A stretch of 64,000 bases of DNA from Rhodoferax sp. Its GTDB lineage: Bacteria > Pseudomonadota > Gammaproteobacteria > Burkholderiales > Burkholderiaceae_C. Positions 1 to 64,000 of the stretch are shown here, one piece after another. The stretch spans positions 62,001-126,000 of the forward strand of contig NZ_JAAFIX010000005.1 of the NCBI RefSeq assembly GCF_013297935.1, written 5' to 3'. The position numbers and the translations under genes were made by a program. The notes below the pieces were generated by a model, which did no database searches, was not told the DNA's origin, and saw only the letters and a list, made by a program, of their open reading frames with translations. How positions within the stretch are numbered: the first letter of the stretch is position 1; every line of letters begins with the position of its first letter.

Positions 1-645
1 TTGCCAGGCATGTCTCGTGAACTGGCACCCTTGATCTGAATGCACCAGTACTGATTCGTGGGGTTGTCTGCGCCACAACGCCATCAAGAGTGCATTGAGC
101 ACCAAGTCTGTATCTATTCGACTGCCCATGGACCAGCCAACGACCTGTCTGGAGAACAGATCGATCACCACGGCCAGGTACAGCCAGCCTTCATGAGTAC
201 GGATGTAGGTGATGTCCGTGACCCATGATCTATCGGGCTGATCCCGGGTGAACTGCCGGTTCAGGTGATTGGGTGGAACCACTGCAGGTTTGCCACCACC
301 ACCTGAGCGACGCCGGTAGCCGGTTTGCGACCTGATACCTTCGCTGCGCAACAGTCGGGTGACCCGGGGCTTGCCGCATTGCTCGCCCAGGTCGCGCATA
401 TCCAGTGTGAGTTTGCGATAGCCGTAAACGCAGCCGCTCTCCAGCCAAGCCTGCTTGAGTAGCCCCAGCAGGCGTTGGTCATCTCGACGCTTCCCACCAA
501 TGGGCTCACGCCTCCATGCGTAGTAGCCGCTGGGGTGTACATCCATTACCGCGCACATCCTGCGCATGCTATGGGCACGTTCGTGACGCTGGATAAACGC
601 GTACCTTACCGGGATAGCTTGGCAAAGTACGCGGCGGCTTTTTTT
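1..645 (-). CDS. IS3-family transposase OrfB, DDE integrase domain, partial
   Basis: The -1 frame relative to orfA stays open from the A7 slip site (639-645) to the window start, so the product is made as an OrfAB fusion. I read RYAFIQRHERAHSMRRM, then VHPSGYYAWR, then GCVYGYRKLTLDMRDLGEQC and a run of basic residues, then DRSWVTDITYIRTHEGWLYL and later VLVHSDQGCQFT. The aspartates in WVTDITYI and VHSDQG are the first two DDE catalytic residues; the glutamate lies beyond the window. The frame has no lesion in the visible part, so the element could still be active. There is no strong ATG at the beginning, as expected for a frameshift product. Confidence 0.85.
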
Positions 646-884
646 AAGATGTCGCGCTCCTCGCTCACCCGCTTGAGCTCGGCCTTGAGTCTGCGTAGTT
701 CCTCTGTTTGGGGAAACTGCTCCTTGTGCTGACCACAAGGCAATTGCTGCTCTTTGATCCACTTGTACAGACTGTGCTGACTGACACCCAATCGGGCGGA
801 CACATCGGCCACTGGATGGCCGCGCTGCATGATCTGCTTAACCGCTTCGAACTTGAATTCTTCGGGAAATCTCTTCTGACTCAC
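606..884 (-). CDS. IS3-family transposase OrfA (helix-turn-helix protein)
   Basis: This 92-residue protein starts MSQKRFPEEFKFEAVKQ and has a homeodomain-like helix-turn-helix (about residues 10-45, with VSQHSLYKWIKEQ). A leucine-zipper-like segment follows (about 60-85, ELRRLKAELKRVSEERDILKKA). These are the usual OrfA parts for binding the IS ends and pairing with OrfB. Near its 3' end the minus strand carries a run of seven A (639-645, plus-strand T7), the expected slippery site for the -1 frameshift that makes the OrfAB transposase. OrfA itself is intact. Confidence 0.9.
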   Translation of the reverse strand: MSQKRFPEEFKFEAVKQIMQRGHPVADVSARLGVSQHSLYKWIKEQQLPCGQHKEQFPQTEELRRLKAELKRVSEERDILKKAAAYFAKLSR

Positions 885-947
885 ATCACCTCCTATTAGG
901 CCTCACCTTTGAGGCTCAGAGGTGTCTACATAATCCGGGTCGATTCA

Positions 948-1901
948 CCAAGACCCCCACATCGACAACGCCAGCTTCAAACTGCACTACGGCGACCTCA
1001 CCGACACCAGTAACCTCACCCGCCTCATCCAGCAAGTGCAGCCCGATGACAGCTACAACCTCGGCGCCCGAAGCCACGTAGCTGTCTCATTCGAGAGTCC
1101 CGAATACGCCGCCGATGTAGACGCCTTGGGCACCATCCGCATCCTTGGCCTGGAGAAGAAAACCCGCTTCTACCAAGCCTCCACCAGCGAGCTCTACGCC
1201 CTAGTGCAGGGAATACCACAAATAGCCCCCCCTTCTACCCCCGTAGCCCGTATGCGGTGGACAAGATGTACGCCTACTGGATCACGGTCAACTACCGCGA
1301 GGCCTGCAGCATCTACGCCTGCAACGGCATCCTCTTCAACCACGAAAGCCCCCGCCGAGGCGAAACCTTCGTCGCCCGCAAAATCACCCGCGGCTTGGCC
1401 AACATTACCCAAGGATTGGAAGAATGCCTTTTCATGGGCAACATGGACGCTGTGCGAGACTGGGGCCACGCCAAAGACTACGTGCGCATGCAATGGATGC
1501 TGCTGCAGCAAGACAAGCCGCAGGACTTTGTGATCGCCACTGGCGTGCAATGCAGTGTGCGCGAATTTATCACTTGGACCGTAGCCGCCTTGGGCCTGAG
1601 CATTGAATTTAAAGGTCAGGGCGTGGAAGAACACGCCGTCATCACCGCCATCCGCAGAGATTCCGCTCCCGCACTCCGGGTGGGCCAAACCATCGTCAAG
1701 TTAGACCCACGTTACTTCCGCCCCACAGAAGTGGAAACCCTGCTGGGCCACCCGAGCAAGGCCAAGAAAGAGCTCGGTTGGGTGCCACAAATCACCGCCC
1801 AAAGCATGTGCAAAGAAATGGTGGAAGCAGATTTGGCGCAGGCCAAGCAACACGCACTGCTCAAAAAGCACGGTTACAACGTTAATGTGAGCGTCGAGTA
1901 G
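948..1901 (+). pseudogene. gmd: GDP-mannose 4,6-dehydratase remnant (N-terminus lost to IS, frameshifted)
   Basis: Gmd converts GDP-mannose to GDP-4-keto-6-deoxymannose. Reading starts abruptly at the IS end (about [19 protein letters not shown]) and matches the family through [19 protein letters not shown] and [14 protein letters not shown]. The NAD-binding N-terminus is missing. About six residues are gone after DVDALGT compared with the usual [15 protein letters not shown]. Near 1210-1240 the frame shifts, and the second frame continues with FYPRSPYAV, then [32 protein letters not shown] and a normal C-terminus to [19 protein letters not shown]. At least three independent lesions make it non-functional. 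A full copy would supply GDP-fucose, GDP-rhamnose or perosamine-type sugars, so this branch is lost at this site. Confidence 0.9.
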
Positions 1902-1906
1902 ACCCC

Positions 1907-2200
1907 ATGAGGATCACCTGGCCTGAACCGGCTACTTAGGCCCGATCAACGCGGTGCTGTCGGCGCAGCACCACTGACGTAGTGGTAACAGACCTTATTG
2001 CTGCCAAGGTAGAGCAAATCAACCAGTGCATCAGCCCCATTTACGATGCAGAACTGCAAGACTACCTGCGCCACAAGCCTCTGAACCTCAGGGCCACACT
2101 CAACAAACAGGAGGCCTATTCGGGGGCTGACTACTTCATCACCCCCACCGACTACGACGATGAGACCCACTACTTCAACACCGTGATTCCTATGCGGCCA
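1907..2200 (+). pseudogene. ugd: UDP-glucose 6-dehydrogenase fragment (eroded N-terminal domain)
   Basis: Only pieces of the N-terminal NAD domain remain, in more than one frame. From ATG 1907 one reads MRIT, then after a shift GYLGPINAVLSAQHH followed by TGA. In the next frame DVVVTDLIAAKVEQIN, then CISPIYDAELQDYL, ATLNKQEAYSGADYFI and PTDYDDETHYFNTV follow. These line up with the Ugd pattern MKITISGTGYVGLSN, RISPIVDKEIQ, ATLDKNEAYRDADYV and TPTDYD..NYFNT. The catalytic-cysteine half is absent. The ATG lies 5 bp after the gmd remnant, so both probably belonged to one operon before decay. Confidence 0.82.
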
Positions 2201-2283
2201 AGGGCGCAAAGCCGGGCGAGAAGGCGAAGTTGTCACCGGAGGCGATTGCGATGCGGCAGATAATGAGAGAAATTCATTTCTAG
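2191..2283 (+). other. Short unidentified coding remnant fused behind the ugd fragment
   Basis: After the ugd homology ends, a frame without an obvious start reads YAAKGAKPGEKAKLSPE and then AIAMRQIMREIHF before TAG at 2281. It is lysine-rich and looks like the end of a real protein, because it stops cleanly just before the promoter region of the next gene. I do not recognise the family. It may be the 3' end of a gene whose front was deleted together with the rest of ugd. Confidence 0.3.
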
Positions 2284-2318
2284 GCGCCTACGGTAGGCGC
2301 AGCATTTGGCGATTAGAA

Positions 2319-2337
2319 TTGTTCAGTAAATGAACAA
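2319..2337. promoter_or_regulatory. Palindromic putative operator TTGTTCA-N5-TGAACAA
   Basis: A perfect 7-bp inverted repeat with a 5-bp GTAAA spacer lies 12 bp before the start codon of the MarR-type regulator. Such spacing suits an autoregulatory operator for that dimeric winged-helix protein. I saw no second perfect copy in the window. Function is inferred. Confidence 0.5.
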
Positions 2338-2348
2338 GCCCGCGCCAA

Positions 2349-2694
2349 ATGCCTGCCTCTTATGAAGAATCCAGTTTGCGGGTCTTGCGACTTCTGGAGA
2401 AAAATCCCCAACTCACCCAACGTGAATTGGCGATGGAGCTCGGTGTGAGTTTAGGCAAGGTCAACTACTGCGTGCATGCATTGCTGGCTAAGTGCTTCAT
2501 CAAGTTACAGAATTTTCGTGGTAGCCGAAAAAATCGCCTATGCGTATTTTTTGACCTCGTCGGGCTTTGCCGCGAAAAGCAGCATGGCCTTGAATTTTCT
2601 GCAGATCAAGATGGCAGAGTATGAGCGTTTGCGTGCGGAAATAGAGCAGTTGCAGCTCGAGATTGAAGCTGTGAGCGGGATGGATTTGAGATGA
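2349..2694 (+). pseudogene. MarR-type exopolysaccharide-associated regulator, frameshifted
   Basis: The family is a small winged-helix protein found beside polysaccharide loci. The first frame (2349-2624) gives VLRLLEKNPQLTQRELAMEL, then GVSLGKVNYCVHALL, a clear helix-turn-helix, and FIKLQNFRGSRK. The expected continuation AYAYFLTSSGFAAKSSMALN and then LQIKMAEYERLRAEIEQLQ lies in the +1 frame, to TGA at 2692-2694. Removing one base from the A6 run at 2528-2533 restores a single frame. The restored stop overlaps the ATG of the next gene (ATGA at 2691-2694), so translation would be coupled; the frameshifted product stops 67 bases early at 2624. It may be a true mutation, a slippage-prone tract or a sequencing error. 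Confidence 0.8.
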
Positions 2695-3968
2695 AACAAC
2701 TTGACGGTGTGATTGCGGTCATAGGGCTGGGATACGTCGGCCTCCCCTTAGCGGTGGAGTTCGCCAAGAAGCGCAAAGTAATTGGCTTCGACATCAATGC
2801 TGTGCGCATTGCAGAGCTGCAGGCTGGCAGGGACAGCACGCTAGAGGTTTCTTTCGATGAGTTGAAGGCTGCGATCCACGCAACTTACACTGGCGATTTG
2901 GATCTGCTCAAGCAGTGCAAGCTCTTTATTGTGACTGTACCTACCCCCGTCGATGCGGCGAACCGCCCTGATATGACCCCTTTGGTGAAAGCGAGTGAGG
3001 CGGTGGGCAAGATTTTATCTGTAGGGGGAGTGGTTGTCTATGAGTCCACGGTTTACCCCGGGGCAACAGAAGAAGTGTGTGTGCCCGTACTGGAAAAACA
3101 CTCTGGACTCACCTTCAACAAAGACTTTTTTTGTGGGTACAGTCCTGAACGAATAAATCCTGGTGATAAAGAGCATCGACTTCCCACAATCAAGAAGGTA
3201 ACCAGTGGTAGTACACCTGAAATTGCAGAAGCTGTTGATGCGCTCTATCAACAAATTATCACTGCTGGCACCCACAAGGCAAGTAGCATCAAAGTGGCCG
3301 AAGCAGCTAAGGTCATCGAGAATACGCAACGTGATGTGAACATTGCCTTGATGAATGAACTCAGCTTAATCTTCCGCAAACTAGGCATTGACACACAGGA
3401 GGTACTGCAAGCCGCTGCCACCAAGTGGAACTTTCTGTCATTTCGGCCTGGTCTCGTGGGGGGGCACTGCATCGGGGTAGACCCATATTATCTGACGCAC
3501 AAAGCTCAGGAGGTTGGTTACCACCCGGAAGTTATTTTGGCCGGGCGCCGTATTAATGACAGTATGGCCAGCCACGTAGCGGATGAAACAATTAAGCTCA
3601 TGTTGCGCAAAAATCTTCCCGTGCTCGGTAGTAAGGTGCTGGTGATGGGTCTTACATTTAAGGAAAACTGCCCCGACTTGCGTAATACAAAAGTGGTGGA
3701 TGTCGTCAAAGCCCTGCAGGGCTACAACACCAAAGTTGACGTATACGACCCGTGGATTAACGTGTCAGAAGCCGCGCATGAGTATGGATTGCAGTGCTTG
3801 AGTTCGCTGCCGCTACCGGGGCAGTACGCAGCCATTATTTTGGCTGTGGGGCACCATCAGTTTGTATCCATGGGTGAGCAAGGCATCAAGGCTCTGGGTC
3901 AGTCTGGTGCTGTTTTGTATGACGTAAAAAGTGTATTGCCTTTGGGGGCTGCGGACGGACGTTTGTAA
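2691..3968 (+). CDS. tviB: UDP-N-acetylglucosamine 6-dehydrogenase family (nucleotide-sugar dehydrogenase)
   Basis: This 425-residue enzyme of the UDP-sugar dehydrogenase family oxidises C6 of a UDP-hexose twice with NAD+. The NAD-binding motif [10 protein letters not shown] is at residues 12-21, and the catalytic cysteine is C260 in [16 protein letters not shown]. The form VTVPTPVD with [15 protein letters not shown] is of the TviB/WbpO/VipA type that makes UDP-N-acetyl-hexosaminuronic acid, rather than the Ugd type. The C-terminal UDP-binding domain ([19 protein letters not shown]) is complete. It overlaps the regulator remnant by 4 bp and lies 2 bp before the epimerase gene, the same pairing as tviB-tviC or wbpO-wbpP. 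Substrate choice is inferred from family resemblance. Confidence 0.88.
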
Positions 3969-3970
3969 TT

Positions 3971-4978
3971 ATGAAAATCCTTCTAACTGGTGCGGCTGGA
4001 TTCATCGGCATGCACACCTGTCTGCGCTTACTAGCCCGGGGTGACCAAGTGATTGGTGTCGACAATCTCAACGACTATTACGACGTTTCGCTCAAAGAAG
4101 CTCGTTTGGTGCGCCTATTCGGCTATTCCAATTTCAGCTTTCACCGAATCAGTGTCGAGGATCGTGCGAGTATGGCGGAGCTGTTTGCAAGCGAGAAGCC
4201 TGAGCGGGTCATCCACTTGGCAGCTCAGGCCGGCGTGCGCTACTCGCTTAGTAACCCGCATGCGTACATTGATGCGAATCTGCAGGGTTTCGTCAATGTG
4301 TTGGAGGGCTGCCGACACAATGGTGTAAAGCACATTGCCTATGCCAGCAGTTCAAGTGTATACGGCGGAAACACTGGTTTGCCATTCAGCGAGCATGACA
4401 ACATAGATCACCCCGTCAGCCTATACGCCGCCACCAAAAAGGCCAACGAGCTGATGGCACACACTTACAGTCATTTGTTTCGCTTGCCTACGACGGGTCT
4501 ACGTTTCTTTACTGTTTATGGTCCATGGGGGCGGCCAGACATGGCGCTATTTTTGTTTACCAAAGCCATCTTGGAGGGGAAGCCCATCGATGTTTTTAAC
4601 CATGGGCAGATGGTCCGTGACTTTACCTACATTGACGATATCGTTGAGGGCGTTATCCGCGTTGTTGACAAACCTGCCACCCCAAATCTGGCATTTGATC
4701 CGTCTAATCCAGATCCCGCCACCAGCAACGCACCGTACCGTGTTTTCAATATTGGCAACAACCAGCCGACCCCGTTGATGGAATATATCACCGCGCTGGA
4801 AGCCGCGTTGGGCAAGACAGCTCAGAGGAATTTCTTGCCAATGCAGGCCGGGGATGTGCCGGCCACGGCAGCGAACACCGAAGAACTAAATGCTTGGGTG
4901 GGGTTCAAGCCTAATACGCCGGTAATCGATGGGGTGGGGAGATTCGTGGAGTGGTATCGCGACCATTATAAGTCGTGA
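3971..4978 (+). CDS. UDP-uronate 4-epimerase family protein (extended SDR)
   Basis: This 335-residue extended short-chain dehydrogenase has the Rossmann motif GAAGFIG (residues 7-13), and ASSSSVYGG followed by [11 protein letters not shown] gives the catalytic Ser and the YxxxK motif. Its overall look ([18 protein letters not shown], and [20 protein letters not shown]) is that of UDP-glucuronate 4-epimerases. Because the adjacent dehydrogenase looks like a UDP-GlcNAc oxidase and the only ugd here is a fragment, the physiological substrate may be UDP-GlcNAcA, giving UDP-GalNAcA. That substrate call is inference. A gene-poor, AT-richer stretch begins right after it. Confidence 0.85.
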
Positions 4979-5461
4979 GAATAAAGGTGAACTGGAAAGA
5001 AACCGTGCGCCTGCAGAATCACAGGTCAATATGTTTTTTCCTAGCACCAGAGATAAAAACCTGTGTGGGTAGAAATAATTGTGACTCGCGATGGAAAGAG
5101 CGCTGATGTCTTTGGCATTGCGCTTTCGCTTTTGCGTTCTAATTTTTACTCCGGCGACATACTGGCAACTTGAGTCGATTCATTGTCGTTAAGGTAGTAC
5201 TTCGGCGTAAATACAAATTGGCGCACGATCCTTTGGGTCCTTCAAAGGATCGAGTAGCGCGCTCATCGACTGTAGGGCACATTTCCGGCGCACACTATTT
5301 TATAGCTCAGAAGAATTGCTCTCTAAGAGCTATGCGCAACTTGGCTACGCATTGGCATGTGGAATACTTACCTGTTTTGAAAGATGATGAATCATTGTCC
5401 AGACGTGCAATGTGTTTATTTAACTTCGAGGATCAGAGTAAGTTAATGGGAGTGCTGGTCG
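4979..5461. other. 483-bp AT-richer intergenic stretch with a 9-bp hairpin
   Basis: No convincing gene is visible. A 99-codon frame at 5170-5469 resembles nothing I know, lacks a ribosome binding site and overlaps the wzy start, so I do not call it. At 5227-5251 GATCCTTTG and CAAAGGATC form a 9-bp stem with a 7-nt loop, without a T-run, which may be a transcript processing or attenuation structure. The base composition falls here and stays low until about 10.8 kb. The region probably holds the leader of the downstream wzy unit, or is the scar of an earlier gene replacement. Confidence 0.4.
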
Positions 5462-6829
5462 ATGTATAAGTTATTGCTGGGTTACGTATTTCTGGCTTTA
5501 ATTGTTTTTCGTTTGGGTTTTGTTTCACCTATTCGCCAAGTCGGATCTGGCGGTTTGATGTTGGTTAGTGGAGCCTTTGGTTTATTTTATTGTGTGTTTC
5601 CAACTCTCCTAATTCTCTTGGGGGAGCAGGCAACGCGGCAAAGTTACGTTTACCAACGCTTTGGGGTTGGTGATTATTGGACTCTGATAACGATATCACT
5701 TACCTTCATTGCTTTTTGGCTCGGTTATGTTGTTCGTGTCAGGACCACTGCGAGGAAAGACTCGACTTGGGCATTATTGCATTCAAGGGAGGAATCTGCT
5801 TACTTGCGGAAAATCGCTTATGTTTTTGTCAGTACAGGTCTAATTGGCCTGACCTATCAGGCGGTTCAAGCCGGAGGCGCAATTCGTATGCTTGAGATGT
5901 CGTCTTGCGTACGTGGTAACGTTTGTGGGATGACTGGTGATTTAGTATTCCTTCGTCAGTTAAATTATTTCATTGCGACTGGATTTATGGCTTATTGCGC
6001 AGCCCACTATCAAGACGAGATGAATGGGGTTCGCAGTAATTTTATTCCACTTCTTTTATTCGGTGGAGTTTTTGTATACCAAGCTGCTAGCACAGCTGGT
6101 CGCCGGGATATTCTGTATCCATTGATGATCTGCTGTCTGATGTTATATTCTGCTGGATACAGGAAGAGCGAAGGTTTTCTAGTGTTGTTTGGCGCTGGAA
6201 TTGCATGGTGGGGGCTAACACTAATTAGTTCATCAGCATATTTGGATGCAAGGTACTCATCACACTCGTCATCCTCTGCGATTGATTTTTTCTTCGGGTG
6301 GAATTACGCAAAAAATGTCTTCCTGGACGTTATCAGAGGAGTTGGTGACACATTTATGCATTTTGTTGCGATGCAGCATGTTGGTGTGGGGCAATTTGGC
6401 TTCTTGCGGGACTGGACTGAGTTGCCCCTTGAGTTTATGCCAACAAGATTTCTGGGTATTGATCGTGGCAGAGGAGTGATGGGGGAGATCACTTCGTATA
6501 TGCTAGGGCAAGAACTAAGTCATGGCTTCTCTGGTGAAGAGCCCCCCGGGCTTCATGGGTACATTTTGGTGAATTTGGGCATTTTTGGTGCAATCGTTTT
6601 TTTCTTCGCTTCTGGATGGCTTGTTAGATGGGTTGATGAAAAGTTCTATCCCAGAAGTCATGGGGCGTCAGTTAAGTGGTTGATTTATTTTTTGATTATG
6701 TGGCTTCTTCTCGAGTACATAAGGGAGGGAGTGATTTCACTTATCGTGAAACCTCGCTTTTCCTGGATTGCGCTCATTGTTTTTGTGGTGCTTATTGATA
6801 AGAGAATTTTTTTTCGAAAAGGAATGTAG
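5462..6829 (+). CDS. Putative O-antigen/polysaccharide polymerase, Wzy-like membrane protein
   Basis: This 455-residue protein has about ten hydrophobic segments spread along its length, for example MYKLLLGYVFLALIVF at the start, LLLFGGVFVYQAAST in the middle and WIALIVFVVLIDKR at the end. A long polar loop at about residues 255-355 (with TELPLEFMPTRFLGIDRG and SGEEPPGLHGYILVNLG) resembles the large periplasmic loop of Wzy and O-antigen ligase proteins. Wzy would link repeat units on undecaprenyl diphosphate in the periplasm. Sequence conservation in this family is too low for a motif-level call; the locus, topology and low GC support it. It ends 1 bp before the next gene. Confidence 0.65.
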   Translation: MYKLLLGYVFLALIVFRLGFVSPIRQVGSGGLMLVSGAFGLFYCVFPTLLILLGEQATRQSYVYQRFGVGDYWTLITISLTFIAFWLGYVVRVRTTARKDSTWALLHSREESAYLRKIAYVFVSTGLIGLTYQAVQAGGAIRMLEMSSCVRGNVCGMTGDLVFLRQLNYFIATGFMAYCAAHYQDEMNGVRSNFIPLLLFGGVFVYQAASTAGRRDILYPLMICCLMLYSAGYRKSEGFLVLFGAGIAWWGLTLISSSAYLDARYSSHSSSSAIDFFFGWNYAKNVFLDVIRGVGDTFMHFVAMQHVGVGQFGFLRDWTELPLEFMPTRFLGIDRGRGVMGEITSYMLGQELSHGFSGEEPPGLHGYILVNLGIFGAIVFFFASGWLVRWVDEKFYPRSHGASVKWLIYFLIMWLLLEYIREGVISLIVKPRFSWIALIVFVVLIDKRIFFRKGM

Positions 6830-6830
6830 T

Positions 6831-7364
6831 ATGAAATTACATCTTGGTTGTGGAAAGCGGTTTATCAAGGGATTCGTTCATATCGATGCTGTGGACTTTC
6901 CACATGTTGATCACGTGGCAGCAATAGATAACCTTTCTTTTCTTCCAGATAATTCGGTCGAGCTAATATATAACTGTCATGTGCTTGAGCACTTCAAGCG
7001 ACGTGATGTGAGGCAAGTATTGGCTGAGTGGATGCGAGTATTAAAGCCAGGCGGTGTATTACGGATTTCGGTACCCGATTTCGAAGCGCTTTGCAGCGTC
7101 TACCAAAAAGAAAAGAAGCTCGATTTGGTGGTTGGCGCATTGTTTGGTCGCCAAGATTACCTTTACAACATTCATTACAATGTGTTCGACTATGCTTCGC
7201 TGTCGCGCGATTTATTAGCCACCGGTTTTGTCAATGTCCGAAAGTACGATTGGCGCACTACTGAGCATGCGGATGTCGACGATTATTCACAAGCATATAT
7301 CCCGCATATGGACAAGGAAAATGGTCTTCTGATTAGCCTGAACGTGGAATGCACAAAACCCTAG
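6831..7364 (+). CDS. SAM-dependent methyltransferase, small class I
   Basis: This 177-residue protein starts MKLHLGCGKRFIKGFVHID, where LGCGKR is the SAM-binding motif I; the acidic ribose-binding residue follows in HIDAVDFPHVD. ELIYNCHVLEHFKR and EWMRVLKPGGVLRISVPDFE are the later class I motifs. ATG 6831 is chosen because an AAGGA sits 7 bp before it and the motif begins at once. Similar short methyltransferases occur in polysaccharide loci, where they may modify a sugar or the chain end; the acceptor cannot be read from sequence. Confidence 0.8.
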   Translation: MKLHLGCGKRFIKGFVHIDAVDFPHVDHVAAIDNLSFLPDNSVELIYNCHVLEHFKRRDVRQVLAEWMRVLKPGGVLRISVPDFEALCSVYQKEKKLDLVVGALFGRQDYLYNIHYNVFDYASLSRDLLATGFVNVRKYDWRTTEHADVDDYSQAYIPHMDKENGLLISLNVECTKP

Positions 7365-7386
7365 TCTTGAACAATACGGGGGCCTG

Positions 7387-8703
7387 ATGGTTTCTTCTCG
7401 CATCCGCGCGATCCTAGGATCTGCGGCGGTGTTCAGTTTGCTGTCTTTGCTGCCCAAGTTTTTGGCGCTGTTGAAGGACGTAGTGATTGCGGGGCGTTTC
7501 GGTGCGGCCAACCTGCTGGATTCTTATCTGATGGCTTTTGTGCTGATCGGCATGCCCGTTTCCATCATGGTTGTGGCCTTGCAGACAGTAATGATCCCAG
7601 CCTTGGTTCAAGTAGAAGGGAGCGTAGCGGCCAATCGGCTATTGGGTGGAGGGCTCAAGCTTGCTCTCTTGGCGCTGGCATTGGCACTCCCATTCTGGAT
7701 TGCTGCGGTTCCATGGGTGCTGCAGACCATTTTTCCAGCGGGGGTTGAGGGCCGTAATCTGCCTTCCGTTTATGAGTCGTGCTGGTGGCTGATTCCCTAT
7801 TATTTCCTCAACGGCTGTAATCTATTGCTCTATGGTGCATTGCAGGCGCGTCGAAGTTTTTGGCCTAATGCGTTAATTCCTGGGGTATTTCCTTTGGCCT
7901 TGCTGGGCTCCCTTTGGCTCATGCCTGAGATGGCGCTGCGCCCTTTGTTGGTCGGCACAGTGCTGGGCAGTGCCCTGGAGTTCGTGGCTGTCTTTACCTT
8001 GGTTCTGCGGGGTGGCGTTTCATTTGCAGGAAGCCTGAAGGAGTCCGGCATTCTGAGCAAGGCCGTGTTGGCGTTGCCGCTCATGCTGGGAGCGGCCATG
8101 AGTACTTTGGTGCCGGTCGTGGAGCAGATGATTGCTTACGGTTTAGGGGAGGGAAGTGTATCCTTGCTCAGCTACGGAAACAAAGTGCCGGCGGCGCTGA
8201 ACAGCCTCCTTGTGACGGCCATAGGCATTGTAGTGCTTCCTCATTTTGCACAAATGTTGCATCGCAAAGAGTGGCATTCCTGTTGGCGTCTCTACCTCTA
8301 CCTAGGGGGGCTGGTCTTTGGTGGCGGCATTCTTGTAGTTGGATGTGGCTTGGTCTTTGCAAATTTGGTGATTGTCTTGTTGTTTGAGCACGGTGCTTTC
8401 TCAAATATACAAAGCCTGCAGGCCGCCGATGTAATGCGCATGTATCTCCTGCAACTCCCTTTCCTGCTGGTGGCCATGGTGGCCATGCGGATATTGGCTG
8501 CTATGGGAAAAACCGTGACGATAACTTGGGTGAATGCGCTGCAGCTTGTTGTCGGCACGGCCTGCGCCTATGCCTTGGGCAAGGAGTTGGGTGCCGCCGG
8601 AGTGGCCTTGGGAACCTCGATCGGTACTATGTTGGGTTGCGGCCTGCTTGTCTGGGTTGCCGGGAAATTCTTGAGTGACCAATCAGCGAAAGCAGAAATA
8701 TGA
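7387..8703 (+). CDS. MurJ/MviN-like flippase, probable Wzx for the repeat unit
   Basis: This 438-residue multi-pass membrane protein of the MOP exporter superfamily begins VFSLLSLLPKFLALLKDVVI followed by AGRFGAANLLDSYLMAF, close to the MurJ start with its conserved K-D-x-x-x-A pattern. Roughly 12 hydrophobic segments follow. MurJ itself flips lipid II, but a MurJ-like protein shorter than the usual ~510 residues and placed in a glycan locus most likely flips the undecaprenyl-linked oligosaccharide, the Wzx role. Its stop overlaps the next start (ATGA at 8700). Confidence 0.75.
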   Translation: MVSSRIRAILGSAAVFSLLSLLPKFLALLKDVVIAGRFGAANLLDSYLMAFVLIGMPVSIMVVALQTVMIPALVQVEGSVAANRLLGGGLKLALLALALALPFWIAAVPWVLQTIFPAGVEGRNLPSVYESCWWLIPYYFLNGCNLLLYGALQARRSFWPNALIPGVFPLALLGSLWLMPEMALRPLLVGTVLGSALEFVAVFTLVLRGGVSFAGSLKESGILSKAVLALPLMLGAAMSTLVPVVEQMIAYGLGEGSVSLLSYGNKVPAALNSLLVTAIGIVVLPHFAQMLHRKEWHSCWRLYLYLGGLVFGGGILVVGCGLVFANLVIVLLFEHGAFSNIQSLQAADVMRMYLLQLPFLLVAMVAMRILAAMGKTVTITWVNALQLVVGTACAYALGKELGAAGVALGTSIGTMLGCGLLVWVAGKFLSDQSAKAEI

Positions 8704-9806
8704 AACGTGTGTGCCTTTTCAACTACCCACCAATGGAAGATTTTCACGGCTATCGTCTTGAAAGTTTTGATCCATTGGCCTATTTCGCTAAAGGCTCAAA
8801 GTGGGGTCTAAACGACTTCCTGCATTGGGGGCACGTAGGCTACGATAAACGTAGGGCGATTACTGCCGGTGCTGCGGGTGTCGACCGTCTATACAGAGAG
8901 CGGGATCCCGCTTACATGCGTATGATCAGCGATTTCATTGATCGTTTTCGCGACTTTGACCTCATTGTGATGAGTACCTACAACTTCATCCATCCAGAAG
9001 TGCTGGCAAGGGAACTCAAGAAACCGATCAAGGTACTTGGCTTCATAGATGATCCTTATTCAACTTATATGCGTGGAGTTCCGTTTCTTTGGGCTTTTGA
9101 CGGGGCATTCTTTATATCTCCAAGCTACATCGATGACATTCCGTTCCAGGATGCAATTGCTCGCTGGAGTAACAAGCCTGCTACTTGGTGGCCACTTGTT
9201 CCCTTTCCCTTCCAGAGGCCGGAAAAAGTGGACGAACAATTTTTTCGCGATCGGGATGTTGATGTCGTGTATGTTGGCAATCCAAGTGCTACCAAAGTGG
9301 ACCGCCTGATTCAACTAAAGCACCATTTTCGCGAACGTATACATGTGCATGGCCGCTGGCCCTTTAAGGGATACATTGGTTTCATTCGTGGTGTATTGGG
9401 TAAGCCAATTTACCCCCACCGTGTGACGAGTTTAAGCCAAACTGAGCGTACCGAGATCTACTGGCGGACAAAGATTGGATTCAATATGCATGTGTCGGAC
9501 CGTGCGTATGAAACAGGAAACATGCGCATGTACGAGGCTCCCGCGCATGGGATGATGATGGTCTGCGATAAAGCTGGAGGCGACGCACACACAAAAATCT
9601 TTGAGTCAGGTCGAGAGGCTGTTTACTACGACACAACGTCGCAAGCCATCGAGATCATTGAGCACTATCTCCATAAAGAGGATGAGCGTGCACGTATTGC
9701 CCAAGCCGGCTTCGAGCGTTATTGGAGAGATTATCAATGGGAGCCAAACCTACTGAGATTCCTTGAATGGGCAAGTAGCATTCGTGCCAGTAACATTGAT
9801 TGCTAG
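8700..9806 (+). CDS. Glycosyltransferase, CgeB-like
   Basis: This 368-residue cytoplasmic protein has a divergent N-terminal half (MKRVCLFNYPPMEDFHGYRL) and a more recognisable C-terminal half with DVVYVGNPSATKVDRL, then RTKIGFNMHVSDRAYETGNM, RMYEAPAHGMMMVCDKAGG and IFESGREAVYYDT. That series (YIGFN.H, N.R.YE, A.G...V.D..GG, G.E...Y.) is typical of CgeB/GT1-like glycosyltransferases of the GT-B fold. Donor and acceptor are not predictable. Translational overlap with the flippase upstream and close spacing to the methyltransferase downstream indicate one operon. Confidence 0.72.
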   Translation: MKRVCLFNYPPMEDFHGYRLESFDPLAYFAKGSKWGLNDFLHWGHVGYDKRRAITAGAAGVDRLYRERDPAYMRMISDFIDRFRDFDLIVMSTYNFIHPEVLARELKKPIKVLGFIDDPYSTYMRGVPFLWAFDGAFFISPSYIDDIPFQDAIARWSNKPATWWPLVPFPFQRPEKVDEQFFRDRDVDVVYVGNPSATKVDRLIQLKHHFRERIHVHGRWPFKGYIGFIRGVLGKPIYPHRVTSLSQTERTEIYWRTKIGFNMHVSDRAYETGNMRMYEAPAHGMMMVCDKAGGDAHTKIFESGREAVYYDTTSQAIEIIEHYLHKEDERARIAQAGFERYWRDYQWEPNLLRFLEWASSIRASNIDC

Positions 9807-9814
9807 GAAATGAA

Positions 9815-10657
9815 ATGACCAAAATAGACGGGAATGAAATGGACAAGGCGGGGCAGGAATACTGGAATCAGGTGTGGGGAGATACGCCACCGCCTAGTGT
9901 CTGGGATGTTGACTCTCCTCGATTGAAAAATTACGTCGAAAGAGCCTTTTTCTCGTACTTAACACAAGCTTTGAAAGACAGAGGATTCGACAGACGTGAG
10001 ACTAAACTAGTCGAGGTGGGGTGCGCACGATCTCAAGTGCTGCCAGTTCTTGCCAAGAAAATGGAAATCTCGGTGGCGGGGGTCGATTACTCGCCGAATG
10101 GATGTGAGCAAACACGTTTGATGTTGAAGCGCGAGGGTGTTGGCGGCGATGTTTTTTGTTGTGACATCTTTTCTATTCCAGAACAACTATCTGGCAGTTT
10201 TGATGTTGTTATTTCATTCGGATTAATTGAGCACTTTTCAAACTCGGATGAGATTGTGAGGGCATTGGCAAAATTATTGAAGCCCGGTGGTTTGATATTC
10301 ACTAATATACCAAATATGCGAGGTGCGACAGGATTCTTCCAGAAGGTAATGAATCGAGCTATCTATGACGTACACATACCATTGACACCGAAAAATATGC
10401 GTGATGCTCACGAAAATGCTGGCTTGAACGTGCTCGAATGCGACTATTTTCTCTCTAGTAACTTTGGAGTCGTAAATATTGGCGCTTCTTTAACCGGGGC
10501 GCCTGGTTGGTGGATGAAGAAAATTGTTATGGCACTTATGGTGCGAGCATCTATGTGTATTTGGATACTGGAGCGAATGACGTCGCGACTTCCAGCAAAA
10601 AGTATGTTTTCTCCTTATATAAATTGCGTTGCAATAAAGAAGTTGGATGCGGTCTAA
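9815..10657 (+). CDS. Class I SAM-dependent methyltransferase
   Basis: I chose ATG 9815 because an AGGAAA lies before it; a TTG at 9800 overlapping the upstream stop is possible. The 280-residue protein carries LVEVGCARSQVLPVLAKK (motif I, here G-C-A-R instead of G-x-G), VAGVDYSPNGCEQTR, DVVISFGLIEHFSN and ALAKLLKPGGLIFTNIPN. A C-terminal extension of about 80 residues includes a hydrophobic stretch (WWMKKIVMALMVRASMCIWI), suggesting membrane association. It probably methylates a lipid-linked saccharide. GC content is low. Confidence 0.75.
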   Translation: MTKIDGNEMDKAGQEYWNQVWGDTPPPSVWDVDSPRLKNYVERAFFSYLTQALKDRGFDRRETKLVEVGCARSQVLPVLAKKMEISVAGVDYSPNGCEQTRLMLKREGVGGDVFCCDIFSIPEQLSGSFDVVISFGLIEHFSNSDEIVRALAKLLKPGGLIFTNIPNMRGATGFFQKVMNRAIYDVHIPLTPKNMRDAHENAGLNVLECDYFLSSNFGVVNIGASLTGAPGWWMKKIVMALMVRASMCIWILERMTSRLPAKSMFSPYINCVAIKKLDAV

Positions 10658-10783
10658 TTTGGACGAGTTCACTAAGTCAATATGTTGCTAACCAAGATTT
10701 GTTCTTATGCTTGATGGAATTACCACATTTTTTAATCATGAAATTTTTATGTTGTCGTGTTTTCAAGATTGAACGCGATTGTG

Positions 10784-11932
10784 ATGACTGAATCTTGTGA
10801 GGCAATTGACAAACGCATAGTGTTACTGGCACGCCAACTTGCTTCAGGAGGTGCTGAGCGGCAGTTGGTAGCGTTGGCATGCGGACTGAAGGACCGTGGA
10901 TGCGATGTCCGCGTGGTACTTTTTTACGGTGGCGGGGTATTCGACGCTGAGTTAGTTGCCGCACAAGTGCCGGTTTATTTCGTCGAAAAGCGCGGGCGTT
11001 GGGATGTTGTCGGTTTTCTATTTCGACTTGTCGGTACGTTGAGGCAACTAGAGCCAAAGGTGATCTATTCATTCCTTGATCTGCCCAATGTCCTCGCGTC
11101 GTTGCTGAGCGGGTTCGTGGGGAAGCCTCTGTTGATCTGGAGTGTTCGTGCCGCAGGTATGGAGATGCTTCATTACGACTGGCTTATGCGTATCGTCCCT
11201 TGGGTTGAGGCTAGGTTGAGTGGACGACCAAGAATAATCATTGCAAATTCCTATGCTGGGGCGGCTTGGGCGATTAGTCGTCGGTTCCCAAGGGAGCGAC
11301 TGCGCGTGGTACATAACGGAATCGATACCGTGCGCTTTCGGCCAGATGCCATTGGTCGCGCACGCGTGCGGGCAGAGTGGGGGGTGAATGACAGTACAGT
11401 GCTTGTAGGGTTGGTGGCGCGGTTGGATCCAATGAAGGATCATCGGCTTTTTTTTCAATCTTGTGCTGCGCTTAAGGTGACGCAGGATGATGTGCGGTTT
11501 GTCTGTGTCGGTGGTGGTTCGACCGCCTACCAAGATGAGCTTCGAAAATTTGCCCAACAGTTGGGTATTGGTGAACGTGTGATCTGGGCTGGTGGCAGAC
11601 AAGACATGCCTGCAGTACATAGCGCGTTGGATATGGAGTGTTCGACATCCGCCTTCGGAGAGGGGTTCTCGAATGCTATCGGCGAGGCCATGGCTTGCGG
11701 AGTGCCTTGTGTGGTTACAGACGTTGGCGATTCAGCACGCATAGTGATGGATGTCGGCGAGGTGCTGGCGCCGCGCGATTCTGCGGCCCTTACGCGGGCG
11801 TTGGAACGATTGCTAATTCGCATCAAGAATGAGCCTAGGTTGGGTGAGCGCGCGCGGGAACGTATTCAGTGTGAGTTTTCTTTGGAGCAAATGGTCCTTC
11901 GCACTGAGCAGATTTTGCTGGCGAGGTCTTGA
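10784..11932 (+). CDS. Glycosyltransferase family 4 (GT-B)
   Basis: This 382-residue enzyme starts near RIVLLARQLASGGAERQLVA, where the SGGAERQ motif is the GT4 N-terminal signature. VVHNGIDTVRFRPD, LVGLVARLDPMKDH, VCVGGGS and FGEGFSNAIGEAMACGVPCV with VVTDVGD form the nucleotide-sugar-binding C-terminal domain, including the EX7E glutamates. A GTG at 10757 would lengthen it by nine residues; neither start has a strong ribosome binding site. GC content rises again from here. The stop overlaps the next start (TGATG). Confidence 0.85.
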   Translation: MTESCEAIDKRIVLLARQLASGGAERQLVALACGLKDRGCDVRVVLFYGGGVFDAELVAAQVPVYFVEKRGRWDVVGFLFRLVGTLRQLEPKVIYSFLDLPNVLASLLSGFVGKPLLIWSVRAAGMEMLHYDWLMRIVPWVEARLSGRPRIIIANSYAGAAWAISRRFPRERLRVVHNGIDTVRFRPDAIGRARVRAEWGVNDSTVLVGLVARLDPMKDHRLFFQSCAALKVTQDDVRFVCVGGGSTAYQDELRKFAQQLGIGERVIWAGGRQDMPAVHSALDMECSTSAFGEGFSNAIGEAMACGVPCVVTDVGDSARIVMDVGEVLAPRDSAALTRALERLLIRIKNEPRLGERARERIQCEFSLEQMVLRTEQILLARS

Positions 11933-13074
11933 TGCACGTCGTGCACGTCATCGTCGGCATGGATGTGGGAGGCGCGGAGCTAATGCTCAAGAGACTTGTC
12001 GATGCCTCTCGTATCCATGTTGAGCAGAGGCATGCAATCATTTCGCTCACTACGCTGGGATCGGTCGGCAAGGCTCTGGCTGCGCAGGGCGTGCAGGTGG
12101 AGGCTTTGGGAATGCGTTCGGCACTAGATTTGCCCGGCATTCTTTGGAACTTGTGCACTCGGATCCGCGCTTTTAGACCGGATGCGGTTCAGACATGGAT
12201 GTACCACGCCGACTTGCTGGGAGGAATTGCGGCGCGTTTTGCAGGGGTTCGACATGTGATCTGGGGGATCCGCGCCACAGAGCTTCCTTACGACGGACCG
12301 ATGAGTACACGCGTGGTGCGTTGGATGTGCGCGCGTCTCTCGCGCCGGATACCCAAAGTCATTGTGTGTGCCGCTGGAGCTTCTATGGATGCTCATAGGA
12401 ATCTTGGATACGATGCCTCCAAGATGATGGTCATACCGAATGGCTATGACTTTTCCCTTTTGCAGGCATCGGACGCCGATCGTCAGCAGATCCGGGCTTT
12501 AGGCGCAATTGCCGAAGACGAGATCATTGTTGGGACCGTCGGGCGTTTCCATTCCGATAAGGATCAACGCAACTTTGTGCGTGCGGCTGGCCTACTTGGG
12601 GCAGAGTTTCCAGCCCTACGCTTCGTAATGGTAGGGCGTGGGCTTGATGGCGGAAATGCACAACTGGCCGGATGGATTGCCGAGACTGGATGGCAAGATA
12701 GATTTGTGTTGCTTGGCGAGCGCAGCGATGTTCCGGCATGTTTGGCGGCCATGGATGTTTTTTGTCTCCCATCTCGCTCCGAGGGGTTCCCCAACGTATT
12801 AATAGAGGCGATGGCCATGGGCCTACCCTGTGTGGCCACCGATGTAGGTGACGTTGCAGACATTTTGGGCGCTGGGGGGGAGTTGGTAGTCAAGGAAAAT
12901 TCGGTGGAGCTGGCGGCGGCTATTCGAAGGTTGCTTGGTCGCGGAGAGGCGGGCTGGCGCCAACTGGGGGCGGACAATTGTCTGCGTGTTAGGTCGGAAT
13001 ATGGGATCGAGCGCGCCCACGCGCGATTCAGTGAAGTCTACAGGCGTCTAGTGGGCCAAACGGGAGTGAGCTGA
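11932..13074 (+). CDS. Glycosyltransferase family 4 (GT-B)
   Basis: This 380-residue glycosyltransferase starts HVVHVIVGMDVGGAELMLKR (GGAE signature) and has MVIPNGYDFSLLQ, IVGTVGRFHSDKDQRNFV, LPSRSEGFPNVLIEAMAMG and LPCVATDVGDVADIL. The last stretch holds the EX7E motif. It resembles its upstream neighbour in architecture but is clearly diverged, so the two probably add different residues. The start ATG overlaps the preceding stop and its own stop overlaps the asnB-like start, so the genes are translationally coupled. Confidence 0.87.
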   Translation: MHVVHVIVGMDVGGAELMLKRLVDASRIHVEQRHAIISLTTLGSVGKALAAQGVQVEALGMRSALDLPGILWNLCTRIRAFRPDAVQTWMYHADLLGGIAARFAGVRHVIWGIRATELPYDGPMSTRVVRWMCARLSRRIPKVIVCAAGASMDAHRNLGYDASKMMVIPNGYDFSLLQASDADRQQIRALGAIAEDEIIVGTVGRFHSDKDQRNFVRAAGLLGAEFPALRFVMVGRGLDGGNAQLAGWIAETGWQDRFVLLGERSDVPACLAAMDVFCLPSRSEGFPNVLIEAMAMGLPCVATDVGDVADILGAGGELVVKENSVELAAAIRRLLGRGEAGWRQLGADNCLRVRSEYGIERAHARFSEVYRRLVGQTGVS

Positions 13075-15014
13075 TGTGCGGGTTTACTGGTTTTCTCGGA
13101 AATGAGGACGCTGACTACAGTGGTGAAGCAGCATTGCATGCTATGGCAGATGCGATTCAGCATCGTGGTCCGGATTCGTCGGGATATTGGAGCGATCTAA
13201 GTGCCGGCATCGGTCTGGGGCATCGACGCCTTGCTATCGTGGACTTGAGCCCCGCTGGCGCGCAGCCCATGGTCTCGGTGTCGGGTCGTTTTGTCGTCGC
13301 ATTCAATGGTGAGATATACAACCATCTAAGGTTGCGTGAACGGCTAGAACGTGAAGGCTCGCTCGCTGCTCCATGGCGTGGGCATTCGGATACTGAAACA
13401 CTGCTGGCAGCAATAGAGGCTTGGGGGTTGGAGGATGCATTGCGGCGTGCGATCGGCATGTTTGCCCTTGCTCTGTGGGACCGAGCTGAACGGGTGCTGT
13501 CGCTGGCCCGCGACCGCCTTGGGGAAAAGCCGCTTTATTACGGTTGGCAAGGGCAGGGTAGGCACGCAACTTTTCTGTTTGGCTCAGAGCTCCCCGCCCT
13601 ACGTCAGCACCCCGCGTTTGCGGCGCAGATCAGTCGTGATGCCTTAGCTTTGTTCATGCGGCACAACTACATCGGTGGTACCACGTCCATTTATGCGGGC
13701 ATCAGCAAGCTGGCCCCAGGTTGTTTGCTGACTGTCTCTAGAGAAGCCCCTGTGCCGGCAGTGCGAGCATGGTGGTCGGTTGCGAATGTGGTTCGACAGG
13801 GATCAGAAAAGTCTTTCCAAGGCTCTCCCGAGGATGCGGTGGATGCGCTGGAAGCTCTGCTCAGTGATGCCATTGGCCAGCAAATGATGGGCGATGTGCC
13901 CCTGGGTGCGTTTTTGTCGGGGGGGGTCGATTCCTCCACGGTGGTCTCATTGATGCAGAGGCAGTCCAGCAGGCCAGTACGGACGTTCAGCATCGGCTTT
14001 CATGAGAAAGGCTATGACGAGGCAGTGTATGCCAAGGCGGTAGCCCAGCATTTAGGAACCGAGCACACCGAGTTATATGTGAGTGCCGAACAGGCTATGG
14101 CCGTGATTCCAAAACTACCCTACATCTACTCGGAGCCGTTCTCCGACTCCTCGCAGATTCCCACCTATCTTGTAAGCGAGCTCGCGCGCCGGCATGTGAC
14201 TGTTTCATTGTCTGGAGATGCTGGCGATGAGCTGTTCTGTGGCTACACTCGTTACCAAATGACCTCGCGCTTGTGGGGCATTCTCGTAAGAATTCCGCGT
14301 CCGCTGCGCCGCGCCGCCGCTTGTTTGATAACTGCAGTACCTTATAGGGCATGGGACCGTTTGGGTGACATCCTAAGGCTGTCCCGTGCGGGAGACAAAT
14401 TACATAAGGGGGCTGCCCTAATGGCATGTGCCAATGTGTCAGAGCTCTACCGTGGTTTGGTCTCGCACTGGGCAGATCCTGCTGCCGTAGTTTTGGGCGG
14501 GCATGACCCCTTTACTGTGCTCACAGAGTCTGAAGGCTTGTTGCAGGGACTGGGCGGAGTAGAACGCATGATGGCGTTGGACATGTTGAGCTATCTTCCA
14601 GACGACATCCTAGCCAAGGTCGACCGTGCTGCGATGGGCGTTAGTCTGGAAACACGGGTTCCATTTCTCGATCATCGTGTAGTGGAGTTTGCCTGGTCTT
14701 TGCCGCTGGACTACAAATTGCGTAACGGGGTGACAAAGTGGCCGTTACGTCAGATTTTGTATCGTCACGTGCCGCCCGCGTTAATCGAGCGGCCCAAGAT
14801 GGGATTCGGTGTGCCTATAGGAGAGTGGTTGCGCGGCTCATTGAGGGATTGGGCCGAAAGTTTGCTTGATGCCTCGCGTTTGCGCCAAGAGGGCTTTTTC
14901 GCACCCGGTCCCGTGCGCGAGAAGTGGGAGGAGCACCTTGCTGGCAAGAAAAATTGGCAATACCACCTTTGGGACGTACTGATGTTTCAAGCGTGGTTGG
15001 AAGCACATGGTTGA
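13074..15014 (+). CDS. Asparagine-synthase-like glutamine amidotransferase (candidate uronic acid amidase of WbpS type)
   Basis: The 646-residue protein begins MCGFTGFLG, so Cys2 is the N-terminal nucleophile of the class II glutaminase domain (about residues 1-210, with RGPDSSGYW and FNGEIYNHL). The synthetase domain has the PP-loop FLSGGVDSST and VSLSGDAGDELFCGYTRYQ. AsnB makes asparagine, but homologues in O-antigen clusters such as WbpS transfer ammonia to the carboxyl of a hexuronic acid. Its place between glycosyltransferase genes, overlapping both neighbours, and the presence of a uronic-acid dehydrogenase in the locus favour the uronamide role. Both domains look complete. Confidence 0.85.
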   Translation: MCGFTGFLGNEDADYSGEAALHAMADAIQHRGPDSSGYWSDLSAGIGLGHRRLAIVDLSPAGAQPMVSVSGRFVVAFNGEIYNHLRLRERLEREGSLAAPWRGHSDTETLLAAIEAWGLEDALRRAIGMFALALWDRAERVLSLARDRLGEKPLYYGWQGQGRHATFLFGSELPALRQHPAFAAQISRDALALFMRHNYIGGTTSIYAGISKLAPGCLLTVSREAPVPAVRAWWSVANVVRQGSEKSFQGSPEDAVDALEALLSDAIGQQMMGDVPLGAFLSGGVDSSTVVSLMQRQSSRPVRTFSIGFHEKGYDEAVYAKAVAQHLGTEHTELYVSAEQAMAVIPKLPYIYSEPFSDSSQIPTYLVSELARRHVTVSLSGDAGDELFCGYTRYQMTSRLWGILVRIPRPLRRAAACLITAVPYRAWDRLGDILRLSRAGDKLHKGAALMACANVSELYRGLVSHWADPAAVVLGGHDPFTVLTESEGLLQGLGGVERMMALDMLSYLPDDILAKVDRAAMGVSLETRVPFLDHRVVEFAWSLPLDYKLRNGVTKWPLRQILYRHVPPALIERPKMGFGVPIGEWLRGSLRDWAESLLDASRLRQEGFFAPGPVREKWEEHLAGKKNWQYHLWDVLMFQAWLEAHG

Positions 15015-16143
15015 AAGCAAGCGTTTGCTGATAGTAGTCAATGTGGACTGGTTCTTCCTGTCGCATCGTCTGCCTGTGGCCTTGGCTGCATTGGAAGCAG
15101 GTTATGAGGTGCATGTAGCTACTTTGCTCACACAAGGGCGTGCACGACTACAGGCCTACGGTTTTATCGTGCATGAGCTGCAGATCGAGCGCAGCAGCTC
15201 AGGGGCATGGAGCCTGCTGAAGCTTTTCGTGGCTTTTATGCGTCTGTTATGGCTAGTGCGGCCGGATGTGCTGCATCTGGTAACCATCAAGCCTGTGCTG
15301 ATAGGGGGCTTGGCGGCTCGTCTTTCCCCTGTGAAGGGAGTGGTGTATGCGATTTCAGGGCTCGGACATGTTTTTGTTGAAGAAGGGTGGTCCTACTGTA
15401 TTCGCCGATGGTGTATTGGAATTTGGTATCGATTTGCGCTTGGTGCCCGCAACAAGCGCATCATTTTTCAAAACTCCGATGACCGGAGTGTGATCGAAGC
15501 TTCGATTCGTTTGCGGGATGCCCAAATCAATTTGATCCCGGGCTCAGGGGTGGACTTGACGCATTACCGCTACAGCGCCCTACCTGAAGGGGAGGCTGTA
15601 GTTCTCATGGCTGCGCGCTTGCTCGGTACTAAAGGTGTCCGGGAGTTTGTTGCTGCCGCGCAAATTCTGCGTTCGCAAGGTTACGCGGCACGATTTTGGC
15701 TATTTGGCGATATTGATACCGGTAACCCTGCCAGTATCGAGGCGGGCGAAATAGAGTCATGGAAGCAGCAAGGTGTGGTCGAGGTACTCGGGCACAGCAC
15801 CGATATCGCTGCAATCATGGCAAAAGTGCAAGTAGTTGTGCTCCCCTCCTATCGGGAGGGTTTACCTAAGGTCTTGATAGAGGCAGCCGCCTGTGGCCGC
15901 GCCGTGGTGACGACCGATGTCCCCGGGTGTCGTGATGCGATCGAAGCAGGTGTGACAGGTTTGCTTGTGCCCCCTAAGGATGCGTACAGGCTTGTCGAGG
16001 CGATCCGGCAACTGCTGGAGAATCGTGCGAAGTGCGAAGCTATGGGGCAGGCAGGCCGCAAGCGCGCGGAGCAAATCTTTAACGTGACCAACGTTGTTAC
16101 AGCGCATCTTGCTTTGTACCGAGCGCTGGGAGCTGTGAGATGA
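15007..16143 (+). CDS. Glycosyltransferase family 4 (PglA/WbtH-like)
   Basis: This 378-residue GT-B enzyme carries VNVDWFFLSHRLPVALAA, then RPDVLHLVTIKPVLIGG, YAISGLGHVF, IPGSGVDLTHY, LMAARLLGTKGVREFV and PSYREGLPKVLIEAAACGRA followed by VVTTDVPGCRDAI. The FLSHRLP and G.LG..F patterns are typical of transferases that add the second sugar to an undecaprenyl-diphosphate-linked amino sugar (PglA-like). The neighbouring reductase and initiating transferase fit that role. The start overlaps the asnB-like gene by 8 bp and the stop overlaps the next gene by 4 bp. Confidence 0.82.
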   Translation: MVESKRLLIVVNVDWFFLSHRLPVALAALEAGYEVHVATLLTQGRARLQAYGFIVHELQIERSSSGAWSLLKLFVAFMRLLWLVRPDVLHLVTIKPVLIGGLAARLSPVKGVVYAISGLGHVFVEEGWSYCIRRWCIGIWYRFALGARNKRIIFQNSDDRSVIEASIRLRDAQINLIPGSGVDLTHYRYSALPEGEAVVLMAARLLGTKGVREFVAAAQILRSQGYAARFWLFGDIDTGNPASIEAGEIESWKQQGVVEVLGHSTDIAAIMAKVQVVVLPSYREGLPKVLIEAAACGRAVVTTDVPGCRDAIEAGVTGLLVPPKDAYRLVEAIRQLLENRAKCEAMGQAGRKRAEQIFNVTNVVTAHLALYRALGAVR

Positions 16144-17069
16144 CAGTGCTCGTGACCGGTGGCGGTGGTTTCGTGGGCAGGGGCGTCTTGAATGAGGCAG
16201 AGCGGCGCGGGATTGTGACGCGGCCAGTGTTCCGGCGCACGAATTTGAGTCAACCTGCTTGTATTGTGGTTCCAGACCTAGCCGCGAATACAGACTGGCG
16301 CATGGCTTTAACAGGTGTCCAGGCGGTGATCCATCTCGCTGCGCGTGTACACGTAATGGCGGAGGCTGCAAAGGATCCTATAACCGAGTTCCGTAGGGTC
16401 AATGTCGAGGGCACGCTCCAATTGGCTCACCAGGCCGCTACGTCGGGGGTGCGCCGATTTATCTTCATGAGTAGCGTCAAGGTCAACGGAGAGGTAACCC
16501 ATGCCGGCGCGCGCTTTGCAGCGGATGATGCAGCAGCTCCTTTAGACGCCTATGGTGTTTCGAAAATGGAGGCGGAGAATGGTCTGCGCGCATTAGCTGC
16601 CCAAACAGGCATGGAGGTCGTCATTATCAGGCCACCTCTGGTTTATGGGCCGGGGGTAAAGGCCAACTTTGCTGCCATCGTAAATTGGCTGAAGTGCGGA
16701 ATCCCCCTTCCGTTGGGCGCGATTCAGAATAAGCGCAGTCTAGTGAGCCTTGGAAATTTAGTGGATTTGACCCTTCTCTGTCTAGAGCATCCCTCCGCGG
16801 CGAATCAGACCCTGATGGTCTCGGATGGGGAAGATGTCTCCACTACTGAGCTGCTGCAGCGCCTAGGTGGAGTCATGGGCCGGCCCGCACGTTTGTTTAA
16901 AGTGCCGCAAGTATTGCTAGAGCTTGCTGCAGTCGTGATACATAAACCTTCTCTGGCGCAGCGCTTGTGTAGTTCCTTGCAGGTTGATATTTCAAGAACC
17001 GAAGAACTGTTGGGGTGGAGTCCGCCGATTTCTTTAGACGAGGGGTTGCGCGGTGTGCTTTCTGCATGA
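16140..17069 (+). CDS. NAD-dependent epimerase/reductase (WbpV/WbtF-like SDR)
   Basis: This 309-residue extended SDR has VLVTGGGGFVGRGVL at the N-terminus, VIHLAARVHVM, FIFMSSVKVNGE with DAYGVSKMEAE (Ser and YxxxK), RPPLVYGPGVKANF and a C-terminal domain ending LLGWSPPISLDEGL. This subgroup typically reduces the 4-keto sugar made by a WbpM-type dehydratase to UDP-FucNAc or UDP-QuiNAc, and it sits beside the initiating transferase that uses the product. With wbpM at 18056 the pathway from UDP-GlcNAc to a 6-deoxy-amino sugar is complete. Which epimer is made cannot be told. Confidence 0.8.
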   Translation: MTVLVTGGGGFVGRGVLNEAERRGIVTRPVFRRTNLSQPACIVVPDLAANTDWRMALTGVQAVIHLAARVHVMAEAAKDPITEFRRVNVEGTLQLAHQAATSGVRRFIFMSSVKVNGEVTHAGARFAADDAAAPLDAYGVSKMEAENGLRALAAQTGMEVVIIRPPLVYGPGVKANFAAIVNWLKCGIPLPLGAIQNKRSLVSLGNLVDLTLLCLEHPSAANQTLMVSDGEDVSTTELLQRLGGVMGRPARLFKVPQVLLELAAVVIHKPSLAQRLCSSLQVDISRTEELLGWSPPISLDEGLRGVLSA

Positions 17070-17114
17070 GAATTGGCTTATTTGTTTATGATCAAAAAAG
17101 CTTTTGGGTAGAGG

Positions 17115-17675
17115 ATGAAAAGATTTTTGGACTTGATCTTCGCTGCAGTTGCTGTTTTGTTGCTATTGCTTCCGATGGTGTCAATTGCCATATTGGTTGG
17201 ACTGACGTCGAGAGGGCCAGTTTTGTACTGGTCGGCCCGAGTGGGCAAAAACAACTGTGTTTTTCAGATGCCCAAATTCCGCAGTATGCGAATCGACACG
17301 CCTGCATTGGCGACGCATCTTCTGGAGAATCCAGAGTGCTACCTCACTCCCATTGGTGGCTTTTTGCGAAAAAGCAGTTTGGATGAGTTGCCTCAACTAT
17401 GGAGTATCGTTAAGGGTGACATGAGTTTTGTCGGGCCTCGTCCCGCGCTGTTCAATCAGCAGGATTTAATTGATATGCGAACTCGTGCCGGAGTGCAGGT
17501 GCTCCTTCCAGGCCTTACAGGGTGGGCTCAAATCAACGGGCGCGATGACGTGCCGATACCTCGCAAAGTAGCGCTGGATCTCGAATACTTACAGCACCGC
17601 TCAGTGCTCTTGGACTTGAAGATAATCACTCTTACAGTTCTCAAGGTGTTAAGAAGAGAAAATGTGACCCATTAA
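17115..17675 (+). CDS. Initiating sugar phosphate transferase, small PglC-type
   Basis: The 186-residue protein has one re-entrant hydrophobic helix (LIFAAVAVLLLLLPMVSIAI) and the polyprenyl-phosphate phosphoglycosyl transferase core: FQMPKFRSMRIDTP, then LRKSSLDELPQLWSIVKGDM, SFVGPRPALF and LPGLTGWAQINGRD. The catalytic Asp-Glu dyad is in LDELPQL. It would transfer the first sugar-phosphate, probably a 6-deoxy-N-acetyl sugar, to undecaprenyl phosphate. Its length matches the minimal monotopic PglC type rather than the larger WcaJ/WbaP type. Confidence 0.88.
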   Translation: MKRFLDLIFAAVAVLLLLLPMVSIAILVGLTSRGPVLYWSARVGKNNCVFQMPKFRSMRIDTPALATHLLENPECYLTPIGGFLRKSSLDELPQLWSIVKGDMSFVGPRPALFNQQDLIDMRTRAGVQVLLPGLTGWAQINGRDDVPIPRKVALDLEYLQHRSVLLDLKIITLTVLKVLRRENVTH

Positions 17676-17700
17676 CTTGAAAATTCATACAGGAGGTTCA

Positions 17701-18066
17701 ATGTCCAATCTGATCGAAATCCAAAGCCAAATTCAGAAACTGCAAAAGCAGGCTAACGAAATCAAAGCCAAGGAATTCAACAACACTGTCCAAGATGTCT
17801 TGGCAAAAATGCAGGTATTTGGCATCACGGTGAAAGATCTGCAGAATGCCAAGCCGGCCAAAGGAGCCAAGGTGATCCGCGGCAAAAAACCTGTATCCGC
17901 TGCCAAAACTGAGAAGGCCTCCAAAAGGGCAGGTGTGGCAGTGGCTGCCAAATACCGCGGCCCTAATGGAGAAACTTGGTCGGGGCGTGGTTTGACGCCC
18001 AAATGGTTGTCTTCCTTGATCGCACAAGGCCAGCCCAAGGAATCTTTCGCGATCAATGCACAGTAA
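17701..18066 (+). CDS. H-NS histone-like family DNA-binding protein
   Basis: Start 17701 has an excellent AGGAGG ahead of it (17691-17696). The 121-residue protein has an N-terminal coiled-coil oligomerisation region (IEIQSQIQKLQKQANEIKAK), a lysine/alanine linker and the C-terminal DNA-binding motif KYRGPNGETWSGRGLTPKWL, the usual H-NS/BpH3 pattern with its minor-groove GRG loop. H-NS family proteins bind AT-rich DNA and silence acquired genes. Here it lies inside the polysaccharide operon and overlaps the wbpM start by 11 bp, so it may be made together with the locus and feed back on the AT-rich segment. That role is inference. Confidence 0.88.
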   Translation: MSNLIEIQSQIQKLQKQANEIKAKEFNNTVQDVLAKMQVFGITVKDLQNAKPAKGAKVIRGKKPVSAAKTEKASKRAGVAVAAKYRGPNGETWSGRGLTPKWLSSLIAQGQPKESFAINAQ

Positions 18067-19915
18067 GTTACTCGCTTGGCCCCGTTCGGCCAAGCGACTG
18101 ATCGTGATGGCACTGGACGTGGTGCTCGCGATTCTGTCGACGTGGATTGCATACTCCTTGCGATTGGATGGATTCCACCGACCCGCTGAAGCTCAGTGGT
18201 GGGTCTACGGCATTGCGCCGGTACTTGGGATTCCCATCTTCATTCGTTTCGGCTTGTATCGCGCGATCTTCAGGTACACCGGTCAGGCAGCATTGATTGC
18301 GACGGGTAAAGCGGTCGCTCTCTATGCGTTCGTCTTGTCCGCGCTGCTCATGTGGCACCAGTGGCCTATGGTGCCGCGCAGTTTGGGTTTGCTTCAGCCG
18401 TTGGTGTTTCTGGTTTTGGTCGGCGCTAGCCGCGCATTTGCGCGTTTCTGGCTGGCTGAAATGGATGCAAAGGCCCGTGGCTCATTGGGCCGATTGTTGA
18501 TTTATGGCGCAGGCAATGCAGGCGCGCAAACTGCAGCGGCATTGGGTGTGGCGCGCCAATATGAGCTGGTCGGTTTCGTTGATGATGACGAAAACATGGC
18601 CGGGCGCAGTTTGAATGGCCTTCCTGTCTACTCCGCCAAGGCCTTGTCTCAACTGGTTTCGTCAGAGGCGATTACAGATATTTTGCTCGCTATGCCGAAT
18701 GCGCCGCGCGAGCGCCGGAACCAGATCATCGGAGCGCTTGACGGGGTGCCGGTCCATGTGCGTACGCTTCCAAGCATGTCCGATCTCGCCAGCGGAAGAG
18801 TGACGGTTCAGGATATCCGGGAACTCGATATCGAAGATTTGTTGGGCAGGGATCCTGTTCCTCCGTCTGAAGAGCTGTTGAACCGCGAGTTGAATGGCAA
18901 AGTCGTTCTGGTAAGCGGCGCGGGTGGGAGCATCGGCTCGGAACTTGCGCGTCAGATTTGTTCGCAAATGCCTACCAAGTTGATCTTGCTGGATCACAAT
19001 GAGTTTGGCTTGTATTCAATTCATCAAGAGCTTTCAACGATTGGCTCAGAGCGCGGAGCCTCAGTGGAGTTGCTCCCTCTTTTGGGCAGCGTTGCGAATG
19101 AGGAGCGCTTGCGCGACGTCCTGAACACTCATATGCCCTCAGTGGTTTATCACGCCGCCGCGTACAAGCACGTTCCCATGGTGGAAGACAATCCCGGGGA
19201 AGGGGTGCGTAACAACATCTTCGGCACCCTGAACCTTGCACGTGCTGCTGCAAAGGCTGGTGTGAAACGTTTTGTCCTCATCAGTACCGACAAGGCGGTC
19301 CGCCCTACCAATGTGATGGGCGCAACTAAGCGCGTAGCGGAGTTAGTCTTGCAAGCCTTGGCTGCAAGCAACTCGAGCACTTGTTTCTCGATGGTGCGCT
19401 TCGGTAATGTGCTGGGCTCCAGCGGCAGCGTTGTGCCTCTGTTCCGCAAGCAGCTTGCCGAAGGTGGCCCGCTCACTGTGACCCATGAAGAGGTGACGCG
19501 CTACTTCATGACTATTCCGGAAGCGGCACAGTTGGTGTTACAAGCGGGTGCCATGGGGCAGGGTGGAGACGTCTTTGTATTGGATATGGGGCAGCCCGTA
19601 AGGATCATGGATCTAGCCCGCAGGATGATCCAACTCTCCGGGCTGTCTATCCGCAATGCGGAACATCCCGATGGAGATATCGAGATCTCCGTGACTGGTC
19701 TGCGCACGGGTGAAAAGCTTTATGAAGAGCTGCTGATTGGCGATAACCCGCAGCCGACAGAGCACCCCCGAATCATGAAGGCCCACGAGCCATTTTTGCC
19801 ATGGGAGCAGCTGCAACCCGAGCTGGATGCTTTGTATCTCGCGGCAGAGCGCAACGATGCCAAGGTCATTAAAGCGTTCATGCTGAAACACGTTCAAGGT
19901 TATCAACCCGCCTGA
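18056..19915 (+). CDS. wbpM: UDP-GlcNAc 4,6-dehydratase, WbpM/FlaA1 long form
   Basis: This 619-residue protein begins with about four transmembrane helices (residues 10-130), then a CoA-binding-like Rossmann region (LIYGAGNAGAQTAAAL) and the catalytic SDR domain with VVLVSGAGGSIGSELARQI, YHAAAYKHVPMVEDNP and STDKAVRPTNVMGATKR. The NVMGATK segment carries Met where most SDRs have Tyr, the known Ser-Met-Lys variant of WbpM. It produces UDP-4-keto-6-deoxy-GlcNAc for the reductase at 16140. It is the last gene of the locus; the next start is 84 bp on. Confidence 0.92.
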   Translation: MHSKLLAWPRSAKRLIVMALDVVLAILSTWIAYSLRLDGFHRPAEAQWWVYGIAPVLGIPIFIRFGLYRAIFRYTGQAALIATGKAVALYAFVLSALLMWHQWPMVPRSLGLLQPLVFLVLVGASRAFARFWLAEMDAKARGSLGRLLIYGAGNAGAQTAAALGVARQYELVGFVDDDENMAGRSLNGLPVYSAKALSQLVSSEAITDILLAMPNAPRERRNQIIGALDGVPVHVRTLPSMSDLASGRVTVQDIRELDIEDLLGRDPVPPSEELLNRELNGKVVLVSGAGGSIGSELARQICSQMPTKLILLDHNEFGLYSIHQELSTIGSERGASVELLPLLGSVANEERLRDVLNTHMPSVVYHAAAYKHVPMVEDNPGEGVRNNIFGTLNLARAAAKAGVKRFVLISTDKAVRPTNVMGATKRVAELVLQALAASNSSTCFSMVRFGNVLGSSGSVVPLFRKQLAEGGPLTVTHEEVTRYFMTIPEAAQLVLQAGAMGQGGDVFVLDMGQPVRIMDLARRMIQLSGLSIRNAEHPDGDIEISVTGLRTGEKLYEELLIGDNPQPTEHPRIMKAHEPFLPWEQLQPELDALYLAAERNDAKVIKAFMLKHVQGYQPA

Positions 19916-19999
19916 ATCTCAAAACAAAGAGTACCCGCACACATGCGGCACAATTTGGTCTTGAGTATTCATCGTCACTTGCCATCACCGTTACCCCTT

Positions 20000-20899
20000 A
20001 TGACCGACGCCACCACTTCCCCAGCTATCGCCCCTTTCGATCAAGCCCAAATTCTGGCGCGTGCCTTGCCTTACATCCGCAAGTTCCATGGCAAAACCAT
20101 GGTCATCAAATACGGTGGTAATGCGATGACAGACCCGGCTCTGCAAAAAGCCTTCGCCGAAGATGTGGTGCTCTTGAAGCTAGTGGGCATCAATCCGGTG
20201 GTGGTGCACGGCGGGGGCCCGCAGATTGAAGGCTTGCTCAAGCGGCTAGGCAAGAAGGGCCAATTCATCCAAGGGATGCGAGTGACAGATCCTGAGACTA
20301 TGGAAGTAGTCGAATGGGTCTTGGGCGGTGAAGTCCAGCAGGACATCGTTGGCCTGATCAATCAGGCTGGCGGTAAAGCAGTGGGGCTCACCGGTCGCGA
20401 TGGCGCCATGATTCGTGCCCAGAAGCTCAAAATGCTCGACAGTGCAGACCCCACCAAAGAGCACGACGTGGGGCAAGTCGGAGACATCGTCAGCGTGGAC
20501 CCGAGCGTGGTCAAGGCTTTGCAAGACGATGCCTTTATCCCCGTCGTCAGCCCGATTGGCTTTGGTGAAAACAACGAAAGCTACAACATCAACGCCGATG
20601 TGGTCGCGGCCAAACTCGCAACCGTGCTGCAAGCGGAAAAACTCATGATGTTGACCAACATCAGCGGCGTGCTCGACAAACAGGGCGTCTTGATGACGGA
20701 TCTGACAGCAACGCGGATCGACGAGCTGTTCGCCGATGGCACCATCAGCGGCGGCATGTTGCCCAAAATTGCCGGTGCGTTGGATGCCGCCAAGAGTGGC
20801 GTGAACTCCGTGCACATCATCGACGGCCGGGTGCCACACGTGCTGTTGCTGGAAATTTTGACAGACGAAGCATTCGGAACCATGATCCGTTCCCAATAA
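20000..20899 (+). CDS. argB: Acetylglutamate kinase (arginine biosynthesis)
   Basis: ATG 20000 is chosen (299 residues, the usual length); an upstream in-frame ATG at 19943 would add an atypical extension. [11 protein letters not shown] holds the ATP-binding lysine (K37), [19 protein letters not shown] is the substrate-binding glycine loop, and [14 protein letters not shown] with [12 protein letters not shown] completes the amino-acid kinase fold. It phosphorylates N-acetylglutamate in the second step of arginine synthesis. No arginine-pathway neighbour is present, as is usual in this group. Confidence 0.95.
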
Positions 20900-20901
20900 T
20901 T

Positions 20902-20948
20902 GCTATGTTTTTTATAGCTACTGGCGCATGCAGAATATGCGCTCGGGG
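20902..20948 (+). repeat. 47-bp dispersed repeat, copy 1
   Basis: This copy lies directly behind argB. It matches the family pattern GCTAT-N6-(A)GGAGCT-N4-GCGC-N10-GGGGCTAG-like end found six more times here, with GCTAT...ATAGCT forming a small hairpin (GCTAT and ATAGC around six T). It could help end the argB transcript. Confidence 0.6.
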
Positions 20949-20956
20949 GTGATTTA

Positions 20957-21649
20957 ATGCGCTTGTTGCTGGTGGAAGACGATGTCATGGTTGCCAGCGG
21001 TATCAAGCTGGGGCTTTCTGACGCGGGCTATGCGGTGGACTGGGTTGGCAGCGCAGAGCGTGCGCTGGATGTCACCCGCACTGAATCCTTTGATGTGGCA
21101 GTGGTCGATATAGGCCTTCCTTTGATGGATGGCCTGGCATTGACCCAGGCACTCCGCAAAGCGGGGCAAGTCATGCCGGTGCTGATACTTACCGCACGCG
21201 ATGCGTTGCAAGACCGCGTTCAAGGCTTAGACATGGGGGCTGACGACTACATGGTCAAGCCGTTCGAGCTGCCCGAGCTGCTGGCGCGCTTGCGGGCCCT
21301 GCTGCGGCGTTCGCAAGCGGCAACTTCCTCCATCTTGAGCTTCGGCCCCTTGGAGCTGGACACCGCGCAGCGCGTGGCATGCCTGCGGGGCGAGGGGCAG
21401 ATAACCCATCCCTTGGAACTCGGCCCGCGTGAATGGACGGTCATGGAGTACCTGCTCTTGCAGGCCCCCAAGCCTGCCAACAAAGACAAGCTTCTCCAGG
21501 CGCTCACCGGTTGGGACAAAGAGATCACCCCGAACGCGGTCGAGGTCTATATCTCCCGCCTGCGTGGCAAGTTAGAGCCCCACGGTATTGCGCTGCGCTC
21601 CATTCGTGGCTTTGGTTACCGGCTAGAGCTCCTTACAGCGCCTGTGTGA
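20957..21649 (+). CDS. OmpR-family response regulator (TctD/QseB-like)
   Basis: This 230-residue protein has a receiver domain with acidic pocket VEDD (residues 6-9), phospho-acceptor D51 in VVDIGLP, and K101 in MVKPFE. The C-terminal winged helix includes LELGPREWTVMEYLL, then NAVEVYISRLRGKLE and IRSIRGFGYRLE-like residues. The stop overlaps the histidine kinase start (TGATG at 21647-21651), so the pair is co-translated. The QseB/TctD-like subgroup controls membrane, virulence or tricarboxylate genes; no target can be named from this window. Confidence 0.92.
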   Translation: MRLLLVEDDVMVASGIKLGLSDAGYAVDWVGSAERALDVTRTESFDVAVVDIGLPLMDGLALTQALRKAGQVMPVLILTARDALQDRVQGLDMGADDYMVKPFELPELLARLRALLRRSQAATSSILSFGPLELDTAQRVACLRGEGQITHPLELGPREWTVMEYLLLQAPKPANKDKLLQALTGWDKEITPNAVEVYISRLRGKLEPHGIALRSIRGFGYRLELLTAPV

Positions 21650-23073
21650 TGTCGGCCGGCATGTCCAAGGGCCTGCAAAGGCGTTTGCTGCTGCTCTTGC
21701 TCTTGCCGCTATTTTTGTTGGCGCTACTTAATGCGTGGTTTGACTACCGGTCTGCTGACAGCGCAGCCTTGCAGCAAGACCGGCAACTGCTCCGGCTGGT
21801 GCCTTTGCTGGCCGACTCCGTGGTGGCTAAGAGCGATCCGGATGCCTCGGTGCTCCTGCTACTGACCGCGCCACCCGTAGACGAGTTTTTAAGTGCCCGC
21901 CCCGGCCTGTCGGCGATGGCGGTTGTCGGGCTCGACGGTTCGGTGCGTGCCGGCTCCGACTGGCTCTTTGGTGTACCGCCCACCACCCGGGAGCCCGCCT
22001 TCTCCAGTGAAGAGTTTGGTGGCGTGACCTACCGCATCGTGAGTCAGCGGGTGCAGACGGTCGCGGGCGAAATGGTGGTGCGCTTGGCCGATGGCTCCGA
22101 CCCCCGGCAGCAGTGGCTGCGCTTGCTGGCCCTGAAAGTGCTCTTGCCCAACCTGATCTTGGCGTTTGCCGGTTTCTTTGCGGTTAGATGGGCTGTGGGC
22201 ACAGCGTTGCGGCCCTTGCTCGATTTGCGCGATGCCTTGGAGCGCCGCTCGCCGCGCGACTTGTCGGCGCTCGACCCGGACACCTCGCCCGACGAAGTCC
22301 GCCCCTTGGTCGTGTCGCTGAATCGATTGTTTGGTCTCGTCAATGCACAAGCCCAGAGCCAAGCGCGCTTTGTGGCCGACGCAGCCCATCAGCTTCGCAC
22401 CCCGCTCGCTGGCCTTCAGGCCCAGGTAGAGGCATGGGCCCAGGTGGTAGAACCGCACGGTTTAAGAGGAAATAGCGCCCTAGCCCCGAAGAGTAGTGCG
22501 CCTACAGCTATTACTTTAGGAGCAGACCAAGTGCTTCGCCTGCGTCAGGCAGCAAGGCGCACCTCTCAGTTGGCCAACCAGCTGTTGGCCTTGTCCCGTG
22601 CCGATGCGCGCAGCGCGAGCATGCAGCCACTGCAGAGGGTGGACTTGCAGCAACTCTGTGAAGCCGTGCTGGAGTCCCAGCTGGATGCGGCCATGGACAA
22701 AAACATCGACTTAGGCTTGGACGCCAGCCCGGTGCATATCAGCGGGCAGGAGTGGCTGCTGCGCGAGTTGATGGTGAACCTTGTCGACAACGCCATCAAA
22801 TACACCCCGACCGGCGGGCATGTCACCATCCGCTGCGGGCAGGGGCCTCAGGCGTTCCTAGAGGTCGAGGACGATGGTCCCGGCGTCCCTGAGGCTGAGC
22901 GCCGTCGGGTGCTGGAGCGTTTTTACCGCGTCGCAGGCACGGCTGTCGAAGGCAATGGCTTGGGGCTAGCCATCGCCAATGAGATCGCGCATGTCCATCG
23001 CAGTCAGCTGGAGCTGTCGCCGGCCGGCAACGGGCACGGCTTGCGGATCACCTTGCGTTTCCCCGCCGAGTGA
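21649..23073 (+). CDS. Sensor histidine kinase (TctE/QseC-like) with a repeat-derived insert
   Basis: ATG 21649 overlaps the regulator stop and is preferred to an open but non-coding-looking N-terminal extension. The 474 residues include TM1 (about 9-27), a periplasmic sensor segment, TM2 (about 155-178), the H-box FVADAAHQLRTPLAGL with H247, an N-box (ELMVNLVDNAIKYTP) and ATP-lid motifs DDGPGVPEAERR and NGLGLAIANEI. Between the H-box helix and its partner helix (LRQAARRTSQLANQLLALS), about residues 270-292, is a low-complexity insert SALAPKSSAPTAITLGA encoded by a copy of the 47-bp repeat. The frame stays open, so the protein is probably still made. Confidence 0.9.
   Translation: MSAGMSKGLQRRLLLLLLLPLFLLALLNAWFDYRSADSAALQQDRQLLRLVPLLADSVVAKSDPDASVLLLLTAPPVDEFLSARPGLSAMAVVGLDGSVRAGSDWLFGVPPTTREPAFSSEEFGGVTYRIVSQRVQTVAGEMVVRLADGSDPRQQWLRLLALKVLLPNLILAFAGFFAVRWAVGTALRPLLDLRDALERRSPRDLSALDPDTSPDEVRPLVVSLNRLFGLVNAQAQSQARFVADAAHQLRTPLAGLQAQVEAWAQVVEPHGLRGNSALAPKSSAPTAITLGADQVLRLRQAARRTSQLANQLLALSRADARSASMQPLQRVDLQQLCEAVLESQLDAAMDKNIDLGLDASPVHISGQEWLLRELMVNLVDNAIKYTPTGGHVTIRCGQGPQAFLEVEDDGPGVPEAERRRVLERFYRVAGTAVEGNGLGLAIANEIAHVHRSQLELSPAGNGHGLRITLRFPAE
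22477..22523 (-). repeat. 47-bp dispersed repeat, copy 2, inside the histidine kinase gene
   Basis: On the minus strand this copy reads GCTCC-N6-AATAGCT-N4-GCGC-N10-GGGGCTAGGGC, aligning position by position with the other copies. It lies in the coding sequence of the sensor kinase and codes on the opposite strand for residues about 277-292. Confidence 0.65.
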
Positions 23074-23138
23074 GGCCGGGCGGCTATGGCGGGTGTGCGA
23101 GAATTTGAGTGACCACTAACTTCTTGCCTCTGCCCCTC

Positions 23139-23786
23139 ATGATGCCTGATACGTCCAATGAGTCATCCGCTCCCGAAGAGCCTGCCCGCAAGCGCTCCAA
23201 GCCGGGCGAGCGCCGGATCCAGATCCTGCAAATGCTGGCCACCATGCTGGAGCAGCCCGGGGGGGAGCGCATCACGACAGCCGCGCTCGCCGCGCGGCTT
23301 GAGGTGAGTGAAGCGGCGCTGTACCGCCATTTCGCCAGCAAGGCGCAAATGTTTGAAGGCTTGATCGACTTCATTGAGCAAACCGTTTTCTCACTGACGA
23401 ACCAGATCATTGAGCGGGAGGCTGCCGACAGCTCACCCGGAGTGGGCGCGCGGCAGGGGCAGCGCATACTGGGCATGGTGGTGCAGTTCGCCGAGAAAAA
23501 CCCCGGCATGGCCCGGGTCATGGTGGGCGATGCACTGGTGCTCGAGCACGAGCGCCTGCAGCAGCGCATGAACGCGCTGTTTGACAAGCTGGAGGCCACC
23601 GTCAAGCAATGCTTGCGGGATGCTCACTTGGCCCACCCCGGCTCAGCAGAGCCCGTTGACCCGCAGGTGCAGGCAGCCGCTGCGGTGGCCTTGGTGGCGG
23701 GGCGTCTGCAGCGATTCGCCCGTTCCGGGTTCAAGCGTTTGCCCTCCGAGCACATGGAAGGCGGGTTGCGCCTGATCCTCGGGTAA
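23139..23786 (+). CDS. slmA: Nucleoid occlusion factor SlmA, TetR family
   Basis: This protein of about 215 residues has a TetR helix-turn-helix (TTAALAARLEVSEAALYRHF) and the region QMFEGLIDFIEQTVFSLTNQ typical of SlmA. SlmA binds DNA sites over the chromosome and blocks FtsZ ring assembly there. The start could be 23139, 23142 or a GTG at 23109; I chose 23139 because residues before it are not conserved. The conserved SlmA C-terminus (GRLQRFARSGFKRLPSEHME) is present. It stands alone between the two-component system and the fatty acid region. Confidence 0.88.
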   Translation: MMPDTSNESSAPEEPARKRSKPGERRIQILQMLATMLEQPGGERITTAALAARLEVSEAALYRHFASKAQMFEGLIDFIEQTVFSLTNQIIEREAADSSPGVGARQGQRILGMVVQFAEKNPGMARVMVGDALVLEHERLQQRMNALFDKLEATVKQCLRDAHLAHPGSAEPVDPQVQAAAAVALVAGRLQRFARSGFKRLPSEHMEGGLRLILG

Positions 23787-23855
23787 ACCCTAGATTTCCT
23801 TAGAAGTGACCCTCTAGAGGGGGTGGGTACTTCACAGTGTCGCGGTAAATGCTGC

Positions 23856-23879
23856 AAAATAGCACGATCGTTCTATTTT
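23856..23879. promoter_or_regulatory. 24-bp palindromic putative TetR operator
   Basis: The left half AAAATAGCACGA and the right half TCGTTCTATTTT are inverted repeats with a single mismatch, centred on CGATCG. The site lies 16 bp before the start of the TetR gene at 23895, a position that suits autorepression and, with no gap to another promoter, control of the downstream acyl-CoA operon. Confidence 0.65.
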
Positions 23880-23894
23880 GATTGCATTCTGCCT

Positions 23895-24575
23895 ATGTCG
23901 CTCGCTGCTGAAATCGCCACAGATCCCGGGCTCGCTGACGCCGGCGCCAAGCGCGCGCCTGCACGCCGCGCCATGCAAAAAGGGCAGCAAACCAAGGCCG
24001 CCATCGTGGAGGCGGCACTGGGCCTCGCCACCCAAATCGGACTCGAAGGTCTGAGCATCGGTGTGCTGGCTGAGGTCACCCAGATGAGTAAATCGGGCGT
24101 GTTCGCCCATTTCGGCTCCCGTGAAGAAATGCAGATTTCGGTGGTCCGTGAATACTTCAGCCGTTTCGAGCAGGAAGTGTTCTACCCCGCGCTGCACGCG
24201 GACCGCGGCTTGCCCAGGGTGCAGGCCTTGTTCGGCAACTGGATGAAACGCGTGGCCGTTGAAATTCAGTCGGGTTGCATCTTCATCAGCGGCGCAGTGG
24301 AGTTCGATGACCGCCCGGGCCCCGTGCGCGACGCGCTGGCCTTCTCCGTCCAAACCTGGTTGAACGCCTTGTACCGCGCAGTAGTCCTGGCCAAGCAATG
24401 CGGTCACCTGCGCGCAGATGCCGATGAGCAGCAAATGGCCTTTGAGATCCACGGCCTGATTCTCGCCCTGCACTACGAAGCCCGTTTTTTGAAGAACCCC
24501 GGCTCCATAGAGCGCGCCAACCAGGGCTTTGACAACATTCTTGCGCGCTACGCCGTAGACGCGGCCCCCCAGTAA
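23895..24575 (+). CDS. TetR-family transcriptional regulator, next to acyl-CoA degradation genes
   Basis: The 226-residue protein has an N-terminal helix-turn-helix (VEAALGLATQIGLEGLSIGV and then LAEVTQMSKSGVFAHFGSRE) and a ligand-binding TetR_C-type domain with the segment ESGCIF-like QSGCIFISGAVEFDDRPGPV. The start is ATG 23895; the longer open frame would run over the operator. It lies 39 bp before the acyl-CoA dehydrogenase gene on the same strand, so it probably represses the operon until a fatty acyl-CoA or related ligand binds. The ligand is not predictable. Confidence 0.85.
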   Translation: MSLAAEIATDPGLADAGAKRAPARRAMQKGQQTKAAIVEAALGLATQIGLEGLSIGVLAEVTQMSKSGVFAHFGSREEMQISVVREYFSRFEQEVFYPALHADRGLPRVQALFGNWMKRVAVEIQSGCIFISGAVEFDDRPGPVRDALAFSVQTWLNALYRAVVLAKQCGHLRADADEQQMAFEIHGLILALHYEARFLKNPGSIERANQGFDNILARYAVDAAPQ

Positions 24576-24614
24576 ACCCACCCATACCTTCACAGTTACT
24601 CAGGAGAAAGCACC

Positions 24615-26411
24615 ATGCCTACTTACACCCCCCCCCTGCGCGACATGCAATTTGTGATGCACGAAGTGCTGAATGTTGCCCAAGATCTGCAGCAAATCCC
24701 CAAGCACGCCGACATCGATGTGGACACCATCAACGCAGTGCTCGAAGAAGGTGGCAAATTTGCGGCCGAAGTGGCGTTCCCCCTGAACATCAGCGGTGAT
24801 GAAGAAGGCTGCACCATCGACCAAGCCACGCACAAAGTGACCACCCCCAAAGGCTTCAAAGAAGCCTACCGCCAATACATTGACGGTGGCTGGGCTGCAT
24901 TGGCCTGCGACCCCGAGTACGGCGGCCAAGGCCTGCCCTATGTGGTCAACGGCATGTTCTACGAAATGCTCAACAGCGCCAACCAAGCCTGGACCATGTA
25001 CCCCGGCCTCACGCACGGCGCCTATGCCGCGCTGGAGACCCACGGCACGCCGGAGCAAAAAGCGACCTACCTGCCCAAGATGACCAGCGGCGAGTGGACC
25101 GGCTCCATGTGCCTGACAGAACCCCATTGCGGAACCGACCTGGGCCTCATGCGCACCAAGGCCGAGCCACAGGCCGACGGCACCTACAAAATCACCGGCA
25201 ACAAGATTTTCATCAGTGCCGGCGAACACGACATGACCGACAACATCATCCACCTGGTGTTGGCCCGCTTGCCGGATGCGCCCGCTGGCATCAAAGGCAT
25301 TAGCTTGTTCATCGTGCCGAAAGTCTTGGTGAATGCTGATGGTTCTCTGGGTGAACGCAACGGCATCTACTGCGGCGGTCTGGAGCACAAAATGGGCATC
25401 CATGGCAACGCCACCTGCCAGATGGTGCTCGACGGCGCCGTGGGCACCATGGTCGGCCAGCCACACAAGGGCATGCAAGGCATGTTCGTGATGATGAATG
25501 CCGCACGCTTGGGCGTGGGCAATCAGTCTCTGGGTCTCACCGAAGTCGCATTCCAGAATGCACTGGCTTACGCCAAAGACCGTATCCAGATGCGCAGCCT
25601 CTCCGGCACCAAAGCCAAAGACAAGCCTGCTGACCCCATCATCGTGCACCCCGATGTGCGCAAGATGCTGATGACGGCCCGGGCCTACGCCGATGGCGGC
25701 CGCGCCTTGCAGGTCTACTGCTCCATGTTGCTGGAAAAAGAGCACAACCACCCCGACGAAAAGGTGCGCAAAGACGCCGGCGAAATGCTGGCGCTGTTGA
25801 CCCCGATCGCCAAAGCCTTCTTGACCGACAACGGCCACATTGCCACCAACGCCTGCATGCAAGTGTTCGGCGGCCATGGCTTCATCAAAGAGTGGGGCAT
25901 GGAGCAATACGTGCGCGACAACCGCATCAACATGATCTATGAAGGCACCAACACCATCCAGTCGCTGGACTTGTTGGGTCGTAAGGTGTTGGGCAACAAC
26001 GGCGCCACCCTCAAGAAGTTCGGCAAATTGGTCGGCGTGCTGGTGGCCGAAGAAGGCGTCAACGAAAAGATGGCCGAATTCATCACCCCGATCGCCATCC
26101 TGGGCGAGCAGATGACCAAGTTCACCACCGAGATCGGTTTCAAGGGCTTCCAGAATCCCGACGAAGTGGGCGCCGCTGCCGTGGACTACCTGCGCGTGGC
26201 GGGCCACTTGGTGTTCGGCTACTTCTTTGCCCGCATGGCCCAGGTGGCTCTGCGCGAAATCGCAGCGGGCAATACCGATCCTTTCTACACCGCCAAGCTG
26301 CAGACCGCACGCTTCTACTTCGCCAAGTTGTTCCCTGAAACCGCGACCTTGATGCGCACTGCCCGCACAGGTTCCAAGGTTTTGATGGACACCGACGCAG
26401 CCTTGGCTTAA
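24615..26411 (+). CDS. Acyl-CoA dehydrogenase, large (~600-residue) form
   Basis: This 598-residue flavoenzyme introduces the alpha-beta double bond in acyl-CoA. MCLTEPHCGTDLGLMRTKAE is the FAD/substrate signature, then IFISAGEHDMTDN, GLEHKMGIHGNATCQMVLDG and the C-terminal INMIYEGTNTIQSLDLLGRK with the catalytic glutamate (YEGT). An extra N-terminal segment (PLRDMQFVMHEVLNV) and a C-terminal domain of about 130 residues place it in the FadE/DmdC-like group. An AGGAGA precedes the start. It is first in a series ending with the thiolase at 31049. Confidence 0.93.
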   Translation: MPTYTPPLRDMQFVMHEVLNVAQDLQQIPKHADIDVDTINAVLEEGGKFAAEVAFPLNISGDEEGCTIDQATHKVTTPKGFKEAYRQYIDGGWAALACDPEYGGQGLPYVVNGMFYEMLNSANQAWTMYPGLTHGAYAALETHGTPEQKATYLPKMTSGEWTGSMCLTEPHCGTDLGLMRTKAEPQADGTYKITGNKIFISAGEHDMTDNIIHLVLARLPDAPAGIKGISLFIVPKVLVNADGSLGERNGIYCGGLEHKMGIHGNATCQMVLDGAVGTMVGQPHKGMQGMFVMMNAARLGVGNQSLGLTEVAFQNALAYAKDRIQMRSLSGTKAKDKPADPIIVHPDVRKMLMTARAYADGGRALQVYCSMLLEKEHNHPDEKVRKDAGEMLALLTPIAKAFLTDNGHIATNACMQVFGGHGFIKEWGMEQYVRDNRINMIYEGTNTIQSLDLLGRKVLGNNGATLKKFGKLVGVLVAEEGVNEKMAEFITPIAILGEQMTKFTTEIGFKGFQNPDEVGAAAVDYLRVAGHLVFGYFFARMAQVALREIAAGNTDPFYTAKLQTARFYFAKLFPETATLMRTARTGSKVLMDTDAALA

Positions 26412-26460
26412 AAAAGTACCGCGTTTCCCCTTCCACCTTTACTAACGACAGGAGACTTTC

Positions 26461-26895
26461 ATGATTCGCAACACGCTCGTAATTGCTCTCAGCTTGACCG
26501 CTACCGCCGCCATGGCGCAAATGAGCCCCGTGGGACTCTGGCGCCAGGTCGACGACAAAACCGGTCTGGCCAAGTCGGAGATCCGCATTGTTGAAGAGAA
26601 CGGTGTCGTCGTAGCGCGCATTGAAAAGCGGCTGGACCCGGCTGCCAAGCCGGAAGACAAGTGCGATGAATGCAAGGACGACCGCAAAGGCAAGCCGATC
26701 GTCGGGCTTGAAATCATCCGTGGCGTGAAAAAGCTGGAAGGCAAAGACGTATGGGACGGCGGCAAGATTCTGGACCCCGCTGAGGGCAAGGAATACAACG
26801 CCCGCCTGACCCCGATCGAGGGCGGCAAAAAACTGGAGATGCGCGGATCCATCGCCTTCTTCGGCCGCACGCAAACCTGGACCCGCATCCAGTAA
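26461..26895 (+). CDS. DUF2147 secreted protein
   Basis: The 144-residue protein has a Sec signal peptide (MIRNTLVIALSLTATAAMAQ, cleavage after AMA). The DUF2147 fold follows: PVGLWRQVDDKTGLAKSEIR, VVARIEKRLDP, CDECKDDRKGKPIVGLEIIR, WDGGKILDPAEGKEYNARLT and EMRGSIAFFGRTQTWTR. DUF2147 proteins are lipocalin-like periplasmic proteins without assigned biochemistry. Lying between an acyl-CoA dehydrogenase and a FadB-type gene with short gaps, it may handle a hydrophobic substrate in the periplasm; this is inference. CDEC is a possible metal or redox motif. Confidence 0.88.
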   Translation: MIRNTLVIALSLTATAAMAQMSPVGLWRQVDDKTGLAKSEIRIVEENGVVVARIEKRLDPAAKPEDKCDECKDDRKGKPIVGLEIIRGVKKLEGKDVWDGGKILDPAEGKEYNARLTPIEGGKKLEMRGSIAFFGRTQTWTRIQ

Positions 26896-26913
26896 ACCAA
26901 TTCAGGAAAACCT

Positions 26914-29313
26914 ATGTCCCGTTTCCAAGTCCGTAAAGTCGCCGTGCTCGGCGCAGGCGTGATGGGTGCGCAAATCGCAGCCCACCTCGTCAACGTCAAA
27001 GTACCCGTGGTGCTGTTTGATCTCCCCGCCAAAGAAGGCCCTAAAAATGGCATCGTCACCCGCGCCATTGAAAACCTCAAGAAGCTCAAGCCCGCGCCCC
27101 TGGGCGTGGTGGATGACGCTACTCTGATCGGCCAAGCCAACTACGAAGAGCACCTCGAACAGCTGCGCGACTGCGACCTCATCATCGAGGCCATCGCTGA
27201 GCGCATGGACTGGAAGCTGGACCTCTACAAGAAGATCGCACCCTTCATCGGCGCCAACACGATTGTTGCGTCCAACACCTCGGGTCTGTCGATCACCAAG
27301 CTGTCTGAAGCGCTGCCGGAAGAAATCAAGCCCCGCTTCTGTGGCATTCACTTCTTCAACCCGCCCCGCTACATGGCGCTGGTGGAGTTGATCAACACTC
27401 CCACCACAGAAGCCCACTACCTCGACGCGCTCGAAGGCTTCGTGACAAGCACCCTGGGCAAGGGTGTGGTGCGTGCCAAAGACTCCCCCAACTTCATCGC
27501 TAACCGCGTCGGTATCGCCGGCATGTTGGCCACCATGAAGGAAGTGGAAAACTTCGGCCTCACCTACGACGTGGTCGATGACCTGACCGGCAAAAAGCTC
27601 GGTCGCGCGTCTTCCGGCACCTTCCGCACTGCGGACGTGGTCGGCCTAGACACTATGGCCCACGTGATCAAGACACTGCAAGATACGCTGAGCATCGAGT
27701 CAGACCCCTTCTACGAAAGCTTTGCCACCCCCGCCGTGCTCAAGACGCTGCTGGAGATGGGCAACCTGGGCCAGAAGTCCAAAGCCGGCTTCTTCAAGAA
27801 GGTCGGCCGCGACGTGCTGCGCTTCGACGGCGAAAGCCAGGAATACGTGGCCGGAGGCGAAAAGGCCGACGAGGTCTACGCCCGCATGCTCAAGAAGCCG
27901 GCCGCCGAGCGCCTAAAGCTCTTGCGCAATGCCGAAGGCAAGCAAGGCCAGTTCCTGTGGGCCATTCTGCGCAACAGCTTCCACTACGCCGCCATTCACT
28001 TGGCGTCCATTGCCGACAACGCCCGCGATGTGGACTTCTGCATGCGCTGGGGCTTCGGCATGAAACAAGGCCCGTTCGAGCTCTGGCAGGAAGCTGGTTG
28101 GCTCGAAGTGGCCCAAATGGTTCAAGAAGACATTGATGCAGGCAAGGCGCTGTGCAAAGCGCCGCTGCCCGAGTGGGTGTTCAAAGGCCCCGTGGCCGAA
28201 GCCGGTGGCGTGCACACTGCGGCAGGCTCCTGGAACCCCACCACAGGTACTTTTGTGCCGGTGCGCAAGCTGCCCGTCTACGAGCGCCAGCACTTCCCCG
28301 AGAGCGTGTTGGGCTCGAATGCGCCTAAGGCCGAAGCGGCCGGCAAGACCATTTTTGAAGACGAATCCATCCGCCTGTGGACCCTGGATGAGCAAGTGCT
28401 GATTGCCAGCATCAAGACCAAGATGCACGCCATCGGTGGCGGTGTGATCGAAGGCCTGCTGCAAGCCCAGGAGTTGGCCGAGAAGGAATACCATGGCCTG
28501 GTCATCTGGTCGCCGGACGACATGTTCTCGGCCGGTGCCGACCTGCAGGGCATGATGCCTGCCTTCATGATCGGTGGCGCTAAAGCCATCGAAGGCGCAG
28601 AGGCCGAGCTGCAAAACGCCATGCTCAAACTGCGTTACTCCAACGTGCCGGTTGTGTCCGCCATTCGCGGTTTGGCACTGGGCGGCGGTTGCGAGCTGGC
28701 GGTGTACTCCAGCAAGCGCGTAGCAGCCATGGAGAGCTACATCGGTCTGGTGGAAGTCGGTGTGGGCCTGGTGCCCGGTGCCGGCGGCTTGACTTACATC
28801 GCACGCCGTGCGGCAGAAAACATGGCCCTGTCCACCTCCAAGGATGTGCTGCCTTTCCTGACCGAAGGCTTCACCGCCGCGGCTATGGCCAAGGTGGGCA
28901 CCAGCGCGCTGGAAAGCCGCAAGCTGGGTTACCTTCTGGACAGCGATGTGGTGGTGCCTCACAAAGATGAGCTGTTGTTCGTCGCCATCAACGAAGCCCG
29001 GGCCATGTACGCCAGCGGCTACCGTGCACCGCACAAGCGCAGCTTCCCGGTGGCTGGTCGCAGTGGCATTGCCACCATCCGCGCCCAGCTGGTCAACATG
29101 CGCGACGGCGGCTTCATCAGCGCGCACGATTTCCATATCGGCTTGCTGATTGCAGAGGTGGTCTGTGGCGGCCAAGTGGATGCCGGCACCCTGGTGACGG
29201 AGGAATACCTCATGGCCATGGAACGCAAGGCCTTCTGCAGCCTGCTGACCCACCCCAAGACGCAAGAACGCATCATGGGCATGATGTCCACCGGCAAGCC
29301 GGTGCGTAACTGA
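26914..29313 (+). CDS. 3-hydroxyacyl-CoA dehydrogenase / enoyl-CoA hydratase fusion (FadN/FadJ-like)
   Basis: This 799-residue bifunctional beta-oxidation enzyme has the dehydrogenase first: VAVLGAGVMGAQIAAHLVN (NAD motif, residues 9-27), SNTSGLSITKLSEALP and FCGIHFFNPPRYMALVELI (catalytic His-Glu region). The second half is an enoyl-CoA hydratase with WSPDDMFSAGADLQGMMP, RGLALGGGCELAVYSSKRVA and EVGVGLVPGAGG. This order is the reverse of E. coli FadB and matches FadN-like proteins. It would hydrate enoyl-CoA and oxidise the hydroxyacyl-CoA before the thiolase. It lies 18 bp after the DUF2147 gene. Confidence 0.93.
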   Translation: MSRFQVRKVAVLGAGVMGAQIAAHLVNVKVPVVLFDLPAKEGPKNGIVTRAIENLKKLKPAPLGVVDDATLIGQANYEEHLEQLRDCDLIIEAIAERMDWKLDLYKKIAPFIGANTIVASNTSGLSITKLSEALPEEIKPRFCGIHFFNPPRYMALVELINTPTTEAHYLDALEGFVTSTLGKGVVRAKDSPNFIANRVGIAGMLATMKEVENFGLTYDVVDDLTGKKLGRASSGTFRTADVVGLDTMAHVIKTLQDTLSIESDPFYESFATPAVLKTLLEMGNLGQKSKAGFFKKVGRDVLRFDGESQEYVAGGEKADEVYARMLKKPAAERLKLLRNAEGKQGQFLWAILRNSFHYAAIHLASIADNARDVDFCMRWGFGMKQGPFELWQEAGWLEVAQMVQEDIDAGKALCKAPLPEWVFKGPVAEAGGVHTAAGSWNPTTGTFVPVRKLPVYERQHFPESVLGSNAPKAEAAGKTIFEDESIRLWTLDEQVLIASIKTKMHAIGGGVIEGLLQAQELAEKEYHGLVIWSPDDMFSAGADLQGMMPAFMIGGAKAIEGAEAELQNAMLKLRYSNVPVVSAIRGLALGGGCELAVYSSKRVAAMESYIGLVEVGVGLVPGAGGLTYIARRAAENMALSTSKDVLPFLTEGFTAAAMAKVGTSALESRKLGYLLDSDVVVPHKDELLFVAINEARAMYASGYRAPHKRSFPVAGRSGIATIRAQLVNMRDGGFISAHDFHIGLLIAEVVCGGQVDAGTLVTEEYLMAMERKAFCSLLTHPKTQERIMGMMSTGKPVRN

Positions 29314-29321
29314 TTGGCGCC

Positions 29322-29843
29322 ATGACTACGCTCGCTGCCCACGCATCGACTGCCCGGCCCAACCGTTTGGCGCGCTCGGTCGCCAAGCTGGACCGCGTAC
29401 CTGCGGCCCTGCGCCCCTGGCTGCGCAACAAGGTCATGGGCCGAGCAGTGCCTTTCACCGGCACCGCAGGTCTGGACTTTGCGCACATGGCGCCTGAACG
29501 TGTGGAGATTGCCGTGGCCAATGTGCGCCGCGTGCAAAACCACATTCAGGGTGTGCATGCCGCTGCCATGGCGCTGCTGGCCGAAACGGCCACCGGCATG
29601 GTGGTGGGCATGAATGTGCGGGACGACTGCCTGCCCCTGGCCAAGAGCATGCGCATCGACTTCAAACGACGTGCCCAGGGCGCCATGCGCGCAGTGGCCA
29701 CTTTGTCGGATGCGCAGCGCCAGCTCATGCAGCAAAGCGACAAGGGCGAGGTCAGCGTGCCGGTGCTGGTCAGCGACGAATCGGGCGAACAGCCCATTCA
29801 ATGTGAATTCATCTGGGCGTGGATACCCACCCCGAAAAAATAA
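29322..29843 (+). CDS. DUF4442-like hotdog protein, possible thioesterase
   Basis: The 173-residue protein has NHIQGVHAAAMALLAETATG, a hotdog-type helix with the catalytic-like acid and a conserved His (NHIQGVH), preceded by a beta-strand region (RVEIAVANVRRVQ). This fits the DUF4442/YiiD_C group of thioesterase-like proteins. It starts 8 bp after the FadB-type gene and ends 12 bp before the thiolase, so it is an operon member and may release CoA from intermediates. Activity is unproven. Confidence 0.75.
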   Translation: MTTLAAHASTARPNRLARSVAKLDRVPAALRPWLRNKVMGRAVPFTGTAGLDFAHMAPERVEIAVANVRRVQNHIQGVHAAAMALLAETATGMVVGMNVRDDCLPLAKSMRIDFKRRAQGAMRAVATLSDAQRQLMQQSDKGEVSVPVLVSDESGEQPIQCEFIWAWIPTPKK

Positions 29844-29855
29844 AGGAGTTTCCTC

Positions 29856-31049
29856 ATGAAACAAGTCCAAGACGCTTACATCGTTGCCGCCACGCGCACG
29901 CCCATCGGGCGTTCCGGCCGCGGCTATTTCCGTAACACCCGCCCTGACGAGTTGCTGGTGTCTGCCCTGCGCAGCGCCATGTTGCAAGTCCCCACCCTGG
30001 ACCCCAAGGCGATTGAAGACGCCATCATCGGCTGCTCTTTCCCCGAAGGCGAGCAGGGCATGAACATGGCCCGCGTGGCCGTAGGCTTGGCTTTTGACCA
30101 CCCCGTGGGCGGTATCACCGTCAACCGCTTCTGCGCCTCCGGCATCTCCGCCATTCAGATGGCCGCAGACCGCATCCGTGTGGGCGAGGCTGATGTGCTG
30201 ATCGCCGGTGGCGCTGAGTCCATGAGCATGGTGCCCATGGGTGGCGGCAAGCCCTCGTTCAACCCCGAAGTGTTTGCCCGCGACGAGAACGTCGGCATCG
30301 CCTACGGCATGGGCCTGACCGCTGAAAAAGTCGCCCAGCAGTGGAAGGTGACACGCGAAATGCAAGACGCCTTCGCCCTCGAATCCCACCTGCGCGCCAT
30401 CAAAGCGCAGCAGGCTGGCGAGTTCGCCAATGAAATCACGCCTATCGATGTGATCGAGCGGACTCCTGATCTGGCAACTGGCGAAGTGTCTACCCGCACC
30501 CGCACCGTGAGCTTGGATGAAGGCCCGCGCCCAGATACCTCTATCGAAGGCCTGGCCAAGCTCAAGCCCGTGTTTGCGGCCCGTGGCAGCGTGACCGCCG
30601 GCAACAGCTCCCAGACCAGCGATGGCGCGGGCGCCCTGATTCTGGCCAGCGAAAAAGCGGTCAAGCAGTTTGGCTTGACCCCCTTGGCCCGTTTTGTGAG
30701 CTTTGCGGCCCGCGGCGTGCCGCCTGAAATCATGGGTATCGGCCCGATTGAGGCGATTCCTGCAGCCCTGCGCTACGCTGGTTTGCAGCACTCCGATATC
30801 GACTGGTTTGAGCTGAACGAAGCCTTTGCCGCCCAGTCGCTGGCCGTGATCAACACCCTGGGCCTGGACCCTTCCAAGGTCAACCCCATGGGCGGTGCCA
30901 TTGCCTTGGGTCACCCGCTGGGAGCTACCGGTGCCATCCGCGCCGCCACCGTGATTCACGCTCTGCGCCGCAACAACCTGAAGTACGGCATGGTGACCAT
31001 GTGCGTAGGCACAGGCCAAGGCGCTGCCGGCATCTTCGAGCGCGTCTAA
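29856..31049 (+). CDS. Acetyl-CoA acyltransferase (thiolase)
   Basis: The 397-residue thiolase cleaves 3-ketoacyl-CoA with CoA. The nucleophilic cysteine is C93 in NRFCASGISA, and the second half has NEAFAAQSLAV, GGAIALGHPLGATGAIRAAT (catalytic His) and MVTMCVGTGQGAAGIFERV (acid/base Cys). The start ATG has AAAGGAG ahead. It closes the operon begun at 24615; a hairpin terminator follows at 31063. Confidence 0.94.
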   Translation: MKQVQDAYIVAATRTPIGRSGRGYFRNTRPDELLVSALRSAMLQVPTLDPKAIEDAIIGCSFPEGEQGMNMARVAVGLAFDHPVGGITVNRFCASGISAIQMAADRIRVGEADVLIAGGAESMSMVPMGGGKPSFNPEVFARDENVGIAYGMGLTAEKVAQQWKVTREMQDAFALESHLRAIKAQQAGEFANEITPIDVIERTPDLATGEVSTRTRTVSLDEGPRPDTSIEGLAKLKPVFAARGSVTAGNSSQTSDGAGALILASEKAVKQFGLTPLARFVSFAARGVPPEIMGIGPIEAIPAALRYAGLQHSDIDWFELNEAFAAQSLAVINTLGLDPSKVNPMGGAIALGHPLGATGAIRAATVIHALRRNNLKYGMVTMCVGTGQGAAGIFERV

Positions 31050-31062
31050 GCGCTCACCCAGA

Positions 31063-31085
31063 AGGCCACCTCCGGGTGGCCTTTT
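31063..31085 (+). terminator. Rho-independent terminator after thiolase gene
   Basis: AGGCCACC and GGTGGCCT form an 8-bp GC-rich stem around TCCG-like loop bases, followed by TTTT. It lies 13 bp after the thiolase stop. Confidence 0.8.
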
Positions 31086-31141
31086 GCATGGGGTATGCGT
31101 TCCATGCCCCTGCACCGGACTACCAGAGAGGCCCCCGACTG

Positions 31142-31948
31142 ATGAGCACCCATGTTTTTGACGACGCCATTGCCCTGCAAGCCCAAGCGGACGGGAGCTA
31201 CACTGGCCACACCCACCCGGCCTACGCCAACATGGTGGGGCCCTTTGGCGGCATCACCACAGCGCAGGCGCTGAACGCGGTGTTGCAGCACCCCGAGCGC
31301 TTGGGGGACCCGGTATCGCTGACGGTGAATTTTTGCGCTGCATTGGCCGATGGCCCGTTCAGCATCATGGCGCGTGCGGCCCGCACCAACCGCTCCACCC
31401 AGCACTGGACGATCGAGATCCAGCAAGGCGATGCGATTGTCATGACCGGCACCGCCGTAACAGCGGTACGCCGCGACACTTGGGGCGTGGACGAAGAGCC
31501 CATGCCCCTGTGCCCGCCACCCGCCGAAGTGCCGCTCCCGCAAGTCATGGCGCCCATGGAGTTTGTCAAACGCTACGAGCAGCGCGCGGTCACCGGTACC
31601 TTGCCGGCGGTGTGGGACGGCACAGGCCACAGCAGCCTGTCGCAAATCTGGGTGCGAGACAACCTGCCACGCCCTTTGGACTTTGCGTCGCTGGCGTGCA
31701 TTTCTGATATTTTCTTTCCGCGTGTGTTCATCCGCCGGGCCACCCATGTGCCGGTGGGCACGGTGTCGCTCACGGTGTACTTCCATGCCAGCGCCACGCA
31801 GCTGGCCGAGACCGGCACCGGCTATCTGCTGGGGCAGGCCCAAGCCCAGGCCTTCCGCAACGGCTTTTTTGACCAGAGCAGCCAGCTCTGGAACGAAGCG
31901 GGTGTGCTGCTGGTGACCACGCACCAGATCGTCTATTACAAACAGTGA
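31142..31948 (+). CDS. Acyl-CoA thioesterase, TesB-like double hotdog
   Basis: This 268-residue protein from ATG 31142 has the first hotdog with PAYANMVGPFGGITTAQALN and SLTVNFCAALADGPF and the second with GTGHSSLSQIWVRDNLPRPL and GTVSLTVYFHAS. This double fold is of the TesB/acyl-CoA thioesterase II type, which hydrolyses acyl-CoA to free acid and CoA. It lies after the terminator and so probably has its own promoter; the enoyl-CoA hydratase follows 33 bp later. Confidence 0.82.
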   Translation: MSTHVFDDAIALQAQADGSYTGHTHPAYANMVGPFGGITTAQALNAVLQHPERLGDPVSLTVNFCAALADGPFSIMARAARTNRSTQHWTIEIQQGDAIVMTGTAVTAVRRDTWGVDEEPMPLCPPPAEVPLPQVMAPMEFVKRYEQRAVTGTLPAVWDGTGHSSLSQIWVRDNLPRPLDFASLACISDIFFPRVFIRRATHVPVGTVSLTVYFHASATQLAETGTGYLLGQAQAQAFRNGFFDQSSQLWNEAGVLLVTTHQIVYYKQ

Positions 31949-31981
31949 TCCAATCACGTATCCATTTTTGAGCGAGCGACC

Positions 31982-32746
31982 ATGCAAGACATCCTGATCC
32001 ACACCGACGCCGGCATCACCACCATCACCCTGAACCGGGTCGCAAAGAAGAACTCTTTCACCCAGGCCATGTACGCCGCCTGCGCCGATGCGCTGGGCGC
32101 AGCGCGCGACGACGCTGCCGTGCGCGTGGTGGTGTTCCAGGGCGACGCTACCGTGTTCAGCGCCGGTAACGACATTGGTGATTTTTTGGGTGCTCCGCCC
32201 AAGGAGCAGGACGCACCGGTGTTCCGCTTCCTGCGCGCGCTGGCATCGTTCCCCAAGCCTATCGTGGCGGCGGTGTGCGGGCCGGCAGTCGGTATCGGCA
32301 CCACCATGCTGTTCCATTGCGACCTGGTCTATGCAGGCGACAACGCAGCGTTTTCTATGCCCTTCGTGAACCTTGGCCTGTGCCCCGAAGCGGCCTCCAG
32401 CCTGCTGGTGCCCCAAATGATGGGCTACCACCGCGCCGCCGAAGCGCTGTTGATGGGCGAGCCCTTCATGGCCGAAGCCGCACTGGAAGTGGGGCTGGCC
32501 AACCGTGTAGTGCCGCCCACTGAAGCCAATGCCGTCGCCCAGGCCCAAGCCCGCAAGCTGGCCGCCAAGCCGCTGGCCTCGCTCATTGAAACCAAGCGCT
32601 TGCTGAAAAAAGGCCAGATGGAGCAGGTGCTGGCCCGCATCGATGAAGAAGCGCTGAGCTTTGGCAAGATGCTCGGCGAGCCCGCCGCCAAGGAGGCTTT
32701 CACCGCCTTCATGGAAAAGCGTAAACCCGACTTCAGCAAAGTTTAA
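31982..32746 (+). CDS. Enoyl-CoA hydratase/isomerase family protein
   Basis: This 254-residue crotonase-fold protein has VFQGDATVFSAGNDIGDFLG (oxyanion hole), AAVCGPAVGIGTTMLFHCDL and FVNLGLCPEAASSLLVPQMM. The FSAGNDI form, with N-D instead of the usual A-D-L, and the acidic residue in PEAAS fit peroxisomal-type isomerase/hydratases. The C-terminus ends KPDFSKV. An eroded second copy of this tail is found at 32765-32825, showing a past tandem duplication. Confidence 0.88.
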   Translation: MQDILIHTDAGITTITLNRVAKKNSFTQAMYAACADALGAARDDAAVRVVVFQGDATVFSAGNDIGDFLGAPPKEQDAPVFRFLRALASFPKPIVAAVCGPAVGIGTTMLFHCDLVYAGDNAAFSMPFVNLGLCPEAASSLLVPQMMGYHRAAEALLMGEPFMAEAALEVGLANRVVPPTEANAVAQAQARKLAAKPLASLIETKRLLKKGQMEQVLARIDEEALSFGKMLGEPAAKEAFTAFMEKRKPDFSKV

Positions 32747-32764
32747 AGTCGACAGCCGAAGGCT

Positions 32765-32825
32765 GCCCGCGGAGCGTGGTTTACGCTTTCGCTAAAAACG
32801 CTAGCCCGACTTCAGTAAGGTCTGA
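32765..32825 (+). pseudogene. Ghost tail of a duplicated enoyl-CoA hydratase gene
   Basis: The last codons of the intact hydratase (KRKPDFSKV and stop, 32717-32746) recur at about 32793-32825 as stop-K-R-stop-PDFSKV-stop. PDFSKV is unchanged at the protein level while three of its codons differ at synonymous positions, and the stop has changed from TAA to TGA. Upstream bases (TTTACGCTTTC against TTCACCGCCTTC) also match weakly. The two in-frame stops show that this copy is dead; only about 50-60 bp of it can be recognised. Confidence 0.7.
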
Positions 32826-32842
32826 ATTTCAAGTGTTTTAGG

Positions 32843-32889
32843 CTGCTAGCGCTCGTTCTATATGCGCAATCAGCTCCTAAAACAATAGC
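32843..32889 (-). repeat. 47-bp dispersed repeat, copy 3
   Basis: On the minus strand the copy reads GCTAT-N6-AGGAGCT-GATT-GCGC-N10-AGCGCTAGCAG, in register with the other copies. The flanks GTTTTAGG (32835) and CCTAAAAC (32876) make an extra 8-bp inverted repeat. It lies in the gap between the hydratase and the TetR gene. Confidence 0.7.
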
Positions 32890-32968
32890 AATGTGAGGTG
32901 CGGCGCTGCCTTGACGCCGCAGCTTCAGAGCACCAAAATACTCGCGTTTTCCCTTGGTATTTTTGCCA

Positions 32969-32982
32969 AGCAAGCGCTTGCT
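32969..32982. promoter_or_regulatory. Perfect 14-bp palindrome AGCAAGCGCTTGCT, putative TetR operator
   Basis: The site lies 30 bp before the TetR start at 33013, where an autoregulatory operator is expected. CAAGCGCTTG-type palindromes are common binding sites for TetR-family regulators of fatty acid genes. Function is inferred. Confidence 0.5.
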
Positions 32983-33012
32983 AAAAATAGATGGGGCTGG
33001 TATGGTCGACAC

Positions 33013-33690
33013 ATGACCCCTACCGAGACCCTGTCTGCCGCACCTGCTGAAGATGCCGCGCCACCCGAGGCCAAACGCCCGCGCGGCCGCCCCCGCAAAA
33101 CCGAAGACGAGCGCGATGACGGCAACCGCCGCCACGAGCTGCTCAAGGCAGCAGCCCAGCTCTTCCGCCGCCAAGGGTTCGCCGCCACTACCACCCGCGA
33201 CATCGCCAACGCGGCCGGCATGCAAAGCGGCTCGCCGTTCTACCATTTCAAAAGCAAAGACGCGCTCTTGTTCGCCGTCATGGAGGCGGGCATGCACTCC
33301 GCCTTGAGCAACCAGCAGCGGGTGCTGGGCGATGCGGCTTACGAAGCCCTGCCGCCGGCCGACAAGCTGCGTCGCTTGGTGCAAGCCCACTTTGAGGTCC
33401 TTCTCGGGCCGGGCAACGACTTTGTGCCGGTCATGCTCTACGAGTGGCGCTCTCTGCAGCGGCCGCAACGCAAAGTGCTGCACAAGCTGATTGCTGACTA
33501 CGAAGCCCTGTGGATGCCGGTGTTGCAAGCCCTGCACGCAGCGGGCCAGCTGAAGGCACCGGTGGGCGTGGCCCGCTTGTTGATTTTGGGTGCGCTGAAT
33601 TGGTCAGTGCAATGGTTCGACCCCCTCAAGGGGGCCACGGTCGAGGCGCTCGGCGAATACGCCGTAGCCATGTTTATTCAGGAGCAGTGA
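33013..33690 (+). CDS. TetR-family transcriptional regulator
   Basis: This 225-residue protein has an arginine/proline-rich N-terminal arm (KRPRGRPRKTEDER, an AT-hook-like GRP motif) and a TetR helix-turn-helix (LLKAAAQLFRRQGFAATTTR and then DIANAAGMQSGSPFYHFKSK). The C-terminal domain is of the AcrR/FadR sort. Its stop overlaps the SDR start (TGATG at 33688-33692), so it is co-translated with the catabolic genes and most likely senses an acyl-CoA intermediate. Confidence 0.87.
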   Translation: MTPTETLSAAPAEDAAPPEAKRPRGRPRKTEDERDDGNRRHELLKAAAQLFRRQGFAATTTRDIANAAGMQSGSPFYHFKSKDALLFAVMEAGMHSALSNQQRVLGDAAYEALPPADKLRRLVQAHFEVLLGPGNDFVPVMLYEWRSLQRPQRKVLHKLIADYEALWMPVLQALHAAGQLKAPVGVARLLILGALNWSVQWFDPLKGATVEALGEYAVAMFIQEQ

Positions 33691-34574
33691 TGAGCTATGC
33701 ATCGATTTTTGCCCCCGGCTTGTTTGCCGGCAAGGTGGTGGTGGTCACAGGCGGCGGCTCGGGCATAGGCCGCTGCACCGCCCATGAATTGGCCGCGCTC
33801 GGGGCGACGGTGGCCTTGATCGGGCGCAAACCGGAAAAGCTGGAGCGGGTGGGGGCCGAAATCGCGCAGGACGGGGGGCTGTCGAGCCCGCATGTCTGTG
33901 ACATCCGTAGTGAAGACGCGGTCAAAGCCTGTGTGGCCGAGATCGTGGCGCAGCACGGCCGTATTGATGGCCTGGTCAACAACGCAGGCGGCCAGTACAT
34001 GACGCCGCTGGAAGCCATCAGTGCCAAGGGCTGGGAGGCGGTGATCAACACCAACCTCACCGGCGGCTTTCTGATGGCGCGGGAGTGCTTTAGCCAAAGC
34101 ATGAGCAGGCATGGCGGCGCTATCGTCAACATCGTGGCCGATATGTGGGGCTCCATGCCCGGCATGGCGCACAGTGGCGCGGCCCGGGCGGGCATGGTGA
34201 ATTTGACCGAGACAGCTGCCACCGAATGGGCGGGCCGCGGGGTGCGGGTGAACGCGGTGGCGCCGGGCTACATCGCCTCCAGCGGCATGGACCACTACCC
34301 CCCAGAAATGGGGCCCATGCTGCGCGAAATGGCCAAAACCGTGCCCTTGGGCCGCTTTGGCACTGAGGCCGAAACCGCCGCAGGCATTGTGTTTTTGCTC
34401 AGCCCGGCCGCAGCATTCATCAGCGGGACGACTTTGCGCATCGATGGCGCACGCCCCCAAGTGCGCATGGGCTGGCCGATGCGGGTGGCAGACGAAAGGG
34501 CGCAGGCGCGTGATGCGATCAAGCCTTTCAACGGCTTTCACCGCGCCAGCACGCCCAAGGTGTTTCAGTCATGA
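33690..34574 (+). CDS. SDR-family oxidoreductase, 2,4-dienoyl-CoA reductase / AtuG-like
   Basis: The 294-residue protein has VVVVTGGGSGIGRCTAHELA (NAD(P) motif), GLVNNAGGQYMTPL and NAVAPGYIASSGMDHYPPEM. Where classical SDRs have YxxxK it reads GMAHSGAARAGMVNLTETAA, without the Tyr and with Arg at the Lys position. This is shared with the 2,4-dienoyl-CoA reductase type (HAGAAKA) and with SDRs of terpenoid acid catabolism (AtuG-like). It therefore probably reduces an unsaturated acyl-CoA, not an alcohol. It overlaps the next gene by 4 bp. Confidence 0.82.
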   Translation: MSYASIFAPGLFAGKVVVVTGGGSGIGRCTAHELAALGATVALIGRKPEKLERVGAEIAQDGGLSSPHVCDIRSEDAVKACVAEIVAQHGRIDGLVNNAGGQYMTPLEAISAKGWEAVINTNLTGGFLMARECFSQSMSRHGGAIVNIVADMWGSMPGMAHSGAARAGMVNLTETAATEWAGRGVRVNAVAPGYIASSGMDHYPPEMGPMLREMAKTVPLGRFGTEAETAAGIVFLLSPAAAFISGTTLRIDGARPQVRMGWPMRVADERAQARDAIKPFNGFHRASTPKVFQS

Positions 34575-35761
34575 GCGCGCTCCCAGAGTCGGCGCAGGTG
34601 TTCGGCCCGGAAGATGTGGCTGCCGTGGAAGACGCCGCGCGCCGCTTCATCCAGACCGAGGTAGCCCCGCATCTGGCGGACTGGGAAGAGGCGGGCGAGT
34701 TCCCCCGCAGCCTTTACCAGCGCGCTGCCGATCTGGGTTGGCTGGGGCTGGGTTACTCGGAACGCTTTGGCGGCACACCCGCACCCTGGGCGCTGCGCAA
34801 CGCGCTCACGATTGCCCTCGCCCGCAGCGGGGGCAGTGGCGGCCTGATGGCCAGCCTGTTCAGTCTCAACATCGGTTTGCCTCCGGTGCTGCGCCATGGC
34901 TCTGCGGCCTTGCAGCAGCAAGTAGTGCCCGATGTGCTGGCCGGCCGCAAGATTGCCGCGCTGGCGATTACCGAGCCCGGTGGTGGCACCGATGTATCGG
35001 CACTCAAAACCACGGCCCGTCTGGAGGGCAACGAGTACGTGGTGGATGGTGAAAAAACTTTCATCACCTCCGGCATGCGCGCTGACTGGATCACGGTGGC
35101 CGTGCGCACGGACCTCAAAAACAAAGGGCCCATGGGGATTTCGATGCTCATGGTGCCGGGCAATGCACCCGGCCTGACCCGCAGCCCGCTGGCCAAGATG
35201 GGCTGGCATTGCTCTGACACGGCCCAGCTGCGCTTTGACGGCGTGCGGGTGCCGGCTTCGAACCTCGTGGGCGAGGAGGGTGCGGGCTTCAAAATCATCC
35301 TGACCAACTTCAACGGCGAGCGCCTGTCCATGGCGGCCATGGCACTGGGCTTTGCGGAGTGCTGTTACGACGAAGCCCTGGGATGGGCCCAGCAGCGCAA
35401 AACCTTTGGCACCGCGCTGATCGACCACCAGGTGATCCGCCATAAGTTCATGGACATGAAGATGCGCATCGAGTCCACCCGGGCGTGGCTGCATGCGGTG
35501 GCCGCGCGGGCGGACGCCGGTGATCGCGGCGACAAGTCGGCCAAGGGCGCAGAGTGGGTGGCGCAGGTGTGCCTGCTCAAGAACCATGCGACCCAGACCA
35601 TGCAGTTCTGCGCCGACCAAGGCGTGCAGATTTTGGGTGGCATGGGCTTTATGCGGGGCACGGCCTGTGAGCGGATTTACCGCGAAGTGAAAGTGATGAT
35701 GATCGGCGGCGGCGCTGAAGAGATCATGAAAGAGTTGGCAAGCCGTCAGCTCGGCCTGTGA
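34571..35761 (+). CDS. Acyl-CoA dehydrogenase (~396-residue form)
   Basis: The protein has AALAITEPGGGTDVSALKTT (flavin signature), TFITSGMRADWITVAVRT, KMGWHCSDTAQLRFDGVRVP and the C-terminal FCADQGVQILGGMGFMRGTA. It has the standard length for short/medium-chain or citronellyl-type dehydrogenases. The usual catalytic-Glu motif YEGT is replaced by REVKVMMIGGGAEEIMKELA, as in isovaleryl/AtuD-type enzymes, in which the base sits elsewhere. It overlaps the SDR gene upstream and is 9 bp from the thioesterase gene. Confidence 0.88.
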   Translation: MSALPESAQVFGPEDVAAVEDAARRFIQTEVAPHLADWEEAGEFPRSLYQRAADLGWLGLGYSERFGGTPAPWALRNALTIALARSGGSGGLMASLFSLNIGLPPVLRHGSAALQQQVVPDVLAGRKIAALAITEPGGGTDVSALKTTARLEGNEYVVDGEKTFITSGMRADWITVAVRTDLKNKGPMGISMLMVPGNAPGLTRSPLAKMGWHCSDTAQLRFDGVRVPASNLVGEEGAGFKIILTNFNGERLSMAAMALGFAECCYDEALGWAQQRKTFGTALIDHQVIRHKFMDMKMRIESTRAWLHAVAARADAGDRGDKSAKGAEWVAQVCLLKNHATQTMQFCADQGVQILGGMGFMRGTACERIYREVKVMMIGGGAEEIMKELASRQLGL

Positions 35762-35770
35762 GAATGCGGC

Positions 35771-36268
35771 ATGCCTAAAACCCCCCATGCAGAGCAAGCC
35801 GCAGCGCCCATCGTGTTTGAGCCGGAGTTCATTGAAGGGCTGACCCGCATCTTTGAAGTAAGCATTGTCTTCAACCAGATGCTGGGCTTGAAAATCACCT
35901 CCATCACCCCTGACAAAGTGAAGGCCCGCATTGCCATGCGCCCGGAGCTGGTAGGCCATGCCGCCTACAACCGCATACACGGCGGCGTGATCAGCGCAGG
36001 GCTGGATGCCATGGGTGGCTTGGCGGTGATGGCGGCCATAGGCGCACGCCACATGGATGAAGCGCCTTCACAGCGCCTGCACCGCTTTGCCAAGCTGGGC
36101 ACCATCGATTTGCGGGTGGACTACCTGCGCCCCGGCATCGGCGAGCAGTTCGAGCTGCACGCCGAGGTGATGCGCCTGGGCTCACGCGTGGCGTCTACCC
36201 GCATGGAGTTTCTGGGCGCGGATGGCAAGCTGCTGTCCACCGGGTCTGCGGCTTACATAGTCTCTTGA
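35771..36268 (+). CDS. PaaI-like hotdog thioesterase
   Basis: This 165-residue hotdog protein has RPELVGHAAYNRIHGGVISA and then GLDAMGGLAVM, the PaaI-type motif HGG...D/E for acyl-CoA hydrolysis, and IDLRVDYLRPGIGEQFELHA. It closes the TetR-SDR-dehydrogenase-thioesterase operon. It may clear stalled CoA esters. A copy of the 47-bp repeat follows 4 bp after the stop. Confidence 0.82.
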   Translation: MPKTPHAEQAAAPIVFEPEFIEGLTRIFEVSIVFNQMLGLKITSITPDKVKARIAMRPELVGHAAYNRIHGGVISAGLDAMGGLAVMAAIGARHMDEAPSQRLHRFAKLGTIDLRVDYLRPGIGEQFELHAEVMRLGSRVASTRMEFLGADGKLLSTGSAAYIVS

Positions 36269-36271
36269 TTC

Positions 36272-36318
36272 GCTATATTTTTAGGAGCTGCTCGCGCATA
36301 TTCCGTGGGGGCTAGTGG
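36272..36318 (+). repeat. 47-bp dispersed repeat, copy 4
   Basis: This copy reads GCTAT-N6-AGGAGCT-GCTC-GCGC-ATATTCCGTG-GGGGCTAGTGG. With copy 7 it is the best-conserved pair, sharing length and all anchor blocks. It lies 4 bp after the thioesterase stop. Confidence 0.75.
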
Positions 36319-36502
36319 TGCAAATGACCAAGAAGTACGCCAACTGTGAAGCTTGTTTGTTTCATTGCTTGCGCAGGTAGCTTGGGTCCAGTTTTTTGAT
36401 CTAAGGACTGTGTGAAGTGAACGGCTGTTCTGCAGCGAAATCGGTATCAAAAAGTCCTCCCGCGACATACCCGAGTCATCCTGCATCGCACTCCGGTATG
36501 CA

Positions 36503-36961
36503 ATGATGTTCAAACATCGTATGAATCTATTCAACTTCACCCTGGCCGGAGACAACATCGCTGTAGAGCTTTTAGGCCAGTACATTGACCTGCATAACAA
36601 TTTTGATTTTGTTGAAATTGTTAGTCGAGATGATGAAGTTTCGTTCAAATGGCGACGATTGGAAGGGCATTGGGTAGCAACTTCGTTGCCACAGTTTTTC
36701 ACTATTTCCGTCGTTGGAGTCGACTACTACGAGGTCAGAGGAAAGCCATCTGACAGTCTCGATGAGGTCGGTTTTTTTACCGCAGAAACCTTGGGGGATA
36801 TCGACTACAACGGACGTACTGCTCCTGTAGATAGCAGCGACATCCTCATATTCCGATTTGTAGGCGGTGCCGAAATTGCTATTCGAGGCCAGTCGGCAGT
36901 CGCAAGTCTTGCGCCGTTTGACGTTCCCTCAAGAGAACGCTTGATGACGCCTCTTAAGTGA
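36503..36961 (+). CDS. Orphan hypothetical protein, AT-richer than neighbours
   Basis: I do not recognise this 152-residue protein. It has no signal peptide or membrane segment and is rich in acidic and aromatic residues (DLHNNFDFVEIVSRDDEVSF, VVGVDYYEVRGKP, DILIFRFVGGAEIAIRG), suggesting a small beta-rich domain. The start may be 36503, 36506 or 36521; no clear ribosome binding site is seen. It stands alone with about 230 bp of empty sequence before and 165 bp after it. Composition and isolation suggest recent gain, for instance an immunity or orphan accessory protein, but nothing identifies it. Confidence 0.5.
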   Translation: MMFKHRMNLFNFTLAGDNIAVELLGQYIDLHNNFDFVEIVSRDDEVSFKWRRLEGHWVATSLPQFFTISVVGVDYYEVRGKPSDSLDEVGFFTAETLGDIDYNGRTAPVDSSDILIFRFVGGAEIAIRGQSAVASLAPFDVPSRERLMTPLK

Positions 36962-37126
36962 ACCATAACGACTGCAATCAGTCTGATGCAGCTATCTGAT
37001 AGATCTCGCTGGCGCAGGAAAGCAGCTAACAGCCTGTAACTGCCCCACTACCATCTGGAAGCCAGCAACACGGTTGGGTTTCTGTTCTTGTCGCACCAAC
37101 AACTCAGCAAAATCCAATCCGTTATG

Positions 37127-37153
37127 AAAATGGCCACCCTAGGGTGGCCATTT
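37127..37153 (-). terminator. Rho-independent terminator of the liv operon
   Basis: On the minus strand AAATGGCCACCCT and AGGGTGGCCATTTT form a long GC-rich stem with A and T tails, 20 bp past the livK-like stop. The hairpin is symmetric and would also stop transcription from the plus strand. Confidence 0.8.
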
Positions 37154-37172
37154 CACATGTAGCTGACGGTGC

Positions 37173-38348
37173 TTACTTTTTGGCAGGCGCGTCGCTCACG
37201 TACTCAGACATGACCTTCCACTTGCCGTCGGTAATCTGGGACAGGCGGGATGCGCCGCTGCCCAGACGCTTGGTGGCCGTGAAGGTTTGGACCGGTGCAC
37301 CGAACATGTCTGCCGGAATGGTCATGCTGTCCATGACCTTGATGTACGAATCCGTAGTCAGGTTCTTGCCGGCCTTGTTGGCTGCCGAGGCAAAGGTGTT
37401 GATGATCATGTAGCCGTAGACCGAGAAGACGGTGGGGTCCTCATTGAACTTGGTCTTGTACTTGTTGGCCCAGAAGCGGATGCTGGGGGTCTGCTCATCG
37501 GTGTAGGGGTTCTGCACGGTCATGGTGGCGTAGAGGCCGTCCATGGCTTTGCCGCCGATCTTGTGGATCAGGTCCGTGTAGGCAGCGCTGGAGCCGATGA
37601 AGGTGGGGTTGTAGCCCAGCTTGCGGGCGGTGCCGATGGCGCCGATGGTCTCGCGGATGATGGTGCCCAACACCACAAAGTCGCAACCGCTAGCTTGCAG
37701 CTTTGACACTTGGGACGAGAAGTCCGTAGCACCTCGCTTGTAAGAAGTCTTTTCAGCAAATTCCATGCCGATGGTCTTCAGGCCGTCTTCACCACCCTTG
37801 AGCACTTCGAGGCCGAAGTCGTCATCCTGGTACAAGGTACAGACCTTTTTGGCGCCTTTTTCCTTCACCAGCTTGGGTACGGCCAGGCGCATCTGGTCGT
37901 AGTAGGGGGCGGCAAACGAGTACTTGAGCTTGTGGAAGGGCTCATACATTTCGCGGGCGGCGGTGATCGGGAAGAAGTTGATCACGTTCTTCTCGAACTG
38001 CACCGGCATGGCCGCCATGTTCTGTGCAGTGCCGATGTGGCCGACCATCATGAAAATCTTGTCCTGGTTGACCAGCTTCTGGGCAGCGAGCACGGCCTTT
38101 TTGGGGTCGTAGCCGGAGTCTTCCACCAGCAGTTTCAGCTTGCGGCCATTGACGCCACCTTGCTCATTGATTTCGTCCACGGCCAGCAGCATGCCGGCGC
38201 GGGATTGTTTGCCGAAGCCGGCCAATGGACCGGAGAGGTCCTGGATGGAGCCCAGCAGGATTTCGTCTTTGCTCACGCCTTGTTGGGCGCTGGCAAATGT
38301 CGCGGTCAGGGCCAAGGTGCCCAGTGCGATAGCGGTACGCAGTTTCAT
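37173..38348 (-). CDS. livK: Branched-chain-type ABC transporter substrate-binding protein
   Basis: The 391-residue protein has a signal peptide (KLRTAIALGTLALTATFASA, then QQGVSKDEI). It has the periplasmic-binding fold type I: LGSIQDLSGPLAGFGKQSRA, GGVNGRKLKLLVEDSGYDPK, MMVGHIGTAQNMAAMPVQFE and FVVLGTIIRETIGAIGTARK. The family binds branched-chain amino acids, amides, or aromatic or aliphatic carboxylates. Being last in an operon with an acyl-CoA ligase makes a carboxylate ligand likely. The start is at 38348, with AGGAGAC ahead of it. Confidence 0.9.
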   Translation of the reverse strand: MKLRTAIALGTLALTATFASAQQGVSKDEILLGSIQDLSGPLAGFGKQSRAGMLLAVDEINEQGGVNGRKLKLLVEDSGYDPKKAVLAAQKLVNQDKIFMMVGHIGTAQNMAAMPVQFEKNVINFFPITAAREMYEPFHKLKYSFAAPYYDQMRLAVPKLVKEKGAKKVCTLYQDDDFGLEVLKGGEDGLKTIGMEFAEKTSYKRGATDFSSQVSKLQASGCDFVVLGTIIRETIGAIGTARKLGYNPTFIGSSAAYTDLIHKIGGKAMDGLYATMTVQNPYTDEQTPSIRFWANKYKTKFNEDPTVFSVYGYMIINTFASAANKAGKNLTTDSYIKVMDSMTIPADMFGAPVQTFTATKRLGSGASRLSQITDGKWKVMSEYVSDAPAKK

Positions 38349-38399
38349 GGTTGTGTCTCCTCGTTGGTTCTCTTTGCAAAAAGGGAGCAGCAGGGGCTG

Positions 38400-40256
38400 C
38401 TATCGGTACATGGCCTCTATCCGGGCTTCGTATTTCTTCTCCACCAGCTTGCGTTTGAGCTTCATGGTAGGGGTGAGTTCCTCATCTTCCGCGGTGAGCT
38501 GGTTTTCCAGCAGGAAAAACTTCTTGATCTGCTCGACGCGGGCAAACTTCTTGTTCACCCGGTCCAGCTCAGCCTGAATCAGCGCCAGCACTTCGGGGGC
38601 GCGGGTGAGCGACGCGTAGTTGCTGAAGGGCACGTCGGCATCTTGCGCAAACTTTTCCACGTTTTCCTGGTCGATCATCACGATCACCGTCAGGAACGGG
38701 CGCTTGTCACCGATCACCACCGCATCGGTGATGTAGGGCGAGAACTTCAGGTCGTTTTCCAGCTCGCTCGGCGTGATGTTTTTGCCGCCTGCCGTGATGA
38801 TGATGTCTTTCATCCGGTCGGTGATGCGGAAGTAGCCGTCCTCGTCCACCACGCCCACGTCGCCGGTGTGCAGCCAGCCGTCGTGGGTGATGGTTTCTGC
38901 CGTCTTCTCCGGAAGATTCAGGTACCCGGCGAACACATTTTTGCCACGCACCAGAATCTCACCGGTAGTGGGGTCGAGCTTGACCTCGTTGAAGGGCGCT
39001 GCCGGGCCGATCGAGCCGGGTTTGATTTTGCCGGCCGGCACGCCGGTGGACGCGCCGCAGGTTTCGGTCATGCCCCAGACCTCCAGCATCGGCACGCCCA
39101 GAGCCAGGTACCAGCGCACCAGGTCCGGTGAAATGGGCGCTGCGCCGGTAATCAAGAAGCGTGAGCGGTGAATGCCTATCAACTTGCGCACGTTGTTCAG
39201 GGCCAGCACCTGGGCCAGTTTGAACTGCAGCTTCAGGCCCGCACCTACGGGTTGTCCGGCAAGCACCAGATCCGCAATACGGCCACCCACGCCGATGCCC
39301 CAGCCGTAGACCAATTGTTGGATCTTGCCGGACTCTTTAAGCGCAATCATCACGCTCGAGTAGAACTTTTCCCACACCCGGGGGACCGCGGTGAATACCG
39401 TGGGCGCGATCTCGCGCACGTTCTCCGGAATGGTTTCCGGGTTTTCTACAAAGTTGAGTTTGGCACCGGTGTAGAGCGAGAAGTACTCCCCGCCCAAGCG
39501 CTCTGCAATGTGGCACAGGGGCAGAAAGCACATCCGTTCATCCACGGCACTTTGTGCAATCAGCGTGTTGTAGCCGCGGATGGCGTAGACCAGGCCCTGG
39601 TGCAGGTGCATGGCCCCTTTGGGCTTGCCGGTGGTGCCGGAGGTGTAGACCAGAATGGCAAGGTCTTCGGGTTTGCAGGCTGCGCTGCGCAGGGTGACGG
39701 CATTCGGGTGGGCTGCGTTGAACGTGCGCCCCAGTGCCCGCAATGCGTCGAGGCTGATGACGTCCGGGTCATCAAGGCCGCGCAGGCCTTCCATGTCCAT
39801 CACCACAATTTTGCGCAAGGTGCTGCACTGTGCCCGGACCTCCAGCGCTTTGTCGAGTTGCTCGTCATCTTCCACGAACAAAATGCGGGTCGTAGAGTCT
39901 TCACACAGGTACTGCACCTGGCTGGGCGCGTCTGTGGGGTAGATGCCGTTGGACACGCCGCCAGCCGACAGCACGGCCAAGTCTGCCCATACCCACTCCA
40001 CGACAGTGTTGGCCAGAATGGAGGCGGTATGCCCCTGCTCGAACCCTAGGCTGATCAGCCCGCCTGCAATCTCACGCACCGCCTCGGCAGTCTGGTTCCA
40101 TGTCCAGCTCCGCCACAAGCCCAGGTGTTTCTGGCGCAGCCAGATGTCGGGGCCGCGCGCGGCCACGGCGTTCCAGAACATGGCGGGAATGGTCTCCCCG
40201 GCCATGGCGATGCCGCTGTGCGGCTGGATGTCGCTGGTATCCCAAAGTCCGTTCAT
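38400..40256 (-). CDS. AMP-forming acyl-CoA synthetase (long-chain fatty acid ligase-like)
   Basis: The 618-residue enzyme activates a carboxylic acid with ATP and CoA. LAILVYTSGTTGKPKGAMHL is the P-loop-like AMP motif, VWGMTETCGASTGV is the A5 motif, and GWLHTGDVGVVDEDGYFRIT with DRMKDIIITAGGKNITPSEL are the A7-A8 hinge motifs. The length and the N-terminal part resemble bacterial long-chain acyl-CoA ligases (FAA/AAE15 type). It lies between livF and livK and overlaps none, with 4 bp to livF. It couples uptake by the ABC system to CoA activation. Confidence 0.9.
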   Translation of the reverse strand: MNGLWDTSDIQPHSGIAMAGETIPAMFWNAVAARGPDIWLRQKHLGLWRSWTWNQTAEAVREIAGGLISLGFEQGHTASILANTVVEWVWADLAVLSAGGVSNGIYPTDAPSQVQYLCEDSTTRILFVEDDEQLDKALEVRAQCSTLRKIVVMDMEGLRGLDDPDVISLDALRALGRTFNAAHPNAVTLRSAACKPEDLAILVYTSGTTGKPKGAMHLHQGLVYAIRGYNTLIAQSAVDERMCFLPLCHIAERLGGEYFSLYTGAKLNFVENPETIPENVREIAPTVFTAVPRVWEKFYSSVMIALKESGKIQQLVYGWGIGVGGRIADLVLAGQPVGAGLKLQFKLAQVLALNNVRKLIGIHRSRFLITGAAPISPDLVRWYLALGVPMLEVWGMTETCGASTGVPAGKIKPGSIGPAAPFNEVKLDPTTGEILVRGKNVFAGYLNLPEKTAETITHDGWLHTGDVGVVDEDGYFRITDRMKDIIITAGGKNITPSELENDLKFSPYITDAVVIGDKRPFLTVIVMIDQENVEKFAQDADVPFSNYASLTRAPEVLALIQAELDRVNKKFARVEQIKKFFLLENQLTAEDEELTPTMKLKRKLVEKKYEARIEAMYR

Positions 40257-40260
40257 GCCG

Positions 40261-41058
40261 CTATCTCCAGGTTTTCTTCTTTTTCCAACGACGTTCCCCG
40301 CGCACTCCGTCCTCCTTCATGCCAAGGTAAAACTCTTTGATGTCGTCTTTCTCGCGCAGGTTGGCGCAGGTGTCTTCCATGACGATGCGACCGTTCTCCA
40401 GCACATAGCCGTAGTCGGAGGCGTTGAGCGCCATGTTGGCGTTTTGCTCGACCAAGAGAATGGTGGTGCCGCGCTCGCGATTGATGCGCACCACAATCTC
40501 GAAAATCTCTTTGGTCAGCTTTGGCGACAGGCCGAGGCTGGGCTCGTCGAGCAGGATCAGGTCGGGGTCCGCCATCAGCGCGCGGCTGATGGCCAGCATC
40601 TGTTGCTGGCCGCCTGAGAGCAAGCCTGCATCCTGTGCCGAGCGCTCCTTGAGAATCGGAAAATAGCCATACACCGTGGCTAGGTCTTTGGCCACACCAT
40701 CCCGGTCGGACCGGGTGAAGGCGCCCATCAACAAGTTGTCGTGCACGCTGAGCAGGGGGAATACTTCGCGCCCCTCCGGAACATGGCTGAGCCCCTCTTG
40801 CACGATGTGCGCAGGATCCCGTGCGGTGATGTCCTGGCCCTTGAACTCGATCGAACCCTTGCGCGGGTCGATGATGCCGGAGATGGTCTTCAAGATGGTG
40901 GTTTTGCCAGCGCCGTTGGAGCCCAGCACGGTGGCGATTTCGCCGCGCCGCACTTGCAGGCTGACCCCACGGATAGCCTTGATGGGCCCGTAGGCACTCT
41001 CCACATTCAGCAGCTTGAGCACGGGCTGATCGCTGATCGGCGGGGGCAAGGTACTCAT
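40261..41058 (-). CDS. livF: ABC transporter ATP-binding protein LivF
   Basis: This 265-residue ATPase has Walker A GSNGAGKTTILK, the signature LLSGGQQQMLAISRALMADP and Walker B LILLDEPSLGL. RGVSLQVRRGEIATVLGSNG and the short C-terminal NGRIVMEDTCANLREKDDIK region match LivF. The C-terminal tail is extended and basic (RGERRWKKKKTWR). Its start overlaps the livG stop by 4 bp. Confidence 0.92.
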   Translation of the reverse strand: MSTLPPPISDQPVLKLLNVESAYGPIKAIRGVSLQVRRGEIATVLGSNGAGKTTILKTISGIIDPRKGSIEFKGQDITARDPAHIVQEGLSHVPEGREVFPLLSVHDNLLMGAFTRSDRDGVAKDLATVYGYFPILKERSAQDAGLLSGGQQQMLAISRALMADPDLILLDEPSLGLSPKLTKEIFEIVVRINRERGTTILLVEQNANMALNASDYGYVLENGRIVMEDTCANLREKDDIKEFYLGMKEDGVRGERRWKKKKTWR

Positions 41059-41882
41059 GCAGCCTCCCGGGCAGGTTGCCGGCGTAATGACGACACGTCG
41101 TCAATCGAGCCCAGATAAGCCTCCACCACGGCTGGGTCGGCCTGCACCTCGCGGGGGCTTCCCATGGCCAGTACTTCGCCCTGGTTCATGGCCAGCACCC
41201 GGTCCGAGACCTTGGAGACCAGGCTCATGTCGTGCTCGACCATCAGCACCGTGATGCCTAATTCATTCTTAATGTCCTGGATCCAGAAAGCCATGTCGTC
41301 GGTTTCTTCCACATTCAGGCCACTTGAAGGCTCGTCGAGAAGCAGCAGTTTGGGCTCGGTGCACAGCGCGCGTGCCATTTCGACCACCTTGCGCACGCCG
41401 TAGGGCAGGCCTGCCACCAGCGAGTCGCGGTAGTGCTGCAGGTCGAGGAACTCAATCACCTCTTCGGCTTTTTCGCGTGCCTTGATTTCTGCTTCGCGCA
41501 CGGCCGGTGTAAAGAACAAGTCCTGCCACAGGCTAGTCTTGCGGTGCGTGTGGCGGCCGATCAGCAGGTTGTGCAACACACTGGCGTGCTCAAACAGCTC
41601 AATGTTCTGGAAGGTGCGTGCAATCCCCAGGGATGCCACCTCCTGCGGGGCCTGTGCAGTCAGCTCCAGCATGCCTTGTGGGCCCTGGTAGGTGATGTTG
41701 CCGGTGGTCGGGGTGTAAATGCGACTGATCAGGTTGAACACGGTGGTCTTACCGGCACCGTTGGGCCCGATGAGGGTGAACACCTCACCTTGCTTGACAT
41801 CAAAGCTGACTTGGTTGACCGCCAGCACGCCGCCGAAGCGCACGCTCAGGTTCTGGGCAGAGAGTAGGGTGTCGGTGCTCAT
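41055..41882 (-). CDS. livG: ABC transporter ATP-binding protein LivG
   Basis: This 275-residue ATPase has Walker A GPNGAGKTTVFNLISR, the LivG-specific ASLGIARTFQNIELF region, a signature degenerate as in the family (LPYGVRKVVEMARALCTEPK) and Walker B LLLDEPSSGLNVEE. It pairs with LivF to energise import. It overlaps livF and livM by 4 bp each. Confidence 0.92.
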   Translation of the reverse strand: MSTDTLLSAQNLSVRFGGVLAVNQVSFDVKQGEVFTLIGPNGAGKTTVFNLISRIYTPTTGNITYQGPQGMLELTAQAPQEVASLGIARTFQNIELFEHASVLHNLLIGRHTHRKTSLWQDLFFTPAVREAEIKAREKAEEVIEFLDLQHYRDSLVAGLPYGVRKVVEMARALCTEPKLLLLDEPSSGLNVEETDDMAFWIQDIKNELGITVLMVEHDMSLVSKVSDRVLAMNQGEVLAMGSPREVQADPAVVEAYLGSIDDVSSLRRQPAREAA

Positions 41883-42955
41883 TTGAGGCGATCAGACTTT
41901 TGGAAGGATTTCTGCCGCTTGAACATGCCTTTGCGGTAGAAGGGGAACATTTGCAGGTAGGTGCGGACCTTGAGCCAGCGGCCATAGAGTCCCATGGGCT
42001 CAAACAGCACGAATGCAATCAAGACGCTGCCATAAATGACGCTTTTGAGACCGGGTGCCTGACCGATGAATTCGGGCAAAAACTCTTTGCTCAGTGAAAT
42101 GCCTTGCGGCAGGATGATCAAAAAGATGGCCCCCAGAAACACGCCGTGGACCGAGCCCAAGCCGCCGATCACGATCATCAGCAGCAGGTCAATCGATTGC
42201 AGCAAGTTGAACTGGTCCGGCGAGATAAAGCGCAGGTTGTGGGCGTAGAGCGCGCCTGCCATACCCGCCAGTGCGGCGGAAATCGAAAAAGACAAGGTCT
42301 TGTAATACGCGAGGTGGATGCCCATGCTCTGCGCTGAAATTTCGGAGTCACGGATGGCCACAAACGCACGCCCGGTCGGTGAGCGCAGCAAGTTCAAAAT
42401 CCCCAAAGTGCACAACACGGTGAGCACGAGGCACACGAAATAGAAGCCGGTGCCGCTGCCCAGGTCGTAGCCCAGCATTCGGATGGCTGCCACAGACTTG
42501 CCGGCGTTGCCGCCGGTTACCGACTCCCAGCGGGCAAACACTTCCTCGATGATGAAGCCGAACGACAAGGTCGCCATGCCGAGGTAAATGCCTTTGAGCC
42601 GCAAGGCGGGAATACCCACCACCATGCCGATGGCGGCAGACAGCGTTCCGGAAAGTGCGAGTGAGAGCACAAAGGGCACGCCCGCCTGGACCAGATAGGC
42701 CTGGGTGTACGCACCCACCCCGAGAAAGGCGGCATGCCCCAGAGAAAACTGCCCGGTAAAGCCGGCCAGCAACATCAGGCCGAGGCCGGCAATCGCATAA
42801 ATCAGGACCAGGTTGAGCTGCGCCAGGCTGTACTCGGTGAGTAGCCAGGGGGCCGCCAGTAGCAAGGCCATGAGCGCGCCGTACCAAAAAACGTGACCGC
42901 CGTGTTTGGCAAGCTTGATGTCCTGCGCATAGTCGGTTTTGAAAATAAAACGCAT
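41879..42955 (-). CDS. livM: ABC transporter permease LivM
   Basis: The start at 42955 (MRFIFKTDYAQDIKLAKHGG) gives 358 residues; a longer frame upstream overlaps livH and is not coding. About eight to ten membrane helices follow, with the permease motif YGVGAYTQAY-like FLGVGAYTQAYLV and the EAA-like RSPTGRAFVAIRDSEISAQS. A conserved C-terminal extension (LFEPMGLYGRWLKVRTYLQM) is present. It forms the membrane channel with LivH. Confidence 0.92.
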   Translation of the reverse strand: MRFIFKTDYAQDIKLAKHGGHVFWYGALMALLLAAPWLLTEYSLAQLNLVLIYAIAGLGLMLLAGFTGQFSLGHAAFLGVGAYTQAYLVQAGVPFVLSLALSGTLSAAIGMVVGIPALRLKGIYLGMATLSFGFIIEEVFARWESVTGGNAGKSVAAIRMLGYDLGSGTGFYFVCLVLTVLCTLGILNLLRSPTGRAFVAIRDSEISAQSMGIHLAYYKTLSFSISAALAGMAGALYAHNLRFISPDQFNLLQSIDLLLMIVIGGLGSVHGVFLGAIFLIILPQGISLSKEFLPEFIGQAPGLKSVIYGSVLIAFVLFEPMGLYGRWLKVRTYLQMFPFYRKGMFKRQKSFQKSDRLK

Positions 42956-43851
42956 CAGACTTTCTTCCGCAGTTTTTCGCCGAACAGGCCGTTCGGCTTG
43001 ACCATCAGCATGACCAGCACCACCACGTAGGGTGCGGTGTCCTTGAATCCGTCGGGGAGGTAAAAGCCGGCAAACGACTCCACCAGCCCGATGACCAGCC
43101 CGCCCACGATGGCGCCCGGCAAGCTGCCGAAACCACCCACGACGGCGGCGGGGAATGCCTTGAGCCCGATAAAGCCCATGTTGGCGTGCACAAAGGTAAT
43201 CGGGGCGAGCAGCACCCCGGCAATGGCGGCCACCGCGGCTGCCAGGCCCCAGGCCAAGCCGTTCAGGCGCTGCACCGGAATCCCCATGTAATAGGCCGCC
43301 AGCTGGTTCTGGGAGGCTGCTTGCATGGCAATACCCAGCTTGGTGTAGCGGAACAGGGCAAACAGCAGGGCGCACAGCACACCGGTTGCACCGATGATGA
43401 CGAGGTGCTCTACGTTGAGCACCAGGGCGCCTATGCCCATTTCATTGCCGCCGAACTTGAGAATCTCGTCTTTGTAGGGCACCGCCAGCGCATTGGTGTC
43501 GGTGCCGATGCCGGGGATCATGGTGATCAGCCCGCGCGCCACATAGCCGATGCCGATGGTGAGCATCACGATGGAAAACGCGGGTTGCCCCAGGATCGGA
43601 CGGATGACCATGCGCTCCAGCAGGATGCCGAAAACGGCCATGCCCACAATCGCGCTGGGCACGGCGATCCAGTACGGCATGCCCAACATGGTCATGCCCA
43701 CTAGGCCGCCGAAGGCGCCCAACATCATCAGCTCGCCCTGGGCAAAGCTTACGGTTTCGGTGGCTTTGTAGATCAGTACAAAGCCGAGTGCAATCAGGCC
43801 GTAAATGCACCCTTGTGCTACGCCGCTGATCAGCAATTGAAGGAACTGCAC
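42955..43851 (-). CDS. livH: ABC transporter permease LivH
   Basis: This 298-residue integral membrane protein has LLISGVAQGCIYGLIALGFV at the start, FAQGELMMLGAFGGLVGM in helix 2 and the EAA-like region RYTKLGIAMQAASQNQLAAY followed by YMGIPVQRLNGLAW. It is the first gene of the operon on the minus strand, with AGGAGA ahead. No clear promoter sequence can be placed in the 137 bp upstream. Confidence 0.92.
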   Translation of the reverse strand: MQFLQLLISGVAQGCIYGLIALGFVLIYKATETVSFAQGELMMLGAFGGLVGMTMLGMPYWIAVPSAIVGMAVFGILLERMVIRPILGQPAFSIVMLTIGIGYVARGLITMIPGIGTDTNALAVPYKDEILKFGGNEMGIGALVLNVEHLVIIGATGVLCALLFALFRYTKLGIAMQAASQNQLAAYYMGIPVQRLNGLAWGLAAAVAAIAGVLLAPITFVHANMGFIGLKAFPAAVVGGFGSLPGAIVGGLVIGLVESFAGFYLPDGFKDTAPYVVVLVMLMVKPNGLFGEKLRKKV

Positions 43852-43988
43852 GTTGTCTCCTCTGGAAGTGCAGTTCGGTTATAGCGGGGCGCCCTTCATT
43901 CGCCGATAGGGTTCCCACTGATCTCGTTGTCCCCTAGAAAGCCCCTGTGGCTGATGGGTCATCACATGCGAATTGGAGGTCTTTTTGC

Positions 43989-44035
43989 CTTCTGGCCCTT
44001 GTGGAATATGCGCAAGCAGCTATGAAAAGTATAGC
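43989..44035 (-). repeat. 47-bp dispersed repeat, copy 5
   Basis: On the minus strand this copy reads GCTAT-N7-ATAGCT-GCTT-GCGC-ATATTCCACA-AGGGCCAGAAGG, matching copies 1 and 4. It sits 1 bp past the stop of the YciA-like gene, so it may be part of its 3' end. Confidence 0.7.
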
Positions 44036-44036
44036 G

Positions 44037-44453
44037 CTATTCCCCTGTTTTGGGGATGGGGCGAGGGCGTCCTGCATCATCAATGGCGACATAGGTGAGT
44101 GACGCCTCGGTGACTTTGGTGTAGTTCCCTTGCGACCGGTACCGCTCTGCGTAGACCTCGACCTTGACGGTGATCGAGGTCCGCCCGACGCGACTCACTT
44201 TGCTGAAGAAACTCAAAATGTCACCCACGCGGACCGGCTGCTTGAAGATGAATTCATTCACTGCCACGGTGGCCATGCGCCCCTGCGTGTAGCGGGCGGG
44301 CAGCACGGAGCCAGCCAGATCCACCTGCGCCATGACCCAGCCACCAAAGATGTCGCCGTTGGCATTGCAGTCCCCCGGCATGGGGATGACTTTGAGCACC
44401 AGCTCCTGATCGGTAGGTAATTGAACGTGGGGGGCGGTTGAAACAGAAGACAT
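44037..44453 (-). CDS. yciA: Acyl-CoA thioesterase, YciA-like
   Basis: The start at 44453 (MSSVSTAPHVQ) has AGGA eight bases before it and gives 138 residues, the usual YciA size; an ATG at 44495 would overlap the start codon of the divergent ABC gene. VIPMPGDCNANGDIFGGWVM is the hotdog motif with the catalytic Asp (DIFGGW), then VNEFIFKQPVRVGDILSFFS and TYVAIDDAGRPRPIP. It hydrolyses a broad range of acyl-CoAs. Confidence 0.9.
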   Translation of the reverse strand: MSSVSTAPHVQLPTDQELVLKVIPMPGDCNANGDIFGGWVMAQVDLAGSVLPARYTQGRMATVAVNEFIFKQPVRVGDILSFFSKVSRVGRTSITVKVEVYAERYRSQGNYTKVTEASLTYVAIDDAGRPRPIPKTGE

Positions 44454-44493
44454 GGGCACAATCCTGACTTGAAACTTCTCTGAATTGTCCGCC

Positions 44494-46353
44494 ATGCGCC
44501 CCTCCAGTCTTCCCGCTGCTGCCCCAGCGCCTCTTTCTGCCGCACCGGGTACACCATCCTCATCCGACTGGAGTACTTTGCAGCGTCTTTTCCCCTACCT
44601 GTGGACTTACAAATGGCGCGTCATCGCGGCATTGACCTTCATGGTGGGCGCCAAATTGGCCAATGTGTCCGTTCCGCTGCTGCTCAAAAACCTGATCGAC
44701 ACCATGACACTCAAGCCCGGCGATCCCGCGGCCGTGCTGGTGGTGCCGGTCGCCTTGCTGGTGGCTTATGGGGCTCTGCGCTTGTGCACTTCTCTCCTGA
44801 GCGAACTGCGGGAGCTGGTGTTTGCGAAAGCGACCGAGGGAGCCGCCCGCTCCATCAGCCTGCAGGTGTTCCGCCACCTGCATGCCATGAGCCTGCGCTT
44901 TCACCTGGAGCGCCAGACGGGTGGCATGACCCGCGACATTGAGCGGGGCACCCGCGGCGTGCATTCGCTGATCAATTACTCGCTTTACAGCATCATCCCG
45001 ACCCTGATCGAGGTGGGGCTGGTGTTGACCTTGCTGGCCGTCAAGTTCGATGTGTGGTTTGCCTGGATCACCGGCGTGGCCTTGGTGGTGTACATCGGCT
45101 TCACCGTCACGGTGACCGAGTGGCGCACCCAGTTCCGTAAAAAAATGAACGAAATGGACAGCACGGCCCACAGCCGCGCTATCGATTCGCTGCTCAACTA
45201 CGAAACCGTCAAATACTTCAACAACGAAGAGTTCGAGGCCCGCCGGTACGACGAGAACCTGGAGCGCTACCGGCGCGCGGCGGTCAAAAGCCAAACCACC
45301 TTGAGCGTGCTCAACACCGGGCAGCAGCTGATTATTGCCACCGCCTTGGTCACCATGCTCTGGCGTGCCACCCAAGGCGTGGTCGATGGCCGCATGACCC
45401 TGGGTGACCTGGTGATGGTGAACGCATTCATGATTCAGCTCTACATCCCGCTGAATTTTCTGGGCGTCATTTACCGCGAAATCAAGCAGAGCCTGACCGA
45501 CCTGGAAAAGATGTTCAGCCTGATGGAGCGTGAGCGCGAGATTGCCGATGCGCCTGCGGCCCGTCCGCTCCAGCTCGCGGCCGATGGGTCTGATGCCTCG
45601 GTGCGCTTTGAGGGCGTGACCTTCAGTTACGACCCGCCCGGCAGCGCTGCGGCGGCCGGTACCGAGGCGCGCACCATCCTGCACGACATCAGCTTTGAGG
45701 TCCCGGCCGGGAAAACGGTGGCGGTGGTGGGGCCCAGTGGTTCGGGCAAGTCGACCCTGGCGCGCCTGCTGTTCCGGTTCTACGACGTGCAGCAAGGGCG
45801 CATTTCTATCGGGGGGCAAGACCTCCGACAGGTCACGCAAAGCAGCGTGCGCCAGGCGATCGGCATCGTGCCGCAGGACACGGTTCTTTTTAACGATACG
45901 GTGGAATACAACATCGCCTACGGCCGGCCCGGCGCCAGCCGCACCGAGGTAGAGGCCGCGGCCAAGGCTGCGCACATCCATGCCTTCATTGCCGCAGCGC
46001 CCCGGGGGTACGACACGATGGTGGGTGAGCGCGGCCTCAAACTCAGTGGCGGCGAGAAGCAACGTGTGGCCATTGCCCGCACCTTGCTGAAAAATCCACC
46101 GGTCATGATTTTTGACGAGGCGACCAGTGCCCTCGACAGCGCCAATGAGCGGGCTATCCAGTCCGAGTTGCAGGGCGTGTCACGCAACAAGACCACACTG
46201 GTGATTGCCCACCGCTTATCCACGGTGGTGGATGCCCATGAGATTCTGGTGATGGATGCGGGGCGCATTGTTGAACGGGGCAGCCATGCGCAGTTGCTCG
46301 CGGCCCATGGCCGCTACGCCTCCATGTGGGCGCTACAACAAAGCGGAGAATAG
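44494..46353 (+). CDS. Atm1/HMT-type ABC exporter (permease and ATPase fused)
   Basis: This 619-residue half-transporter has six membrane helices (about residues 35-330) and RSISLQVFRHLHAMSLRFHL, ERQTGGMTRDIERGTRGV and ETVKYFNNEEFEARRYDENL, hallmarks of the Atm1/ABCB7 family. The ATPase domain has Walker A VVGPSGSGKSTLAR, signature LKLSGGEKQRVAIARTLL and Walker B VMIFDEATSALDS. Atm1-type proteins export glutathione-linked sulfur or metal conjugates. The start is ATG 44494; TTG 44485 is less likely. The next gene follows after 5 bp. Confidence 0.9.
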   Translation: MRPSSLPAAAPAPLSAAPGTPSSSDWSTLQRLFPYLWTYKWRVIAALTFMVGAKLANVSVPLLLKNLIDTMTLKPGDPAAVLVVPVALLVAYGALRLCTSLLSELRELVFAKATEGAARSISLQVFRHLHAMSLRFHLERQTGGMTRDIERGTRGVHSLINYSLYSIIPTLIEVGLVLTLLAVKFDVWFAWITGVALVVYIGFTVTVTEWRTQFRKKMNEMDSTAHSRAIDSLLNYETVKYFNNEEFEARRYDENLERYRRAAVKSQTTLSVLNTGQQLIIATALVTMLWRATQGVVDGRMTLGDLVMVNAFMIQLYIPLNFLGVIYREIKQSLTDLEKMFSLMEREREIADAPAARPLQLAADGSDASVRFEGVTFSYDPPGSAAAAGTEARTILHDISFEVPAGKTVAVVGPSGSGKSTLARLLFRFYDVQQGRISIGGQDLRQVTQSSVRQAIGIVPQDTVLFNDTVEYNIAYGRPGASRTEVEAAAKAAHIHAFIAAAPRGYDTMVGERGLKLSGGEKQRVAIARTLLKNPPVMIFDEATSALDSANERAIQSELQGVSRNKTTLVIAHRLSTVVDAHEILVMDAGRIVERGSHAQLLAAHGRYASMWALQQSGE

Positions 46354-46358
46354 ACCCC

Positions 46359-46967
46359 ATGGAACTCACCATTTTGCTGGCCTTCGCGCTGGGCACGAGC
46401 TGGCTCAAGCGCCGCGATCAGCAGCATCGCATTCAACTGCTGGGCAGCGTCCTGTCGCGCTTTGACATAGAAAAACTCATGGAGAGCCTGACCGACGGCT
46501 ATTTGCGCGCGCTAGGTGAAGATGAGCCGGAGCGGCGCCAGCAGGTCTGGAGCTATCTCGAAACCCAGGAAACCCTGCTGAGCGAGCAGTTTGTTGCGTT
46601 TGCCGCAGAGTTCGCCACCCAGGATGCCGCCTCGACCCGCATCAGTACCCTTCCGGTGGCCTTGCCGTTTGCCACCCGCTGGCTGCCCCATGCCAGTGCA
46701 GATGCACGCAGTGCTTTCGCCCTGCACGCCCGCGGTATCGCAGAGGTGGTGGCCAACGCGACCGGGCGCAGCCCGCGTGACCGGGCCTACACCCTGAGTG
46801 CTGAACTGTTCCTGATGCAACACACCTGCCACTGGTATTGCCGCTCCAAGGCCACGGCCTCAGCGCGCCTGCTGGGGCGGCACAAAACAACCTACGAGCA
46901 AGTCCTCCAAAGTGTGTCGCCGGCGACCCGGGACGCCTACAGCCGCTGGGCCGCCCGCCAGGCCTGA
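46359..46967 (+). CDS. Conserved-looking hypothetical protein, 202 residues
   Basis: I do not recognise the family. From ATG 46359 the protein starts with a hydrophobic stretch (MELTILLAFALGTSWL) that could be a membrane anchor or a signal without a clear cleavage site, followed by a helical, soluble, alanine-rich body with ESLTDGYLRALGEDEPERRQ and FLMQHTCHWYCRSKATASAR. It lies 5 bp after the ABC exporter, so the two are probably co-transcribed and it may assist the exporter. Confidence 0.75.
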   Translation: MELTILLAFALGTSWLKRRDQQHRIQLLGSVLSRFDIEKLMESLTDGYLRALGEDEPERRQQVWSYLETQETLLSEQFVAFAAEFATQDAASTRISTLPVALPFATRWLPHASADARSAFALHARGIAEVVANATGRSPRDRAYTLSAELFLMQHTCHWYCRSKATASARLLGRHKTTYEQVLQSVSPATRDAYSRWAARQA

Positions 46968-47042
46968 CGGTTTTCCTTGCTGCAAGCGTGGGTTTCCGGC
47001 GGGGCCGTGTGTATCCATGCGTTTCGCGCATAATCCGCGCCC

Positions 47043-48020
47043 ATGGAAACCAAATGGCTCGAAGACTTTGTGTCTTTGGCTGAAACCCGCAGTTTCAGCC
47101 GTTCTGCGCAATTGCGCCACGTTACACAACCCGCTTTCTCCCGGCGCATCCAGTCGCTGGAGGCTTGGGCCGGCACCGATCTGGTGGACCGCAGCAGCTA
47201 CCCCACCCGCTTAACACCGGCCGGCGAGACCTTGTACGACCAGTCCTTGGAAGTCTTGCAGGCGCTGCAAAGCACCCGCGCCATGCTGCGCGGGCACACT
47301 ACGGCCGCGCAGGATGTGGTGGAGTTTGCGGTGCCGCACACCCTGGCGTTTACGTTTTTTCCGGCCTGGGTGTCGGAGTTGCGTGAGAAGTTCGGGCCTA
47401 TGAAAAGCCGGCTGATTGCACTCAATGTGCACGACGCCGTGATGCGCCTGGTAGAGGGCAGCTGCGACTTGCTGATCGCCTACCACCACCCCTCCCAGCC
47501 CTACCAGCTCGACACTGACCGCTATGAAATGGTCAGTCTGGGCGAGGAGGTGGTCGCCCCGTACGCCAAGCCGGATGCCGATGGCAATCCGCTGTTTGCC
47601 TTGCCCGGCAAAGTGGGGCAGCCCTTGCCCTATCTCGGCTATGCCCCGGGCGCCTACTTGGGGCAGATGGTGGAGCTCATCCTGAAGCAAGCCGAGGTGC
47701 CGGTGCACTTTGACCGGGTGTACGAAACCGATATGGCCGAGGGCTTGAAAGCCATGGCCCTGGAGGGGCACGGCGTCGCGTTTCTGCCCCACAGTGCGGT
47801 CAAAAAAGACCTGCGGGCCCGCAAGCTCGTCAGCGCTTTGCCCGCACACATGAAGAGCCTGCAAATCACCATGGAAGTGCGGGCCTACCGCGAACGCCTG
47901 ACCGTCCGCGAAGCCGGCCGGGGCTTGAGCGCCGCGCAGCGCGCACAAACCCGCACCCCCAAAGGCTCAGCCCAGGCGCTGTGGGACTACCTAGTCACCC
48001 AGGGCAGCATGCCGGCATAA
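47043..48020 (+). CDS. LysR-family regulator, HypT/YjiE-like
   Basis: This 325-residue protein starts METKWLEDFVSLAETRSFSR and continues SAQLRHVTQPAFSRRIQSLE, the HTH form (LRHVTQPAFSRRI) typical of HypT, the hypochlorite-responsive regulator. It continues with LTPAGETLYDQSLEVLQALQ and a LysR substrate domain. HypT senses oxidants through methionines and activates Met/Cys and iron-homeostasis genes. The binding protein at 48127 follows on the same strand and could be a target. Confidence 0.85.
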   Translation: METKWLEDFVSLAETRSFSRSAQLRHVTQPAFSRRIQSLEAWAGTDLVDRSSYPTRLTPAGETLYDQSLEVLQALQSTRAMLRGHTTAAQDVVEFAVPHTLAFTFFPAWVSELREKFGPMKSRLIALNVHDAVMRLVEGSCDLLIAYHHPSQPYQLDTDRYEMVSLGEEVVAPYAKPDADGNPLFALPGKVGQPLPYLGYAPGAYLGQMVELILKQAEVPVHFDRVYETDMAEGLKAMALEGHGVAFLPHSAVKKDLRARKLVSALPAHMKSLQITMEVRAYRERLTVREAGRGLSAAQRAQTRTPKGSAQALWDYLVTQGSMPA

Positions 48021-48126
48021 GAGTTGCATACCGAATTTGCATCGCACGCCAAGCAATCAGCATTGGCGGCGCTGTCGGGGGCTCGCTAGAGTGGGCCCTC
48101 CGGTTCACCCCGTCGTTGGAGTTGAC

Positions 48127-49041
48127 ATGTTCAGAACACAAAACAAATCCGCCATGCAGGCGGCCTTTCTACTGGCGTGCGCGCTGGGAGCCGCCGGCTG
48201 GAGCTCCGCGTCGCAGGCATCCGGTGTCTTAGACCGGGTGGCGGCGGGTGGCAAGCTGGTGATTGCCCACCGCGAGTCATCGATTCCCTTTTCGTATATG
48301 GATGCCGACAAAAAGCCGGTCGGCTACGCGGTCGACTTGTGCCTGAAATTAGCCGATGCGGTGCGTAAGAAAACCGGTGTCAAAAATATGGCGGTCGAGT
48401 TTGTGCAGGTCTCTCCAGCCAACCGGATTGCCATGGTGGCCGAGGGAAAAGCTGATCTGGAGTGCGGCTCTACCACCAACAATGCCGAGCGCCGAGAGAA
48501 GGTGGCGTTTACTGTCCCGCACTTCATTACCGGTGCGCGCATGCTGGTGCGAACCAGTGCCCGGGTAGACCGGATTGAAGACCTTGAAGGAAAGAAGCTG
48601 GTCTCCACCAAGGGCACTACGCCCTTGAAGGCGGCAGAGCAAGCCAACCGGGAGCGCTTGCTGGGCATCACGATCCTGGAGGCCCCCGACCACGCCAAGG
48701 CGATAGAGATGGTCGAAAAAGGAGAGGCCGACGCTTTTGTCATGGACGACGTGCTGCTCTATGGCCTGGCAGCGAACCGGCCCAAGCCCGATGCCTTGAA
48801 AGTGGTGGGTAAGTTTCTGACCACAGAGCCGCTGGCCATCATGCTGTCTAAAAACGACCCGGAATTCAAAAAGCTGGTAGACGAGGAAATGCGCCGCCTG
48901 ATCGTGAGCAAAGAGATCCAGCCGGTCTACGACAAGTGGTTTCTGAAGCCGATTCCCCCGAACGATAAGGCCTTGAACCTGCCGGTGAGCTACTTGCTGC
49001 GGGATTTCTGGAAATACCCCAGCGACTTCGTGCCGTTCTGA
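48127..49041 (+). CDS. Amino-acid ABC transporter substrate-binding protein (GltI-like)
   Basis: ATG 48127 gives 304 residues with a signal peptide ending near SSASQA. The type II binding fold shows GKLVIAHRESSIPFSYMDAD, PVGYAVDLCLKLADAVRKKT, VEFVQVSPANRIAMVAEGKA, DLECGSTTNNAERREKVAFT and EGKKLVSTKGTTPLKAAE. These match glutamate/aspartate binding proteins. No permease or ATPase gene is adjacent, so it would use a transporter encoded elsewhere. Confidence 0.85.
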   Translation: MFRTQNKSAMQAAFLLACALGAAGWSSASQASGVLDRVAAGGKLVIAHRESSIPFSYMDADKKPVGYAVDLCLKLADAVRKKTGVKNMAVEFVQVSPANRIAMVAEGKADLECGSTTNNAERREKVAFTVPHFITGARMLVRTSARVDRIEDLEGKKLVSTKGTTPLKAAEQANRERLLGITILEAPDHAKAIEMVEKGEADAFVMDDVLLYGLAANRPKPDALKVVGKFLTTEPLAIMLSKNDPEFKKLVDEEMRRLIVSKEIQPVYDKWFLKPIPPNDKALNLPVSYLLRDFWKYPSDFVPF

Positions 49042-49092
49042 GCGGTAGCACGGCCTCTGCAACAGGCCGGCAGGTTTTGGGACAATAGGGGC

Positions 49093-50139
49093 ATGACCTC
49101 CACCGCCACTCTCCAATCCCTCACCATTACCCGCCCTGACGACTGGCACTTGCATGTGCGCGACGGCGCTGCCCTGGCCACCGTGGTGCCGCACACCGCC
49201 GCCCAATTCGGCCGCGCCATCATCATGCCCAACCTCAAGCCGCCGGTGACCACCGCCGAGCAGGCCTTGGCCTACAAGGCCCGCATTCAGGCCGCGGTGC
49301 CTGCGGGCGTGAGCTTTGAGCCGCTGATGACGCTGTACCTGACCGACAACCTGCCCGCCGACGAAATCGCGCGCGCCAAAGATGCGGGCGTGGTGGCTGC
49401 CAAGCTCTACCCCGCCGGTGCCACCACCAACAGCGACGCCGGCGTGACCGACCTGCGCAAGACCTACAAGACGCTGGAAGCCATGCAAAAGGCCGGCATG
49501 TTGCTCTTGGTGCACGGCGAAGTCACCAGCAGCGATATCGACCTGTTCGACCGCGAAGCCGTTTTCATCGACACCCAGCTGATCCCGTTGCGCAAAGACT
49601 TTCCCGAGCTGAAGATTGTGTTCGAGCACATCACCACCCTGGAAGCCGCGCACTACGTGGCCGAGGCCGACCAATTTACGGCCGCCAGCATCACGGCTCA
49701 CCACCTGCTCTATAACCGCAACGCCATCTTCACCGGTGGCATTCGCCCGCATTACTACTGCCTGCCGGTCTTGAAGCGCGAAACCCACCGCCAGGCGCTG
49801 GTGAAGGCGGCCACAGGCGGCTCGGCCAAGTTCTTTCTGGGCACCGACAGTGCGCCGCACCCCGCCCACCTGAAGGAACATGCATCCGGCTGCGCGGGTT
49901 GCTACACCGCACACGCCGCCATGGAGCTCTATGCCCAGGCCTTTGAGGCGGCCGGTGCGCTCGACAAGCTCGAAGGCTTTGCCAGTTTCCACGGCGCAGA
50001 CTTCTACAGCCTGCCGCGCAACACCGGCACCATTACCTTGAAGCGCGAGAGCTGGACGCCACCCGAGAGCTTCGCTTTCGGCGAAACCAGCCTCAAACCG
50101 CTGGCCGCAGGCGAAGCATTGCAGTGGCGTTTGGTCTAG
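49093..50139 (+). CDS. pyrC: Dihydroorotase (pyrimidine biosynthesis)
   Basis: The 348-residue class II enzyme cyclises carbamoyl-aspartate. The metal-binding HxH is H19/H21 in [10 protein letters not shown], the carbamylated lysine is K104 in [13 protein letters not shown], and [16 protein letters not shown] and [16 protein letters not shown] give the remaining metal ligands. The length is the usual one. The start of the next gene overlaps the pyrC end by 16 bp. Confidence 0.96.
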
Positions 50140-50873
50140 AGGCCATTGACTGGGCTGCCCCCTGGCTGCTGCCTTGGCGCAGCGTGGGGGAGGGTGTTGC
50201 CTTGCAGGTGGAGGCCGGGCACACCGTGGTGCAGGCACTCAACGCACAGGGCGGTGCGCCGGTGCGCTTTATCCCCCAGTCCGAGCTACCGCAGGGCGCG
50301 GCGTACGAGCAGCACATTTTCGATACCGGCGGTGTTCCAACCCGGGACGGCCTGCACGATTTCTTCAATGGCCTGTGTTGGATCCACTTCCCGCGCGCCA
50401 AGCAAAGGCTCAACCAACTACAGGCCGAGCAAATCGCCCACACCGGCATCCAGCCGGTGCGCGGCCCGGCCCGGGATGCCTTGACCGTCTTTGATGAAAA
50501 TGCCGCGCTGCTCATGGCGCCGGATGTTGTGTGGGATGCCTTGGCGGCCAAGGACTGGACCGCGCTGTTCGGGCCCCTGCGCCCTCTGTGGCAGGAGTCG
50601 ACCTTGGTGCTCTTCGGCCATGCGCTGATCGAAAAGCTGGTTTACCCACGAAAACCCATTACCGCCCATGTATTCCGTGCGCAGGCTGCTACTAATTCGA
50701 TAGCGGACCTGGACGTCTGGCTGGCGGAGTCGCTCAACGCACCCATGCTGGCGGCCAAGCCCTTCGCCCATTTGCCGGTGTTGGGGGTGCCCGGTTGGTG
50801 GCCGGAGAATGAGGCGGCGGACTTCTATGCCGATACCAGCGTCTTTCGGGCCCCCAGATCACGCCTTGGCTGA
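50124..50873 (+). CDS. DUF3025 protein with a repeat-derived segment
   Basis: This protein of about 249 residues, from GTG 50124, is a DUF3025 member: [40 protein letters not shown] and then [19 protein letters not shown] and [20 protein letters not shown]. Its biochemical function is unknown to me. A degenerate copy of the 47-bp repeat lies in it (50658-50704) and codes for about residues 179-194 ([15 protein letters not shown]). Overlap with pyrC suggests co-transcription. Confidence 0.85.
50658..50704 (-). repeat. 47-bp dispersed repeat, copy 6 (degenerate), inside the DUF3025 gene
   Basis: On the minus strand GCTAT-N6-AGTAGCA-GCCT-GCGC is in register with the other copies, but the last 20 bases are weakly matched. 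It is coding on the plus strand. Confidence 0.4.
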
Positions 50874-50893
50874 GGGCTGCAGTGCGGCGCTGC

Positions 50894-51907
50894 TCAAGCC
50901 TTGAGCTTGAGCAAATGCACCATGACGCGGGCGGTCGTCTGGTCGAAGTCCAATTGCTCGTGAAAGTCTTTGCCGGTGAGCCAGGAGGCGTCCCAGTGGT
51001 TTTGTTTGAGCACCGCCTTCCAACTCTCGTGCTGGGTGGCTTGGCGCACAGCGTCCACCATGGCAGTCTGCCGCTCTAGCGGCACCGACTTACCGGTGAA
51101 GACTCCGCGCCAATTGGCCATTTCCACCTGCATGCCCTGATCACGGATAGAGGGAATGCCGAAAGACGCTTTGCGCGATGACACGCCGATTGCCCGCAGT
51201 TGCCCGCCCGCCAGCAGCGCACTGAATTCGCTGTAGCCCGAAATTCCCACCACCGCTTTTCCGCTCAGCACCGCAGACGCCACCTCCGCACCGCCGGCAA
51301 AAGGCAGGTAGGTCAAGTCCTCAGGGTTCGCGCCGGTAGCGCGGGCGAACACGCCGGAGAAGATGTGATCCACGCCTCCCGCGGACCCGCCTGCTACTGC
51401 CACCGCTTTCAGGTTGGCTTTCATGGCGGCCGAGAGGTCGGAGGCACTCTTGATGGGCGAGTTGGCTGCCACCACCATGACCAGGTAGTCGCTGGTGAGC
51501 CGGGCCAAGGGTGCCAGCGACCCCAAGTCGATGGCCGGTTTTTGCAGCGCTACGGCACCGACCATGACGGTGCCGCTCATGATGAGCGTGTTCGGGTCCG
51601 CCGCATATTTCTCGGCGTAATAGGCCAGGCCGATGGTGCCGCCTTTGCCACCCTTGTTTTCATACTCAATGTCGTCCACCACCCCGGCAGACATGAGGGA
51701 TGCACCCAGGGCGCGACCCGTCTGGTCCCAGCCACCCCCGGCGTTGGCCGGGATGACGATTCGCAACTTGGCGGCCAATTTCGCTGGAGCCTTGGGTTTG
51801 GCCCCCGCGGCCTTGGTGGCTTGGGCCCAAGAGATGCCGGACATGCCAGCGAGCGCGCCCGCAGTCCAGCAGGTCAGCCATTGGCGGCGATCCAGTTTTT
51901 TCATCAA
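50894..51907 (-). CDS. TTT-family (TctC/Bug) extracytoplasmic solute receptor
   Basis: This 337-residue protein has a twin-arginine-like or Sec signal (KKLDRRQWLTCWTAGALAGM) and then LAAKLRIVIPANAGGGWDQT, the Bug-family start. VEIANW-like MQVEMANWRGVFTGKSVPLE and WLTGKDFHEQLDFDQTTARV complete the family pattern. These receptors bind carboxylates such as citrate for the TctAB permease. No tctAB is next to it, as is common for this expanded Burkholderiales family. Confidence 0.88.
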   Translation of the reverse strand: MMKKLDRRQWLTCWTAGALAGMSGISWAQATKAAGAKPKAPAKLAAKLRIVIPANAGGGWDQTGRALGASLMSAGVVDDIEYENKGGKGGTIGLAYYAEKYAADPNTLIMSGTVMVGAVALQKPAIDLGSLAPLARLTSDYLVMVVAANSPIKSASDLSAAMKANLKAVAVAGGSAGGVDHIFSGVFARATGANPEDLTYLPFAGGAEVASAVLSGKAVVGISGYSEFSALLAGGQLRAIGVSSRKASFGIPSIRDQGMQVEMANWRGVFTGKSVPLERQTAMVDAVRQATQHESWKAVLKQNHWDASWLTGKDFHEQLDFDQTTARVMVHLLKLKA

Positions 51908-52105
51908 CGATGTCTCATGTTGTTATGGGGAAGCAGCATTCTCCCAGCCATTGACCGGGAATCAGGTTGCCGTACTTGTAACAGCGTGTGGGCCCTGAAA
52001 GGCCATAAACTTCATGGGCTCAAGCGGCGGGGTGCTTGAATTCAGGCTCCGCGCCCCTACCATTCGCCTCAACGGCCCCTGTGGGCGCTTTTCCAAGAGA
52101 GAAAT

Positions 52106-52987
52106 ATGAAACGCATTCTTTTGTTTGTTTTGACCAACGTGCTGGTGGTTGCCGTGCTCGGCATCGTGGCCAGCGTGCTGGGCGTGAACAAGTTTTTGAC
52201 ATCCAATGGACTGAACCTGGGCGCCCTGCTCGGCTTCGCCCTGATCATGGGTTTTGGCGGCGCCATCATCTCCTTGTTGATCAGCAAGCCTATGGCCAAG
52301 TGGACCTCGGGCGTGCAGATCATCGAGCAGCCCCGCAACGCGGATGAGGCCTGGATTGTGGACACCGTTCGCAAATTCGCCGACAAGGCAGGCATCGGCA
52401 TGCCCGAAGTCGGTATTTTTGAAGGCGAGCCCAACGCGTTTGCCACCGGTGCGTTCAAAAACAGCGCATTGGTGGCGGTGTCGACCGGCCTGCTGCGCGG
52501 CATGACGCGTGAAGAAATCGAGGCCGTTATCGGTCACGAAGTGGCCCACATTGCCAACGGCGACATGGTCACCATGACCCTGATTCAGGGCGTGATGAAC
52601 ACCTTTGTGGTGTTCATCAGCCGCGTGGTCGGCTATGCGGTGGACAGCTTTCTGCGCAAGGGCGACGACCGCGAAAGCAGCGGCCCCGGCATTGGCTACT
52701 ACGTGACCACCATCGTGCTCGACATCGTGCTCGGCTTTGCCGCTGCCATGGTGGTGGCCTGGTTCAGCCGCCAGCGGGAATTCCGTGCTGACGCTGGCGC
52801 CGCTGAGCTGATGGGCCGCAAGCAACCCATGATGAACGCCTTGGCCCGTTTGGGCGGCATGACGCCGGGCGAGTTGCCCAAGAGCGTGGCGGCTATGGGG
52901 ATTGCCGGCGGCATCGGCCAGCTGTTTTCGACCCACCCGCCCATTGAAGAGCGCATTGCCGCCCTGCAAGCCCGCAACAGCCAGTAA
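52106..52987 (+). CDS. htpX: Membrane protease HtpX
   Basis: The 293-residue M48 metallopeptidase has two N-terminal helices ([20 protein letters not shown] and [20 protein letters not shown]) and the zinc motif HEVAH (H144-H148) in [17 protein letters not shown]. The third ligand lies in [14 protein letters not shown]. Two further hydrophobic segments follow the motif. HtpX degrades misfolded inner-membrane proteins. A strong terminator follows. Confidence 0.95.
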
Positions 52988-53022
52988 AACGGCTAGCGCG
53001 TGATTGCGCTGCTCCCTCTCAA

Positions 53023-53056
53023 AAAGCCCCTTGCCGCAGACGCGCCAAGGGGCTTT
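53023..53056 (+). terminator. Rho-independent terminator after htpX
   Basis: AAAGCCCCTTG and CAAGGGGCTTT form an 11-bp stem with a 12-nt loop, followed by GGTTTTGG. It lies 36 bp after the htpX stop. Confidence 0.8.
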
Positions 53057-53103
53057 GGTTTTGGGGCGTGCTACAAACGCCTTTTACCTTTCAGTGTTGC
53101 ACC

Positions 53104-53733
53104 ATGGAACTCTCTACCTGGCTCGCCTTTTTTGCTGCTTCCTGGGCTATCAGCATTTCTCCCGGGGCGGGCGCAGTAGCCGCGATGAGCGCCGGGCTCA
53201 ACCATGGTTTCCAGCGCGGCTACATCACTACGCTGGGCCTGGTGCTGGGCATATGGACGCAGATTGTTGTGGTGGGCGTGGGTCTGGGCGCGGTGGTGGC
53301 TGCCAGTGGCACGGCGTTTTTGGTCATCAAGTGGGCAGGGGTGGCCTATCTGGTGTGGCTGGGCATCCAGCAGTGGCGCGCACCCGCAGTGCCTTTGGCG
53401 ACCCGGGCGGAAGACACTCCCGCAGTCACCGCGCGCACCATGATTTTCCGCGCGTGGGTCATCAACGCGCTCAACCCCAAGGGCACCGTGTTTTTGCTGG
53501 CCGTGGTGCCGCAGTTTTTGAACCTGGCGCAGCCGCTTGCGCCCCAGTACCTGGTGATTGCCGCCACGCTCGCCTTTACCGACTTGGTGGTCATGGCCGG
53601 CTACACCGCATTGGCCGCACGGGTGCTGCGTGCGCTCAAATCCGAGTCTCACCTCAAGGCCATGAACCGCGTGTTCGGCGGTCTGTTTGTGGCCGCAGGT
53701 ACCTTGCTCGCGTTGTTCAAACGAACCGCTTAA
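53104..53733 (+). CDS. LysE/RhtB-family amino acid exporter
   Basis: From ATG 53104 there are 209 residues with about six membrane helices. WAISISPGAGAVAAMSAGLN and HGFQRGYITTLGLVLGIWTQ are the conserved LysE/RhtB N-terminal motif, and FRAWVINALNPKGTVFLLAV is the second. Members export homoserine, threonine, leucine or other amino acids. The next gene starts 3 bp after its stop. Confidence 0.9.
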   Translation: MELSTWLAFFAASWAISISPGAGAVAAMSAGLNHGFQRGYITTLGLVLGIWTQIVVVGVGLGAVVAASGTAFLVIKWAGVAYLVWLGIQQWRAPAVPLATRAEDTPAVTARTMIFRAWVINALNPKGTVFLLAVVPQFLNLAQPLAPQYLVIAATLAFTDLVVMAGYTALAARVLRALKSESHLKAMNRVFGGLFVAAGTLLALFKRTA

Positions 53734-53736
53734 GCC

Positions 53737-54414
53737 GTGTCGATAGCCCACATAGCCGCCCGGAGTCGCGACGTCCTGCGTTTGCATGGCTGGTTGCTGA
53801 TGGCATGGGCTGCCGCCGTCGGGTTGGCAAGCTCAGCGGTCTTGCTCCATGGCGTGGGCGTGCACTCCTTGGCGGTGCGCTATGCGGTCGGCGCAGGCGC
53901 GATTTACTTTCTTGGCTTTGTGGCGGGGGGCTGGGTATATGCCCGCTGGTGGAACCGGTCTCAGGAGGCGGCTCGCGCAGAACTGCAACATGCGGATGCT
54001 GCCGACTTTCTGGCCTATGCCCAGCAGGAAGAACGCATCCGCAAGCGTTTCCAGTGGGGCGATGGCGTGGATTTAGGCGGCGGCTGGAGTGGGGATGACC
54101 CGTTCAGCGCCATTCTGGCGGTGTTGGTGTTGGTGATGTTGGCCGCATTGGCTTTGCTGGCGCTGGGGCACTTCCCGCTGCTGGCCACCGAGGCGCTAGC
54201 GGGTTTCTTGGCGGAGGTGGTGCTGGAGTTCGTGATCGGCGCTGTCATTGCCCGCCAAGTCATGAAGCCGCGCAGCCTGGACGACTATTGGGTCGTGATG
54301 ATGCGCAAAACATGGCTTGCGGGCTTAGCTTTTGTGATGGTAGCCGGCTTTACAGGCTGGCTTTTGCAGACGCTACATCCCGACGCGCTGACCTTCTTCC
54401 AGGTGCTTCACTAG
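53737..54414 (+). CDS. Hypothetical membrane protein, 225 residues
   Basis: I do not recognise the family. The protein starts with GTG and has about five hydrophobic segments (for example GWLLMAWAAAVGLASSAVLL, ILAVLVLVMLAALALLALGH and LAGLAFVMVAGFTGWLL). A cytoplasmic part (WWNRSQEAARAELQHADAAD) and a glycine-rich stretch DGVDLGGGWSGDDP lie between them. It lies 3 bp after the LysE-type exporter and its 3' end overlaps the convergent FAD gene by 4 bp. Confidence 0.7.
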   Translation: MSIAHIAARSRDVLRLHGWLLMAWAAAVGLASSAVLLHGVGVHSLAVRYAVGAGAIYFLGFVAGGWVYARWWNRSQEAARAELQHADAADFLAYAQQEERIRKRFQWGDGVDLGGGWSGDDPFSAILAVLVLVMLAALALLALGHFPLLATEALAGFLAEVVLEFVIGAVIARQVMKPRSLDDYWVVMMRKTWLAGLAFVMVAGFTGWLLQTLHPDALTFFQVLH

Positions 54415-56216
54415 CGCGGCTTGAGCATGTCCAGCGCCAGAGCCTCTGCCACTTTGATGCCGTCCACCCCCGCCGACAAAATACCGCCGGCATAGGAGGC
54501 ACCTTCGCCTGCGGGGTAGAGGCCGCGCACATTGGTGCACTGCAGGTCCTCGCCACGCGGGATTTTGATGGGGCTGGAGGTGCGCGTTTCCACCCCGGTG
54601 AGCACGGCGTCTGCCATGTCAAAGCCTTTGATCTTGCGGCCGAACACCGGCAGGGCTTCGCGCATGGCGTCAATCGCGTAGGCGGGCAGGGCAGGGGCCA
54701 GGTCACCCAGCTTCACACCGGGTTTGTACGACGGAGTAACGCTGCCGAAGTCGGTGGACGGTTTGGCCGCAATAAAGTCGCCCACCAACTGGCCGGGCGC
54801 CTCGTAGGTGCTGCCGCCCAAGGTGTAGGCGCCGCTCTCCAGCTGGCGCTGCAGGGCGATGCCCGACATCGGGTGGGCAGCCTTCGGGTCTTGGGCCTTC
54901 ATGGCGGCAGCCTCGGCGGCATAGCGCTTGCCTTTCTCTTCGCCGAAGGCGTGTACAAAAGCGGCTTCGTCGTCCGGGTAATCAGGCGGGTCAATGCCGA
55001 CCACCATGCCGGCGTTGGCATTGCGCTCGGCGCGCGAATACTGGCTCATGCCGTTGGTGACCACCCGGCCCGGCTCGCTGGTGGCGGCCACCACCGTGCC
55101 GCCCGGGCACATGCAAAAGCTGTACACCGCGCGTCCGTTGGCGGCGTGGTGCACCAGTTTGTAGTCGGCCGCACCCAACAGCGGGTGGCCGGCGTGGCGA
55201 CCCCAGCGAGCGCGGTCGATCACGCTTTGCGGGTGCTCGATGCGAAAGCCCACCGAGAAGGGCTTGGCGTGCATGGCCACGCCCCGCTCATAGAGCATGG
55301 CAAAGGTGTCGCGCGCGCTGTGGCCCAGCGCCATGACCACGTGACTGGCGGGCAGCTCGTACACGGTGCCGTTTTGAAGATTTTCGACCTCTAGCCCTCG
55401 TACTGATTGCGCGGGTAGCTCCTGATTTAATAGCAAATTATTGACCCGCTGCTCAAAACGGATCTCGCCACCCAGCGCAATGATTTGCTCGCGAATGCCT
55501 TCCACCACCTTCACCAGCTTGAAGGTGCCGATGTGGGGGTGCGCCTCGTACAAAATTTCTGACGGGGCGCCGTGCTCCACAAACTCGTGCATGACCTTGC
55601 GGCCCAGAAAGCGCGGGTCTTTGATCTGGCTGTAGAGCTTGCCGTCTGAAAACGTGCCGGCGCCGCCTTCGCCGAACTGCACATTGCTCTCGGGCTTGAG
55701 CGTCTTTTTGCGCCACAGGCCCCAAGTGTCTTTGGTGCGCTGGCGCACTGTGGTTCCGCGCTCCAGCACGATGGGCTTCAACCCCATTTGCGCCAGCACC
55801 AGCGCGGCAAACATGCCGCAGGGCCCGAAGCCCACCACCACCGGGCGCGCCCCTAGGTCCGCCGGGGCCTGGGCCACGGGGTGGTAGGCCATGTCGGGGG
55901 TAGCGCTGATGTGCGGGTGGGCGGCGTGCTGCACCAAGAGGCGGCTCTCCAGCAGCGGATCGGTCAGCGTGATGTCTACGATGTACACCGCGAGCAAGTC
56001 CACCTTACGGGCATCAAAACTGCGTTTGAACACGTGCAGCGTGGCAATGGCCGCCATGTCGATGCCCAAGGCCTGCGCGCACAGGCGCTGCAGGGCGTCG
56101 ACGGGGTGGGCGACCGGCGCGCGGTCGGCGTCGGTTTCCGAGGGTGCGTCGGCGGCGCGGCGCGCCTCCACGGGCAGGGCGGAGAGGGGGAGTTTGAGTT
56201 CGGTGATGCGGATCAT
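54411..56216 (-). CDS. FAD-dependent NAD(FAD)-utilising dehydrogenase, with a repeat-derived segment
   Basis: The start at 56216 (MIRITELKLPLSALP) gives 601 residues. An N-terminal region (LHVFKRSFDARKVDLLAVYI) precedes the dinucleotide motif VVVGFGPCGMFAALVLAQMG. Then come VQFGEGGAGTFSDGKLYSQI, SFCMCPGGTVVAATSEPGRV and GLYPAGEGASYAGGILSAGV. These are the marks of the conserved uncharacterised FAD protein family of COG2509 type. The reaction is unknown. A 47-bp repeat at 55388-55434 codes for about residues 261-277 (LLLNQELPAQSVRGLE). Confidence 0.88.
   Translation of the reverse strand: MIRITELKLPLSALPVEARRAADAPSETDADRAPVAHPVDALQRLCAQALGIDMAAIATLHVFKRSFDARKVDLLAVYIVDITLTDPLLESRLLVQHAAHPHISATPDMAYHPVAQAPADLGARPVVVGFGPCGMFAALVLAQMGLKPIVLERGTTVRQRTKDTWGLWRKKTLKPESNVQFGEGGAGTFSDGKLYSQIKDPRFLGRKVMHEFVEHGAPSEILYEAHPHIGTFKLVKVVEGIREQIIALGGEIRFEQRVNNLLLNQELPAQSVRGLEVENLQNGTVYELPASHVVMALGHSARDTFAMLYERGVAMHAKPFSVGFRIEHPQSVIDRARWGRHAGHPLLGAADYKLVHHAANGRAVYSFCMCPGGTVVAATSEPGRVVTNGMSQYSRAERNANAGMVVGIDPPDYPDDEAAFVHAFGEEKGKRYAAEAAAMKAQDPKAAHPMSGIALQRQLESGAYTLGGSTYEAPGQLVGDFIAAKPSTDFGSVTPSYKPGVKLGDLAPALPAYAIDAMREALPVFGRKIKGFDMADAVLTGVETRTSSPIKIPRGEDLQCTNVRGLYPAGEGASYAGGILSAGVDGIKVAEALALDMLKPR
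55388..55434 (-). repeat. 47-bp dispersed repeat, copy 7, inside the FAD dehydrogenase gene
   Basis: On the minus strand, which is also the coding strand, it reads GCTAT-TAAATC-AGGAGCT-ACCC-GCGC-N10-AGGGCTAGAGG, equal in length and anchor blocks to copy 4. It is translated in frame as part of the protein. Confidence 0.75.
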
Positions 56217-56265
56217 GGCAAGGCTCGTGGTTATCAAGCAAGGCCATGATTTTACGCGGACCGGG

Positions 56266-57210
56266 TCAATGCAGGTCTGCGCGGCGGGTGGCCGAGGGGC
56301 TGTAGCCGAACAGCTTGCGGTAATCGCTGGCGAACTGGCTGAAGTGCCAGAAATTCCAGTCCACCGCGACATCGCGCACCGACGCCTGCGGGTTGCGGCG
56401 CAAATCGCGCCGGGCGCCATTGAGCCTCAGGATGCGCAGGGTCTGCACCGGTGTCATGCCCAGCACGTCTTCAAAACAGTATTGCAGGGTGCGCCGGCTC
56501 ACGTGGAGCTGTCCGCACAGGTCGGGCACGGTCACACTTTGGTCGTGGTGGGCGAGCAGGTAGTCCCGCGCTGCGGCCACGACGCGTTGGCGGCGGCTGA
56601 AGCTCTCGCGCACCCCGGCATCCACCTCGCTGGTGTCCAGCAAAGGCAGAAGGGCTTCGAGTGCCAGGGTGCGGGCCTGGTTTGGGTCCAGCGCTGCGGC
56701 TTCGGGCTGGAGCAATGCACTCAAGGTGTGCAAGCACTGCTTCAGTGCGGCTGGCGAGGGCTGCAATATCTCGGCGGCTTGCAGGCGCTCCCAGTCCATG
56801 TCAAAGCCCAGGGCGCAGGCGGCGCTGTGCAGGGTGTCATGCCGCACCACCATGCCGAAGATGGTGTAGTCCGCCGGGGTGACCAGCTCGAACTCCCGGT
56901 GCCCCGGGCGCGCCAGCACGCTGTGGCCGCTTGCGGTGCGCCCGTTGATGCGGGTCACGTCTGCGGAGAAGGGCATGCCGAACCACATCGCGTCCGGCCA
57001 CACACAGCAGGACTGTCGCATGCCCTGGCTGGTGCTCTCCCGGAACACTTGCATGCCCGGAAGTTGGATTTCTTCCAGCAAGCCATGAAAGCTGCCGCAG
57101 GTCGTCTGGTCGTAGCACTGCTCCCAGTTGGTGAGGTTGGCGGCGTGCTCGTCTGCATCGCGAGCTTCAACAACGCGCAGGCCGTTGGTGGGGTTCAAAG
57201 TGGGGTTCAT
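56266..57210 (-). CDS. AraC-family regulator of the ethanolamine genes (EutR-like)
   Basis: The start at 57210 gives 314 residues. The C-terminal AraC domain is clear: SVTVPDLCGQLHVSRRTLQY, then CFEDVLGMTPVQTLRILRLN and DVAVDWNFWHFSQFASDYRK with LFGYSPSATRR. The N-terminal part (CGSFHGLLEEIQLPGMQVFR) is the EutR/FeaR-type sensory region. It is divergent from the ethanolamine permease with a 164-bp shared promoter region, so it most likely activates eat-eutBC in response to ethanolamine. Confidence 0.88.
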   Translation of the reverse strand: MNPTLNPTNGLRVVEARDADEHAANLTNWEQCYDQTTCGSFHGLLEEIQLPGMQVFRESTSQGMRQSCCVWPDAMWFGMPFSADVTRINGRTASGHSVLARPGHREFELVTPADYTIFGMVVRHDTLHSAACALGFDMDWERLQAAEILQPSPAALKQCLHTLSALLQPEAAALDPNQARTLALEALLPLLDTSEVDAGVRESFSRRQRVVAAARDYLLAHHDQSVTVPDLCGQLHVSRRTLQYCFEDVLGMTPVQTLRILRLNGARRDLRRNPQASVRDVAVDWNFWHFSQFASDYRKLFGYSPSATRRADLH

Positions 57211-57374
57211 GAGGGGCGCTCCCGTTATGCAGTCCGGGATTGCACCGTCGGGGTGCACGCCGCAAGTCTGCCGATTTTTGATACCAGCTTACGGCGGGAC
57301 TGCCTACAGTCACTGCTAGCAAACCCTATGCCGTGTTGCATGGGGCCATGGCTCAACCTTGTTGGAGAACCCAC

Positions 57375-58772
57375 ATGTCATCTGCGCAAGCTTCCTCGGG
57401 CGTGCACACGCTCAAACCGGTGCTCAGCACCCTGCAACTCTGGGGCATTGCCGTGGGGTTGGTGATCTCCGGTGAATATTTCGGCTGGAGTTTCGGCTGG
57501 GCCTCGGCCGGTACGCTGGGCTTTACGGTCACGGCGCTGTTCATTGCCGCCATGTACACCACGTTTATCTTCAGCTTTACCGAGCTGACCACGGCCATTC
57601 CCCATGCCGGCGGGCCTTTTGCCTACAGCAAACGGGCCTTCGGCCCCACCGGCGGCTATTTGGCGGGTGCGGCCACGCTGGTGGAGTTTGTGTTCGCGCC
57701 ACCCGCCATCGCATTGGCGATCGGGGCCTACCTGAACGTGCAGTTCCCATCGCTGGACCCCAAGCTGGCGGCGCTGGGCGCCTACCTGGTGTTCATGACG
57801 CTCAATATCGTCGGGGTGCAGATTGCTGCGACCTTTGAGTTGGTAATTACCGTCATCGCGATCTTTGAGTTGCTGGTGTTCATGGGCGTGGTCTCCCCCG
57901 GTTTCTCTATGGCCAACTTCACCAAAGGCGGCTGGGCGGGCAGCGATGATTTCAGCTGGGCGGCGATTCCTGGCATGTTTGCCGCCATCCCGTTTGCGAT
58001 CTGGTTTTTTCTGGCAATTGAAGGCGTGGCCATGGCCGCTGAAGAAGCCAAAGACCCCAAGCGCTCCATTCCGATTGCCTACATCACCGGCATTCTGACG
58101 CTGGTGTTCCTGGCCGTCGGCGTGATGGTGTTTGCCGGTGGTGCCGGCGACTGGACCAAGCTGGCCAACATCAACGACCCGCTCCCCCAAGCCATGAAGC
58201 TCATCGTGGGTGAAAACAGCGGTTGGTTGCACATGCTGGTGTGGCTGGGCTTGTTTGGTCTGGTGGCATCGTTCCACGGCATCATCTTGGGTTACTCCCG
58301 CCAGATCTTTGCCCTGGCCCGCGAGGCCTATCTGCCGGCGTATTTTGCCAAGGTGCATCCGCGCTTCAAGACACCGCACCGTGCCATTCTGGCCGGTGGC
58401 GTGGTCGGTATTGCGGCCATCTATAGCGACTCCTTCATCACCATCGGCGGCCAGTCCCTGACCGCGAACATCGTCACCATGTCGGTGTTCGGCGCCATCC
58501 TGATGTACATCTTGAGCATGCTCAGCGTGTTCAAGTTGCGCCGCTCCGAGCCCGCAATGGTGCGCCCTTTCCGTGCGCCGCTGTACCCGTTCTTCCCGGC
58601 ATTCGCCTTATTCGGCGCGCTGGTGTGTATGGCCACCATGATCTATTACAACCCGCTCATCTTTGGTTTGTTTGTCGGCTTCCTGGCGCTGGGTTACGCC
58701 TACTTTAAGATGACCGGACAGCAGCGTGCAGACGCCATGCCCCAAGGCATGAGCGCCCCGATTGCCAAGTAA
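57375..58772 (+). CDS. eat: Ethanolamine permease (APC superfamily)
   Basis: This 465-residue transporter has about 12 helices. LWGIAVGLVISGEYFGWSFG is the first-helix motif of the Eat group, with ITVTALFIAAMYTTF-like FTVTALFIAAMYTTFIFSFT and TTAIPHAGGPFAYSKRAFGP following. AIEGVAMAAEEAKDPKRSIP is the loop signature. It imports ethanolamine for the ammonia-lyase encoded next. The ATG 57375 start has AGAAC rather than a strong ribosome binding site. Confidence 0.93.
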   Translation: MSSAQASSGVHTLKPVLSTLQLWGIAVGLVISGEYFGWSFGWASAGTLGFTVTALFIAAMYTTFIFSFTELTTAIPHAGGPFAYSKRAFGPTGGYLAGAATLVEFVFAPPAIALAIGAYLNVQFPSLDPKLAALGAYLVFMTLNIVGVQIAATFELVITVIAIFELLVFMGVVSPGFSMANFTKGGWAGSDDFSWAAIPGMFAAIPFAIWFFLAIEGVAMAAEEAKDPKRSIPIAYITGILTLVFLAVGVMVFAGGAGDWTKLANINDPLPQAMKLIVGENSGWLHMLVWLGLFGLVASFHGIILGYSRQIFALAREAYLPAYFAKVHPRFKTPHRAILAGGVVGIAAIYSDSFITIGGQSLTANIVTMSVFGAILMYILSMLSVFKLRRSEPAMVRPFRAPLYPFFPAFALFGALVCMATMIYYNPLIFGLFVGFLALGYAYFKMTGQQRADAMPQGMSAPIAK

Positions 58773-58814
58773 AAACGGCGCTTTTTCCAACTGTGATTTT
58801 TTTGATTCACTGAC

Positions 58815-60215
58815 GTGCCAAGCCACCCTTACCAGCACACAGTCGCCAGCCATGTCTATGGCTTTCGGGATCTCAAAGACCTGATGGCCAAAGCCACGCC
58901 CATGCGCTCGGGCGACTTGCTGGCCGGGGTGGCGGCGCACAGCGCGCAGGAGCGTGCTGCCGCCCAGATGGCCTTGGCAGCGCTGCCACTGCGCACCTTC
59001 TTGACCGAGGCCTTGGTGCCCTATGAGTCAGATGAAGTCACCCGACTGATTCTCGACACCCATAGTGCATCTGCCTTTGCAGCGGTGAGTCACCTCACGG
59101 TGGGGGACTTCCGCAATTGGCTGCTCAGTGACGCCGCTAACACCGAGGCGCTGACCGCCTTGGCACCCGGCATCACGCCGGAGATGGCGGCTGCCGTGAG
59201 CAAGCTCATGCGCAACCAGGACCTGATTCTGGTGGCCAAGAAGTGCCAGGTGGTGACGGCGTTCCGCAACACCATCGGCCTGCCCGGCCGCATGGCCACC
59301 CGCTTGCAGCCCAACCACCCCACGGACGACGTCACCGGCATCGCTGCGAGTTTGCTGGACGGCCTGCTCTACGGCAGTGGAGACGCGGTGATCGGCATCA
59401 ACCCCGCCACCGACAACGTGGCGCAAGTCATGAAGCTGGTGCACATGATGGCGGACGTGATTGCGCACTACGACATCCCGACCCAGAGCTGCGTGCTCAC
59501 CCATGTGACCAACACCATTCAGGCCATAGAGCGCGGTGCGCCGGTGGATCTGGTGTTCCAGTCCATAGGCGGCACCGAGGCCACCAACAGCAGCTTCGGC
59601 CTGAATTTGGCACTGTTGGCCGAGGCGCACAGTGCGGCGCTCTCGCTGAACCGTGGCACGGTGGGCGACAACGTGATGTATTTTGAAACCGGCCAGGGCA
59701 GCGCTTTGTCCGCTAATGCGCACCACGGCATGGACCAACAAACCTGCGAGGCTCGCGCTTATGCAGTGGCACGTGCCTTCAAGCCTTTGCTGGTAAACAC
59801 GGTGGTGGGCTTCATCGGCCCGGAGTATTTGTTTGACGGCAAGCAGATCATCCGCGCCGGGCTGGAAGACCACTTTTGTGCCAAGTTGCTGGGCCTGCCC
59901 ATGGGCTGCGATGTTTGCTACACCAACCACGCTGAGGCCGACCAGAACGACATGGATGTGCTGCTCACCCTGCTGGGTGCGGCGGGCTGCAACTTCGTGA
60001 TGGGCATCCCCGGCTCGGACGACATCATGCTGAACTACCAGACCACGTCGTTTCACGATGCCTTGTACGCCCGCAAGGTACTGGGCCTGCGGCCGGCACC
60101 CGAGTTCGAGGCTTGGTTGCAACGCATGAATATTTTTCAGGGGCAGGGCGCTGACCTGGTGTTGCCATCCGCGCTGCCCGCCGCGTTCGCGCAGGCTTTG
60201 TTGCCCTTGGCCTGA
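58815..60215 (+). CDS. eutB: Ethanolamine ammonia-lyase large subunit
   Basis: The 466-residue catalytic subunit uses adenosylcobalamin to split ethanolamine into acetaldehyde and ammonia. DLMAKATPMRSGDLLAGVAA, RLQPNHPTDDVTGIAASLLD, YFETGQGSALSANAHHG (active-site Glu in FETGQ) and DHFCAKLLGLPMGCDVCYTN match EutB throughout. I chose GTG 58815, since homology covers the whole protein from there. The stop is 8 bp before eutC. Confidence 0.95.
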   Translation: MPSHPYQHTVASHVYGFRDLKDLMAKATPMRSGDLLAGVAAHSAQERAAAQMALAALPLRTFLTEALVPYESDEVTRLILDTHSASAFAAVSHLTVGDFRNWLLSDAANTEALTALAPGITPEMAAAVSKLMRNQDLILVAKKCQVVTAFRNTIGLPGRMATRLQPNHPTDDVTGIAASLLDGLLYGSGDAVIGINPATDNVAQVMKLVHMMADVIAHYDIPTQSCVLTHVTNTIQAIERGAPVDLVFQSIGGTEATNSSFGLNLALLAEAHSAALSLNRGTVGDNVMYFETGQGSALSANAHHGMDQQTCEARAYAVARAFKPLLVNTVVGFIGPEYLFDGKQIIRAGLEDHFCAKLLGLPMGCDVCYTNHAEADQNDMDVLLTLLGAAGCNFVMGIPGSDDIMLNYQTTSFHDALYARKVLGLRPAPEFEAWLQRMNIFQGQGADLVLPSALPAAFAQALLPLA

Positions 60216-60223
60216 GGTGATGC

Positions 60224-61057
60224 ATGTCTGACCCACACTCTCCCGTCACCGCCAACCCTTGGGCGGCATTGCGCCAGTTCACCGATGCGCGCATTGCCTT
60301 GGGCCGCTCCGGCGTGAGCTTGCCCACCAACGCGCACCTTGCGTTCCAGCTCGCCCACGCGCAGGCGCGCGACGCCGTGCACCGCGGTTTAGACGGTCCT
60401 GCCTTGGCAGAGCAGCTCAGCGCTGCGTGGCCGGGCCTGCCCGGCGCTTTGTTTCAGCTGCACAGCGCTGCGGCCGACCGCAACCAGTATCTGCAACGCC
60501 CCGACTTGGGCCGCAGGCTTGACCTGGCGTCGCGCGAACTGCTGGCGCCCGCTAGCGCACCGCAACCCGGCGCATTAGACGACCGGGGTTTTGACGTGGC
60601 CTTCGTGCTGGCGGATGGTTTGTCGGCCTTGGCGATTGAGCAAAACGCGGCCCCCTTTCTTGCCGCGCTGCACCGGCGCATGGCGGGGGAGGGCTGGACG
60701 GTTGCGCCCCTGTGTGTGGTGCGCCAGGCCCGTGTCGCCGTTGGCGATGAGATCGGGCAGGCTCTGGGTGCGAAAGCGGTGGTGGTGTTGATCGGGGAGC
60801 GACCGGGCTTGAGCTCGCCCGACAGCATGGGCCTGTACCTGACCTGGATGCCCCGCGTGGGGCTCACGGACGCAAGCCGCAACTGCATTTCCAATGTGCG
60901 GCCCGCCGGACTGGTGGTGGACGAGGCCGCCTACAAGCTGCACTATTTGCTCACCCAATCCCGCCAGCGCCAGCTCTCCGGCGTGGACTTGAAAGACGAA
61001 ACCGCCACGGCCGCTACCACCTTAAACGCAGGCCACGGTAACTTCTTGCTGAAATAA
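60224..61057 (+). CDS. eutC: Ethanolamine ammonia-lyase small subunit
   Basis: The 277-residue subunit completes the cobalamin site. FTDARIALGRSGVSLPTNAH, FQLAHAQARDAVHRG, FVLADGLSALAIEQNAAPFL, LIGERPGLSSPDSMGLYLTW and RNCISNVRPAGLVVDEAAYK are EutC motifs. With eutB and eat it forms an operon. No shell-protein genes or aldehyde dehydrogenase are present, so acetaldehyde must be handled by enzymes from elsewhere. Confidence 0.95.
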   Translation: MSDPHSPVTANPWAALRQFTDARIALGRSGVSLPTNAHLAFQLAHAQARDAVHRGLDGPALAEQLSAAWPGLPGALFQLHSAAADRNQYLQRPDLGRRLDLASRELLAPASAPQPGALDDRGFDVAFVLADGLSALAIEQNAAPFLAALHRRMAGEGWTVAPLCVVRQARVAVGDEIGQALGAKAVVVLIGERPGLSSPDSMGLYLTWMPRVGLTDASRNCISNVRPAGLVVDEAAYKLHYLLTQSRQRQLSGVDLKDETATAATTLNAGHGNFLLK

Positions 61058-61071
61058 GCCGCGGCCTGGTG

Positions 61072-61989
61072 TCAGGCAGGCAAATAGCCTTCGACCGACA
61101 GGTAGCGTTCGCCCGTGTCGTAGTTGAAGCCCAGCACGGTGCTGCCTGCGGGGATCTCGGGCAGTTTCTGCGCAATCGCGGCTAAGGTTGCGCCGCTGGA
61201 AATGCCGACCAGCAAACCTTCCTCACGTGCACTGCGGCGGCCGTACTCGCGGGCCGCTTCGGCTTCGACCTGAATCACGCCATCCAGCAGGTCTGTCTTC
61301 AGATTTTTAGGGATAAAGCCTGCACCAATGCCCTGAATCGGGTGGGGCGCCGGTGCGCCACCGCTGATGACGGGCGACGCGGTGGGCTCCACAGCAAACA
61401 CTTTGAGTTGCGGCCATTGGGCTTTGAGCACTTGGGCCACACCGCTCAGGTGCCCGCCGGTGCCCACGCCGGTGATGATGTAGTCCACGCCCTGGGGGAA
61501 GTCATTCGCGATTTCGAGGGCCGTGGTGCGCACGTGCACGTCGATATTGGCGGGGTTTTCAAACTGCTGGGGAATCCAGGCACCGGGGGTCTGCGCCTTG
61601 AGCTCTTCGGCGCGGGCAATAGCGCCCTTCATGCCTTTTTCGCGCGGGGTCAGGTCGAAACTGGCACCGTAGGCCAACATGAGGCGGCGGCGCTCGATGG
61701 ACATGCTGTCGGGCATGACCAGAATCAGCTTGTAGCCCTTGACCGCTGCGACCAAGGCCAAGCCCACGCCGGTGTTGCCGGAGGTGGGCTCAATGATGGT
61801 GGCGCCGGGTTGCAGCGCGCCGCTGCGCTCTGCGTCTTCGATCATGGCCAAGGCGATGCGGTCCTTGATGGAGCCACCCGGATTGGTGCGCTCACTCTTC
61901 ACATAGACCTTGTGGCTGGTACCAAACAATTTGTTGATGCGGATGTGGGGCGTGTTGCCAATGGTTTGCAGGACGTTATCGAATGCCAT
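61072..61989 (-). CDS. cysK: Cysteine synthase A (O-acetylserine sulfhydrylase)
   Basis: The start at 61989 gives 305 residues; an ATG upstream at 62034 adds a non-conserved tail. The PLP lysine is K42 in [11 protein letters not shown], then [20 protein letters not shown] (PLP phosphate loop), [14 protein letters not shown] and [17 protein letters not shown]. It makes cysteine from O-acetylserine and sulfide. It is convergent with eutC (14 bp apart) and divergent from the RNase P RNA gene. Confidence 0.94.
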
Positions 61990-62091
61990 GGGGTGTCTCC
62001 GTAATGGGGTGTTCAGCTGATTATTTTGTAGCAAAGCCGTGAATTGCTAGCGACAGTTTGCGCATATCGATATTCCGGCGTCGGCAGGCCC

Positions 62092-62097
62092 GATAAT
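62092..62097 (+). promoter_or_regulatory. Putative -10 box of the RNase P RNA promoter
   Basis: GATAAT lies seven bases before the predicted 5' end of the RNase P RNA at 62104, the correct place for a -10 element. No good -35 hexamer is seen at 16-18 bp spacing. Confidence 0.45.
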
Positions 62098-62103
62098 CGG
62101 GGG

Positions 62104-62448
62104 GTGAAGCCCGCCAGACCACCGCTGGTGCAATTCGGGAAACCGAGCACTGGAGGAACGTCCGGACTGCATAGGGCAGCGTAGCAGTTAACGACTGTCC
62201 ACCGACAAGCTGTTGGCGCAAGCCAGTGGCCCTAAGGTGAGGATTAGAGCAACAGAGACGAGCCGATTGAGTTCGGGTGAAACGGGCAATCTCTACGCGC
62301 AGCAATACCAAGTAGGCCAACGTTGACGGGGCCCCCGGAGTTGGCGGGTAGGTAGCATCGAGCCGTTTGGGTGACCAGCGGCCCAGAGTAATGGTGGTCA
62401 CGTGGGGGAAACCCCATGCACAGAATCCGGCTTATCGGTGGGCTTCAC
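62104..62448 (+). ncRNA. rnpB: RNase P RNA, bacterial type A
   Basis: This is the catalytic RNA of RNase P, which trims tRNA 5' ends. GAGGAACGTCCGG (62153-62165) is conserved region I, AGAGCAACAGAGA (near 62247) is region II, and ACAGAATCCGGCTTATCGG (62420-62438) is region V at the 3' end. The ends GTGAAGCCCGCC (62104-62115) and GGTGGGCTTCAC (62437-62448) form helix P1, allowing G-U pairs. The length of 345 nt is normal for betaproteobacteria. Confidence 0.95.
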
Positions 62449-62499
62449 ACTTTATTTGTTGTATGGTTGTGTCTTCACAGTGTTTTTGGCGGAGGCTCT

Positions 62500-62928
62500 A
62501 TGCGACCGATTCTGGAACTGTTGGAGAAACACGGGGGCTCTGTCTGGAGCTTGAACCCGGATGACAGCGTCTTCCAGGCGCTTGAAATGCTGGCCGACTG
62601 CAACGTCGGCGCACTCATGGTGATGGAGGGCGACAAGCTCGTCGGCATCTTCTCGGAGCGGGACTACACCCGCAAAATCGCGCTGGCAGGCCGCTCTTCC
62701 AAAGACACCAAGGTGCGAGACATCATGACCTCGCAGGTCATGGTGGTCGGCCCCAAGACGCGCACGCAGGAGTGCATGGCCTTGATGAGCCAGAAGAAGA
62801 TCCGCCACTTGCCGGTGGTCGACGGCAACAAGGTGCTGGGTATGATCTCTATCCGTGACCTGATGGACGACATCATCAAGGACCACGAACAGACCATCAG
62901 CCAGCTGCAAAGCTACATCGCGAGCTGA
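62500..62928 (+). CDS. CBS-domain pair protein
   Basis: This 142-residue protein from ATG 62500 has GGAGG four bases before the start. It holds two CBS motifs (about residues 10-60 and 75-130): LNPDDSVFQALEMLADCNVG, ALMVMEGDKLVGIFSERDY, VRDIMTSQVMVVGPKTRTQE and HLPVVDGNKVLGMISIRDLM. CBS pairs bind adenine nucleotides or NADH and act as energy sensors; this stand-alone form has no catalytic domain. An ATG at 62416 would lie inside the RNase P RNA and is rejected. Confidence 0.88.
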   Translation: MRPILELLEKHGGSVWSLNPDDSVFQALEMLADCNVGALMVMEGDKLVGIFSERDYTRKIALAGRSSKDTKVRDIMTSQVMVVGPKTRTQECMALMSQKKIRHLPVVDGNKVLGMISIRDLMDDIIKDHEQTISQLQSYIAS

Positions 62929-62938
62929 GCGGCTCCGC

Positions 62939-64000
62939 TTAAAACTTCTCCCACCCCGCCAGGTAGCGCCACTGGCCTACCGGCAAGTCGGCCAAAGTCA
63001 CGCGGCCGAGGCGGACGCGTTTCATGGCGAGGATGTTGAGCCCCGCCTTTTTACACAAAAACGCGATCAAGCCGGGGTGTGACCCTTTGACCGCGAAGCG
63101 GATACGGCTCATCTCCGGCGTGCTGCTGCTCACACTCACCTTCACCTGCGGTAGGTCCAAGCGCTCGTCTTTGAGCGCATAGCCGATGGGTTTGAGAGCA
63201 TCGGGCTCGACTTCACCTTGCACTTCCACCAGAAACTCATGTTCCATGGTGCCCATGTCTTCGGTGAGTTTGCGGGTGGTACGCCAGTCTTGGGTGAACA
63301 CCACCAGACCGGTGGCCCCGTTCTCGAGCTCGACATCGGCTTCTAGGTGGTTGAAATGGCGCTTCAAGACCCGGGTCTCACTGGCATCGCCCTCCCAGTG
63401 CTGGGCGGGAGTGAGCAAGAGGCGGGCGTTGGGCGGCGGCAGCTTGGCGCCGCGCGCAGGCGGGCGGGGCGCGCCACCCGCGCGAGGTGGTGTGGGGAGT
63501 TCTTCCAGCCCGTCGGTGTGCCCGGAGGGTTTGTTCAGCAGCAGGGTCACCGGGGTGAGCTCCATCAGGCTGGCGTTGGGGTCCAGGGTGATGGTTTCAC
63601 GGTCCACGCGGTGCTGAGGCTCTTCAACCACCTTGCCATTGACCTGGACCCAGCCGCCTTCAATGTACTGCTCGGCCTCTTTGCGCGAGCAGTCCTTGAG
63701 TTGCATGACTTTTTTAGAGAGCCGCTCACCGGTGTCAGGCAGGGCTGCGGGTGCAGGCCGCTGACGCGGAATAGCGCCGCCAGCCGGGCGGGCTGCGCTG
63801 CGGGGGCCTGCAGACTCTGCCCGGGGTGGACGCGCTGCGCCCGCACGCTCGGGGGCCCGCGGATGGCCGTCCGCAGGTCGGCTGCGCAGTGGGTGAGGAG
63901 GCGCTCCATCGCGCGCAGCGTTGCCTGCCGGGCGCGGGTGGGCCGGGCCGTCGTTGCTGCGGGGTGGGCGGTTGCCTGCCGGGCGTGCCGCGCTGGGAGG
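62939..64000 (-). CDS. RNA pseudouridine synthase-like protein (RluB/RluF family), partial, atypical catalytic motif
   Basis: The open frame runs off the window end. An S4-like RNA-binding segment (RLSKKVMQLKDCSRKEAEQY, then IEGGWVQVNGKVV) precedes the synthase core TPVTLLLNKPSGHTDG and MEHEFLVEV and the C-terminal LNILAMKRVRLGRVTLADLP with VGQWRYL. The catalytic block normally reads GRLDxxTxGLLLLT; here it is VELENGATGLVVFTQD, so the catalytic Asp position holds Glu (near 63323-63325). Upstream of the S4 part is a long Ala/Pro/Arg/Gly-rich region without structure. The internal ATG at 63706 is too late to be the start. Confidence 0.8.
   Translation of the reverse strand, partial: PPSAARPAGNRPPRSNDGPAHPRPAGNAARDGAPPHPLRSRPADGHPRAPERAGAARPPRAESAGPRSAARPAGGAIPRQRPAPAALPDTGERLSKKVMQLKDCSRKEAEQYIEGGWVQVNGKVVEEPQHRVDRETITLDPNASLMELTPVTLLLNKPSGHTDGLEELPTPPRAGGAPRPPARGAKLPPPNARLLLTPAQHWEGDASETRVLKRHFNHLEADVELENGATGLVVFTQDWRTTRKLTEDMGTMEHEFLVEVQGEVEPDALKPIGYALKDERLDLPQVKVSVSSSTPEMSRIRFAVKGSHPGLIAFLCKKAGLNILAMKRVRLGRVTLADLPVGQWRYLAGWEKF

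Follow-up and report, generated by a model that had tools for sequence, protein, structure and literature searches.

Does a short sequence that recurs seven times across a 64,000-nt stretch of a Rhodoferax genome (hereafter, the window) belong to a genuine repeat family, and if so, how did its copies spread and why have they been kept? The original prediction proposed seven copies of a 47-base unit, of a mobile or REP-like nature. A profile built without any window sequence located all seven where they had been placed; the unit, however, proved to be 66 nt long, with sharp edges. The copy at 22477 starts with GCTCC instead of the GCTAT of the proposed layout.

A pattern search of the Rhodoferax genome returned 390 matches, compared with none for the reversed pattern and none in one first-order shuffle of 400 kb. 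We also scored the window copies and three shuffles over 47 nt with a leave-one-out matrix. Five copies reached 36-47 bits, with the best non-member at no more than 8.7 bits; the copy at 50658 scored 19.6 bits against a best score of 15.1 in the three shuffles, and the copy at 22477 was at background (6.6 bits). E-values were taken from a 66-nt profile rebuilt from 43 seeds, since six of the original 49 seeds were window copies. This profile, which favours ungapped matches as it was built from ungapped copies, recovered 7/7 window copies with E-values from 6.6e-13 to 1.1e-7. The excess over shuffled sequence that had been anticipated was thus found, and the idea that chance k-mers were merely aligned by eye, refuted by the reversed-pattern control, the shuffle and the independent profile, retains next to no probability. 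The element is ~40% GC. Its copies are strongly diverged: the mismatch spectrum is flat and pairs are on average 54% identical. Among 67 copies of this genome no pair exceeded 82% identity, hence no near-identical pair that would indicate recent transposition was seen. One of 68 copies, which is not 66 nt long, was left out of the identity, pairing and TpA analyses.

Several window copies lie immediately beside genes. The copy at 20901..20966 (plus strand, E = 7e-9, present in 5/5 congeners) starts 1 nt past the argB stop and runs at its 3' end into the start of a response-regulator gene. The copy at 36271..36336 (plus strand, E = 1e-11) starts 2 nt past the stop of a PRK11688/PaaI-like thioesterase gene; it is shared with the congeners G177, G126, G168 and G153 and absent in G120. 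Another, at 43971..44036 (minus strand, E = 5e-10, 5/5 congeners), abuts the stop of a yciA-like gene. These neighbours agree with those named in the original prediction, YciA being recognized below its NCBIfam cut-off. The copy at 32825..32890 (minus strand, E = 9e-12) has an enoyl-CoA hydratase gene on one side and a TetR gene on the other, and is orthologous in G120, G126 and G177; the same site in G153 and G168 holds ~1 kb of other sequence with its own, non-orthologous element. Three copies are inside reading frames, as had been proposed. That at 22459..22524 (minus strand, E = 2.8e-8) lies antisense and in frame within the HisKA domain of a QseC-like kinase gene, with a profile match in 4/5 congeners and the same length in the fifth. 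A degenerate copy at 50640..50705 (minus strand, E = 1.1e-7, 5/5 congeners), also antisense and in frame, lies within a DUF3025 gene, and its match covers profile positions 2-42 only. Lastly, the copy at 55370..55435 (minus strand, E = 6.6e-13, 5/5 congeners) lies in sense within a gene for an FAD-dependent protein and, like one other copy, departs from the frame that sense copies normally use.

The window copies are therefore mostly retained at orthologous sites across five congeners, and the element is at least as old as the genus. Within the genus blocks the single empty site is a probable loss in G120, and no clean recent empty site was found; target duplications, which the original prediction suggested looking for, were not seen either. 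Across the family, at least five matches were present in 28/120 genomes, and 4/146 genomes of the order outside the family gave one chance-level match each. The named matches are all Comamonadaceae, the family in which similar sequences had been anticipated, and the matches are confined to this one family. Plasmid copies occur in Rhodoferax antarcticus, Polaromonas W9N and Comamonadaceae OS-4. In phages, nothing matched the consensus. The consulted portions of the open-licence PubMed Central literature, including PMC3733652, PMC6006769, PMC2817692, PMC2755013, PMC3110155 and PMC5374385, hold no description of the element.

We next consider placement. Gene calls in a 464-kb sample of the same genome came from a codon-model caller that calls too few genes in the window's first 20 kb. 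In this sample 43/68 copies are intergenic. Copies adjoin gene 3' ends in either orientation (16 sense and 18 antisense) or lie between convergent genes, and 18/413 genes carry an antisense copy at -25 to +10 of the stop. Genic copies are likewise balanced by orientation (12 and 13), and 23/25 of them occupy one of two stop-free frames. No replication-strand bias was found in the sample: the split was 28 vs 40 (p = 0.18) with either 25 or 50 kb, and 31 vs 37 with 10 kb. The same gene end can be occupied in some genera and empty in others, and in opposite orientation: the argB 3' end carries a sense copy in Rhodoferax and an antisense element-like sequence (read by eye) in four other genera, each with a version of its own, and the argB-regulator pair is without an element in five genera.

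Relative to solved homologues, extra residues at the element were seen in 4/4 alignable proteins: 17 in the QseC-like kinase (against E. coli QseC, 3jz3), 12 in a RumA-like protein, ~34 over the element region in a YadB-like protein, and 8 in YfiH, where both element ends align to native residues. For RpoS, the element falls outside the aligned part of the structure comparison. Because the excess ranges from 8 to ~34 residues and is never 22, and because of the native ends in YfiH, these alignments do not show a clean 66-bp insertion, and mobility is something we infer. Five Pfam domains holding the element are 15-21 aa longer than their models. This excess is not diagnostic, since three domains without the element show +15, +15 and +31 and three element-holding domains show none, DUF3025 among those without excess (199 aa on 213 positions). 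Nor does qseC offer an empty comparison inside the family, as similarly sized inserts occupy the same place in five other genera.

Upon comparing the copies column by column, we noted several regularities. The A-tracts avoid TpA (2 steps against 24.6 expected, and 2 against 26.4 expected), A/T tracts lie ~10 bp apart beside the core, and 115/117 diverged copies have no net indel. Moreover, column 39 switches between G and C by clade at 7/10 orthologous loci, a split noticed post hoc and supported by genome-wide counts; the exceptions are argB, qseC and 32825. The count left out the PaaI copy of G177, which has a 1-nt deletion, and the non-orthologous copies of G153 and G168 at 32825, and 8/36 sequence chunks had been dropped from the tree beforehand. 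G120 groups with the G clade yet leans to C at this column genome-wide. The A-tracts, the rarity of indels and the column-39 switch suggest selection on double-stranded DNA. The palindromic look of the element invites a hairpin reading, which the search for covariation did not uphold: RNAalifold, run as the original prediction had advised, gave no structure, and variable stem pairs showed no pairing excess. Folding bias is modest (mean z of -1.2) and equal on both strands, and compensating arms are visible in two single orthologous copies. The right arm reads ATAGC, GGAGC, GTAGC and others, so that a GTAG-like foot is one of several variants. Rfam searches of the window and of 100 kb of the same genome gave no family at the element.

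A cognate REP-associated transposase had been proposed as something to seek, and a candidate emerged: a single-copy Y1 transposase of the TIRYT type, with element-like sequence 3' of its stop. PF01797 is its only Pfam domain. H60, H62 and Y84, the last taken as the catalytic tyrosine, are invariant in 12 aligned proteins. An HP1-like motif follows the TIRYT stop in 14/19 repeat-bearing genera compared with 4/22 others (p = 5e-4), and profile matches lie directly 3' of the stop in G035 (2e-9), G071 (5e-5), G031 (4e-4) and L243 (5e-6). Counting against the link, just five of the best 80 of 584 named TIRYT loci have an antisense profile match, one of them strong, and the 18/413 figure above shows that such copies occur near stops in any case. 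Outside the family, 0/24 TIRYT loci had an element match, two of these having almost no 3' flank. TIRYT-like matches are present in 114/120 family genomes, the element in far fewer. The gene adjoins a gltB-like gene in 20/21, 19/20 and 79/80 loci. By eye, its 3' side carries GGGGAC[AG] in 15/21 loci and AGGGAC[AG] in 6/21, and GGGGTCAG occurs within 110 nt on its 5' side in 10/21; in the Rhodoferax genome GGGGTCAG was not found in the 110 nt upstream. Judged by these ends, the gene probably belongs to TIRtron subclass 2.1.

We consider it an evenly balanced proposition that the copies represent an old 66-bp Comamonadaceae insertion element, probably linked to TIRYT and now maintained. The agent of their spread would be the single-copy Y1 HUH transposase that resides in the family and has element-like sequence at the end of its gene; the pair would resemble REP with RAYT, with a longer, weakly paired unit. 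The copies may since have been kept through a putative sequence- and shape-specific protein that binds double-stranded DNA; the features it reads could be the GCTAT-N7-ATAGC dyad with a central A-tract, the GCGCA/GSGCTAG core, and two further A-tracts about one helical turn apart. Such binding would account for both the rare indels and the in-step base change. More tentatively, hundreds of fixed ancient copies may change a recognition base in step by clade, even within genes, through a trans-acting factor, possibly a domesticated TIRYT with a double-stranded-DNA domain, that maintains a site system with dialects born of an insertion element. If these readings are right, this is an undescribed element with hundreds of copies in a large bacterial family, which made its way into the genes of ordinary proteins (sensor kinase, RumA-like, YadB-like, ComEC-like) and was long kept there, and a test case for domesticated TIRYT-class Y1 transposases and for concerted evolution of dispersed sites without movement.

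Other explanations account for parts of these data. The copies could be a maintained family of sites that never moved, uptake-signal-like or bound by a nucleoid protein, which arose in place and were homogenised by biased transformation or selection. A/T tracts ~10 bp apart beside the core, use of either orientation, dialects that differ between genomes while the sites stay fixed, and the native residues at both element ends in YfiH, with 8 extra only, fit such an origin, and the element may resemble the uptake sequences of Pasteurellaceae and Neisseriaceae. However, known uptake cores are far less degenerate, and sites arisen in place do not readily explain a sharp 66-nt unit, the extra residues in every alignable protein, or opposite orientations at the same gene end across genera; we regard this origin as rather unlikely. 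If the copies were instead relics of a dead mobile element that became fixed, now decay neutrally and stay at gene ends and in proteins only because removal is hard, one would expect the low identity and flat mismatch spectrum observed, with copies mostly orthologous across the genus and a partial match like that at 50640. Neutral decay is, by contrast, difficult to reconcile with the near absence of net indels, the avoidance of TpA and the same base difference at 7/10 orthologous loci, and we hold it to be unlikely as well.

A transcribed hairpin acting as a 3'-UTR stabiliser or terminator would place copies by stop codons and in the gaps that separate convergent genes, where many are, and would agree with the negative mean folding score. 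Nevertheless, sense and antisense copies are about equally frequent both at gene ends and in genes, the folding bias is the same on both strands, covariation is absent and no Rfam family matches. We accordingly disfavoured an RNA element, which appears very improbable.

How, then, does the element compare with known systems? Identity with a MITE was rejected, as the ends of the 66-nt consensus are, by eye, not inverted copies of each other. The uptake sequences USS and DUS share with the element hundreds of short sites, clade dialects and A/T tracts beside a core; the element is much longer and more degenerate. Rickettsia palindromic elements (RPE) differ in sequence and host, and the present element uses both strands, each in one frame. 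The likeness to RPE lies in the in-frame copies within many protein genes (excerpts of PMC3733652). BRE, as outlined in the consulted parts of PMC3110155, are also scattered over Comamonadaceae genomes, within coding sequences as well as at gene ends, but are 75-91 bp long, 69% GC in Bordetella, often tandem and present in up to 29 copies. The element, at ~40% GC and hundreds of copies, has no real match outside the family; on BRE's description, length, GC content and the lack of dispersed matches in 146 genomes of the order outside the family set the two apart.

Parallels also exist with REP and its transposase RAYT/TnpAREP. According to excerpts of PMC2817692, PMC3733652 and PMC6006769, REP likewise form hundreds of dispersed copies, mostly extragenic near gene ends and some in frame, and, as may be the case here, have one single-copy Y1 transposase gene flanked by related sequence. 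REP are 20-40 bp long in the same excerpts, compared with 66 nt here; the element has no obligatory GT[AG]G foot and no pairing support, and its candidate transposase is of the TIRYT type. Identity with REP was therefore rejected on hairpin folding and on the foot: of the predicted mobile or REP-like nature, dispersal, independence of orientation and a candidate cognate transposase stand, whereas a hairpin REP and recent movement do not. The transposase itself shares with TIRYT/TIRtron genes the HUH and Tyr motifs and, in many genera, GGGG-type ends (excerpts of PMC3733652 and PMC6006769). TIRs themselves form moderately abundant families in the part of PMC3733652 consulted, but copies of the element lack the GGGG TIR. 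For subclass 2.1 genes, the consulted part of PMC6006769 reports that REP-like sequence was not found nearby; here, by contrast, the 3' end of the unit has sequence in common with a large dispersed family. If the tentative site-system reading above is true, the element would supply a REP-like partner to a class of transposases that is reported to lack one.

All seven copies of a dispersed repeat that the original prediction placed in the window were confirmed (20901, 22459, 32825, 36271, 43971, 50640 and 55370). In a leave-one-out matrix of 47 nt, five scored well over background, one was intermediate and one was at background level. The predicted 47-bp unit, by contrast, was not borne out: once 400 kb of sequence had been added, 49 copies from the same genome with ≤3 mismatches, six of them from the window, were alike across 66 nt, beyond which similarity ended abruptly (majority sequence TGCTATCAATTTAATAGCTGCTTGCGCATATTCTACGAGGGCTAGAGGCCTATTTGATTCTAAATT). 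A profile built from the 43 non-window copies recovered 7/7 window copies (E 7e-13 to 1e-7). Across the whole genome (GCF_013297935.1), the pattern matched 197 times forward and 193 times in reverse at ≤3 mismatches, and a backwards-read control pattern gave none. The 49-copy profile found 68 copies at E ≤ 1e-3 in 464 kb, which extrapolates to a genome-wide copy number of about 530.

Three AT tracts (columns 7–10, 51–54 and 61–64) are runs of A or T in which TpA steps are scarce relative to the expectation from independent columns (2 vs 24.6, 2 vs 26.4 and 12 vs 24.3, respectively). Such scarcity is characteristic of A-tract shape rather than of pairing; at the variable stem pairs, pairing was no commoner than expected. 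No net indel was seen in 115 of 117 copies from seven sequence sets, an outcome that an ungapped profile favours.

By our own gene calls, 43 of the 68 copies are intergenic and 25 genic. Convergent-gene intervals of 66 nt or more (22) hold 14 copies, tandem-gene intervals (120) hold 28, and divergent-gene intervals (52) hold one. Among 413 genes, element-gene pairs at −25 to +10 nt of the stop codon numbered 16 in sense and 18 in antisense. All 13 antisense genic copies share one reading frame and 10 of the 12 sense copies share another, and these are the sole stop-free frames of the consensus. By eye, the 22 encoded residues resemble linkers and membrane segments, with one lipoprotein signal among them. 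We also noted a ComEC-like competence protein (L051:14223–16724) with two in-frame elements, each in another domain.

Extra residues at the element were found in all four proteins alignable there with solved homologues, namely QseC (17; 3jz3), RumA (12; 1uwv), YfiH (8; 1rw0) and YadB (about 34 across an unaligned region; 1nzj); in an RpoS-like protein the alignment does not reach the element. Pfam length excess was seen in domains with an element (HisKA +19, tRNA_U5 +15, tRNA-synt_1c +21, Competence +19, DUF4131 +21) and in domains without one (CobD +15, SLT_2 +15, FAD-depend_C +31), and was absent in three element-holding domains (SQS_PSY, Cu-oxidase_4, DUF3025). The count was 22 in none of the four proteins, and in YfiH both element ends align to native residues. 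Coding copies thus accompany extra sequence, but these alignments and lengths stop short of showing a clean 66-bp insertion.

Syntenic blocks of five congeners (16.8 kb; 87.7–88.7% identity to the window for four, 84.1% for G168) contain counterparts of the window copies wherever both flanks align, with three exceptions. The qseC copy in G120 falls under the profile threshold at equal length, at 32825 roughly 1 kb of different sequence stands in G153 and G168, and the copy at the PaaI-like gene (36271) is absent in G120 and found in G177, G126, G168 and G153. Among 67 copies of the own genome, pairwise identity was 82% at best and 54% on average. Occupied sites vary from genus to genus: a sense copy follows argB (20901) in the own genus, four other genera (G031, G010, G072, G040) have an antisense element-like sequence there, read by eye and of a different version in each, and in five (G064, G085, G027, G003, G088) argB directly adjoins the regulator gene. 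In G113 (L120), a GC-rich repeat after argB may belong with BRE, a betaproteobacterial repeat element.

Several other features of the window were noted. A sequence of some 33 nt, directly repeated at a distance of 79 nt (32715–32826), adjoins the copy at 32825, and G177 apparently lacks one unit. Beside the copy at 43971, GATAGGGTTCCCACTGATCTCGT (43905–43927) hardly varies among six congeners, unlike the sequence surrounding it, and may serve the neighbouring transporter operon as an operator. Three similar AAGCAAGCGCTTGCT palindromes (15015–15037, 32590–32612, 32968–32990), two of them close to a TetR-family gene (33013–33690) beside acyl-CoA genes, may be operators of that gene. A class A RNase P RNA lies at 62106–62450.

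Element matches occur in 38 of 120 family genomes, own included (five or more in 28), with the highest counts in the own genome (390) and G035 (370). Outside the family, 4 of 146 genomes of the order had a single 3-mismatch match each, which is the reversed-control level. Versions differ by genus; those listed include AGGCAATAAATACGCC (G031) and AGCGCTTGNTGGANAAGCGCT (G085, G003). We took the host family as Comamonadaceae because the element-bearing records with a name are all plasmids, from Rhodoferax antarcticus, from Polaromonas and from one further Comamonadaceae, and because relatives of the TIRYT, a Y1 transposase, that are named to genus belong there with few exceptions.

A single Y1 transposase match was found in the own genome (L031:1126–1893), with an NCBIfam hit to the REP-associated tyrosine transposase below cut-off; it lacks the motifs RGNNRQ and NPVRAG, present in most other aligned TIRYTs, and its HUH and Tyr are intact. 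Matches were present in 114/120 family genomes. The gene has hardly moved, since it adjoins a GATase_2/gltB-like gene in 20/21, 19/20 and 79/80 loci tested. An antisense element-like sequence sits between its stop codon and GGGGACA; 3′ profile matches were clear in G035, G071 and G031, weaker in G072, G004, G099 and the own genome, and also seen at L243, a named locus. Antisense profile matches occurred at only 5 of the best 80 named transposase loci, and element matches at 0 of 24 transposase loci outside the family, two of these with almost no 3′ flank. An HP1-like half-element motif lay 3′ of the transposase in 14/19 element-bearing vs 4/22 element-free genera (p=5e-4), by an expression drafted after viewing the first 21 loci, a set that supplied two of the element-free genera, the other 20 being obtained later. 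The proposed transposase-element link thus depends on this half-motif, together with a small number of full copies.

Column 39 is G in 57/67 own copies, 9/13 in G168 and 5/9 in G120, and C in 10/10 in G126, 11/11 in G153 and 5/6 in G177. Seven of ten orthologous loci share the G|C split of window, G120 and G168 vs G126, G153 and G177, three of them scored in three genomes only; this partition was picked post hoc, with the column already seen, and two of the nine other 3|3 partitions also reach seven loci, again at column 39. Runner-up columns reach four loci, and variable bases neighbouring column 39 remain locus-specific. Among the 23 of 61 genus genomes with ≥40 matches to one of two patterns, G-type was more numerous in 13 and C-type in 10 (≤2 mismatches; counts overlap). 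G120 is regarded as mixed because it leans to C genome-wide (166 vs 207) though placed with the G group at the loci. Since the window tree pairs G177 with G126 and G153 with G168 (100% support each; remaining branch 82%), at least two shifts are needed. Worked out by hand, the change is Gly/Ala in the FAD-dependent protein gene (55370) and silent in the DUF3025 gene (50640). A non-mobile, homogenised family of sites is a serious rival explanation for this repeat. The simplest account combines an ancient insertion element, which the TIRYT probably served, with later upkeep of its copies as a putative protein-binding site.

According to PMC6006769, most GGGGWSAS-type TIRYTs belong to subclass 2.1, a group near whose genes no REP-like sequence turned up. 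In our loci, counted by eye, the 3′ side of the transposase carries GGGGAC[AG] in 15/21 and AGGGAC[AG] in 6/21, and GGGGTCAG lies within 110 nt on the 5′ side in 10/21, the own genome being one of those that lack it. These end motifs resemble the TIRYT signature GGGGWSAS (PMC3733652).
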